DNA of 39,814 nt, taken from Siminovitchia terrae. Its GTDB lineage: Bacteria; Bacillota; Bacilli; Bacillales; Bacillaceae_C. Positions within the stretch are counted from its first letter, which is position 1. The number at the start of each line of letters is the position of its first letter. Under the pieces are notes generated by a model that was not told the origin of the DNA, made no database searches, and saw nothing but the letters and a program-made list of their open reading frames with translations. A program made the position numbers and the translations under genes. Positions 1 through 39,814 of this stretch are shown in pieces. Location: the NCBI RefSeq assembly GCF_003605405.2, contig NZ_QYTW02000023.1:51590-91403 (forward strand), read 5' to 3'.

Positions 1-176
1 CCTTTAGAAAAAGTTCTACATATTTCGTCATAAACCAGTACAATTCACCTATTTACCCCACTTTTCCAGCAATTGTAACAAGCTTCTCTATTCAACTTCT
101 TTTCAAATCTATACAATTTCTATACAAGTTTCTGAGCAATAATACCTTCGCTCTATGCCAATCATCCTATAAAAAA

Positions 177-211
177 ATATCCTTACCTCTTTGAATGAAA
201 GGTAAGGATAT
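177..211 (-). terminator. Rho-independent terminator, minus strand
   Basis: The arms at 177-188 and 200-211 are a perfect 12-bp inverted repeat with an 11-nt loop. On the minus strand it is followed by a T-rich run (complement of the A7 run at 171-177). It lies about 180 bp beyond a first terminator for the glycoside hydrolase gene, so it is either a back-up terminator or the end of a short unrecognised minus-strand transcript. I see no convincing gene in 1-390. Confidence 0.7.
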
Positions 212-389
212 ACAGTGATTTAAAGCTATTGAAATTAAAAATGCGATTACGAATTAAAATAGTCAGAAGGAACTAATGAAAGAATGTTAAATCGTTCCAA
301 ACAAATCAGGACTCAGTCTAAAGTCATTTTTTCAATTGGTATTCGTCCCGCACTAAAGGAGAATCTTGCTCAAGCAGCAGATACTTGCA

Positions 390-425
390 CAAAAGCCCGG
401 AAAGTCAGAGATCGACTTTCCGGGC
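390..425 (-). terminator. Terminator of the exopolysaccharide operon
   Basis: Perfect 12-bp arms at 395-406 and 414-425 with a 7-nt loop, GC-rich, followed on the minus strand by TTTTG. It starts 12 bp after the stop codon of the glycoside hydrolase gene and should end the four-gene operon. Confidence 0.85.
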
Positions 426-437
426 TTCCGAGACTAA

Positions 438-3400
438 CTAATATTTTGAGAAGACATCTTCCACAATGTAATACGATTGTTTCAATCGCTCTTTTGACGC
501 AGGTTCATTCCAACTTTTCCAGGTGTATCCTTCCATTTCCTTCAGAACTTTGTTTTCAATGGATGGGAATGAATCCTGTACGTTTCCTTCCGCATCAAAG
601 TATAAGGCTCCTATATAAATTTGATCGACAAATGTACTTGCTTCCATCCCATCTTTATAGAAGTCTCCTGTGAATTCTTTTTGACTCGGATCTTTTGACT
701 GGATGAGAAGCCATGGGATTCTCATCTCAATGATTCCCTCGTCATTTATATAGTAGTCTGCCAATGAATCGTACTCATCGGAAGCTGGATTGCCGTTCCC
801 TTCCCTTAGTTTTCCGGTTTCATATGAACTAAACGGGATTGTCTTTTTTCGATCAGGGAGATAATACTCTTTATTCAGCGCATATTTAATTAATGAAAAT
901 TCGCCACTGTTCTTGGAAGGAGGCTCCCCATCGGTTTCTATCAGCTTCAACGTATGCACGTATTGATAGGTGAAAAAGTCGTAATATGCATCCACCTTGA
1001 TCCGAGATTCCTTTTTACTGAGATCGACAATAAAATCAACCCCATTTGAAAAGCGGACATCATCGTTTCCTTTGATAAACGTATTTCCCTGTTTCGGCAC
1101 GACATCAAACAAAATGAGGGGATCTCCCTTGCTATTCTTGTCATGATCCAGCCGGACGTATAAATATCGTTCATCATGATCCACATATAATGCTTTCAAG
1201 TTTCCTTTATCTTTCTTATAAAGCGCCTCTTTCTTCCACTCATCTACTTTTCCGTCCACTTGGATTTTATGGCGGTCAAAACTGAGCAAGCCAAATTGTT
1301 CTTCGTTGGTTTGGGCATTCGACCAAAATGGGCGCCTGTCCGGATTATCATAGTCCATCGTATTCCAAGTCCGCTTGAACCATTCATCCTGCCATGTAAA
1401 AATAAGCCCACCCAACAGCTTTTCTTCCATGATATCCTCAAACAAGTGTCGAATGATTTCCCCTTGCTGCTTCTCAGATAAAAATCCCTGATTCCACCCA
1501 AACGGATTTTCATGCGTTAATCCCCGTGAACTTGGCACACCAAATTCTGCCACTAAAATGGGGAGCCGATGAGCATCGTGCAGTTCTGCCAAATACCCAG
1601 CGTAGTTATTGTTTTTTCCGCGATGATCTACATACGTTTGATACTTTTCGTCATAGTTTAAGAAATCAGGATAGTAAGGATATACATGATAGGAAGCGAA
1701 TTGATCTGTCAGCTTTGTTTCATTTTTTGTATAAATAACATTTGGATCGACACTGACGATATCCTCCTGGCCGGTAGAGTCGGAAGGGTGCTCCAAGATA
1801 TCCGTCGTCACCCAATTCGTGAAGCTCATCGGCCGCATCCAATGATAATGCTCCGCTTCGTACTTGGTGATGAAATCCATTTGCTGTGCAAGCCAGTATT
1901 CGAATGCTTCAGCATTTTTTGTTTCGAAATATTTTCCATCATAGTCGCCCATGTCAGGGTATTTTTCATTCGTGTTTTCCACCATGAAAGGATACCATTC
2001 GATTCCCAATACCCAGCCAATAACATATTCCGATATATCCGCCCGGTATGCTCCAGATGCATGCCCTGCCTTCTGTTCAACTATTTTATTTCCATGAATG
2101 ACATCGACAATAGTTTTCATCTCTTTCTGAAAATCCTTCAGATTTTCCTTTTCAAAAGCATCCAATGATTCTCCTAGTTTTTCTTCATTAATCCAAACAC
2201 CATGCAGGACATATATTTTTTCTTCGTGTTGATCATTGTAACGTTTCAGCGCATTATAAAAACCAGGAGGATGCAGGGTGTATATACGAATCGTATTGGC
2301 GTTCATTTTTCCAATCTGCTCGAACCACCTGTAATATTCCTCTTCGGTTATGGCAGCTTCACCAGGGAATGTACCTGGTTTCCCCATTCCAATATTGACA
2401 CCTTTAATAGTCAGCGGGGTCCACTTGCCATCTTTCATCACCTCAAAAACATCCTCTTTAATTCTTGCATTATATTGAAGCTTACTGGAACGGGTCTTTT
2501 TTTCCATTTTCGGTGACTCCTCAAACTGTTCTAGAATGGATGTCATCATTGGAAGATATGTCGACCAATAAAAAGCCTGATCGGAAAACTTTTGAGCCAC
2601 CTTATATATTTGCTTTAGGCCTTTCATTTGGTAGAAGCGGGGGACATCCGTTACATCATTGAAATCACCCGCAAAATAGTAGCTCGAAGATTGTCCATGT
2701 TCACTTTTTGCGACGGCTGCAAATTCAGCGGGAATCCCATTTTGTTCAAGTATTTTACTTCCTTCATCCGTGAGTCCCCATTCATAATTCGCAAGCACCG
2801 TCGTACCTTCCTTCGGCGTCACAATATCAAACCAATATTGATAGTCAGGGCTATCTTTAAGCCCAAACTGTTTCTTTCCCTCCGGTGTGAATGAAAGGCT
2901 GATACCATCTTTTTGTAAATGCTTTTCTTTCTCCAATACGATGACTTGATAATCCAGATCATTGACCAAAATAACCCCTGATCCGCTGTAGGTCCATGAA
3001 TCCTTAAATTCATCCAGTATCCATTGAGGAATTTCTTCATTTTTACGCGGATCCAATTCATCAAAATACCGCCCAGTCCAGCCTGACCAATCGATCCCCA
3101 AATAATCGGTGACACTTTTTCTGACTGATTCACTTGTTGGCGAAGCGAATGTATTAAACTCGGCAACCAACAGACTTTTCTTTTTCTTATTTAACCGGTC
3201 CGTAATCGCCTTCCACTCTTCTTTCTCAAGTCCACCATATACTTTTCCCGACCGGGAGCCTTCTCTGGACTTTTCAATCCACGGCAGATCTTCTTCGTAA
3301 ACTCCATATGTATCCGCCAAATAAATAACATCATACTTATCATAATCATCGGGAAGCTGGCGAATTTGGTAGCTTTCTTTTTTATGGTCCGGCTGGAATC

Positions 3401-3623
3401 CAAAATAATTGCTCGCTGGTTCCGATATATTCTCGTTCTCATCACTAATTTTCAAATGTTTTAAAAGCCATGTAATTCCGAGATGCTCTCGATATGTTTC
3501 ATTTGGAACAGTTTTATCAATAATCGCTACTCGAAGCCCTTTTCCAGGCTCTATCAACCAAAGAATAATAGGCAATGCTAGAGCGATGATGAAAATCAGT
3601 CCGGCTATATATATGCGTTTCAT
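438..3623 (-). CDS. Membrane-anchored glycoside hydrolase, (beta/alpha)8 barrel with C-terminal CBM9-like domain
   Basis: The protein has 1061 residues. Residues 4-22 form a single N-terminal membrane anchor, so the rest probably acts outside the membrane. Residues about 30-210 are an alpha/beta domain that I cannot assign. A TIM-barrel part resembling the GH2/clan A type starts near residue 410 (GVNIGMGKPG), with likely acid/base Glu542 in GIEWYPF and likely nucleophile Glu693 in VAEFGVP. From about residue 788 a DGKVDEW segment opens a beta-rich domain like DOMON/CBM9 carbohydrate-binding domains. The ATG overlaps the glycosyltransferase stop by 4 nt, so the two are translationally coupled. 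By context it may trim or release the polymer made by the neighbouring synthase. The catalytic residues are inferred from motif position and the substrate is unknown. Confidence 0.85.
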   Translation of the reverse strand: MKRIYIAGLIFIIALALPIILWLIEPGKGLRVAIIDKTVPNETYREHLGITWLLKHLKISDENENISEPASNYFGFQPDHKKESYQIRQLPDDYDKYDVIYLADTYGVYEEDLPWIEKSREGSRSGKVYGGLEKEEWKAITDRLNKKKKSLLVAEFNTFASPTSESVRKSVTDYLGIDWSGWTGRYFDELDPRKNEEIPQWILDEFKDSWTYSGSGVILVNDLDYQVIVLEKEKHLQKDGISLSFTPEGKKQFGLKDSPDYQYWFDIVTPKEGTTVLANYEWGLTDEGSKILEQNGIPAEFAAVAKSEHGQSSSYYFAGDFNDVTDVPRFYQMKGLKQIYKVAQKFSDQAFYWSTYLPMMTSILEQFEESPKMEKKTRSSKLQYNARIKEDVFEVMKDGKWTPLTIKGVNIGMGKPGTFPGEAAITEEEYYRWFEQIGKMNANTIRIYTLHPPGFYNALKRYNDQHEEKIYVLHGVWINEEKLGESLDAFEKENLKDFQKEMKTIVDVIHGNKIVEQKAGHASGAYRADISEYVIGWVLGIEWYPFMVENTNEKYPDMGDYDGKYFETKNAEAFEYWLAQQMDFITKYEAEHYHWMRPMSFTNWVTTDILEHPSDSTGQEDIVSVDPNVIYTKNETKLTDQFASYHVYPYYPDFLNYDEKYQTYVDHRGKNNNYAGYLAELHDAHRLPILVAEFGVPSSRGLTHENPFGWNQGFLSEKQQGEIIRHLFEDIMEEKLLGGLIFTWQDEWFKRTWNTMDYDNPDRRPFWSNAQTNEEQFGLLSFDRHKIQVDGKVDEWKKEALYKKDKGNLKALYVDHDERYLYVRLDHDKNSKGDPLILFDVVPKQGNTFIKGNDDVRFSNGVDFIVDLSKKESRIKVDAYYDFFTYQYVHTLKLIETDGEPPSKNSGEFSLIKYALNKEYYLPDRKKTIPFSSYETGKLREGNGNPASDEYDSLADYYINDEGIIEMRIPWLLIQSKDPSQKEFTGDFYKDGMEASTFVDQIYIGALYFDAEGNVQDSFPSIENKVLKEMEGYTWKSWNEPASKERLKQSYYIVEDVFSKY

Positions 3624-5062
3624 TCTGAAATTCCTTTCTTCGAGAGACCCACCCTTTTCATTTGTCCCCAGTCTTCTTTTCTGCGTAAAAAGTGGATAAA
3701 CCCTTCAAATCTCCAAATGAGTGTCAGAGGTTTATACCAGAATACTTCTGTCAAAGACATGATCATCAGTCGAAATACATCTTTCAATTTAGGATAGGTA
3801 TTCATACTCCACGCCTCAAGCAAAATGGAGGCTACAGAAAAGACTGTGCCATACAAAATAAAAAGTAAAATAAGCAATAAAGCAAATTCGTAGTAAATAT
3901 CTCCCAAAAAGAAAGCTATGAGAACATATACATATCCGCCTAATTCAATGATAGGTCCCAGACCTTCGATCAGCCAAAAATACGGAAACGAAATCAGGCC
4001 AATTCCACCGTATTTTGGATTGAATGTCATTTTTTTATGTCTCCATAGACTTTGTACCAGACCTTGCTGCCATCTTCTTCTTTGCTTTCTTAATACAGAC
4101 AGGGTTTGAGGGGCTTCTGTCCAGCACACTGGTTCAGGTACAAACTCGATCCGCTTCTTCTCTTTTTTTTCTTTGATCAGCCGATGTAGCCTGACAACTA
4201 GCTCCATATCCTCGCCAACAGTGTTTGTACTGTATCCTCCTGCCTCAATAACCCATTTTTTCGAGAACACGCTAAATGCTCCAGAAATAATAAGGACCAG
4301 ATTAAATTTACTTAATGCAATTCTCCCCATTAGGAAAGCTCTTAAATATTCCACTATTTGCATAACGACTAAAGCATTTTTCGATAAGTCCGACTGAAAA
4401 ACGGCTCCTAACTGAATATCAAGTCCATTGGCGATTCGAATATTCCCGCCAGCCGCAATCACATCCCCATTAGACTTCATGATTGGTTTCATCACACTTA
4501 AAAGTGAACTTTCCTCAAGAATCGAATCACCATCAATGGAGCAAAAATACGGGAACCGCGAAGCGTTGATTCCAACATTAAGAGCATCCGCTTTTCCACC
4601 GTTCTCTTTCTCAATCAACAATAAATTCGGATGAATTTCCGACCGATAGATTTGTTTAATGGGCTTTGTTGGAACCTGTTCCAATATGTCCATTTGAACG
4701 GGGATCATGCGAAATTTCTCGATAGCCAACTGCTGGGTATGATCAGTTGACCCATCATTAACAATAATGAGTTCTGTCTGTGGATAACGGAGATTCAACA
4801 GCGAATGAATACTGTCGATAATACCGGCTTCTTCGTTATAAACTGGAATAATGATGGAGACAGGCTTCCAATGCATGGCATGGACGTAATCCTCCGCAAA
4901 TTCACTTTTATCTATCAAGTACTGTTTTCTTAAATGAATGAGCGCCAATACCAGCATAGTACTGTAAACAAGAATGACGGCTGCCATATAAATAAAAATC
5001 AGTCCGCCAAAAAATGTGATTAATCCTTCAAGTACAACTCTCATATGTCTTGCAATCCTCAC
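3620..5062 (-). CDS. Processive family-2 glycosyltransferase (exopolysaccharide synthase type)
   Basis: The protein has 480 residues. A membrane segment near 11-43 precedes a GT-A fold beginning with VSIIIPVYNEE, and several membrane helices follow from about residue 350. The processive hallmark residues are present: Asp177-x-Asp179 (DGD), Glu284-Asp285 (GED, catalytic base) and Gln327-RRR-Trp331 (QxxRW). This is the layout of cellulose, poly-GlcNAc and hyaluronan synthases, but there is no PilZ domain at the C terminus, so any c-di-GMP control would need another protein. The start shown is GTG; an internal ATG at 5044 is also possible and has a distant AGG. It lies 34 bp after the HEAT gene. 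Polymer identity cannot be read from the sequence. B. subtilis YdaM is a functional analogue by family. Confidence 0.93.
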   Translation of the reverse strand: MRIARHMRVVLEGLITFFGGLIFIYMAAVILVYSTMLVLALIHLRKQYLIDKSEFAEDYVHAMHWKPVSIIIPVYNEEAGIIDSIHSLLNLRYPQTELIIVNDGSTDHTQQLAIEKFRMIPVQMDILEQVPTKPIKQIYRSEIHPNLLLIEKENGGKADALNVGINASRFPYFCSIDGDSILEESSLLSVMKPIMKSNGDVIAAGGNIRIANGLDIQLGAVFQSDLSKNALVVMQIVEYLRAFLMGRIALSKFNLVLIISGAFSVFSKKWVIEAGGYSTNTVGEDMELVVRLHRLIKEKKEKKRIEFVPEPVCWTEAPQTLSVLRKQRRRWQQGLVQSLWRHKKMTFNPKYGGIGLISFPYFWLIEGLGPIIELGGYVYVLIAFFLGDIYYEFALLLILLFILYGTVFSVASILLEAWSMNTYPKLKDVFRLMIMSLTEVFWYKPLTLIWRFEGFIHFLRRKEDWGQMKRVGLSKKGISE

Positions 5063-5096
5063 TCAACATCGTTTCGGGGATTGACCTTTCATCTCC

Positions 5097-6035
5097 TTAT
5101 TTTTCGATTGCTAGGGCTGCTTGAGTACGGACAAGCCATGATTCATCCTTCAGCAGCTTTTCTAAATAGGAGAGCGAACCTTTCAACGGCACATTTTGCA
5201 GTAACTTTGCTGCCATTAGGCGTTCTTCCCAAATATCTGAAGTGACAAATGGAATATATCGATCCAAATTCACAATAATACCAATTTCATGCAACGCTTT
5301 TAAAGACCGAATTCGAATTTCAGCATCGCTATGATCCAATTGGGCTTCAAGAAAAGGTATGGAATCCATATTTCTTATCATTCCAATCGTATCAATCATG
5401 GAATATTGACAAGCGGGCGGCAATTGATCAAAACAGGTCATCAATCGCTCGCGGGTGTTGGGGTCGATTCCTGTTAAAAGCTTTTTATACTCAAATTCGG
5501 ATAATTTCATAGTATTTGCAATTTTTTCTATGAATAAATCAGGTTCAAACATCGAATATATTTTCAGTAATTGAAAGTTCTCTTCATGGGTCAGTTTCTT
5601 TTTTTCCATCTCCCGATATTTATCGACCAGGCGATATAATTGGAAGTCGGCAACCCGATACAAAGCATTCATTCTTCGGCTCCATTTCCTGCTGTCAAGG
5701 AGCCTTTGATAATGGTCCATTAGGTACCGATTGGAAAAATCTCTGATTTTGTCTTGAATCTCAGTACTGGAAATGTTTTTCAAATAGACAAGAAAGATCT
5801 TTTCAATCCCTTCGATTTCGTGCTTATGTTTAGGGATCAGCTCATCTGAGAAGGGCTCCTCACCCTTGAAATACCGATACCATTTATGCTGTTTCTCCTC
5901 TATGTATCTATCTATTTTTTGTAGCCGGGATACTTCTTTCATCCGTTCAGATGTCAAATAGAGCCAAAAACCCAGGAGCAAAACCGAAAGAAAAACGATC
6001 ACCCATACTAAAATGTCGAAGAGGATGTCCATCAT
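5097..6035 (-). CDS. Membrane-anchored HEAT-repeat protein of the exopolysaccharide operon
   Basis: The protein has 312 residues. Residues about 4-28 are one strong hydrophobic helix. A charged helical stretch follows, and paired helices of HEAT type occupy about 215-312 (SIPFLEAQLDHSD, SLSYLEKLLKDES and neighbours). No enzyme motif is seen. HEAT repeats are protein-binding scaffolds, so it probably links the cytosolic regulator encoded upstream to the membrane synthase encoded downstream; this is inference from gene order. The ATG overlaps the stop of the regulator gene (ATGATG), with GAGG 8 nt upstream. Confidence 0.82.
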   Translation of the reverse strand: MMDILFDILVWVIVFLSVLLLGFWLYLTSERMKEVSRLQKIDRYIEEKQHKWYRYFKGEEPFSDELIPKHKHEIEGIEKIFLVYLKNISSTEIQDKIRDFSNRYLMDHYQRLLDSRKWSRRMNALYRVADFQLYRLVDKYREMEKKKLTHEENFQLLKIYSMFEPDLFIEKIANTMKLSEFEYKKLLTGIDPNTRERLMTCFDQLPPACQYSMIDTIGMIRNMDSIPFLEAQLDHSDAEIRIRSLKALHEIGIIVNLDRYIPFVTSDIWEERLMAAKLLQNVPLKGSLSYLEKLLKDESWLVRTQAALAIEK

Positions 6036-6901
6036 GACCAGAACCTCTCAAACACCCTTTTAATCTGTGCCTCAAAAAGCCGCAGGCTAAAAGGTTTAAC
6101 CAGATATTGGTCAACGCCACTTTCATAAGCGTAGACCATATCTTCCTCCGAATTCCTTTGGGTCATCATAAACACGATAAATTTTTTATTATTAGGCAAG
6201 TGGCGAACTGTATGTAAAACCTCCAGTCCATTTTTCCTTGGCAAGATATCGTTCATAATCATAACGTGTGGATGACTCGATAAGTACCAATTGGAATTAA
6301 GAAAGTCATACCCGTCTTGAAATGTTCTAATTTCCAGTTGGAATCCATCTATTTTTAAATCTTCCAGTGATGTTTGGATGACATTTCGCAAAATATCATT
6401 TTCTTCTAAAATACTCACCTTGATATGTACCAAATTCTTCTTTTTAAAATCTTTCACATATTCGATATGCCCAGCACCGGATTGCAAGGCAACATCCAAA
6501 GATGTTCGTCCTTTTTCAACGACCTTTTCGAATTCTGCATAGCTATTTCCAATCTCCACGACACTTGCCGAGAAAGAGAAGTCCTCCCGAAAGCTTTCAT
6601 TAGAAAATAACCGATTGAGAAATGCACATGCTTCCTCTTCGCCGCTTTGGGACAAGATTAAGCACCATTGAAAAGGAGCTTCCAATTTACATAGTACATC
6701 GCTTAGTCGAATTTTTTTTTCCAAAAATACCGTAACCTCTTCTTCCTTCTGCTCTCGTATATCAGAAACAGATAAAAAGATGACGGAAATCGCCGTTCTC
6801 GTACGGTCAATACCTGATTTTAACACCTGGAAAAAACGATTCATGTATTTTTCTTCAATTATATGTTCATGGGGGATAGACGAAGTATCCATATATTTCA
6901 T
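6032..6901 (-). CDS. Degenerate GGDEF-like domain fused to an atypical receiver domain
   Basis: The protein has 289 residues. Residues 1 to about 155 have the outline of a GGDEF domain, including its closing helix (FEKVVEKGRTSLDVA), but the active-site loop reads LEAPFQW instead of a GGDEF motif, so it should not make c-di-GMP. Residues about 160-289 form a CheY-like receiver. The acidic pair (Glu166/Glu167), Thr247 and Lys269 are kept, but the phosphoacceptor place is Asn217 in VMIMNDILP, next to Asp218. It may therefore be a phosphorylation-independent or ligand-sensing switch, comparable in role to B. subtilis YdaK, a degenerate-GGDEF c-di-GMP receptor in an exopolysaccharide operon. It is the first gene of the operon. 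A second ATG at 6892, with AAGGA 6 nt upstream, is an equally good start. Confidence 0.85.
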   Translation of the reverse strand: MKYMDTSSIPHEHIIEEKYMNRFFQVLKSGIDRTRTAISVIFLSVSDIREQKEEEVTVFLEKKIRLSDVLCKLEAPFQWCLILSQSGEEEACAFLNRLFSNESFREDFSFSASVVEIGNSYAEFEKVVEKGRTSLDVALQSGAGHIEYVKDFKKKNLVHIKVSILEENDILRNVIQTSLEDLKIDGFQLEIRTFQDGYDFLNSNWYLSSHPHVMIMNDILPRKNGLEVLHTVRHLPNNKKFIVFMMTQRNSEEDMVYAYESGVDQYLVKPFSLRLFEAQIKRVFERFWS

Positions 6902-7094
6902 CCTTACCTGATTATTTTGCTTTTCTTAGAGCTTTATTCATTTTCCTCGTTTGGTACACATCGCTTGAACAGTGATTCACAAACACATCTGTTCATTACT
7001 CTCCAAAACATTTGAAAACAATTATTTTCCTTGTTTGGCGAAGAAAGTAGGACATTTGATTCATATTGTTTATCCAATACTTTTTTCCCACTTC

Positions 7095-7100
7095 ATTATA
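7095..7100 (-). promoter_or_regulatory. Extended -10 promoter of the exopolysaccharide operon, with a leader of about 190 nt
   Basis: The minus strand reads TGGTATAAT, a perfect sigma-A -10 box with the extended TG. No good -35 box stands 17 bp upstream, as is common with extended -10 promoters. Transcription would start near 7088, leaving about 190 nt before the first gene. I could not match the leader to a c-di-GMP riboswitch. Confidence 0.55.
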
Positions 7101-7192
7101 CCATATAGCGCCCTGATGACTTTTAATGTGAGTTTCATCCCAAACTTTTTAAATTTTACATGATAAATCTGCACATTTTCTGTACGAAAAAT

Positions 7193-7219
7193 ATTCCTCT
7201 CCGAAAATCGGAGAGGAAT
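7193..7219 (-). terminator. Terminator after the sigma-factor gene
   Basis: Perfect 12-bp arms (7193-7204 and 7208-7219) with an AAA loop, followed on the minus strand by a T-rich tail (TATTTTTCG). It begins 15 bp beyond the stop of the sigma gene, so the exopolysaccharide operon is separately transcribed from its own promoter. Confidence 0.88.
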
Positions 7220-7233
7220 AGAGAATCTGATTT

Positions 7234-7725
7234 TTAGCACCGCTCTGTGTTAATATTCGCCCTCACTTTTTCTATCGCTCCCGCCCGCCATTTTTTTACT
7301 GCCGAGAGTGAGACCTTCTCCTTTTCTGCAATCTCCCTTACAGACATCCCAAAATAAAACGTATAGATAACCCACTGCTTCTGTTTGTTGGTAAGGCCAT
7401 CACAATATGAGAGTAAGGTAGCAAGCTGCAACGGTTCCTCCTCATGCTCATCCTTTTTCATCTCCCAAAAGACCTCGTCTGGGTAGACATTCACTTCCTC
7501 TGCCTTCAACTGCCTCGTCAACTCCGTCATCATTCGGCCCTTCATATAGGAATAAGCAAATGTGCTAAACTTCCCTTTTTCCGGATCAAATCTCTCCTGC
7601 GCTTCCCATAACGCAATGAGGGCGATTTGAAAAAACTCCTCTTCATTTTTGTAAATGTTTAGCGAATGAATAATGTGATAAATCATTGGTCTGTACTGAT
7701 TAGCCAATTCGGTGAAACCTTCCAT
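7234..7725 (-). CDS. Small sigma-70 family RNA polymerase sigma factor
   Basis: The protein has 163 residues. The N-terminal part (about 5-75) looks like sigma region 2 (EEEFFQIALIALWEA, then FSTFAYSYMKGRMM). The C-terminal part (about 105-155) is region 4 with a helix-turn-helix (SVREIAEKEKVSLSAVKKW). There is no region 1 or 3, so it is an ECF-sized or stress-type orphan factor. No anti-sigma gene is adjacent. A GGAAGGA ribosome binding site lies just upstream of the ATG. It stands directly upstream of the exopolysaccharide operon in the same direction but is separated by a terminator. A role in controlling that operon is possible but unsupported. Confidence 0.87.
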   Translation of the reverse strand: MEGFTELANQYRPMIYHIIHSLNIYKNEEEFFQIALIALWEAQERFDPEKGKFSTFAYSYMKGRMMTELTRQLKAEEVNVYPDEVFWEMKKDEHEEEPLQLATLLSYCDGLTNKQKQWVIYTFYFGMSVREIAEKEKVSLSAVKKWRAGAIEKVRANINTERC

Positions 7726-8142
7726 TCAGGAATCCTTCCTGGAAGCGCGCTCCCCGTTTTATTCCCGGGTACTTTCACATTAATCGGAAGCGCCGACTCA
7801 GGCTAATCACTGTTTTGGCAAAAATTCAATTTTCCACAGTCAAAACCCTTTGAAAGTCTCCTACTTTTAATTTTTCTCCTATGGAAAACTCAATTTTCTT
7901 ATGAAATTTTTAAAAAATTACCTTCCATCTGTAAAAAATTGTAAATTGCGACTTTTATCATTGGATTATACTAATAGACTAAGATTGAATTCTATTAAAA
8001 TGGGTGCATCTATCGGGGGAGCATAGAAAGATTTGTATGTATGACAAAAGCCTCAATTTCTCATATATAAAAATCTTCTTCAAAAGGTTTAACGATGTAA
8101 AATGTAGAATTACTATTAAAACATATTGTTAGGAGGGGAGCT
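7726..8142. other. Divergent intergenic region between sigma-factor and SDR genes
   Basis: 417 bp without a convincing gene. It is AT-rich from 7810. A possible promoter for the SDR gene is TTGCGA at 7946 with TATACT at 7967; the 15-bp spacing is short. This would leave a leader of about 165 nt. AGGAGGGG at 8131-8138 is the ribosome binding site. Confidence 0.4.
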
Positions 8143-8895
8143 ATGCATAGCTTATCAGGGAAGGTTATTCTCATCACAGGCGCGAGCTCAGGTATTGGGC
8201 TTGCCACGGCCGAGTTGATGGCATCTAAAGGGGCTAAAGTAATTATTAATTATAATTCAAATGTGAAGGGTGCCATGGAAGCCATCCAACGTATTCAAGA
8301 AAAAGATGGAGACGCCATTGCAATTCAAGCTGATGTTATTAATAAAGAAGAAGTGAACTCAATGATTGAACAAGCTATTTCTTCATTTGGCACAATTGAC
8401 GTTTTAGTTAATAACGCTGGTGGTGGCATCCGCCAAAGTACATTTATGGATATGAGTGAAGAGCTATGGGAAGAAACGTTCAAATTAAATGTAAACAGTG
8501 TTCTCTTATGCTCCCAAGCTGTATTAAGACATATGATTCCTAAAAAAGGTGGAAAAATTATTAATGTATCTTCAGCGGCTGCACGTATTGGAGGGGCAGG
8601 AGAAAGTATTCATTACGCATCTGCTAAAGGGGCGATAAATACAATGACGATTGGAATGTCCAGAGAGCTAATTGAATATGGAATTATCGTGAATGGGGTA
8701 GCACCTGGAATGGTAGAAACACCTTTTCACGATAAATTTGCTCCTGGCGATAATCGACTTAAGCGCATGGCCTCATCTGTACCTATTAAACGGGCTGCAA
8801 CACCTATGGAAATAGCAGAGGTAATTGCCTTCCTTTCCTCCGAAGCTTCAAATTATATCCTAGGAGAAATTTTGAATGTTAGTGGTGGGAGATAA
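8143..8895 (+). CDS. Short-chain dehydrogenase/reductase (SDR), FabG-like
   Basis: The protein has 250 residues, the classical SDR length. It has the NAD(P)-binding TGASSGIG at 12-19, NNAG at 90-93, a serine in NVSSAAA, and the catalytic Tyr158-x3-Lys162 pair in YASAK. The end (ILGEILNVSGG) matches the C-terminal signature of FabG and glucose-1-dehydrogenase-like SDRs. The substrate is not predictable. It is monocistronic, with a very strong AGGAGGGG site and its own terminator about 120 bp downstream. The following DNA is a graveyard of mobile-element remnants, so the gene may be accessory. Confidence 0.92.
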   Translation: MHSLSGKVILITGASSGIGLATAELMASKGAKVIINYNSNVKGAMEAIQRIQEKDGDAIAIQADVINKEEVNSMIEQAISSFGTIDVLVNNAGGGIRQSTFMDMSEELWEETFKLNVNSVLLCSQAVLRHMIPKKGGKIINVSSAAARIGGAGESIHYASAKGAINTMTIGMSRELIEYGIIVNGVAPGMVETPFHDKFAPGDNRLKRMASSVPIKRAATPMEIAEVIAFLSSEASNYILGEILNVSGGR

Positions 8896-9013
8896 GGAAA
8901 TGGGAAATTTTACCGGAAAATTTTTAATTCGTAATGCAGATGACTATTATATCTTCTATCCTTTACGTTTTTCGTATAATACATTTTATTGAACTAACGG
9001 GTGCTTCGTATTT

Positions 9014-9050
9014 ATAAGGTCAACCAGTTTATTTTACTGATTGACCTTAT
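9014..9050 (+). terminator. Terminator of the SDR gene and presumed landing site of a group IIC intron
   Basis: 15-bp arms (9014-9028 and 9036-9050) with one C/A mismatch and a 7-nt loop, followed by TTTTAT on the plus strand. The intron remnant begins about 25 bp further on in the same orientation, the position expected for group IIC introns, which insert behind terminator hairpins. Confidence 0.82.
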
Positions 9051-9075
9051 TTTTATAGGAATTAATATATCAAAT

Positions 9076-9163
9076 GGGAACGCCGTATGCTGGGAAACTC
9101 GTTACGTACGGTGTGAAGTGGGGGAAAAGCCGGAGATAACATCAAAGGCTTACCTTTCACTAT
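9076..9163 (+). mobile_element. Remnant of a group IIC-type intron (domains V and VI only)
   Basis: Positions 9079-9115 match group II intron domain V: lower stem ACGCCGTA pairs with TACGGTGT, with a GAAA tetraloop and a CGC catalytic triad at 9081-9083, the form used by group IIC introns such as that of Oceanobacillus iheyensis. The downstream part, with AAAAGCC pairing to GGCTT and ending in CACTAT at 9163, fits domain VI and the 3' splice end. Domains I-IV and the maturase are absent: only about 25 bp separate domain V from the SDR terminator. The upper stem of domain V has several mismatches. This is a decayed 3' fragment that cannot splice by itself. Confidence 0.75.
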
Positions 9164-9317
9164 AATAAGAGACAGCAATCGCTGACTCTTTCTGAAATAT
9201 ACTGTTCAGCAAGAATCAGTCTTTGGACAAGTTCTTGCTTTGATAGTTTCATATACTTCCTATGAAGGTTGTCAAGATTACGGTCGGGTTTGAGCGTTCG
9301 GAAATTAACGTCCAGAT

Positions 9318-9680
9318 TCAAGCTGTTTGGTTTAATTCCTTTGCTATTTTCTTTTGTTTAAAGGTTTTACTATGTTGTTTGTAATATTCATACAACTCTT
9401 CATTTAACCGTATTGCATTTTCCTGAATCCCTTTACCTTCGGTATCGACTTCTTTAGACTATTGAGCAACATTGGCAAAAGTGACAGTGATGCCTTTTTT
9501 TATTAAACGATCATTATTAAGTTTCAATAAATCAGATTCAATAACTCTCCAACCTCCTTTATCGCTATTTCTATAAGCGTTTGGGAATTTACCTGACCGT
9601 ATCCAACGTTTAATAGTTTCTTCGTGTTTACCTAAATTGCCTCCAAACAGAATGTACGCTTCGGGAATGTACGATCTATT
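9318..9680 (-). pseudogene. Broken helix-turn-helix (MerR/excisionase-like) protein gene
   Basis: Reading the minus strand from about 9671 gives a continuous frame with an HTH_17-like segment (HEETIKRWIRSGKFPNAYR, then GGWRVIESDLL), typical of DNA-binding proteins of phages, plasmids and conjugative elements. The frame is cut by an in-frame TAG at 9459-9461, continues with a basic helical tail (KQKKIAKELNQ) and ends at TGA 9318-9320. Upstream it meets a TAA at 9681 without a start codon. A shifted frame continues to 9160 (MKLSKQELVQRL and so on). With the intron scrap beside it, this looks like debris of an old mobile element. Confidence 0.7.
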
Positions 9681-9770
9681 TTACTGCAACGTTCAATTAC
9701 CGGAAATATTTACATCTGTAGGGTTATTATGGTAGTCAACGAGGTCATTTAGAAGTCTAACAAACAAAAA

Positions 9771-9799
9771 AGTACACCACTATATATAAGTGATGTACT
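9771..9799 (-). terminator. Hairpin terminator in a decayed region
   Basis: 11-bp arms (9771-9781 and 9789-9799) with one mismatch around a 7-nt AT loop, followed on the minus strand by TTTTTTG. No intact gene precedes it: 9800-10030 on the minus strand holds only a 49-codon open frame without a start. It may be the orphan terminator of a lost gene, or end read-through from the amidase operon. Confidence 0.6.
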
Positions 9800-10039
9800 A
9801 ATTATTTAATGTAATGTGTGACATTAAAGACAACCTCTTGATATTACTGTTTTATAACACATTCAATTGCCTTTAATTTTACAGAGTAGGGCTGCTTTTT
9901 TCGGGAACATCACGGTCGTAATTCAGATCATATTTTTCCAATCTAAGAAGTCGTTGAGTAATAGAGCATACACGCTTAACTTCTGACCATACATCCCGGA
10001 TCTTCGGACTGTGGCATTCCGCCCCAGATTAGAGCACTT

Positions 10040-10918
10040 CTACCTAAACAGTTCCTTTGGAACCGCCACTCTGACAGTAACAAGCTGGTTCACGATTTGG
10101 CTAATCTTCAGATCGCAAAGCATACTCAACAGACGGTATGCCTCCCCAAATTCCAGCGAAAGCTCCCGCTGCAAATGATCGACCACGATTCTGGCCCCAC
10201 GCCGGATAGCGGCCTCCAAGGTCTCAGCTGATGAAATAAACATAAAGGCATCTTTCGTTTCAACAACCGGGGCGATAAGCTGAGAATCTTCCTTTTTGGT
10301 CACCTTCAGCTTTATCTTTCCACCAATTTCAACTCCGGTCCCATCCATTTCCCCGTCCCCCATGGAGGCGTGCAGATCGCCTAAAGCGAACAATCCGCCA
10401 TCTTGGAAAACTGGAAAATAGATTTTGCTTCCAATTCCGATGTCTTTTGTATCCATGTTTCCACCATGGTCGCCAGGCACCGCACAGTGAACAGAGCCCT
10501 CACTTGGAGCAACGCCAATGACTCCAATCATCGGTGTCGCCGGGAAAACCAGCCCATCGCCAAACAAAATCTGTCCGTCTTTTACCGGAATGATTTTTGT
10601 CGTAGATTTATCCACCAAATCACCCAACACGCCGAGCCCATCTGACATCACCATCACGCCGGACTGCTCCAGCTCAATATCCAAAATCTCAATGGCAAGA
10701 ACATCCCCAGCTTTCAATTCATTCACATAAAACGGTCCCGTCGCCAGGTTCATAACAGACAAATCAATATCCGGCCGCAATACACTTTCATCCGTAATCT
10801 GTCCGCCGTAGCAATCATGGGTTTCGATTATCACCGTCTCACCAAGCTCAATCGTATGAACCGGTTTCATATTAGCTGAGAAGTGAGTGATTGTTTTTTC
10901 TTTGCGAAAAATGCGCAT
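10040..10918 (-). CDS. Acetamidase/formamidase family protein (FmdA/AmdA)
   Basis: The protein has 292 residues. It shows the family features: ETHDCYGGQI near residue 32, a DxxxMNLATGPFYV segment, and the conserved stretch VPGDHGGNMDTKDI followed by GDLHASMGDGE. Members hydrolyse short amides such as formamide or acetamide to the acid and ammonia. At about 290 residues it belongs to the short branch rather than the 400-residue formamidases, so the true substrate is uncertain. It starts 8 bp after the permease stop and is the second gene of a two-gene operon. The ATG has only an AGGCGG directly against it, so it may depend on coupling. No terminator is seen right after the stop. Confidence 0.9.
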   Translation of the reverse strand: MRIFRKEKTITHFSANMKPVHTIELGETVIIETHDCYGGQITDESVLRPDIDLSVMNLATGPFYVNELKAGDVLAIEILDIELEQSGVMVMSDGLGVLGDLVDKSTTKIIPVKDGQILFGDGLVFPATPMIGVIGVAPSEGSVHCAVPGDHGGNMDTKDIGIGSKIYFPVFQDGGLFALGDLHASMGDGEMDGTGVEIGGKIKLKVTKKEDSQLIAPVVETKDAFMFISSAETLEAAIRRGARIVVDHLQRELSLEFGEAYRLLSMLCDLKISQIVNQLVTVRVAVPKELFR

Positions 10919-10926
10919 CCGCCTGT

Positions 10927-12144
10927 TTACCAGCCTTTCGGAAGTACGTTAAAGACGCCAAGTAGTGTGTAAACTCCCGCTCCTGTATATAACACAATAA
11001 TCAATGTTTGAATGACAGGATGTGCCAATTTCCCACAGGTCCACTCCGGCTCCCTTTCATTAATTTTCCGGGATTTATTCAACATCATGACTGGCACAAT
11101 CGCCATCATGATTCCTGCGAAAGCACCCGCGATTGACAAGGCGTCGACGAATCCGACAAATCCACTGTAAGCAAGAAGAAACGGAGGTACCGCTACAATT
11201 GCTAATGCAATAGCACGATATTTTTTATTTGTTTCTGAAGGAAATTTAAAACGGTCAATAATATTTGTAAAATAGCTTTGTCCCAAAGCCCAGAAGGATG
11301 TCAGCATGGCCAATAATGCAAATCCGTTTGCTGTAAAAAACGCCCAGCTTCCCAACGCATCTGCCCATGCGATTGTAACAACTTCCGTTACTTTTTCAGG
11401 TCCTGTTAATCCCAATGCCGCCATCGGAACCAGTGCCAATAAAACTCCGGTAATCAGCATGCCAATAGAAATTGCTCTTGGCAAGTTCTTAATATCTTCT
11501 TTTGAGTATCCGCGAGATAATTCAGGAACAATGTATTGAGCCAAAAAGGAAAATACAGTCAAACTAAATACCGGAATCGCAAACTTCGGATTATAAAAAG
11601 TAAGATAATCTACTTTCAATCCCGGTCCTATGATGGATGCCACAACTAATAGAACAACCAAAAACAGCATGCCGAACGTAATAAATTTTTCAGCTACTCC
11701 AGCAGCCTTCAATCCAAGCCAAATGACTCCAACCGCTGGGATAAAAAATAAAAAACTCCCCAGCATATTCGGTATACCGAATAACTCTGCCAAAATTTGA
11801 CCGCTTCCAGAAGTATAAGCGACCAATGCCCCTAAAGCATTTACAGCCACCGACAAAAAGATAAGCCATGACCCTAAATTTCCAACGTATTTTTCAGCCA
11901 AACCACTTAGTTGAAGGGTTTTATTCGTCCTAAGCGTCGTTTCTGCTACATATAACATAGAAATCGTTGTAAGCACTCCGGCGACAACGACCCAGAATAC
12001 CAATACAGGCCATCCGGCATTTTTGGCACCATAGGCCAAACTTAAAACTCCCGCTCCAATATTGGCCCCTACAATTAAGGCAATCCCTTCCAGCAGGGTC
12101 AATTTTGTTCGCGTTAAAGCCGAACTTCCATTAGAATCTGACAC
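10927..12144 (-). CDS. Amino acid permease of the aromatic/hydroxy amino acid (HAAAP-like) type
   Basis: I place the start at GTG 12144, where AAGGAGAGG stands 6 nt upstream, giving 405 residues; the frame is open to 12264, but that extension has no ribosome site and adds an unusual hydrophobic stretch. About 11 membrane helices follow. The first carries the family-like GANIGAGVLSLAYGA. It resembles tyrosine/tryptophan permeases of the APC superfamily. Pairing with an amidase suggests that it imports an amino acid or an amide derivative that the amidase hydrolyses. The operon runs divergent to the TetR operon. Confidence 0.88.
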   Translation of the reverse strand: MSDSNGSSALTRTKLTLLEGIALIVGANIGAGVLSLAYGAKNAGWPVLVFWVVVAGVLTTISMLYVAETTLRTNKTLQLSGLAEKYVGNLGSWLIFLSVAVNALGALVAYTSGSGQILAELFGIPNMLGSFLFFIPAVGVIWLGLKAAGVAEKFITFGMLFLVVLLVVASIIGPGLKVDYLTFYNPKFAIPVFSLTVFSFLAQYIVPELSRGYSKEDIKNLPRAISIGMLITGVLLALVPMAALGLTGPEKVTEVVTIAWADALGSWAFFTANGFALLAMLTSFWALGQSYFTNIIDRFKFPSETNKKYRAIALAIVAVPPFLLAYSGFVGFVDALSIAGAFAGIMMAIVPVMMLNKSRKINEREPEWTCGKLAHPVIQTLIIVLYTGAGVYTLLGVFNVLPKGW

Positions 12145-12192
12145 TAATAACCTCTCCTTGTTTCCATGATCAAAAAAAAATACATAAAAAAA

Positions 12193-12227
12193 AGTATAAC
12201 AAAACACAAAAACAGAGACCGTTTTCA
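12193..12227 (-). promoter_or_regulatory. Possible promoter and weak cre-like site of the permease-amidase operon
   Basis: A TATACT box lies at 12193-12198 (minus strand), about 50 bp before the GTG start. Positions 12214-12227 read TGAAAACGGTCTCT on the minus strand, 12 of 14 matches to the CcpA cre consensus. No good -35 box is seen at standard spacing. Both assignments are tentative. Confidence 0.3.
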
Positions 12228-12312
12228 ATGACTGAAAGAGAATTTTCCATGCCTTAACCAGCATTTTACCCTATGAACCACTATCTTATATTTCCTATGT
12301 CTATAAAAAATA

Positions 12313-12507
12313 ATCAAATGCGCTTGGCGTATTTGCGCCCAGATTTTATCGAGCTCCGCTCGATAAATTTCCTCTGAAAATCTGTGGCATCCGCCGGAGG
12401 CTTTGACTTTATTCAGCCGGGGTTTGAACCCCCACTGAATGGAATATCAATATGCATTCATCTCACCACTTACAGAAGTGAGAGACTTCTGCTGAATGAA
12501 GTTAAAT
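12313..12507 (+). repeat. Structured dispersed repeat, copy A (about 195 bp)
   Basis: First of three nearly identical copies (also 18976-19167 and 34508-34691), all in the same orientation. It contains several strong hairpins: GGCG/CGCC, a perfect TTTATCGAGC/GCTCGATAAA stem enclosed by CAGATTTT/AAAATCTG, a GGGG/CCCC hairpin, and a long closing stem in which TTTAACTTTATTCAGC pairs with the terminal GCTGAATGAAGTTAAA (one G-U pair). There is no coding frame. This copy lies between two divergent operons, so terminator function is unlikely here. It could be a MITE-like or REP-like element or an RNA gene. Confidence 0.85.
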
Positions 12508-12531
12508 CTCTATATCCATTTACCCCCCCCC

Positions 12532-12580
12532 TTGATTTTCGGTCAAAACTAATATATTCTTAACCTAACATTTGTTAGGT
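12532..12580 (+). promoter_or_regulatory. Promoter and palindromic operator of the TetR operon
   Basis: TTGATT (12532-12537) and TATTCT (12555-12560) are separated by 17 bp. Directly downstream, 12563-12580 is a perfect 8-2-8 palindrome (ACCTAACA tt TGTTAGGT) covering the expected transcription start and ending just before the TetR start codon. This size and placement is classic for a TetR-family autoregulatory operator. A run of nine C residues (12523-12531) abuts the -35 box. Confidence 0.8.
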
Positions 12581-12590
12581 GGTGAATTTT

Positions 12591-13172
12591 TTGACAAAAG
12601 AAAAAATTTTGCAAGCCGCCATCAACCAGTATTCTCTTTATAGTTATCACGGAGCAACGATGCGGAATATTGCCCAAGAAGTCGGTATCAAGCCTGCTTC
12701 CATCTACTTTTTTTATAAAAATAAAGAGTCGCTGTTTCTGGACGCCTTCCAAAAGCTGCTGAAAGATCATCTCAACCAAATGAAGCAAATCCTGGAAGAT
12801 GTTCATGATGAGCCGATTCTTTCTATATTTGAAGCCCTTCTGAAAGGAACAGTTGACTATCATAAAAAACATGAGGCAGAGACGAATGTCTATATCTCTT
12901 TAGTCACTTCACCACCTAAAGAGATTCATCAAACTTTACTGGAACACATTCAAACATTCGACAAATGGATGACCGACTCATTATTGGAATTAATCCGCCG
13001 CGACAAACCGGAGATTGATGAGGCCCATTCCCAAAAATTAATTAAACAATTTTCAGTAATATTAGATGGGGTTTTTTGGGAAATCAAACTATATAACGAC
13101 CAGGAATTGAAGCAACAAATAGACGAGGCACTGTACATCATGAGAGTTTTAATGGGAGGAAATGAAAAATGA
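12591..13172 (+). CDS. TetR/AcrR family transcriptional regulator
   Basis: I start it at TTG 12591, giving 193 residues: AGGTGGTG at 12577-12584 is well spaced, whereas the upstream GTG at 12579 has no ribosome site and falls inside the operator palindrome. The N-terminal HTH is typical (TKEKILQAAINQYS, then TMRNIAQEVGIKPASIYFFYKNKESLF). The rest is a helical ligand-binding domain. It is the first gene of a four-gene operon with a permease and hydantoin/oxoproline-type enzymes, so it probably represses this operon, and perhaps the divergent permease-amidase operon, until a substrate-derived ligand appears. Its stop overlaps the permease start by 4 nt. Confidence 0.92.
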   Translation: MTKEKILQAAINQYSLYSYHGATMRNIAQEVGIKPASIYFFYKNKESLFLDAFQKLLKDHLNQMKQILEDVHDEPILSIFEALLKGTVDYHKKHEAETNVYISLVTSPPKEIHQTLLEHIQTFDKWMTDSLLELIRRDKPEIDEAHSQKLIKQFSVILDGVFWEIKLYNDQELKQQIDEALYIMRVLMGGNEK

Positions 13173-14440
13173 CGAACGATTATGCAAGAGAAGTCGTCCC
13201 TATGAGCGAAAGAAAGGCCTGGTTTTCAATCAGCCTCGTCTGGATCGCGGTAGGAATAGATTTATCAGCCATGCTTTTCGGGGCTGAATTGGGAAAAGGT
13301 ATGGCGTTTAATGATGCTTTATGGGCCGTCATCATCGGCTCTGCCATTTTGGGCGTACTGGCGGCATTCTGCGCCTATGTTGGTGCTGTAACAGGACTAT
13401 CAACATCCATGATTTCAAGATTTACTTTCGGAATTTCGGGAGCGAAGCTCGTATCCCTTTTCATTGCCGTCTCTTTAATCGGTTGGTTCGGTGTTCAAGC
13501 GGGATTCTTTGCCGAAAATGCTTATGCCGCGATTGACGGAGCATTAGGTTTGCAGCTTCCCGTTCCTTTACTGGCCGCAATCGGCGGCATTCTGATGATG
13601 ACAACTGCGGTCATCGGTTATAAAGCCATTGAAAAATTAAGTTCTTGGTCTGTTCCACTGCTTCTCATTCTTGTCTTTTTAGCGGTTGGACTGGCGCTCA
13701 GCAAATATGGTACAAGCGCTTTGCATACACCTGTCGACAATGCCTTTACTTTCGGTATGGCTGTCTCCCTTGTTATTAGCATTTTCGTTGTGGGAGCAAC
13801 GATTTCACCCGACATTTCCAGATGGGCACGTACGAAAAAAGATGCCGTTCTTGCTTCTTTCTTCGGATTTTTCTTTGGAAACAGCTTCATGATTATCATT
13901 GCGATGATTTTATCCCGCCTAATGGATGAAAGCAGTCTGACAACAATCATGATCACAGTTGGATTGGGGATTCCAGGAATTTTAGTTCTCATTTTGGCCC
14001 AGTGGACAACAAACACAAGCAACGCATACTCTTCCGGGCTGAGTCTTTCTGTTATTTTTACGAAAAAAAGCAAAGTATTTCTAACTCTCGTTGCCGGGAT
14101 TATCGGAACATTGCTTGCTGTACTCGGCATTTATGATTATTTCATCAATTTCTTAACAATCATGACAATGTTTATCGCGCCAATCGGCGGTGTATATACG
14201 GCTGCTTATTATGTAGGAGGCTTGAAGCTTTTTAACGAAGACAATGATCAAGCATTCAAATGGCTTGCACTGACAGCGTGGGCGCTCGGAACCTTCATGA
14301 GTTGGTTGACAATGGAAGGACCGATCGGTCTTGAGCTGTTTACATTGACCACCATTTCGTCTCTGGACAGCTTCCTCATTGCTTTCATATTCCAGGCATT
14401 ATTCATTGCTTTATTCAAGAAAAGGAGCGTAATTCAATGA
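13169..14440 (+). CDS. NCS1-family permease (cytosine/purine/hydantoin type, CodB-like)
   Basis: The protein has 423 residues with about 12 membrane helices. The first helices (SLVWIAVGIDLSAMLFGAEL) and the FTFGISGAKLVSL and GATISPDISRWARTKKDA segments are characteristic of cytosine permease-like NCS1 transporters, which import nucleobases, allantoin or hydantoins by cation symport. GGAGG stands 9 nt before the ATG, which overlaps the TetR stop. Since the two following genes belong to hydantoin/oxoproline families, a cyclic amide or ureide is the likely substrate; the exact compound is not readable. Confidence 0.92.
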   Translation: MTNDYAREVVPMSERKAWFSISLVWIAVGIDLSAMLFGAELGKGMAFNDALWAVIIGSAILGVLAAFCAYVGAVTGLSTSMISRFTFGISGAKLVSLFIAVSLIGWFGVQAGFFAENAYAAIDGALGLQLPVPLLAAIGGILMMTTAVIGYKAIEKLSSWSVPLLLILVFLAVGLALSKYGTSALHTPVDNAFTFGMAVSLVISIFVVGATISPDISRWARTKKDAVLASFFGFFFGNSFMIIIAMILSRLMDESSLTTIMITVGLGIPGILVLILAQWTTNTSNAYSSGLSLSVIFTKKSKVFLTLVAGIIGTLLAVLGIYDYFINFLTIMTMFIAPIGGVYTAAYYVGGLKLFNEDNDQAFKWLALTAWALGTFMSWLTMEGPIGLELFTLTTISSLDSFLIAFIFQALFIALFKKRSVIQ

Positions 14441-15534
14441 GATGGTTAACAGAAGAAGATATTGAACATATTGCGGTCGGGGCGACCGTTCTTGGAACGG
14501 GCGGCGGCGGCGATCCTTATATCGGAAAAATGATGGCACTCTCCGCCATTAAAAAATATGGGCCGGTCCAGGTAATTACGCTTGATGAACTCACCGACGA
14601 CCAATGGGTACTCCCAGCATCAGGTATGGGTTCACCGAGCGTGCTTGTAGAAAAAATCCCTTCATTTGAGCAATTGGAGGCACCGCTGAAAGCTTTCGAA
14701 AATGCGTGCGGCAGGAAAACAGATGTCGTTATGCCGATTGAGATCGGAGGCGTGAACTCGCTCATCCCAGTGGCAGTCGCTGCTATGAATAACATTCCCA
14801 TTTTGGACGGTGATGCAATGGGACGTGCATTCCCTGAAGCGCAGATGGTCACCTTCCATTTGGATGGCCTGAAACCGGAGCTCGTCACCATTGGCGATGA
14901 ACAGGGCAATGTCGTGACAATCCAACCTGCTGACGGATACTGGAGTGAAAAATTGTCACGAAATGTAACCATTTCAATGGGGGGATCCTCCATTGTATGT
15001 GACTATGGAATCACCGGAAAACAAGCAAAGGAAAGTGTCATTCCAGGAACCCTGTCATTGGCTCAGGAAATTGGAGCTTTATTAAAAGAACAGCGGCAAG
15101 CTGAGGTTCATCCCATCACACAAATGGTCAAAAAACTGAACGGCTATCTTCTTTTTAAAGGAAAAGCGATGCTCATCCAAAGAAAGATCGAGGGCGGTTT
15201 TACAAGAGGAGAAGCAAACTTTGATGGAATCGACTTTTTCCAAGGAAAGGGCTGTAAGCTGCACTTCCAAAACGAGCACCTGCTCGCAGAAGTCGAAGGA
15301 AAACCTGTTGCCATGGCACCGGATCTAATTGCAGTATTGGATGAAGAAACAGGGATGCCGATTACAACAGAAGGTTTAAAATATGGAGCTAGAGTCGCGA
15401 TTGTTGCCTTTCCTGCAAACGAAAAGTGGCGAACAGACATCGGCATCAAAACGGCGGGACCTCGCTATTTCAAATATCCATATGATTATATTCCGTTGGA
15501 AACATTAGTAAAGGAGCAGCGTGCAAATGATTAG
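14437..15534 (+). CDS. DUF917 / S-methyl-thiohydantoin desulfurase-like protein
   Basis: The protein has 365 residues. It has the family start (ATVLGTGGGGDPYIG near residue 17), PIEIGGVNSLIPVAVAA near 100, and LDGDAMGRAFPE near 122. This family is usually encoded beside hydantoinase/oxoprolinase subunits, as here. Its members are thought to act on hydantoin-like rings, with the reaction firmly known for few of them. The ATG overlaps the permease stop by 4 nt, with GGAG 9-11 nt upstream. The stop overlaps the start of the next gene. The frame is intact with no signs of decay. Confidence 0.9.
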   Translation: MRWLTEEDIEHIAVGATVLGTGGGGDPYIGKMMALSAIKKYGPVQVITLDELTDDQWVLPASGMGSPSVLVEKIPSFEQLEAPLKAFENACGRKTDVVMPIEIGGVNSLIPVAVAAMNNIPILDGDAMGRAFPEAQMVTFHLDGLKPELVTIGDEQGNVVTIQPADGYWSEKLSRNVTISMGGSSIVCDYGITGKQAKESVIPGTLSLAQEIGALLKEQRQAEVHPITQMVKKLNGYLLFKGKAMLIQRKIEGGFTRGEANFDGIDFFQGKGCKLHFQNEHLLAEVEGKPVAMAPDLIAVLDEETGMPITTEGLKYGARVAIVAFPANEKWRTDIGIKTAGPRYFKYPYDYIPLETLVKEQRAND

Positions 15535-17071
15535 ACTTGGAATTGATGTAGGCGGAACAAATACAGACGGCGTTATTCTTGATCATGACAATCAAGTCAT
15601 CGGAAGCACGAAATCGGCGACTACGAAAGATGTATTTACAGGGATCCAGCAAACAATTAAAAAATTGCTCGCAGAAACAAACGTTAATGTGGCAGATATT
15701 CAAGTTGCAACACTGGGTACGACGCACTGTACAAATGCGATCGTTGAGCGAAAATCATTGGACAAGGTTGGAATCGTCCGTATCTGCCTACCTTCAGGAT
15801 CAACCGTGCCCCCCATGTTAGGCTGGCCAGAGGATCTTGTAGCAATAGTTCAAGCAGAGACCGTCTTGATCCACGGCGGTTATGAATATAGCGGAGCTCC
15901 CATTGCCGATTTGGATTATACAGAATTGAAGGAAACTGCGGAACTGTTCCGTGGAAAAGTAGACTCTATCGCAATTTCAGGCGTCTTTTCTCCTGTTTTA
16001 AGCGATCAGGAAAAAGAAGTAGCGGCCTTCTTTGAAAAAGAACTTCCTGGAATTCCAGTGTCTCTATCAAGTGAAATTGGAACAATCGGCTTGATTGAAC
16101 GTGAAAATGCGACCATTTTAAACGCTGCCTTAATGACCGTGATTAACCGGGTAGCTCAGGATTTCGAACGTGCCCTGAAAGATGAAGGTATCAACGCGCA
16201 CATCTACCTCGGACAAAATGACGGAACCTTGATGACAAACAGCTACGCTCAGAAATATCCTATCTATACGATTGCATGCGGACCGACTAACTCTATCCGC
16301 GGAGCGGCGCACTTATCTCAGGAGCCCGATGCCATTGTTGTAGATATCGGCGGAACGACAACAGATATCGGCGTGCTGGCCAACAGCTTTCCAAGACAGA
16401 CATCTATCGCCGTAGAAGTCGGAGGCGTCCGTACGAACTACCGGATGCCGGACATCTACTCTATCGGTTTTGGTGGGGGAACGCGGGTGTATTTGGATGA
16501 GGATTCATGGAAAATCGGTCCAGAAAGTGTGGGATACCAGCTCACGGAAAAAGCGATTGTTTTCGGCGGGGAGGAATTGACCGCAACAGACGTGGCCATT
16601 GGTGCGGGATACATGGATATCGAAGGCACCGACTCAGCGAGATTGCACGAAGTGCCATGTTCAGATATCTACCGCGACTTCATTGCAATGGTCGAAGATG
16701 CCATTGACCGCATGAAAACAAGTGCAGAAGATTTGCCGGTCGTCCTCGTTGGCGGGGGTGCTGCGTTAATGCCTGAATCACTGAAAGGAGCCAGCCGAGT
16801 CATCCGCCCAGCACATGCTTCTGTGGCCAATGCAATTGGAGCTGCACTTGGAGATATAAGTGGAACCGTCGAGCGAATTTATTCTTTGGAAGAGCAAGAC
16901 TACCAAAAAGTAATACAAGAAGCACGAAGCGAAGCCATCCAAGAGGCCATCGATGCAGGAGCAAATCCTGAAAAAGTGGATATCATCCAGTTGGAAGACT
17001 TCCCATTGGCTTACATGCCAGGAAATGCCATCTTAGTGAGAGTCAAAGCTGCAGGACCATTAGCTTTATAA
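15527..17071 (+). CDS. Hydantoinase/oxoprolinase family protein (HyuA-like)
   Basis: The protein has 514 residues from ATG 15527; a GTG at 15521 is an alternative and has closer spacing to AAGGAG. The N-terminal hydantoinase/oxoprolinase domain starts with LGIDVGGTNTDGV, a phosphate-binding loop of the actin/hexokinase-type ATPase fold. The second fold half carries VVDIGGTTTDIGV near residue 270 and VLVGGGAAL near 405. Family members open hydantoin or 5-oxoproline rings in an ATP-dependent manner. No separate HyuB subunit is present, so the DUF917 protein may be its partner. It is the last gene of the operon and is followed by a strong terminator. Confidence 0.92.
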   Translation: MIRLGIDVGGTNTDGVILDHDNQVIGSTKSATTKDVFTGIQQTIKKLLAETNVNVADIQVATLGTTHCTNAIVERKSLDKVGIVRICLPSGSTVPPMLGWPEDLVAIVQAETVLIHGGYEYSGAPIADLDYTELKETAELFRGKVDSIAISGVFSPVLSDQEKEVAAFFEKELPGIPVSLSSEIGTIGLIERENATILNAALMTVINRVAQDFERALKDEGINAHIYLGQNDGTLMTNSYAQKYPIYTIACGPTNSIRGAAHLSQEPDAIVVDIGGTTTDIGVLANSFPRQTSIAVEVGGVRTNYRMPDIYSIGFGGGTRVYLDEDSWKIGPESVGYQLTEKAIVFGGEELTATDVAIGAGYMDIEGTDSARLHEVPCSDIYRDFIAMVEDAIDRMKTSAEDLPVVLVGGGAALMPESLKGASRVIRPAHASVANAIGAALGDISGTVERIYSLEEQDYQKVIQEARSEAIQEAIDAGANPEKVDIIQLEDFPLAYMPGNAILVRVKAAGPLAL

Positions 17072-17073
17072 GG

Positions 17074-17102
17074 AAAGTGCCGGCGTGAGTCGGCACTTTT
17101 TT
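17074..17102 (+). terminator. Terminator of the TetR-permease-hydantoinase operon
   Basis: Perfect 9-bp arms (17074-17082 and 17091-17099), GC-rich, with an 8-nt loop, followed by a T run. It begins 2 bp after the hydantoinase stop codon. Confidence 0.9.
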
Positions 17103-17144
17103 GAGTGAGCGGATCATATCCGGGATAAAGCGGGTAGGATTTCG

Positions 17145-17395
17145 GCTGTCTGGATAGTATTTCTGGCTATCTGCACAGTATATTGCTTTATTGGACATTA
17201 TCCTGGTTTATTGGACAGTAAATTATTATATCGGACAGTATTCTGGTTAGTTGGACAGTATTTTCTTTTCCTGGACAGTACTCTTGGCTATTTGGATAGT
17301 ATCTTAATTTCCTGGACAGTGTTCCATCCTTCTCGGATTGTATTTTACTTTTTTAGACAGTATTCCGTCTTTCTTAGATCACATATTTCCCATAT
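17145..17395. repeat. Degenerate 20-21 bp tandem array 1
   Basis: Copies of a core close to GGACAGTATT recur at 17152, 17173, 17193, 17213, 17233, 17253, 17273, 17294, 17314, 17335, 17355 and 17376, that is at steps of 20 or 21 bp only. The cores are well kept and the intervening 10 bp vary but are T-rich. The array fills the whole space between the convergent hydantoinase and FAD-oxidase genes. There is no coding frame and no exact repeat, so it is not a CRISPR. Confidence 0.85.
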
Positions 17396-17413
17396 TATCC
17401 AGACACCATTTAA

Positions 17414-17441
17414 GGCAGGGTTCATCAAGCTGAACCCTGCC
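17414..17441 (-). terminator. Terminator between convergent genes
   Basis: Perfect 11-bp GC-rich arms (17414-17424 and 17431-17441) with a 6-nt loop, 17 bp after the stop of the oxidase gene. The tail on the minus strand (TTAAATGG) is weak in T. It may also stop plus-strand read-through (TCTTTGG). Confidence 0.7.
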
Positions 17442-17457
17442 TCTTTGGAATGAGCAT

Positions 17458-18576
17458 TTAATATACATTTTCTGTAACGGGCCTCATCGGATCGTACGCT
17501 AAGATATCTATTTCCAGTTCTTCACCCAGTGCGACTTTTGCTGCGATCATCCCAGCATATGGCCCCATTGTTAAGCCTGAGGAACCCAATCCGTTTGCGA
17601 TAACCAATCCTTTTATAGACGAAACCTCTCCAAGTAACGGCAAGCCATCTTTTCCAAATGGCCTGAATCCAATACGGATTTCCTCTACTGTGCCGTCTGA
17701 AAGTCCAGGGGCCACAGACAAAGCCTCGTCAAGCACTTCCTTTACGCCGCCTGCTGTCATACGGTAATCAAACCCAGAACCTGTTTCTCTCGTTGCACCA
17801 GCAACCACCCGAGATTTATCGAACGAAACTAAATAATGGCTACTCTGCGGAATAATGACCGGCCATTCAGACGTATCCGCTTCTGGAATGCGCATGTGTA
17901 CAATCTGGCCTCGCTGTGGTTCCACAGAGATGTCCAACCCTAACGGTGCAAGCAACTTGGACATCCACGACCCTGCGGCAACAAGTACTACATCCGCGGG
18001 AAAAAATTCATCATCCACATGAACACCAGCCATCTTTCCTTCTTTCACTTCAAGACTGGCCTCTCCAGATAGAAACTGAGCACCATGCTTTTCGGCTCCC
18101 CTTTTTAAAGCATCTCTCAGCAAAATTCCATCTACACGAGCTGCTCCCCCAATATAAACAGCTTCTAAGTCACTTCTTAATGGTGGAAAAAGCTTTTGCG
18201 CTTCTTCAGAGGATAACCTCCGCAATTCTCCGACTTCAGGACAATCCATTTTCCGCTGTTCAATTTTCTGCTCAAGCTTATCCAGATCTTCTTTATGATT
18301 GCTTACCGCCAAAGCCCCTACCCTGGCGTAACTTAGGTTGGTTTCACCATCTTCTTTTAGCATTGAAACGAGTGACGGATAGTAACAAGCTCCTTCTTTG
18401 TATAGAGCGTACCGTTCCGGTTGCTCCTCTAACCAAGGGCAAATAATCCCGGCTCCCGCTCTTGTGGCCTGCCCCTCGTGATCTTGATCAATGACTGTCA
18501 CCTCGACGCCTTTTTTCACCAAATGGTATGCTGCACTAGCTCCTACAATTCCTGATCCAACTACTATCACTTTCAT
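17458..18576 (-). CDS. FAD-dependent oxidoreductase, D-amino-acid/glycine oxidase (DAO) family
   Basis: The protein has 372 residues. The N-terminal Rossmann FAD site is GSGIVGASAAYHL (residues 7-19), followed by an acidic residue at the end of strand 2 (TVIDQD). A central substrate-binding beta domain and a C-terminal IANGLGSSGLTMGP segment that closes over the flavin complete the DAO fold. Members oxidise glycine, sarcosine, proline or D-amino acids. This one could act on an amine or amino acid released by the neighbouring hydrolases; that link rests only on location. It is monocistronic and convergent to the hydantoinase operon. Confidence 0.9.
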   Translation of the reverse strand: MKVIVVGSGIVGASAAYHLVKKGVEVTVIDQDHEGQATRAGAGIICPWLEEQPERYALYKEGACYYPSLVSMLKEDGETNLSYARVGALAVSNHKEDLDKLEQKIEQRKMDCPEVGELRRLSSEEAQKLFPPLRSDLEAVYIGGAARVDGILLRDALKRGAEKHGAQFLSGEASLEVKEGKMAGVHVDDEFFPADVVLVAAGSWMSKLLAPLGLDISVEPQRGQIVHMRIPEADTSEWPVIIPQSSHYLVSFDKSRVVAGATRETGSGFDYRMTAGGVKEVLDEALSVAPGLSDGTVEEIRIGFRPFGKDGLPLLGEVSSIKGLVIANGLGSSGLTMGPYAGMIAAKVALGEELEIDILAYDPMRPVTENVY

Positions 18577-18685
18577 ATGTTCACACCCTTATATAAAAGT
18601 CTCTCAAGTACAGTTTATCAAAAACTCTGATCACATAAGAATAAAATTTCAGATTTGCCAAACAATAGGAATTGGAGGTGTAGTT

Positions 18686-18826
18686 ATGAAGCGCGATGAT
18701 AGTGTACGAAGCAAAAAAAGAGTCGTTACAAGCGTGAACCCGCAAGGACTAACTGAGGACGTTGCAAACCAGGAACCAAAGACCAAGCTGGAGGATCGAG
18801 CGAAAAAGTCGAATACCAAGATTTGA
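18686..18826 (+). CDS. Small basic hypothetical protein (46 aa)
   Basis: A short gene with a strong GGAGGTG site 5-6 nt before the ATG, 46 codons and an excellent terminator right behind it. The protein is very hydrophilic and rich in Lys, Arg, Asp and Glu (MKRDDSVRSKKRVV at the start, KLEDRAKKSNTK at the end), probably disordered, with no membrane segment. I do not recognise the family. Small charged proteins of this kind are common in Bacillaceae, often expressed in sporulation, but nothing here proves that. Signals on both sides make it more credible than a chance frame. Confidence 0.72.
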   Translation: MKRDDSVRSKKRVVTSVNPQGLTEDVANQEPKTKLEDRAKKSNTKI

Positions 18827-18833
18827 CCCATAA

Positions 18834-18876
18834 AAAAGCCTTTTAGCAAAAACATCTCGTTAGCTAAAAGGCTTTT
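18834..18876 (+). terminator. Terminator of the small-protein gene
   Basis: Perfect 14-bp arms (18834-18847 and 18863-18876) with a 15-nt loop, ending in TTTT followed by ATTT. It begins 8 bp after the 46-codon frame. Confidence 0.85.
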
Positions 18877-18975
18877 ATTTCTTCATATCAAACATCTGCC
18901 GACCAGCGGCATTAGTAAGCTAATTCTGTAACAAAATTCCTACAAGGCTATTCAGAACAGGCAACTTCTCCCATT

Positions 18976-19167
18976 ATCAAATGCGCCTTGGCGTATTTAC
19001 GCCCAGATTTATCGAGCACCGCTCGATAAATTTCCTCTGAAAATCTGTGGCATCCGCCGGAGGCTTTAACTTTATTCAGCCGGGGTTTGCCCCCCACTGA
19101 ATGGAATAACAATATGCATTCATCTCACTACTTACAGAAGTGGAGACTTCTGCTGAATGAAGTTAAA
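18976..19167 (+). repeat. Structured dispersed repeat, copy B (about 192 bp)
   Basis: Second copy of the repeat described at 12313-12507, same orientation, differing at a limited number of positions (for example GAGCACC against GAGCTCC in a loop, and CCCCCC in the GGGG hairpin). Its last bases (GAAGTTAAA) include the stop codon of the convergent YjiH gene at 19163-19165, so the repeat boundary coincides with the gene end. Confidence 0.85.
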
Positions 19168-20554
19168 AAATCCAATGCGCAACGAGCACAACAATTGGCA
19201 ACGTGATTGATGTCCTCAACAAGAAGATCAAAATCAAATCTTTCAGATTGACCGGCAGTTTGGAACCGAGCAACAATCCGCCCATTTCGGATAAATATAC
19301 AAGCTGCGTAACTGAAACACAGCCGATAACGAAACGTGTCATTTCGCTTTCTATACCACTTCCAATAATCGCTGGTAAAAACATATCCGCAAATCCGATG
19401 ATCATGGTCTGTGAAGCAGCAGCCGCTTCCGGAACTTGCAACACGGAAAGAATCGGGATAAACGGCATTCCTAAATATTTGAACACCGGCGTGTATTCAG
19501 CGATAACCACACCGACCGTCCCTATCGCCATGACCACAGGAATGACGCCAAGCCACATTTCAATTACGTTCCTAAAGCCTTCTTTGATAATGGATGATAC
19601 ATTATTATTTTTATTCGCCTGCAAAACAGCTTCGCTGATTCCCCATTTGAGCGGGTTCGTATTAGACGGAATTCCTTCTTCGGCTTTTAATTCCGTATGT
19701 TCATATCCCGTATCCGGCTTTCTGGACAAAGGTGGTATTCTTGGCATAATAATAGCAGCCACTAAGCCTGCGATAACAATCGTTGCATAATATTCAAGGA
19801 AATAATCTTCCAGTTTCAAATATTGGTTTACCACAATAGTAAAAGTGATCGATACGACTGAAAATGTTGTTGCAATGACAGCAGCTTCACGCTTTGTATA
19901 GTAGCCTCCTTCATATTGCTTGGAAGTGAGCAGCACTCCGATTGTACCGTCACCGACCCAAGAAGCAAGGCAATCCAGCGAAGATCGGCCGGGAATTTTA
20001 AATAAAGGCCGCATGACCTTAGCCAGCAAAGCACCAAACAATTCAAGCAGGCCGAAATTCAACAGCAGCGGCAAGAAAAATCCAGCCAACAGAAACGTGG
20101 TAAATAAAACTGGAATCAAATCATATGCGAGCAATCCACCCGTATTTTCATTGCCAATCCATTCGGGTCCTACTTTAAACACAGACATTACAGAGAAAAC
20201 CGTCCCTAAAATCCGGGTCACAAGCCAACCATTTGACACATGAAAAACCGTGTAAAGGAAGGAATTTTTCATGATAAATGCCGGCTTAAAAACCCGTGAA
20301 ACAATGGATGCCAGAACTGATAAAATCATTAACCAGGTTGCTGCAACCGGAACATAATCAACGAATAAATTGTTGATCACACCTGCCATAAATGCGACAG
20401 GAATCGTAATTCCTTCCTCCGTTTTTACTGGAACCATGAACAAATAGATACCTACAAGAGACGGAATGATAAATTTCAAATATTGGACAAAAGAATAGGA
20501 CCTCAATGATACAGGCTTATTTTGGGAAGACATTCCTTTAGCTGGAAAACTCAT
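19163..20554 (-). CDS. yjiH: YjiH family membrane protein (nucleoside-recognition/GATE domain)
   Basis: The protein has 463 residues, with about 10-12 membrane helices. The conserved gate segments are visible: SWVGDGTIGVLLTSKQYEGGYYTKREAAVIATTFSVVS in pieces near residues 190-230, and IIGFADMFLPAIIGSGIE near 385. YjiH-type proteins are putative transporters of unknown substrate. It lies downstream of the deacylase-thiolase genes but behind a terminator and a 650-bp gap, so it has its own promoter; AAGGTGAG precedes the ATG. The stop codon lies in a dispersed repeat. Frequent co-location with amino-acid catabolic genes suggests uptake or export in that pathway (inference). Confidence 0.87.
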   Translation of the reverse strand: MSFPAKGMSSQNKPVSLRSYSFVQYLKFIIPSLVGIYLFMVPVKTEEGITIPVAFMAGVINNLFVDYVPVAATWLMILSVLASIVSRVFKPAFIMKNSFLYTVFHVSNGWLVTRILGTVFSVMSVFKVGPEWIGNENTGGLLAYDLIPVLFTTFLLAGFFLPLLLNFGLLELFGALLAKVMRPLFKIPGRSSLDCLASWVGDGTIGVLLTSKQYEGGYYTKREAAVIATTFSVVSITFTIVVNQYLKLEDYFLEYYATIVIAGLVAAIIMPRIPPLSRKPDTGYEHTELKAEEGIPSNTNPLKWGISEAVLQANKNNNVSSIIKEGFRNVIEMWLGVIPVVMAIGTVGVVIAEYTPVFKYLGMPFIPILSVLQVPEAAAASQTMIIGFADMFLPAIIGSGIESEMTRFVIGCVSVTQLVYLSEMGGLLLGSKLPVNLKDLILIFLLRTSITLPIVVLVAHWIF

Positions 20555-20764
20555 GTGTTCTCACCTTTCATATAAAAACCTATCTCAGAATAATTTTTAA
20601 AAATCCATACTAATGCATTATTATGCATGATTAACTATAGTTTGTCCAGTGGAAATTACTATTTTAGTATAGACTATGAAAGATAAATTCTTCGGATTTT
20701 GAAAAGAAATTACAGGTTGTTCATTTCAGGAAATTATTATGCACCTGTCCCCGTTTGCGGGACA

Positions 20765-21180
20765 TATACAGATCATTCCATGCTGGACGCAGACTATTTT
20801 TTCCTGAGTTGAATTGTATTTTCCCAATTACGGAGGATACTCAATCCATGAAAGATCTTTCATACCAATTACGGAGCACATTTTCTGAGTCAGATCTAAC
20901 TAGATCATTAAGGATTGTGCTCAATTTATGAAAGTCACGATCATTTTTTCCTATAGCTTAAATCATATCTGCTAATTACAGATCGTGCTCACTCCGTTCT
21001 GGACCATTTATGCAAGTCTCAAAAATTAGACTAGACCCACAATTATTGCGACCCTGTGCCGGATCATCAATACCAAACTCGGATCATATTTTCCCCAGCT
21101 AGATCATATATGCCTATTCGCAGATCAAATTCACTTCATGTCGGTTCGTATTTTCTCTCAGTAGGCAAGATCACATATAT
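20765..21180. repeat. Degenerate 20-21 bp tandem array 3
   Basis: Cores close to GATCATATT recur at 20771, 20792, 20811, 20836, 20854, 20874 and 20893, then less regularly, then at 21062, 21082, 21102, 21123, 21144 and 21169. Most steps are 19-21 bp. The array lies between the terminator of the M20 gene and the start of yjiH and explains most of a 650-bp gap. The remainder (20600-20700) is AT-rich upstream DNA of yjiH with two ATGCAT palindromes at 20613 and 20623. Confidence 0.7.
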
Positions 21181-21195
21181 CTCCAATGAAAAAAT

Positions 21196-21219
21196 CTGCC
21201 AGGACTTACCTCCTGACAG
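21196..21219 (-). terminator. Terminator containing the M20 gene stop codon in its loop
   Basis: 9-bp arms (21196-21204 and 21211-21219, one G-U pair) enclose a 6-nt loop that contains the TAA stop of the M20 deacylase at 21206-21208, and are followed on the minus strand by ATTTTTTC. The last codons of the gene therefore double as the terminator stem. Confidence 0.85.
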
Positions 21220-22495
21220 TTTTTTCATAATCCTTATCAAGTTCACACCAATCCACAATCGTCGCCGCAATGATTTTCGCCGCTTCAAATATCTTTTCCA
21301 CCTCAATGGCTTCGTTTGGAAAATGCGCGAGACTCGTGATTCCGGGACCGAAAACTACGCTCGGTGTGTCTCCGACCTGTGATAGAAGCCCGCCGTCTGT
21401 ACCCCAAGGTGCAGCCTCAATCACAGGCTCTTCCCCAGCCACTTCTTTAAAATTGTTGATCAATGAGTTCATTAATGGATGGTCTGTTTTGATTTCTCCA
21501 GGGACCCATCTCGCCCCGAACCACTCGACTTCAACAGGATGTTCTTTAAACCATTCATCCTTCTCTGCCAGCCTTATCAGCCATATTTCCATTTCCGCTT
21601 GAACTTCTTCCATTGTCTCGTTAGGCGCAATTCCAATGCGCCCTTCCAGTTCGACGATGTCTGGAACGGAAGATGGCCAGTCTCCGCCTTTGATAGCACC
21701 TATATTAATAGGGACAGGAATCGGAATATTGTCGTATAACGGGTCCGTAATTCGATCGTTTCTTATTTTTTCTAATTCCTTCACATGTTCAGTGACGATA
21801 AACGTTTTATCAATCGCACTGACGCCGTGGTATCTTGTGCCGCCATGTGCCGTTCTCCCTGTCACAATGAGTCGGAACCACTTGGACCCCTGCTGTTTCG
21901 GAAAAATTTTCATATTGGTCGGTTCCGGAATGATCGCTGCATCCGCTTTGTACCCTTTAAGAATAGTATCCAGGGTTCCAGCACCGCCGCTCTCTTCTTC
22001 CACAACGCTTTGAAAAATGACGTCACCTTTTAAACGGATTCCCAAGGATTTGATCGCATCAAGGGCAATCATCAAGGAAGCATTGCCTCCTTTCATGTCA
22101 GTCGCGCCCCGACCGTACATTTTTCCGTTCACGATTTCCCCGCTGAATGGTCCATTATCCCATTGTTCGTGGTCACCTTCAGGTACTACATCCACATGTC
22201 CATTTAGTATGATCGACTTTCCTCCGCCGCTTCCTTTTAAAACGCCCACCACATTCGGGCTGTTCTTAAACGTTACACGATTCGAATAGAAATAAGGATG
22301 CTTCTGCAATCTTTCACCATCCAATTCCCAGACATCAACATCTACATTAAGATTGGTTAAAAATTGGGCAACGTTTTCCTGAACTTCTTTTTCATTTCCT
22401 TGAGTGCTCGCAAGTTGAACCAATTTTTGTAAAAATTCTATATGTGCTTGTCTATTGTCATCAATCCATCGATTAATCCTCTCTTTAACTATCAT
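21206..22495 (-). CDS. M20 family metallo-deacylase (ArgE/DapE-like)
   Basis: I start it at ATG 22495, with GAGGTGG 5 nt upstream, giving 429 residues. The M20 metal-site motifs are complete: GHVDVVPEG (His, Asp), GRGATDMKGG (bridging Asp), VVEEESGG (catalytic and metal Glu), IIPEPTN and a late His (SLAHFPNE). The dimerisation lid carries TGRTAHGG. Such enzymes remove N-acetyl, N-formyl or N-succinyl groups from amino acids. It follows the thiolase gene after 10 bp in one transcript, and by context releases a free amine or amino acid for the aminotransferase encoded upstream. The substrate is unknown. Confidence 0.92.
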   Translation of the reverse strand: MIVKERINRWIDDNRQAHIEFLQKLVQLASTQGNEKEVQENVAQFLTNLNVDVDVWELDGERLQKHPYFYSNRVTFKNSPNVVGVLKGSGGGKSIILNGHVDVVPEGDHEQWDNGPFSGEIVNGKMYGRGATDMKGGNASLMIALDAIKSLGIRLKGDVIFQSVVEEESGGAGTLDTILKGYKADAAIIPEPTNMKIFPKQQGSKWFRLIVTGRTAHGGTRYHGVSAIDKTFIVTEHVKELEKIRNDRITDPLYDNIPIPVPINIGAIKGGDWPSSVPDIVELEGRIGIAPNETMEEVQAEMEIWLIRLAEKDEWFKEHPVEVEWFGARWVPGEIKTDHPLMNSLINNFKEVAGEEPVIEAAPWGTDGGLLSQVGDTPSVVFGPGITSLAHFPNEAIEVEKIFEAAKIIAATIVDWCELDKDYEKTVRR

Positions 22496-22505
22496 GATTA
22501 CCACC

Positions 22506-23687
22506 TCACAAAGTCATATTTTCATAGATTACCGAAATTCCCATACCTCCGGCCATGCACATAGTCACCAATCCATATTTCGTTTTCGAGCGGATCATCT
22601 CATGGATAAGTGTGACACTCAATTTGGCACCAGTTGCACCAACAGGGTGACCGAGCGCGATCGCTCCTCCGTTAACATTCACGCGCCTGTCATCCAAACC
22701 GAGCTCCTTGATCACAGCTAGCGCTTGGGCAGCAAAAGCTTCGTTCAATTCAATCAAACCGATATCATCGAGCGTTACCCCCGCTTTTTCCAGCGCTTTT
22801 TTTGTCGCTGGAACTGGTCCAATCCCCATGATCGAATGGTTCACACCGGCACTTGCATATGCTTTTACTTTGACGAGCGGCTGGAGACCCTCTTGTTCAG
22901 CGCGTTTAGCGGACATCATCAACAATGCCGCAGCCCCATCATTCATCGGACACGCATTCCCTGCCGTTACGAAACCATCCTTTTTAAAGACCGGCCTTAA
23001 GGTCGCCAGTTTTTCCTTGTCGATGGATGCCCTTACACTTTCATCTGCTGTAAAAAGTTGTTTCCCTTCCCTTGTCAGGAGTTCAACGGGGACAATCTCA
23101 TCCGAAAATTTATTTTCCTGGATCGCCTTCGCTGCCTTCACATGGCTGTCATAAGCAAATTGATCCTGTTCTTCTCGTGAAATTTGATATTGTTCAGCTA
23201 ATCGCTCAGCTGTTATACCCATATGCTCATTCCCAAGCGAACAAACTAGGCCATCTGCCATCAGCGCATCTGCCATGACAACATTACCAAACTTGGAACC
23301 CCAGCGGTTCTTGACAATGTAAGGAACATTACTCATGCTCTCCGTTCCGCCGACAACAATCACTTCGTTCTGCTCTGTTTGAATAGCGGCAGTCGCATTT
23401 GTGATGGCTTTCAGGCTTGAACCACATGCTTTGATGACAACATAAGCCGGTGTTTCCTCAGAGAATCCCGCCTTCTGTGACGCGATTCTGGCCGAATTTA
23501 ACCCGCCGCCGTGCACATACCCGTGTCCGAAGATCACTTCTTCTACACTGCTTTTAGGTAAACTTGTTTTTTCCATTAATTGTTCTAAAACTTGTTTCCC
23601 CAGCTCTGCGGCCTCTACTCTTTTTAATGATTTGCCAAAGGCACCAACCGCCGTTCTGACACCAGCCACGATCACTGCATCCTGCAT
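22506..23687 (-). CDS. Acetyl-CoA C-acetyltransferase (thiolase)
   Basis: I start it at ATG 23687, behind AAGGAGG, giving the standard thiolase length of 393 residues; an in-frame ATG at 23711 lacks a ribosome site. The active-site set is complete: Cys88 in IKACGSSLKAI, the NEAFA loop, GGAIALGHPVGATGA with its catalytic His, and the C-terminal Cys in VTMCMAGGMG. It cleaves acetoacetyl-CoA to two acetyl-CoA in catabolism. Next to CoA-transferase genes it completes an acetoacetate-degrading (Ato-like) route. Upstream stands a 20-bp repeat array, so transcription may be separate from or continuous with the CoA-transferase genes. Confidence 0.94.
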   Translation of the reverse strand: MQDAVIVAGVRTAVGAFGKSLKRVEAAELGKQVLEQLMEKTSLPKSSVEEVIFGHGYVHGGGLNSARIASQKAGFSEETPAYVVIKACGSSLKAITNATAAIQTEQNEVIVVGGTESMSNVPYIVKNRWGSKFGNVVMADALMADGLVCSLGNEHMGITAERLAEQYQISREEQDQFAYDSHVKAAKAIQENKFSDEIVPVELLTREGKQLFTADESVRASIDKEKLATLRPVFKKDGFVTAGNACPMNDGAAALLMMSAKRAEQEGLQPLVKVKAYASAGVNHSIMGIGPVPATKKALEKAGVTLDDIGLIELNEAFAAQALAVIKELGLDDRRVNVNGGAIALGHPVGATGAKLSVTLIHEMIRSKTKYGLVTMCMAGGMGISVIYENMTL

Positions 23688-23728
23688 CGTAAAACCTCCT
23701 TTTTTATTCACCTAACAACCAGATTTTT

Positions 23729-23905
23729 TGGTCCGCTCTATTTGATATTTGGTAATCTCATTTTTAGAAAGGGTGCCACTTTTTAATAGCTGTTCCATTC
23801 AACTAGTGGATACCTCACTATTCCGATTTTTTGTTAATCGTTTTCAATGTGGGAAGTTGCATTTTTTAATTTTCGCTACTGTCTCTCCACGGGTAGTTCG
23901 CTATT
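23729..23905. repeat. Degenerate 20-bp tandem array 4
   Basis: Nine units of exactly 20 bp start at 23731, 23751, 23771, 23791, 23811, 23831, 23851, 23871 and 23891. Shared positions are a G/T-rich opening (such as GGT or GGG), a C-A/G-C-T-like centre (CTCA, CACT, CGCT) and a following T run. The last unit runs into the stop codon of the CoA-transferase beta gene. The gap between that gene and the thiolase start is fully taken up by this array. Confidence 0.65.
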
Positions 23906-24554
23906 TTACATGATCAGGAACATGAAGTTCCGCTCCTGTAGCATTGATTACATCTTCAACTGTATACGGGTCTTTCACTTCTATTAAACTTAATCCTTGT
24001 TCAGTGACCTCGATGACGGCCATGTCTGTAATAATCAGATTGACACATTTCTCTGCAGTAAGAGGCAAGGTGCATTTTTGTACAATCTTCGGATTGCCAT
24101 GCTTGTCCGTATGATTCATCAGTACAATCACCTTTTTGGCTTTTTGCGCCAAGTCAACCGCGCCGCCCATTCCTGACACGATTTTTCCTGGAACAATCCA
24201 ATTCGCTAAATCGCCGCTTTCACTCACCTCAAACGCTCCTAAAATCGTCACGTCCAGCAACCCGCGGCGGATGATTCCAAATGCAAGGGTACTGTCAAAA
24301 TAGGAAGCACCCGGCGCAACAGTTATCGGAATTCCGCCTGCATTACATAGGTTAGCATCTTCCTCACCCTTTAATGGAGACGGACCCGTACCCAGAACTC
24401 CATTTTCAGCATGAAACATAACATTAACATTCGGAGAAATATAGTTGGCAACCAAAGTAGGAATGCCGATTCCGAGATTGACAACCATTCCATCCTTAAT
24501 TTCTTCCGCAGCCCTTTTTGCAATGGCTTCGCGCACACTTACTCCCATGCCCAT
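23901..24554 (-). CDS. 3-oxoacid CoA-transferase, subunit B
   Basis: The protein has 217 residues. The catalytic glutamate is Glu50 in HAENGVLG, and the subunit signature GGIPITVAPGASYFDS and the NHTDKHGNPKIV segment are present. With subunit A it moves CoA from succinyl-CoA or acetyl-CoA to acetoacetate or a related 3-oxo acid. The gene overlaps the end of subunit A by 16 nt, with an AGGGGTG site inside that gene. The exact acceptor (acetoacetate, butyrate or 3-oxoadipate type) cannot be decided from the sequence, but the thiolase next door favours acetoacetate. Confidence 0.92.
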   Translation of the reverse strand: MGMGVSVREAIAKRAAEEIKDGMVVNLGIGIPTLVANYISPNVNVMFHAENGVLGTGPSPLKGEEDANLCNAGGIPITVAPGASYFDSTLAFGIIRRGLLDVTILGAFEVSESGDLANWIVPGKIVSGMGGAVDLAQKAKKVIVLMNHTDKHGNPKIVQKCTLPLTAEKCVNLIITDMAVIEVTEQGLSLIEVKDPYTVEDVINATGAELHVPDHVK

Positions 24555-25216
24555 GTCCAGTTCACCCCTTCACTTTTTACAACAATATCTACAAACGCAC
24601 CTGGTGTAACGACTTCTTCAGGATCCAACTCGCCAACCGGTACAATTTCATCCGCTTCCGCGATAGTGATTTTTCCAGCCATCGCTACCAATGGATTTGT
24701 ATTCCTAGCACTCTTATCAAAAATTAAATTTCCAAACTCGTCAGCTTTTTTCGCATATACAATGGAAACATCAGCTGTAAGCGGCTTTTCAATCAGAAAA
24801 GTTTTCCCTTCAACAACAACTGTTTCCTTGCCTTCTGCAACTAGCCCATCCACGCCAATATCAGTTAAAATGCCGCCTAACCCCACACCGCCAGCCCTGA
24901 TCCGTTCGACTAACGTTCCCTGAGGCGAAAACTCGATATCCAATTTTTCTTCATGCATGAATTTGCCAGCATTTGGATTAGAGCCAATATGAGATGCGAC
25001 AAGCTTCGCCGCCCTTCCCTCCGTAACGAGCTGGCCGATCCCAATATGAGGAAACCCTGCGTCATTACAAATCAAAGTCAATTCGTTGATATCGCGTTCC
25101 AAGATTGTTTTGATTAAGGTCGGCGGATTCCCGATCCCCCCGAAACCGCCGACCATCAAAGTTGAACCGCTTTTTATATATTTAACTGCTTCTTGAACTG
25201 ATCTTACCTTTGCCAT
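24539..25216 (-). CDS. 3-oxoacid CoA-transferase, subunit A
   Basis: I start it at ATG 25216 (225 residues), since GAGGAG is correctly spaced only for this codon; a TTG at 25222 is too close. The CoA-binding glycine motif GGFGGIGNPPTLI lies near residues 22-34, and NDAGFPHIGIGQLV and SHIGSNPNAGKF follow, as in AtoD/ScoA-type subunits. It forms the heteromer with subunit B downstream. Upstream lies a 500-bp gap with array 2, separating it from the aminotransferase gene of the same strand. Confidence 0.92.
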   Translation of the reverse strand: MAKVRSVQEAVKYIKSGSTLMVGGFGGIGNPPTLIKTILERDINELTLICNDAGFPHIGIGQLVTEGRAAKLVASHIGSNPNAGKFMHEEKLDIEFSPQGTLVERIRAGGVGLGGILTDIGVDGLVAEGKETVVVEGKTFLIEKPLTADVSIVYAKKADEFGNLIFDKSARNTNPLVAMAGKITIAEADEIVPVGELDPEEVVTPGAFVDIVVKSEGVNWTWAWE

Positions 25217-25382
25217 TACCAACGCTCCTCATATTTATGCTTTTGAAAAACAATTTGCTTTCCTGGAATTGGTTCCATTTTCAAAAAGGCTTGGGGATTT
25301 CCGGATTTACCTTTACTTCCTAAAAATGCTATTAATTTTTTCAAATCTACCTGAAACACTCATAACTTTCTTGATTTTCCAG

Positions 25383-25707
25383 ATTTCTAGGAATACTAGC
25401 CAAGTTTTCGATTTACTATCCGATTTTCGGATATACTATCCAATTTTCCGATTTACTGGCCAACTTTCAGATATACTTTCCGATTCCATGATTTACTGGC
25501 CGAATTTCTCGATTTTCTGTCCACTTTTAAGAAATACTTGCCATTTTTCTAATTTACTGGCCGATTTCAAGATATACTTTCCGATTCACTGGATTTACTG
25601 GCCAATGTTCGAAAACGCTTGCCAATTTGCCGGTTTACTGTCCAGATTTCGAAAATACTATCCAATTTTCCGATTTTCTGGTCAACTTACGAAAATACTG
25701 GCCGCTT
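25383..25707. repeat. Degenerate 20-21 bp tandem array 2 (16 units)
   Basis: A core close to TTACTGGCCRA or ATACTATCCRA ends in CC at 25400, 25420, 25440, 25460, 25480, 25500, 25521, 25541, 25561, 25581, 25602, 25622, 25642, 25662, 25682 and 25702. Steps are 20 or 21 bp throughout. Neighbouring units tend to alternate between TTTACTGG and ATATACTT types, hinting at a 40-bp super-period. The core is close to the reverse complement of the array 1 core. The array fills the gap between the aminotransferase and CoA-transferase genes. Confidence 0.88.
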
Positions 25708-25723
25708 CTAGCGCGCTTTCCCC

Positions 25724-27067
25724 TCATCCATTCTTCGAAAGTTCTCTCTCAACTTTTCTAAGTGCCACCGCAAACCTTCTGACCAGTTCATCCACTTCTT
25801 CTTTTGTAATAGTAAGTGGAGGTGACAAGATAACAGCATCGCCGATTAATCCATCCGTCCCCGCGTTTGCCGGATAGACAAGAAGGCCTTCTTCGAAATT
25901 CGCCTGAACAATTCTACTGACAACATCCAATGCCCGATCAAACGATTTTTTCGTCAACTTGTCTTTGACAAACTCGACACCTACGAATAAGCCCTTTCCG
26001 CGGACATCACCAATGATCTCACTTGCTTCAGCGAGTTCGCGAATTTTTTCTTTTAAATAAGCTCCGTTCACCGCTGAGTTTTCGACGACGTTATTTTTCT
26101 CGATATAATTCAATACAGCCAAGCATGTGGCGGCAGATTGTGGGTTCGCACTGAAAGTATGGCCGCTCATGACAATCTTGGATCCTTTCAAAATCGGCTC
26201 CATCACTTTTTCGCTTACGATTGCTGCCGCCATTGGTGTATATCCGGCACTCATTCCTTTTCCTGTAGCTATAATGTCAGGTATCACATTAAAATGCTCC
26301 ATGGCGAACATTTTCCCGGTTCTTCCCACCCCGGTCATGACCTCATCCGCAATGAATAAAATGTCATACCGATCGCAGACGGCTTTCATTTTCTGGAAGT
26401 ACCCATCTGAAGGAGTCAATGCCCCTCCCGCTGCTCCAACCATCGGCTCTGCGATGAATGCAGCGATATGATCTTTTCCTATTCTCAAAATCTCTTTCTC
26501 CAATTCTTGGGCATAAAAATCGTCGCATTCTTCTATTGTTCTCTGATCTGCATCCCGGTAATAGTAAGGTGCTGAAAGAGAAGGATAGTTTTCAAGCATA
26601 GGTTCAAAGCGTTCCCGTCGCTGGATATGCCCGGACATCGATAAAGCACCCATTGTAATTCCGTGGTAGCTCATCCATCTGGAGATGATTTTATTTTTTG
26701 TTTTCATTCCTTTTTCTTGCCAATACTGGATTGCAATTTTCATAGCAGTTTCTGTCGCCTCGGAACCACTGTTCACAAAAAAAGACCAGTTTAGATCACT
26801 AGGTGATATTTCACTGATTTTTTTTGCCAGCTGCTCTGCTGCCTCCGTTGTAAACTGCGAGCGATAAACAAAAGAAACTTTCTTGGACTGCTCTGCCATC
26901 GCATCAATGACTTCTTGTACACCATGTCCAATACTGGCTGTTACGGCCCCGGAAGATCCATCAATATACTGCTTCCCTTTTTCGTCATATAGATAGATTC
27001 CATCACCATGCGTAATAGCGGGATATTTATAATCCAAAACAGGTTTAATGAGATATGTTCTTGTCAT
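25724..27067 (-). CDS. Class III pyridoxal-phosphate aminotransferase
   Basis: I start it at ATG 27067, with GAGGTGG 5 nt upstream, giving 447 residues. The fold-type I features are present: NSGSEATETAMKIA near residue 102, a MSYHG aromatic site, FIADEVMTGVGRTG with the PLP-ring Asp, and the Schiff-base Lys270 in ATGKGMS. Class III enzymes use omega-amino or beta-amino acids (GABA, beta-alanine, 3-aminobutyrate, ornithine) with pyruvate or 2-oxoglutarate. With a deacylase, CoA-transferase and thiolase behind it, a route from an N-acylated beta-amino acid through a 3-oxo acid to acetyl-CoA is plausible. It is divergent from a PucR regulator and has a likely cre site in its leader. Confidence 0.93.
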   Translation of the reverse strand: MTRTYLIKPVLDYKYPAITHGDGIYLYDEKGKQYIDGSSGAVTASIGHGVQEVIDAMAEQSKKVSFVYRSQFTTEAAEQLAKKISEISPSDLNWSFFVNSGSEATETAMKIAIQYWQEKGMKTKNKIISRWMSYHGITMGALSMSGHIQRRERFEPMLENYPSLSAPYYYRDADQRTIEECDDFYAQELEKEILRIGKDHIAAFIAEPMVGAAGGALTPSDGYFQKMKAVCDRYDILFIADEVMTGVGRTGKMFAMEHFNVIPDIIATGKGMSAGYTPMAAAIVSEKVMEPILKGSKIVMSGHTFSANPQSAATCLAVLNYIEKNNVVENSAVNGAYLKEKIRELAEASEIIGDVRGKGLFVGVEFVKDKLTKKSFDRALDVVSRIVQANFEEGLLVYPANAGTDGLIGDAVILSPPLTITKEEVDELVRRFAVALRKVERELSKNG

Positions 27068-27085
27068 GATATCCACCTCAATTTT

Positions 27086-27099
27086 CGTAAGCGTTTACT
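27086..27099 (+). promoter_or_regulatory. Candidate cre (CcpA) site before the aminotransferase gene
   Basis: CGTAAGCGTTTACT matches the consensus TGWAARCGYTWNCW at 13 of 14 positions. It sits about 19 bp before the aminotransferase ATG, downstream of any promoter in the gap, so bound CcpA would act as a roadblock. This fits glucose repression of a catabolic operon. Confidence 0.6.
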
Positions 27100-27213
27100 C
27101 TATAAAAATGTTATTATGTGTATAAGAAAATTATAGCCGACACAGAGATGCCGTTCTATTCGACCAAAATGCAAAAAACAACGGCATTCATTGTACTTTG
27201 TGTATAAAAGGGG

Positions 27214-28851
27214 TTGCTTAAAATAGCTATCAGCATTCATAACGCACTTCAATTGCCAGTCATGAAAAAAACAAGATTGGTAGCAGGCCATCAAGGGGGC
27301 GAAAACAGTATAAAATGGGTGACCATTGTTGAAGTTCTGGAAGATATCGGCCGATTGCAGCCCGGGGAATTTTTGATTACGACAGGGTTTGGATTATCAG
27401 AAAACGAGGAGAAGCTTGAGGTATTCCATCAGCTGCTAAAATCCAAACTGCTATCGGGAATCGCCATCTATACAAGTTTTTATATGAAGGAAATTCCGGC
27501 TAGCTTTATTGAATTAGCCAACGAAAATGCTCTCCCGTTGATTGAAATTCCAACAGACATCAATTTTTCCGAAATCACCAAAGCGATACTGGAACAAATT
27601 GTAAACAACCAGATGCATCTGCTTGAGCAGGCGGAAAACATTCATCGTGAATTGACGAATCTTATACTAAATGACCAAAGTTTAACGGAAGTGACCGAGA
27701 GGTTGGCCCAACTGACGAGCTCGCATATTCTCATCTTTAATGAGTTTTACGACACCATTTATTCAAGCGATAACGACAATTTGACATGGAACCCAGTCAA
27801 TGGCGACGAAATTGACATCTCGAAACACCTTATAGCTAGCTTAAAAAGAGAATCCAAAGTGAATTTTACGTTTAAAAATCACATTTCCACTGTTTATCCA
27901 ATCATCGCGAAGCAATCGTGTTATGGCTGGATTGTCATGACGAAACCGGAGGCCGATTGGCAGGAGCTTGACGATATCGCCATAGAGCAGGCTGCCCCCA
28001 TCTATGCTATGGAATTTTTGAAAAAACAGGCGATCGAAGAAACCCAATTACGGATTCAAAGCAATTTTATCGAGGACATATTCAATAAAAATTATATAAA
28101 TGAGAGAATCATCATTGACCACGGATTGAAGCTTGGTTATGACCTCACTTTAAATCAGTCCGTTTTTCATCTGACTTTTAAACATCCTGAAAAAATTGAC
28201 GTCAATTTGACAGACAGGCTGTACCATTTGACTGATCAAATTCTAGGTCAGAAAAAAAAGCAACATTTGATTCAAACAAAATTAAATTCCATTATCTTTT
28301 TGACAAATGTCATAGGGGAAACCAAAGAAGAAATATATAAACATTCCATTAGTCTCGCGAAGGATTTATTAAAAAATTGGACGTACTATTTTCCAAACGT
28401 GGATTTGATTATAGGGATTGGAAAAGATTACAAACAGGTGGATGAATTAGGAAAAAGTGCGCAGGAAGCTCATTACGCAGTAAAATTGAGTGATTTAGTC
28501 AGCAAAAAAGTAAATATTGTACATTACGATGATCTGGGAATGTACGACTTGCTGTTAGAAATGGAACGCTCGGGGATTCCTTTAATGTCCATTTATGAGC
28601 AACATATGAGCAGTTTGCTCAGTAATAAAGAAATTGATTTAATCGAAACGCTGGACAGTTATTTCAGGAATAACCAAAGCATTCAAAAAGCTGCGGAAGA
28701 ATTGTATATTCATCGACATACATTAAGATATAGACTGAATCAGATTGAAATCCGTACAGGTCTGGATATCAAATCCACAGAAGACCTGCTAAAACTTCAG
28801 CTCGGTGTTATGGCATATAAATTAGTGAACATATTGAAAAAAGAGCCGTGA
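27214..28851 (+). CDS. PucR family transcriptional regulator
   Basis: The protein has about 540 residues. The N-terminal PucR domain (about 5-120) has ALQLPVMKKTRLVAG and VTIVEVLEDIGRLQPGEFLITTG. A middle region resembles the GGDEF-like part of CdaR/PucR regulators (about 290-420). The C-terminal HTH_30 is NQSIQKAAEELYIHRHTLRYRLNQIE (given in two parts here: helix 1 NQSIQKAAEELYIH, helix 2 RHTLRYRLNQIE). Such proteins activate nitrogen- and amino-acid-catabolic operons. It is divergent from the aminotransferase operon and is its likely regulator. The start is unclear: TTG 27214 stands directly against AAAGGGG, and the next well-spaced codon (27223) is ATA. Confidence 0.88.
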   Translation: MLKIAISIHNALQLPVMKKTRLVAGHQGGENSIKWVTIVEVLEDIGRLQPGEFLITTGFGLSENEEKLEVFHQLLKSKLLSGIAIYTSFYMKEIPASFIELANENALPLIEIPTDINFSEITKAILEQIVNNQMHLLEQAENIHRELTNLILNDQSLTEVTERLAQLTSSHILIFNEFYDTIYSSDNDNLTWNPVNGDEIDISKHLIASLKRESKVNFTFKNHISTVYPIIAKQSCYGWIVMTKPEADWQELDDIAIEQAAPIYAMEFLKKQAIEETQLRIQSNFIEDIFNKNYINERIIIDHGLKLGYDLTLNQSVFHLTFKHPEKIDVNLTDRLYHLTDQILGQKKKQHLIQTKLNSIIFLTNVIGETKEEIYKHSISLAKDLLKNWTYYFPNVDLIIGIGKDYKQVDELGKSAQEAHYAVKLSDLVSKKVNIVHYDDLGMYDLLLEMERSGIPLMSIYEQHMSSLLSNKEIDLIETLDSYFRNNQSIQKAAEELYIHRHTLRYRLNQIEIRTGLDIKSTEDLLKLQLGVMAYKLVNILKKEP

Positions 28852-28862
28852 TGGCTCTTTTT
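28839..28862 (+). terminator. Terminator overlapping the PucR gene stop
   Basis: Perfect 9-bp arms (28839-28847 and 28853-28861) with the TGA stop (28849-28851) in the loop, then T residues. The last lysine and glutamate codons supply the A-rich arm. Confidence 0.87.
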
Positions 28863-28904
28863 AAAGCTGCACTGAATACCCCAAAGGATAGCTTATTCAG
28901 GAAC

Positions 28905-29108
28905 TTATGTTGTCGCAAGGCCGCGTGACGTTTACTTGAGGTATGTTCACAAGACATTGATTGAATCAAGCTGGTTTCTTACAATAAGCCACCATCGACT
29001 CCGACGGCGCAAGTTGTCACGCCCTCAACCTGTCGAGTGCATAAGCGCTAGGATATACAAGCACTCTCTTTCTCTCGTCAGGAGGGGGCTAGACTATACT
29101 ACACTAGC
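28905..29108 (-). other. GC-richer non-coding segment with pseudoknot potential
   Basis: About 200 bp between the convergent PucR and ABC-transporter genes, richer in GC than its surroundings. On the minus strand TTGAGG and GGCGTGAC are followed, about 80 nt later, by CCTCAAG and GTCACGC in the same order, so the two pairings cross and would form a pseudoknot. Further pairs are GGCG/CGCC, ACTCGAC with GTCGGAGT, and AGTGC/GCACT. There is no recognisable protein; a 61-codon plus-strand frame has no ribosome site. It may be an RNA gene or the scaffold end of a lost IS200/IS605-type (omegaRNA-like) element. I cannot name it. Confidence 0.4.
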
Positions 29109-29112
29109 GTTC

Positions 29113-29892
29113 TTACTTTGAAATATCTTCTCCAAAGTATTTCTCGCTGATTTCACCGTATTTTCCATTTTCTTTAAGTGTTTTCAAAGCTTTATTCACA
29201 TCTTTCAGCAGTTTTTCATCTTCTTTCCTGATAGCTATTCCCATTTGATCCAAGTAAATTGGTTCACCAACTTTTTTGATCTTCAAGTTGTTTTCTTTGA
29301 TGGCGTACATTCCAACGAGTTGGTCAGTAAGGACAGCATCCAAGCGCCCTTTAACCATCAAATCTTGCAGTGCAGTCACGTCACTGTCGTATGTTTTTAC
29401 ATCGTCTGTATATTCTTTGGCATTTTCCTCAAACGTACTGGAAACAACGACACCGATTGTTTTGCCTTTCAAGTCATCCGCACTTTTAATAGAATCATTA
29501 TCTTCATTTACAAAAATTTGCGCACCTGATTCATAGTAAGGATCAGTAAAATTGACTTCCTTCAATCTTTCATCTGTTATAGCCATACTTCCGATGATGG
29601 CATCAAACTTGTCCGTCTGCAAAGCAGCGATGATCGTTTGCCATGGATTCTTAACAGGTTGAGGATTCATTCCTAATTCTTCTGCAATCGCAGTACCAAT
29701 TTCCACATCAAAACCGGCCAATTTATTATTATCAGAATAGTTGAATGGCGGATAGAGTCCGCTTGATGCGAAGACAAAGTCCTCGCCTTTTTTCCCTTCC
29801 CCTGACGATGCTTCTTTGTCCTTTGATCCACACGCAGCTAAAAGAGTCACAAAAATTAGCCCCATCAACATTACATAAATTGATTTTTTCAA
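29113..29892 (-). CDS. Polar amino-acid ABC transporter, substrate-binding lipoprotein (cystine-type)
   Basis: The protein has 259 residues. It begins with a lipoprotein signal peptide with lipobox LLAAC and lipidation Cys21, then an SBP_bac_3 domain: GLYPPFNYSDNNKLAGFDVEIG, the DAIIGSMAIT hinge strand, DERLKEVNFTDPYY, and DLKGKTIGVVVSST. This family binds polar amino acids such as cystine, glutamine or arginine; the closest match I recognise is the TcyA/FliY-like cystine type, without proof. It is the last gene of a permease-ATPase-binding protein operon. No ordinary terminator follows; the structured segment at 28905-29108 lies directly downstream. Confidence 0.92.
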   Translation of the reverse strand: MKKSIYVMLMGLIFVTLLAACGSKDKEASSGEGKKGEDFVFASSGLYPPFNYSDNNKLAGFDVEIGTAIAEELGMNPQPVKNPWQTIIAALQTDKFDAIIGSMAITDERLKEVNFTDPYYESGAQIFVNEDNDSIKSADDLKGKTIGVVVSSTFEENAKEYTDDVKTYDSDVTALQDLMVKGRLDAVLTDQLVGMYAIKENNLKIKKVGEPIYLDQMGIAIRKEDEKLLKDVNKALKTLKENGKYGEISEKYFGEDISK

Positions 29893-29909
29893 CTTGATTC
29901 CCCCTATTT

Positions 29910-30632
29910 TTATAAAACTTTTCCTAAGAATTGTCTGGCTTTCTCGCTTTGTGGGTTTGTAAAAAATTGCTCAGGAGTGCTTTCTTCGGCGATGACTCCG
30001 TTATCCAGAAAAACAATTCGATCGGCCACCTCGCGTGCAAAGCCCATTTCATGCGTTACAACTACCATCGTCATGCCTTCCTGAGCAAGTTCCTTCATAA
30101 CATTCAATACTTCCCCTACCAATTCAGGATCTAATGCAGATGTCGGCTCATCAAATAATAAGACCCTCGGACTCATAGCCAATGAGCGGGCAATTGCCAC
30201 CCTTTGTTTCTGTCCCCCGGACAGCTTTTCTGGATACACGTGGGCCTTGTCAGCCAAACCTACTTTTTTCAACAGCTCCATCCCTTGCTGAATCGCCTTT
30301 TCCCTTTCCATTTTTCGAACAATGATCGGAGCTTCGATGATATTTTCAATCACTGTCTTATGAGGAAACAGATTGAAATGCTGAAACACCATACCAATGT
30401 CCTCTCTTACTTTGTTCAGTTTGATGTTTGTGGGGTCTACTTTTGTATCCTCAAACCAGATTTCTCCTTCGTCTTTTACCTCCAAATAATTCAAACACCG
30501 AAGAAGAGTGCTTTTTCCTGACCCGCTCGCCCCAAGAATAACAACAACCTCTTTGTTTTTAATCTCTAAATCTATCCCTTTTAGCACATGTAAATCCATG
30601 AAATATTTATGCAAATTTTTTACTTTTATCAT
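29910..30632 (-). CDS. Polar amino-acid ABC transporter, ATP-binding protein
   Basis: I start it at ATG 30632, where GGGAGAG is 7 nt upstream, giving the standard 240 residues. All ATPase motifs are seen: Walker [11 protein letters not shown]-loop [11 protein letters not shown], signature [16 protein letters not shown], Walker [15 protein letters not shown], and the switch His in VVTHEMGFA. It powers import together with the permease encoded 1 bp upstream and the lipoprotein encoded 17 bp downstream. Confidence 0.95.
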
Positions 30633-30633
30633 C

Positions 30634-31290
30634 TTATACTCTCCCTGTGTCCAGCCGTTTTTCAATTTTGTTTGTAATGAGTGTGAAAATGACGATCAGA
30701 ACCAAATAATAAATCCCTGCAATTGTATAAAATTCCAACTGTCTGAAGGTGGCAGCGGCTTGGCTCATAGAAAGGTTGAAAATCTCTGTAATTCCAATGA
30801 AAGCGACAAGTGAAGAGTCTTTCAGACCGATAATAAACTGATTCCCAAGAGATGGAATGGAGCGCTTGAATGCCTGTGGAAAAATAATCCTTCTCATCGC
30901 CTGCTTTCTCGTCATACCTAGAGATTCAGCCGCTTCCATCTGTCCTTTGTCAATTGATTGTATAGCTCCCCTGAAAATTTCCGCAATATACGCCCCACTA
31001 TGAATAGCGAGCGCGATGGCTCCAGCCCAAAATGCAGATAACACAACAACCTGCGTAATTCCAAAATACAGCCACATGATTTGAACAATCAGCGGCGTTC
31101 CGCGAATAACTCCTATATAAAGATTCGCAATCCAGGAAAGGATTTTCTTATTGGACAGTTTCATCAATGCAACAAACAACCCGATGATGCTCGCTAAGAT
31201 TAAAGAAACAACCGTGATTTGCAGAGTAACCAAAGCGGCTTGCATAAAACCGCTGAACGTCGAAATTAAACTATCCATAAATTGTCCCAT
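30634..31290 (-). CDS. Polar amino-acid ABC transporter, permease
   Basis: The protein has 218 residues with about five membrane helices, of the HisM/GlnP class. The EAA loop that contacts the ATPase is [20 protein letters not shown] (residues about 131-150). The segment [16 protein letters not shown] near residue 65 is typical of polar amino-acid permeases. It is the first gene of the three-gene operon, and its stop is followed after 1 nt by the ATPase start. Only one permease gene is present, so a homodimer is expected. Confidence 0.95.
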
Positions 31291-31684
31291 TAGTACAACA
31301 CCCTTTGCTTTTTTTAAAACTTCAGAAAGCCCTTACACTAAATCTACTATCTGTATCGAAAACACATTTATATAGTAACAATAAGTTGACAGCGATTTCA
31401 TTATCCAATTTATCATAATGTAGGAAACGTTTTTATACATGTTGTATAAAAGAAAGGTGAGATCGGGGATGGTGCCGGGGGAGAAGAGAAATTTGGAAGA
31501 AGTTAAGAGTATTTCTGAATTCTGAAGAGTATCCCGGCAAACTGGATAGTATCATAAATATTTGAGAATGTCCGGGCAAACCGAAAAACTAAATAGCTTT
31601 CGGAGCAAGTCAAAATCCCGTAAATAAAGGATTTTACCGAAATCCGTCGAATTATTTCATAATAAATCAAATTGAGGTGTTTAA
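31291..31684. other. Intergenic region upstream of the ABC operon and the NERD gene
   Basis: 394 bp without a gene. The left part (31330-31440) is AT-rich and must hold the ABC operon promoter; I could not choose convincing -35/-10 boxes. The right part holds array 5. GAGGTG at 31674-31679 is the NERD ribosome site. Confidence 0.4.
31495..31620. repeat. Degenerate 20-21 bp tandem array 5
   Basis: Cores close to GAAGAGTATTTC or GGATAGTATC have their central GT at 31510, 31530, 31550 and 31571, with weaker units at 31590 and 31610. Steps are 19-21 bp. The unit core AGTAT is shared with array 1 in the same orientation. Confidence 0.65.
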
Positions 31685-32668
31685 ATGATTAAGAAATTCA
31701 GGAGAATTCCCTTAAAAATCCTGATAATGGAAGCACTTTTAAGAAGAATCCCCCCAAATCATCCGAGTAAATTCCACATTGAGGAAGAGCTAAGATTTAG
31801 GAAAGCAGGTTACCGCGGGGAATTGTCCCTCGACTATCATTTGTCACAGTTGCCTCAAAACGAACACTTTATCTTCCATGATCTTCGGCTTCCCCTGTGG
31901 AATAACACTTTTTTTCAAATAGACGCTCTCCTTTTATCAAGACATTATTTCACAAATTATGAAGCGAAAAATCATACCGGCACGTTGACTTTCGAGGAGC
32001 AGCAAATGCTCCAAACGTATAAAGGTCGAACAGAATCGTATCCCAATCCCATTACTCAGGCGGAGAACCAACAATATCATTTGGAAAATCTGATAAGAAA
32101 AAAACTGGATATTATTCTTCCCGGCACCTCGTTTGTTGTCGTCACAAACCCTTCCTCCATTATCAAATTTGATCCCCAATATGAGAAGATCGCCAGTAAA
32201 AAAGTAATACGTGCAGCTGCTATTCGGCAAAATTCCGAGTTGTTTTGGACAAAACAACAGAAGCAACTCATATCATACGCTGACCTTCAAAAGATTTCCC
32301 AACTCCTATTAAAGCTTCATACTCCTTCAAAACCCGATATTTTACAAGAATTTCGAGTTGATAAAAGTGACATTCACCCAGGCGTTTATTGTGATAAATG
32401 CAAGCTTTTGTCTTTTAAAAGGGCGTTTGGAACATGGAAATGCAATAAGTGCGGATTTGCAGATAAAATGACACACGTTCAGGCTTTGATTGATCACCTT
32501 CTTTTGAATGGAAACACCATTACAAATTCACAATTCCGCTATTTTTTACAATTCGATTCCGTTACTGTTGCCACCCATCTGTTGGGATCACTAAATCTGC
32601 CCTTTGAAGGAACCTTTAAGGATAGAAAATATCATTTATCATTAGAAGCGTTGAAAAAGTGGATTTAA
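31685..32668 (+). CDS. NERD domain protein with C-terminal zinc ribbon
   Basis: The protein has 327 residues. The NERD (nuclease-related) domain covers about 35-160, with the PD-(D/E)xK-like residues Asp80 in FQIDALLLS and Glu93-x-Lys95 in NYEAKNH. A zinc ribbon follows with Cys236/Cys239 (CDKC) and Cys253/Cys256 (CNKC). A helical C-terminal part contains MTHVQALIDHLLL. NERD proteins are thought to be nucleases or DNA-processing factors; the role is unproven. The gene has a GAGGTG site 5 nt before the ATG, stands alone, and is flanked on both sides by 20-bp repeat arrays with the same core. Confidence 0.88.
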   Translation: MIKKFRRIPLKILIMEALLRRIPPNHPSKFHIEEELRFRKAGYRGELSLDYHLSQLPQNEHFIFHDLRLPLWNNTFFQIDALLLSRHYFTNYEAKNHTGTLTFEEQQMLQTYKGRTESYPNPITQAENQQYHLENLIRKKLDIILPGTSFVVVTNPSSIIKFDPQYEKIASKKVIRAAAIRQNSELFWTKQQKQLISYADLQKISQLLLKLHTPSKPDILQEFRVDKSDIHPGVYCDKCKLLSFKRAFGTWKCNKCGFADKMTHVQALIDHLLLNGNTITNSQFRYFLQFDSVTVATHLLGSLNLPFEGTFKDRKYHLSLEALKKWI

Positions 32669-32754
32669 TAAATAGGGAATGACAACATGCATGGGAGGTA
32701 ACACTTTGAAAAAAAGACCTTGCTCTTCGAATAGGGAGGAACCTTCAAAAAGCT

Positions 32755-32868
32755 AATTGTAGTTCTTAAATCCGAAGAGTATTTCTTAAAAGCCAAGAGT
32801 ATTCTCCTAAATCCGAATAGTATCTCTCAAAATTTAAGGGTATCACTGAATCAAAGGATGCTCCTCAT
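32755..32868. repeat. Degenerate 20-21 bp tandem array 6
   Basis: Units with a core close to CCGAAGAGTATTTC have their GT step at 32760, 32780, 32800, 32821, 32841 and (weak) 32861. The core matches array 5 on the other side of the NERD gene, in the same orientation. Confidence 0.7.
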
Positions 32869-32889
32869 TAATAAGGAATCAATAAAAGT

Positions 32890-33015
32890 GAGGCTGGAAC
32901 ATAAATTGAAACCTAATTGATTTTAGTACAAATCGTGAAAAATAAAACCGCATGAAATCAAGGTTTAAATTTGATTTCAGGTGGTTTATTCATTTTAGGG
33001 TTTTGACCCAGCCTC
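32890..33015. repeat. Long nested palindrome between convergent genes, probable bidirectional terminator
   Basis: Outer arms GAGGCTGG (32890-32897) and CCAGCCTC (33008-33015) enclose an inner hairpin with about 20-bp arms at 32941-32961 and 32971-32990. Further A/T-rich pairing lies between the two. A T-rich tail (ACTTTTATTG) follows on the minus strand. The placement between the NERD and atoE stops fits a bidirectional terminator. The GAGGCTGG/CCAGCCTC-ended form resembles mobile terminator-like repeats seen in other Firmicutes. Confidence 0.72.
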
Positions 33016-33022
33016 GCCCTTT

Positions 33023-34345
33023 CTAATACAAGAAGAAAATTAATATGCTTGTGACAATCCCTACTATTGCACTCAATAAAATACAATAACCCATAATATC
33101 ACGGATGTGCAGTCCAACCACAGATAATATCGGCAATGCCCAAAATGGCTGTATCAGATTAGTCCATCCATCTCCCCATGCAACAGCCATTGCGGTTTTA
33201 GATGGGTCAACCCCCAATTCCATTGCTGCAGGTATTTGCAAAGGACCTTGCAATGCCCATTGCCCACCTCCCGATGGAGCAAAAATGTTAACAAATCCGG
33301 CAACCCAATAAGTGAAAACATTGAATGTTTCAGGTGTTGCTACAGAAATCATCCCGTCGATAATGAGCTGCCCCAAACCTGAACCGGATAATACCGCGAT
33401 GATTCCGGCGTAAAAGGGAAATTGCAAGACAACGGGCGAAATAGATTTAGAAGCTTCCATAAAAGCTTCTGCATACTGGCCCAAAGAACGGTGTAAAAGC
33501 AGTCCCAACGACAAGAAGAAAAGATTGATAATATCCAAATCCAAATCCCTGCCGCCCCAAAACGAAATAGCCGTGTAAACGATGCCAATTGCGCCAATCA
33601 ACATTCCTAAAACGGGGGTATATTCTAATTTTAAGGCGGGAGTAAGTGAATCTTTAGCGACCGCTGTTTCGTTTTCCGTCCGCTGATCCAAATCCGCGGA
33701 ATGATAACTAATAATATTTTTCTTAGGTGACATTAAAACAATGAAAATAGACATAATCACAACTAAAGATATGAAAATAATAATGGTTGAAGAGTGAAAT
33801 AATGTTTCTGATGTTGGAATGACTCCCATTACTTCTTCTAAAAAATGCCCCTCTGTAGCAATTGTCAATCCAATCGAACTCGAGATTCCTCCTGGAAACA
33901 ACACCGTCGCTGAATAGGCACAGGCCACTAAAAGTGGAAAATGCGCGTTTTTGTTTCTTTTTCCGATTTCTCTCGCGATGATGGCTCCAACAACAACTGC
34001 CAAGCCCCAGTTTATGTAATAGGCTGCCGCGGAAACCAGGAAAGTAAGCAAATAAGCTTTCCACGGTTTGTTCGCCAGCTTTGCTAAACTAGACAGCCCT
34101 CTGCTCACAAAGGGAACTGCTGCCAATGTCATACCCGTCATCAATAGCAGGACCATCTGCATTGTAAATGCCAAATATGCCCAGAATCCGTCACCCCATG
34201 CTGAAAAAATAGTACCGGGTTCCGTTGGATTCATTGCTAATGCGATGGCAAAGACAAGTATCGTCATAAGCACTGCTATGACAAAAGCGTCTGGCAAATA
34301 ACGCTGGACAACTCGTGAAAAACGATCTGCGATACCTGCTAACAT
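33023..34345 (-). CDS. atoE: Short-chain fatty acid transporter (AtoE family)
   Basis: The protein has 440 residues with about 11-12 membrane helices. Family segments include RFSRVVQRYLPDAFVIAVLMT at the N terminus (in part), NWGLAVVVGAIIARE, and FAPSGGGQWALQGP and WGDGWTNLIQPFWALP near the C terminus. E. coli AtoE imports acetoacetate and short-chain fatty acids. GGGAGGT stands 6 nt before the ATG. It is monocistronic but only 6 kb from the CoA-transferase and thiolase genes, so it may supply their substrate (inference). Confidence 0.93.
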   Translation of the reverse strand: MLAGIADRFSRVVQRYLPDAFVIAVLMTILVFAIALAMNPTEPGTIFSAWGDGFWAYLAFTMQMVLLLMTGMTLAAVPFVSRGLSSLAKLANKPWKAYLLTFLVSAAAYYINWGLAVVVGAIIAREIGKRNKNAHFPLLVACAYSATVLFPGGISSSIGLTIATEGHFLEEVMGVIPTSETLFHSSTIIIFISLVVIMSIFIVLMSPKKNIISYHSADLDQRTENETAVAKDSLTPALKLEYTPVLGMLIGAIGIVYTAISFWGGRDLDLDIINLFFLSLGLLLHRSLGQYAEAFMEASKSISPVVLQFPFYAGIIAVLSGSGLGQLIIDGMISVATPETFNVFTYWVAGFVNIFAPSGGGQWALQGPLQIPAAMELGVDPSKTAMAVAWGDGWTNLIQPFWALPILSVVGLHIRDIMGYCILLSAIVGIVTSILIFFLY

Positions 34346-34507
34346 AGCTTTACCTCCCTTATTTTAAGTTACATTAAATGTTAAGGGAGGATGCAATATT
34401 TTAAAATTATCAAAAAGTATGAAAGTGGAGAGGATTGTTATACATGTGGTATAAAAACTTATAAGAAAGTAATATACGCAAGACTGATTGAGCAAAACAT
34501 TGCCCTA

Positions 34508-34691
34508 ATCAAATGCGCCTTGGCGTATTTGCGCCCAGATTTTATCGAACTCCGCTCGATAAATTTCCTCTGAAAATCTGAGCATCCGCCGGAGGCTTTA
34601 ACTTTATTCAGCCGGGGTTTGAACCCCCGCTGAATGGAATACCATCTTACCACTTACTGAAGTGGGAAACTTCTGCTGAATGAAGTTAAAT
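34508..34691 (+). repeat. Structured dispersed repeat, copy C (about 184 bp)
   Basis: Third copy of the repeat at 12313-12507, same orientation, with an 8-bp deletion in the variable region before the last hairpins and a compensated stem (CACTTACTGAAGTG). The outer TTTAACTTTATTCAGC/GCTGAATGAAGTTAAA stem is fully kept. It lies between the Lrp gene end and the atoE start, with no coding role. Confidence 0.85.
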
Positions 34692-34742
34692 TTATGAATC
34701 GCAAAGTCACAAACCGGTAAGCAACACTTCCTCACTCAGGTG

Positions 34743-35195
34743 TTATTCTTTCCGAAGTTCTTCACTTGGTAAAATTACACGCCTGGCCACAGGTGAGTCC
34801 AATATAATAGATGTCCTGGTATTGCCGTAAGGGATTAGCCTTTCAATCAACTGCGTCAATTCATCCATTCCATTAAATGCCGCCTTTATATAGTAATGGA
34901 CATGTCCTGTCGCCTTATGACATTCAAGGACATCGGGTTCGTGTGCAATCATTTGCTCGAACTCGGTAAGAGATACCCGTATTTCACTTAATTCAATCAT
35001 GACCAATAACTTTCTTCCAACTGCTGAAGGTGAAACCTGGGCAAAAAACCCTTCAATGATGCCTCTTTCTTGAAGCCGCTTTAGTCGTTCTGCCACACTA
35101 GGACGGCTGAGAGCCAATTTTTTTGACATTTCGCTGATTGACATCCTCCCGTCTGATTGCAGTAACCTGATTAAATTTATATCCACTTGATCCAT
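34743..35195 (-). CDS. Lrp/AsnC family transcriptional regulator
   Basis: The protein has 150 residues, the typical length. Residues 1-60 are the HTH (SISEMSKKLALSRPSVAERLKRLQERGII), given here as SISEMSKKLALS and RPSVAERLKRLQERGII. Residues about 65-145 are the RAM effector domain with HKATGHVHYYIKAAF. It is divergent from the YkvI-ureohydrolase pair and probably senses an amino acid (arginine-like is plausible) and controls that pair and itself. GGAG lies about 11 nt upstream of the ATG. Confidence 0.93.
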   Translation of the reverse strand: MDQVDINLIRLLQSDGRMSISEMSKKLALSRPSVAERLKRLQERGIIEGFFAQVSPSAVGRKLLVMIELSEIRVSLTEFEQMIAHEPDVLECHKATGHVHYYIKAAFNGMDELTQLIERLIPYGNTRTSIILDSPVARRVILPSEELRKE

Positions 35196-35482
35196 CTTTC
35201 ACGCACTCCTTCAGAATGAACATTATTTTTGGTAAATTTATTCAAATAATAATTATATAGAGACAAATAACTTCATTTTGGTATATAAATTAACATTAAA
35301 TTATTCTATTATTATACTCGAGAATAAATTGTTTGAAAAATATAAATTGAGAACTGAAAGACTTAGTGTTGAAGTGCTGTCAAAAAAGGGTAATAAGGCT
35401 TGCCCGCGATTTTTGCTTCCTAATTGGAAACAAAGTCAAATCACGTGGTAATTTTCGAAATCTTTTAACAAAGGAGGGTAAC
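35196..35482. promoter_or_regulatory. AT-rich divergent promoter region between lrp-like and ykvI-like genes
   Basis: 287 bp, very AT-rich from 35220 to 35350, as expected for Lrp binding. A TATAAT lies on the minus strand at 35252-35257, 60 bp before the regulator start. AAAGGAGGG at 35470-35478 is the ribosome site for the membrane protein, and the leader before it (35366-35480) is not coding. Confidence 0.5.
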
Positions 35483-36589
35483 ATGAACAATACATTTAAA
35501 ATCATTGTCCTGGCAGGAGCCTTTGTTTCATTCATCTTGGGGGCAGGGACAGCGACAGGGCAAGAAATACTGCAATTTTTCGTATCACATGGATATTACG
35601 GTATTGGTGCTATAGTCATTGCAGCCGTTTTGCATATGTGGTTTGGCGCATATGCAATGGACATAGGTCTCCGATTGAAAGCTGATGATTCAAAAGCTGT
35701 TTTCATCTATTTTTGCGGTAAATACCTCGGAACCTTCTTCTATTGGTTCTCGCAGTTATTCATCTTAGTTGTTTTTGTTGTCATGATTTCTGGAGCCGGT
35801 GCCACTGTTTCGGAGTACTTTGGGACAGGGATCATCACTGGCAGAGCAATTATGGCCATCCTGGTACTAACTACTGCCTTATTACGTCTGGAAACCATTA
35901 TTAAAATATTGGGAATCGCAGGACCTATTATAGTCATTTTTGCAGTCATCGTAGGAGCTGGCAGCTTTGATCCAGCAGGATTTTCACAGGCAAATGAAAT
36001 TGTGAAGGAGCTTGATTTATCATCAGCAACCAAATACTGGTGGCAATCGGGATTTGTCTACTCTTCATTTGTTTTACTCGTAGCATTGCCGTTCCTGGCT
36101 AATCTGGGCAAGGATGAGGTCAGGAGAAAAAACGTGATCATTGGTGGAGGTTTGGGTGGATTGATTATGCTGATAGGGGTCTTTGCCATCTATATCGGCA
36201 TCCTGTCAAATATCGAAAAACTCCATACAAAAGATATTCCGACCTTATTCCTAGCGGATCAAATCAGTTCTGCTTTAGCATTTTTCTTTTCTATTATTTT
36301 ACTCATTGCCATTTATACAACCGCAGTGGGTATGCTATGGACTGTTTCAATTCAATTCTCAAAAGACAACACACTAAAGTATAGAATCATCACAATCACC
36401 TTAACTGTACTTGGCTTTTTCGGAGGATTATTCCCCTTCGCCAAGATTATTGATTTAGTATATCCAATTGTTGGATATATCGGCTTAATCTTAATGGTTG
36501 GAATGCTTTATCGCCAATTTATCAACAAAGGTAAAATTGGAAATCAAGCCTATGATATGCTTAATATAACGAAAAAAACAGGAAAATGA
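35483..36589 (+). CDS. YkvI family membrane protein
   Basis: I start it at ATG 35483 behind AAGGAGGG (368 residues); the frame is open further upstream but without a start signal. About 10 membrane helices are visible. The first carries GAFVSFILGAGTATGQEILQFF, an unwound-helix motif of the LeuT-like fold, and this matches the YkvI family, relatives of amino-acid transporters with unknown substrate. It is 12 bp upstream of a ureohydrolase gene and divergent from an Lrp regulator, which suggests import of a guanidino compound or amino acid. Confidence 0.87.
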   Translation: MNNTFKIIVLAGAFVSFILGAGTATGQEILQFFVSHGYYGIGAIVIAAVLHMWFGAYAMDIGLRLKADDSKAVFIYFCGKYLGTFFYWFSQLFILVVFVVMISGAGATVSEYFGTGIITGRAIMAILVLTTALLRLETIIKILGIAGPIIVIFAVIVGAGSFDPAGFSQANEIVKELDLSSATKYWWQSGFVYSSFVLLVALPFLANLGKDEVRRKNVIIGGGLGGLIMLIGVFAIYIGILSNIEKLHTKDIPTLFLADQISSALAFFFSIILLIAIYTTAVGMLWTVSIQFSKDNTLKYRIITITLTVLGFFGGLFPFAKIIDLVYPIVGYIGLILMVGMLYRQFINKGKIGNQAYDMLNITKKTGK

Positions 36590-36601
36590 GAGGGAAAACT
36601 T

Positions 36602-37579
36602 ATGAGTAAATATGCTAAACAGCCGGATTACACAAGAGTTAAGCTCGACATGCCCTTCACAGGGATTACATCATTTAGAAAGTATCCAATCTGCACTGAT
36701 TTAGAAGAATTAGACGCTGACTTTGCAATTATCGGTGTTCCAAATGATATGACAACTGCATGGCGTTCCGGAGCCCGTATGGGACCAAGATCCATTCGTG
36801 AACAATCATCTCTATATGCGTTTGGTTCAGGATATGATCATGAAAAAGATATTGTTTACAATAATGATGGCTGGAAAATTGTTGACTGTGGTGACGTTTC
36901 AATTATTAATGGAGATGTTGAGCAAAGCCACGAAAATACCGAAGAAGCGATTAGAAAAATTATTTCCAAGGGCGCCATTCCAATTGTTTTAGGTGGAGAT
37001 CACTCAGTAACAAACCCGATTGCATTTGCTTTGGAAGAGAGTAAAGAAAAAATTAATGTCGTCCAAATTGATGCCCATTTAGACTGGTTAAAAGATGCAT
37101 CTGGCCAACGCTTTACGTTGAGTAATCCAATGCGAAGAATGTCCGAAATGGATCATATCAATAAAATGGCACAGCTTGGAATAAGAGGAGTCGGAAGCAG
37201 CCAAAAAGAAGACTTTGATGATGCTCGTGCCTATGGAAGTACTATTTTATCACCAAAACAAATTAGAAAGATTGGAATTGAAGAAGCTTTGAAAGATATG
37301 CCGGATGGTGAAAAATACTATGTTACCATCGATATTGACGGTTTAGACGCTTCTATTGCACCTGGGGCCGGTTCACCTTCACCAGGCGGATTCTATTACG
37401 ACGAGGTAAGTGAGATTTTAGAGGCTGTGGCAAAGAAAGGTGAAGTGATCGGTTTTGATCTTGTGGAAGTAAATCCATTATACGATCCTAGTGGCGTGAC
37501 TTCACAAATAGCAGCGAGATTAATAATTGATTTTATTAACTTTATCATAAGAGAAAAACAACTTAATTTAGCGAAATAA
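36602..37579 (+). CDS. Ureohydrolase (arginase/agmatinase family), atypical substrate pocket
   Basis: The protein has 325 residues. All six Mn ligands are present: His134 (GGDHS), Asp157/His159/Asp161 (DAHLD) and Asp244/Asp246 (DIDGLD). The motif after DAHLD normally carries a His-Gly pair that holds the guanidinium group (as in agmatinase); here the stretch is FTLSNPMRRMSEM, with no His. It should hydrolyse a guanidino compound to urea and an amine, but agmatine is not assured: guanidinobutyrate, guanidinopropionate and related compounds are options. It is the last gene of the YkvI operon and is followed by a strong terminator. Confidence 0.9.
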   Translation: MSKYAKQPDYTRVKLDMPFTGITSFRKYPICTDLEELDADFAIIGVPNDMTTAWRSGARMGPRSIREQSSLYAFGSGYDHEKDIVYNNDGWKIVDCGDVSIINGDVEQSHENTEEAIRKIISKGAIPIVLGGDHSVTNPIAFALEESKEKINVVQIDAHLDWLKDASGQRFTLSNPMRRMSEMDHINKMAQLGIRGVGSSQKEDFDDARAYGSTILSPKQIRKIGIEEALKDMPDGEKYYVTIDIDGLDASIAPGAGSPSPGGFYYDEVSEILEAVAKKGEVIGFDLVEVNPLYDPSGVTSQIAARLIIDFINFIIREKQLNLAK

Positions 37580-37586
37580 TGCTTTT

Positions 37587-37615
37587 AAAGAGAAGTCTAA
37601 TTTGGACTTCTCTTT
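37587..37615 (+). terminator. Terminator of the YkvI-ureohydrolase operon
   Basis: Perfect 11-bp arms (37587-37597 and 37605-37615), 7-nt loop, ending in CTTT then ATTATT. It lies 8 bp after the ureohydrolase stop. Confidence 0.87.
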
Positions 37616-37784
37616 ATTATTGTTCCAAAAACCAATCGTCCCATTATCAAAAACCGCCTCACTTTATTCCACCAGCGCAAAGCTAAGTCTGCCACCAATG
37701 AAACTCTTGGCTTCCTTCACTTTTGCAACACTGTTTTAACAGAAACCATCACATTGAATATTTAATGTCCTTCAAAAACATAAA

Positions 37785-37817
37785 GGCATGAGCCCAGTTC
37801 CATACCGGGCTCATGCC
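37785..37817 (-). terminator. Terminator of the surface-protein gene
   Basis: Perfect 11-bp GC-rich arms (37785-37795 and 37807-37817), 11-nt loop, with TTTATGTTTTTG following on the minus strand. It lies about 100 bp after the stop of the LPNTG protein. The rest of the gap 37616-37915 holds a small hairpin near 37857 and nothing else I can name. Confidence 0.82.
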
Positions 37818-37915
37818 AAAGCTACAAATCAAATATATATTTACGGTGACATACAGGGCTGTTTAGACAGTCCCTATTTTCACCTATCTGTAACAGGATA
37901 AGAAACAAAGATGAC

Positions 37916-39814
37916 TTACATTGACTTTCTGCGTCCACGGTTCCACCATTGCAGTAATAAACCAATCAAAATAAGGATCACTCCGCCCAGAATATATCGG
38001 TATATGTCTGTTCCTGTATTTGGAAGTGATTTACTTACCGGCGTTTTTATATGATCGGAAGCGGCTTTTTCCGTTTTCTTGCCGGTTATATTGTTATGAC
38101 GGTGTGTTCCTTGCTGAGACGTTATTTCACCCTTTTCTCCGCCTGACTGACCTTGATTCTTCACTTCAGTAACTTGGGTGCTTGTTTGCCTCTCCATTAC
38201 AGTGATTTCCTTCACGTCTGTCAAATCTCCCAAAGTGGCTGTAATATTTATTTTTCCTTTTTTCCTTCCTTCCAGAATGCCTTCCGAGGTAAAAGCAGCA
38301 ATCGATTCGTCTGAACTGCTCCATGTGATCGGTTGATTCTCCAAGAGGTCTCCGTGTTTATTTTTTACTGTTGCTTCCACCTGCAATCGTTCACCGACGG
38401 AAATAGAACCGTTCCCCATAATCTTCATCGACGCTGGCTTATCATCGTTATTTTCATCGGGTTTAGGCGATGCTTTCGTTGTGAACCGGATGCTTTTCTT
38501 CGCTTCATTGCCAAATGCATCTCCTGCAATTAACTGGTACGTATATGTCTGCCCGAGTTCAGCATTGTGATCAATAAATGTTGAATCAGTTTCTTTTAAC
38601 TGTGCCAGTTCTTTTCCATCACGAAGTAAACGATAATAGCTTACACCAGAAGCATCTTCAGCTTTGAACGTCAATATTGGTTCTTTTTCGCCTGAAGCAG
38701 TAAAAGTAGTGATATCTGGTGCTAGGTCATCCAAAAATACAGCATAGGATGAAAAATGCGGTACTTCCGTAACAATCACCTGTCTTTTTTTGTCTATTTC
38801 ACCGCCACCAAATTCCCATCTTCCTTTTTCTTCATTAAGACGAAAAATCCCTATTTTTTTACTTTCCCCTACCGGGTCATATCCCATTGTTAATGTGTAC
38901 GGGTCTGTCAAATGGTTTGGGTCCGGGCTATTAATTGTAAATGAATAGCTGTCCCCAGCAGGCTTCAATCCGGTATATGCTGATTGTTCCAGTTTAGCCT
39001 TGTGCACAACTATACTAGTTCCTGCTACTAAATTTCCTGGTGTCCTCAGTTGTAGATCTGTGCCTCTTAAAGTATAGGTGGTGTTTGGCCTCAGTATTCG
39101 TTCTTCAGTTAAATTGAGGTAGTTATCCACTGTAAAATTCCAACTTCTTTCAATATCTCCATACGTTGCGGCAATCGTGACTTTTCCCTGTTTATGAAAA
39201 TGAATAGTCCCATTGTTTGTTATGCTCGCGATAGCAGGATTGCTAGATTTAAAATGAAGTCGATTTGTAAAAAACGGCTTGGGAGTATTTGCATTACCAT
39301 AAGTTGGTATGACCTGTAGTTGATATGTGTCCCCGACTCCGTGATTGCTCGGAACATCAGAAGAAGTAGCTAGTCCAGTAACTTCAACCACTTCCACTGT
39401 CCGGGTATGCTTTGTCATATTCCCTGCAGGATCCGTGACCAAATACGAAATCGTATGAACTCCTGGTTTCGATGTATCAAACTGATCGCCTGTAACTTTA
39501 ATTCGGTCTGTTAAATCCCCAAAACGCGTATGGGAAGCTGTTGCTCCCTCGTCTTTATACGCTAATCCGGATTCCATGAACACTTTATCTTTACCGTTTA
39601 GCATAATCTTCGGTAACGTTTGATCAATTTGTACAATCGCTTCCGATTCATCTCCCATATTTCCGGCATGGTCATGTGTCCTGGCATAAACAACATGTTC
39701 CCCTTCTGCTTTTACCGTAAAAGATGATTTGTATGTTTTCCACGTTCCTGTTGAGCCAACCTTATACTCTGTTTTCGATACTCCGCTCGGTCCTGTCTTT
39801 CCATTAGTGATCTC
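37916..39814 (-). CDS. LPNTG-anchored cell-surface protein with Ig-like domains (5' end outside window)
   Basis: The frame is open to the window edge, so this is the C-terminal 632 residues of a longer protein; an internal ATG at 39658 is not the true start. Domains in order: an OmpL47-like end (FTVKAEGEHVVYARTHDHAGN), a DUF5011/HYR-type Ig domain (MESGLAYKDEGATA to YLVTDPAGN), a Big_2-type bacterial Ig domain, a domain with axial WEFGGGEIDKKRQV text, an FN3-like domain (DITTFTASG to IRFTTK) and a second Big_2 domain (SISVGERLQVEATV). The C terminus is a sortase signal: LPNTG at 38012-38026, one hydrophobic helix and the basic tail RGRRKSM. It is probably a wall-anchored adhesin or stalked enzyme. 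The catalytic part, if any, lies outside. Confidence 0.9.
   Translation of the reverse strand, partial: EITNGKTGPSGVSKTEYKVGSTGTWKTYKSSFTVKAEGEHVVYARTHDHAGNMGDESEAIVQIDQTLPKIMLNGKDKVFMESGLAYKDEGATASHTRFGDLTDRIKVTGDQFDTSKPGVHTISYLVTDPAGNMTKHTRTVEVVEVTGLATSSDVPSNHGVGDTYQLQVIPTYGNANTPKPFFTNRLHFKSSNPAIASITNNGTIHFHKQGKVTIAATYGDIERSWNFTVDNYLNLTEERILRPNTTYTLRGTDLQLRTPGNLVAGTSIVVHKAKLEQSAYTGLKPAGDSYSFTINSPDPNHLTDPYTLTMGYDPVGESKKIGIFRLNEEKGRWEFGGGEIDKKRQVIVTEVPHFSSYAVFLDDLAPDITTFTASGEKEPILTFKAEDASGVSYYRLLRDGKELAQLKETDSTFIDHNAELGQTYTYQLIAGDAFGNEAKKSIRFTTKASPKPDENNDDKPASMKIMGNGSISVGERLQVEATVKNKHGDLLENQPITWSSSDESIAAFTSEGILEGRKKGKINITATLGDLTDVKEITVMERQTSTQVTEVKNQGQSGGEKGEITSQQGTHRHNNITGKKTEKAASDHIKTPVSKSLPNTGTDIYRYILGGVILILIGLLLQWWNRGRRKSM

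Follow-up and report, generated by a model that had tools for sequence, protein, structure and literature searches.

What are the degenerate arrays that lie between genes in this part of the Siminovitchia terrae genome, and what holds their units at 20-21 bp? An earlier note on the window (the whole 39,814-nucleotide stretch analysed here) had described six gene-free gaps as periodic arrays. This description proves mostly real: five of the six gaps are supported, four of them statistically, with lag-20/40/41 periodicity beyond dinucleotide shuffles, and one through its orthologues (Table 1). Shuffle sets differ between runs, so z values for the same gap vary slightly. The gap of array 2 is otherwise weak (best single lag 41 at z 3.9), with a window score of z 3.6 (p 0.003) and of z 1.5 (p 0.067) in its L043 orthologue. 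The gap at 31495-31620 reaches p 0.10 by itself and is read as a decayed array because orthologous gaps hold arrays: 11 fitted units in B. norwichensis (L043), where the whole-gap z is only -0.2, 12 in S. fordii (L046; z 6.1), and relics of 2-3 units in L044 and S. fortis (L045). An array at 23729-23905 is not supported, because its own test is weak (combined p 0.04, best single lag equalled in 20% of shuffles) and three orthologous gaps are all negative (z 0.3, 0.0 and 0.9). Chance or low-complexity AT-rich periodicity applies there.

Table 1. Features of the window; z is the autocorrelation of each gap against dinucleotide shuffles, lags 20/21/40/41/60/61 combined.
Feature	Position	Strand	Description	z (gap)
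Array 1	17152..17374	+	11 fitted units, core GGAcAGTATt; spacings 20 (7), 21 (3)	12.3 (17145-17395)
Array 2	20765..21180	no strand	highly degenerate, GATCAT-like core; between terminator-like site and next gene	5.4 (20765-21180)
Claimed array 3	23729..23905	no strand	not supported	
Array 4	25394..25715	-	16 fitted units, core TTGGCCAGTA/GGATAGTA; spacings 20 (13), 21 (2)	17.8 (25383-25707)
Array 5	31495..31620	+	relic, AAGAGTATTTC units	
Array 6	32755..32868	+	GAAGAGTATTTC units, convergent gap; unit fit did not segment it	7.4 (32755-32868)
Terminator-like hairpin of M20 peptidase gene	21196..21219	-	outside array 2	
NERD-domain gene	31685..32668	+	Pfam PF08378, E 7.7e-17; arrays 5 and 6 on its two sides	

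Array 1 occupies a convergent gap and has a hairpin on either side (by eye, near 17077-17102 and 17413-17442), and the terminator-like site 21219-21196 on the minus strand lies outside array 2; the idea that arrays fill whole gaps is thus only partly right. The terminator-like hairpin is weak by itself, because 15 such sites were found against 13.1 expected in shuffles. Orthologues of array 1 are present in L043 (z 9.4) and L044 (z 10.6) and absent from L045 (z -0.2). Array 2 is 62 bp shorter in L043, or about 3 units. Array 4, flanked by aminotransferase and CoA-transferase genes, has orthologues of the same core type in L043 and L044, and one with a GAGAGTA core in S. fortis L045 (z 6.1). 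Array 6 has orthologues in L043 (z 7.4) and L046 (z 12.9, 30 fitted units), and is absent from L044 together with the NERD-domain gene.

Unit length was fitted under a flat 16-25 bp prior. In G000, 17 gaps reach a z20 of at least 5, and segmentation worked for 10 of them (unsegmented: C12:262094, C12:276143, C45:79817, C16:15922, win:32669, C3_85k:8360 and C2_45k:15240), and most fitted arrays lie beyond the motif-free scan described below, at loci chosen for holding the core. Among 625 A/F-type units, 498 measure 20 bp and 116 measure 21, leaving 11 of other lengths (7 at 19, 2 at 22), and the unit of 20 or 21 bp is correct for the GGACAGTAT/AAGAGTAT type. A 21 occurs in 30 of 41 fitted rows and a 19 in 5; one row, the poly-A/N artefact L239, has neither, and is kept in row counts but removed from identity and unit-length figures. 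B arrays show no lean to 21, their off-length units being 8 at 19 and 4 at 21. The largest array, of about 1.2 kb, has 58 fitted units (L322). Two turns of relaxed B-DNA take 21 bp (21.0), and the mean unit is 20.17 bp in A/F arrays and 19.99 bp in B arrays. A period of 20.0-20.2 falls short of two relaxed turns, so the claim that all cores face one side of the helix is not established, and for relaxed B-DNA it fails: cores at the observed means would rotate roughly 30 degrees per unit, and a helix of about 10.0-10.1 bp per turn would be needed to match such spacings.

The AGTA(T/A) core does occur in both orientations, as had been noticed. Within arrays, identity is 0.72-1.00 over the fitted ten-base cores and 0.40-1.00 over the unit remainder, and the core is common to loci with different spacers, in a comparison where anchoring units on AGTA inflates those four positions. 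The first ten fitted positions are more conserved than the rest by a mean difference of 0.23 (31 arrays); the same core contrast in simulated uniform arrays averages 0.14 (26 of 40 fittable), with a maximum of 0.31. That the units are not exact repeats holds for the window and fails at C12:275564-275889 in the same genome, where the array is near-exact (97%, 60-bp unit). Cores unrelated in sequence share the 20-bp ruler. Per substitution, off-length units are rarer in B arrays, and units outside 20-21 bp rarer in A/F arrays, than in ordinary intergenic DNA; with 21s counted as indels, A/F indels per substitution are not distinguishable from background (p 0.17).

How widely are such arrays scattered? 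They occupy many intergenic sites in several Siminovitchia genomes. A motif-free scan of 332 gaps, in 680 kb of three array-containing contigs, found 11 gaps with z of at least 5 at period 20, as against 2 at period 19, 1 at period 21 and none at 11 other periods; at z of at least 4, period 20 gave 12 gaps and each other period 0-5. One match, C12:276143, is probably chance periodicity, no array being visible there. Convergent gaps hold arrays in 6 of 48 cases and other gaps in 5 of 284 (p 0.0018, motif-free scan), and 4 of 41 fitted rows lie in gaps called divergent. Dimers of GGACAGTAT at 20 bp, allowing at most 2 mismatches, number 92 in G000, 412 in G001 and 84 in G003, with none in G002, G004 or G005 and 0-1 per genome in the reversed control; exact core dimers stand at 23 separate places in G001. 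For AGAGTAT the count is 271 in G005 against 12 in the control. In 20-kb stretches of array-rich genomes, no gap reached z 6 (0 of 29 in G001, 0 of 23 in G005). In a sample of 299 genomes of the order that holds no other Siminovitchia, CGCCATATAA dimers are absent and CGCACGATAA dimers occur in one, G000 itself. A wider family defined by TTCGGACAGNNTTTC was rejected: matches appear in 28 of 150 order genomes, usually one per genome, the same as the reversed control. Only G135 among these 150 holds the motif many times (17), some copies at 52-bp spacing. Core orientation in Cytobacillus arrays alternates at 20 and 32 bp, 52 in total.

Some of the arrays lie next to the ends of a short BOX/MITE-like element, which consists of a head (about 70 bp), n units of 20-21 bp and a tail (about 95 bp), with terminal inverted repeats TATAARYTTGAAC. 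A recognised head or tail match accompanies 13 of 26 fitted GGACAGTAT arrays, and both ends 5 of 26. The ends are common to non-orthologous loci, and the number of fitted units per copy runs from nearly zero to 34. Tail matches number 20, in 3 of 6 genomes, of which at least one (L343) is really a head. In the five element-borne copies compared, 13 (L328), 12 (L342), 11 (L339), 10 (L336) and 9 (L331) of the first 14 bases of the inverted repeats match. In one 170-bp copy (L361:1345-1514) the only ORFs of at least 30 aa, of 38 and 41 aa, cross its ends. Two filled/empty site pairs were read: one shows a TA duplication, its sequences differing by 3 bases immediately left of the site, and the other an approximate TA duplication with a 2-base difference at the site. 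Copies that have no paired empty site show no duplication by eye. TA duplication is a mark of Tc1/mariner-IS630 transposition.

Unit number also differs between genomes. One orthologous insertion holds 2 units in G000, and in G001 an assembly gap together with 32 fitted units, a difference unpolarised between growth and loss. Several between-species length differences are whole units, among steps of 41, 60, 62, 19-20 and 380 bp; some changes, of about 9, 11 and 15 bp, fall off unit steps. Recognised ends occur at only 2 of the 11 motif-free-scan arrays (C12:303060 and C45:168916), and no A-type ends at 10 G005 array loci. When the flanks of 18 B arrays were compared, only orthologous pairs and one repeat common to 3-4 loci emerged. 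The window arrays match neither head nor tail even at E 10 (nhmmer, both models), and because they show no element ends their own mobile origin can only be inferred.

These observations lean somewhat towards satellite-like arrays of a non-coding unit of about 20 bp, borne by a BOX/MITE-like element whose ends were later lost. A putative Tc1/mariner-IS630-type transposase would move the element in trans, slippage or unequal recombination would resize the array within the inserted copy, and decay of the ends would leave naked arrays such as those in the window. Arrays would persist mainly between gene ends, where, we propose, they are least harmful. The scheme would require no host function, and a protein that binds the arrays and fixes their spacing may act in addition. 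Of the three proposals in the earlier note, relics of a locally homogenised amplifying element fit best, given the inverted-repeat ends, the TA duplication at an orthologous empty site, the 2 against 32 units and the unit-step lengths; the end-less arrays of the window speak against it. The scarcity of ends in scan arrays, the few empty sites, the non-unit steps and the rarity of off-length units were counted against this reading.

Could a protein be the real keeper of the spacing? The arrays are possible binding sites, as had also been proposed: a putative oligomeric DNA-binding protein of nucleoid, insulator or roadblock type would contact them every two turns, selection keeping core and spacing while spacers drift. 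We regard this as a serious if rather unlikely account of the whole. It would explain the predominance of 20- and 21-bp units, the stronger conservation of the first ten positions, a core shared (anchoring on AGTA aside) by loci with differing spacers, the array kept in the same gap in 4 of 4 species examined, and the alternating cores of Cytobacillus. Against it, the period differs from two relaxed turns, unrelated cores would require several proteins, the core contrast of simulated arrays overlaps that of the real ones, A/F indels do not depart from background once 21s are counted, and B arrays do not lean to 21. Slippage alone is likewise no explanation of one 20-bp unit for unrelated cores. 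It is conceivable, though we think it doubtful, that the genus carries a 'satellite library' of at least three unrelated array families (GRNNAGTAW, TCGCACGATAA and CTTATAAAAGC), scattered between genes, partly mobilised by short TIR elements and all built on one 20-bp ruler. Such a ruler would imply a machine or a coating protein, acting in trans, by which DNA is read or written at intervals of about two helical turns, whatever the sequence.

Function at the RNA level (attenuator, terminator, RNA sponge or 3' UTR stabiliser) would suit the location at gene 3' ends, and the ends of one 170-nt element do pair in its fold (z -2.3, equalled by 6 of 200 shuffles); window array 4 folds slightly better than shuffles (z -2.2 and -2.5 on its strands). 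Folding is mixed, however, with z values of 0.5 (window array 1), -0.8 (a G005 array) and 0.56 (a second element); strand symmetry relative to codirectional genes (10 A/F arrays on the same strand and 12 on the opposite one, 6 B arrays on each) and the lack of any Rfam family at gathering scores also disfavour it, and the arrays at 17145 and 20765 are preceded by hairpins (read by eye) and a terminator-like site, respectively. Transcription-attenuating spacers, the remaining earlier proposal, are therefore improbable. Selection for bending by phased A/T tracts is more improbable still: units are AT-rich with one T tract each by eye, but a wedge model places 38 arrays at mean percentile 0.47 against column-permuted and 0.42 against shuffled sequence, and intrinsic curvature was rejected on that model. 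Plasmid iterons resemble direct repeats of about 20 bp, a likeness that could suggest a horizontally acquired iteron or CRISPR-like array of plasmid or phage. We give this almost no credence: one A and one B array have no plasmid match, two viral-contig matches of the A dimer are non-array, coding-looking DNA and the B dimer has none, the chromosomal sites are many, and unit remainders are related within an array. Hardly more credible overall is chance or low-complexity AT-rich periodicity, which applies to 23729-23905 and probably to C12:276143 and is refuted for the strong arrays by shuffle and reversed-pattern controls. SpoIIID and CodY box lookalikes were considered and dropped.

Where does the favoured element-borne satellite stand among known repeats? 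The unit remainders are not the unrelated spacers, nor the cores the identical repeats, of a CRISPR array. REP/BIME sequences, according to PMC3733652, are palindromic, carry GTAG or CGTC tags, and are likewise extragenic, of high copy and species-specific. Units here are same-orientation direct repeats, and by inspection their core is not self-complementary, so no palindromic unit was found. Bacterial VNTRs and minisatellites share the turnover of unit number; tandem non-coding units and whole-unit length change (some steps excepted) are found here too, but with one 20-bp ruler recurring over many loci and unrelated cores. Terminal inverted repeats (five copies) and absence of coding capacity (one copy) are those of a MITE, although not on the window arrays (nhmmer, E 10). 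The BOX module is about 45 nt long, longer than the 20-21 bp module here, of which up to 34 fitted units stand by one tail. BOX elements of Streptococcus, as described in PMC3049150, follow the plan boxA - boxB x n - boxC, and those of S. suis place the same boxB modules between different ends. Both systems are interspersed, with two conserved ends and TIRs around variable tandem modules whose number differs by copy (PMC3049150), a plan seen here in 5 of 26 fitted GGACAGTAT arrays and in short copies. The likeness is one of architecture, sequences not being compared; unlike BOX, recognised A-type ends are lacking from one half of the fitted A arrays and from the B and F types, and one clean empty site shows a TA duplication. 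The element of Siminovitchia is also a short TIR element, as are RUP and other IS630-type bacterial MITEs; RUP, linked to IS630-Spn1, is described as a simple 107-bp repeat (PMC3049150).

Satellites born in small transposons are known from eukaryotes. The same life cycle seems to run in this bacterium, and its steps can be read from close genomes: insertion, shifts in the number of units, disappearance of the ends and between-species change of core. The strict 20-21 bp unit over unrelated cores raises the question of what sets satellite monomer length. In Xenopus, as PMC9659126 describes for Xmix/Xstir and miDNA4, the satellite monomer originates within a MITE and multiplies into a tandem array; here the host is bacterial, the monomer is 20 bp, and the arrays are small and scattered.

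The window occupies C16:51590-91403 of the source genome, a 5.30-Mb draft (G000). The window's aminotransferase has Bacillus norwichensis as its top named match (99% of residues; locus L043), followed in order by Bacillus sp. HF117_J1_D (L044), Siminovitchia fortis (L045) and S. fordii (L046). The earlier note had read six gene-free gaps as periodic arrays. Combined autocorrelation at lags 20, 21, 40, 41, 60 and 61 against dinucleotide shuffles upholds four of them (table), the weakest being gap 2 (window score z 3.6, orthologue 1.5). Gap 5 is insufficient alone, and is counted as an array because orthologous gaps hold fitted units, 11 in B. norwichensis, despite a whole-gap z of -0.2 there, and 12 in S. 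fordii; relics of two to three units begin at the same place in two further species. Gap 3, also insufficient alone, is not rescued by its orthologous gaps and is unsupported as an array. All four species examined have an array of period 20 at gap 25217-25723; S. fortis has a GAGAGTA core there, the other three a GGCCAGTA-type one.

Coordinates of gaps, arrays and repeats (plain numbers count within the window; z and p are for combined lags against dinucleotide shuffles)
Feature	Position	Result
Gap 1	17145-17395	z 12.3
Gap 2	20765-21180	z 5.4
Gap 3	23729-23905	p 0.04
Gap 4	25383-25707	z 17.8
Gap 5 (array 5)	31495-31620	p 0.10
Gap 6 (array 6)	32755-32868	z 7.4
NERD gene with array 6	31531-33022	absent in L044
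Dispersed repeat, ~180 bp	18970-19165
Dispersed repeat, ~180 bp	34505-34690
Dispersed repeat, ~180 bp	about 12313-12402
Dispersed repeat, ~180 bp	C12:276692-276905
B array, apparently nested	L212:1850-4600 (G000:C16:21.9-24.6k)
Cytobacillus-type arrays	L052:9028-10006; L053; G135
Pseudogracilibacillus auburnensis array	L048:15330-15450	five units, period 21

The NERD gene with array 6, missing from the HF117_J1_D locus, where the junction falls at a short relic of array 5, is an array-bounded gene gain or loss. A dispersed repeat (TCAAATGCGCCTTGGCGTATTT ... CAGCCGGGGTTTG ... GCTGAATGGAATA) has several copies in the window and more elsewhere in the genome.

The earlier note had also proposed looking for the same period across the genome and its relatives. 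A scan independent of core motifs covered 680 kb (C12, 400 kb; C45, 200 kb; C16, 40 kb; the window, 40 kb), a non-random draw since these contigs were first met through core matches, and took in the 332 gaps measuring 100 bp or more between genes from a home-made caller. At z 5, 11 gaps had period 20, two 19, one 21 and none any of the eleven other periods from 14 to 27. Lowering the threshold to z 4 gave 12 gaps at period 20 and 0-5 at each other period. One of the 11, at C12:276143, holds no array visible by eye. The signal occurs in 6/48 convergent gaps versus 5/284 of all others (p 0.0018), and the 41 fitted rows, mostly picked by motif, comprise 24 codirectional, 13 convergent and 4 divergent gaps. 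Four reference loci of the genus gave 7/32 gaps at z 6 and period 20; the same threshold and period gave 0/214 at 28 loci from elsewhere, chiefly in Bacillaceae and relatives, 0/173 at up to 47 non-Bacilli loci, and 0/109 and 0/123 in additional 20-kb samples. Within the genus, 20-kb samples yielded 2/20 in B. norwichensis, 0/29 in HF117_J1_D (one gap at 5.2), 0/23 in S. fordii, 0/11 in G002, which is probably S. fortis since it shares an identical stretch of array and is so named below, and 0/12 in G004, a further genus genome. The arrays are therefore patchy, even in core-rich genomes.

The arrays fall into core types termed A, F and B. Exact dimers of GGACAGTAT, the A-type core, occur in 4 of 40 genomes, the source genome included. 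With two mismatches and 20-bp spacing there are 412 in HF117_J1_D, 92 in the source genome and 84 in B. norwichensis (controls 0-1), and none in S. fortis, G004 or S. fordii. S. fordii is dominated by AGAGTAT dimers (271, versus 12 in the control), of which the other five genomes hold 2-30. Exact CGCACGATAA dimers (28) are confined to the source genome among 299 genomes of the order, a sample without other Siminovitchia, as are CTTATAAAAGC dimers (19) among six genus genomes. Degenerate B arrays occupy many loci in the source genome and B. norwichensis, several at contig starts; HF117_J1_D and S. fordii have one or two matches. One B array (L212) appears to be a nested repeat, its head-units-tail blocks being themselves repeated. 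Further afield, the P. auburnensis array has the core CGCCATATAA. In Cytobacillus-type arrays, found at several places in one complete genome, TTCGGACAGC and its reverse complement alternate at 32 and 20 bp, 52 bp in total, and could possibly form hairpins.

Spacing was obtained by fitting motif chains under a prior that was flat over 16-25 bp. In 34 A/F arrays 498 units measure 20 bp, 116 measure 21, seven 19, two 22, and one each 18 and 17 (mean 20.17); in 18 B arrays 255/286 measure 20 bp (mean 19.99). Intergenic DNA outside the arrays has 17 indels to 215 substitutions (three comparisons summed); against this background, off-length units are fewer in B arrays (0.023 per substitution, p 1e-4), as are A/F units outside 20-21 (0.005, p 4e-12), and there is no A/F deficit once each 21 is scored as an indel (0.056, p 0.17), all rough tests because duplicated copies are not independent. 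A/F departures lean to 21 (21 present in 30/41 rows, 19 in 5/41); those of B do not (eight at 19, four at 21). A helical constraint is suggested, short of proof, and the mean lies below two relaxed turns.

Where could such arrays come from? A arrays at non-orthologous loci are flanked by a common head and tail, for which nhmmer gave 16 and 11 matches, respectively, in 1.52 Mb of sampled plus targeted sequence. At least one end lies at 13 of 26 fitted GGACAGTAT arrays (source genome, HF117_J1_D, B. norwichensis) and both at 5; several of the remainder reach assembly gaps. A genome search returned 20 tail matches (B. norwichensis 11, source genome 5, HF117_J1_D 4), of which one or more is really a head; the other three genomes gave nothing at E 0.001. 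Unit numbers run from almost none (L335) through two (L328) to 34 fitted (L326). The ends are inverted repeats. Taken alone, the 14-mer at the end is fairly common (one mismatch: 3-11 per genome versus 4-11 for the reversed control), so it is the longer head and tail that make the case for an element. In alignments read by eye, the empty source-genome site orthologous to one B. norwichensis copy reads ...GAATC-TA-GAAGATTG..., and the filled copy has TA on both sides; shortly to the left, the two differ by 3 bases. Another filled/empty pair, HF117_J1_D versus the source genome, agrees except at two bases. One insertion is shared, with the same head and matching flanks: it has 2 units at G000:C12:159.5k versus 32 fitted units together with an assembly gap at G001:C48 (HF117_J1_D), where the tail has been lost.

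Two observations touch on these ends. The copy flank at L336/L344 is 99.3% identical between HF117_J1_D and B. norwichensis, three other locus pairs of these genomes being 90-97%, suggesting that this flank may have passed recently between species. In S. fortis (L364, L369, L283) the end 14-mer CTATATAAGTTGAA, which alone may be chance, adjoins a different array, GTCCAAGGCCCGGTACT..., of ~52-bp period by eye, in a gap that carries a B array in the source genome and B. norwichensis.

The window arrays show no recognisable element ends, and only shared core, period and genome tie them to the element-borne ones. Because both-ended arrays are few and some length changes are not whole units, a mobile-element origin, the preferred explanation, becomes slightly less favoured and the rival reading, protein binding, slightly more. 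Orientation relative to genes is symmetric (10/12 and 6/6), which favours a role at the DNA level, or no role at all. Searches of the open PMC library brought up no description of these arrays among the matches listed; of 255 papers that contain GGACAGTAT, the 20 listed deal with unrelated topics. The element itself has a BOX-like architecture, as far as BOX elements are outlined in PMC3049150, and finds a parallel in the MITE-borne satellites of Xenopus, as summarised in the review PMC9659126.
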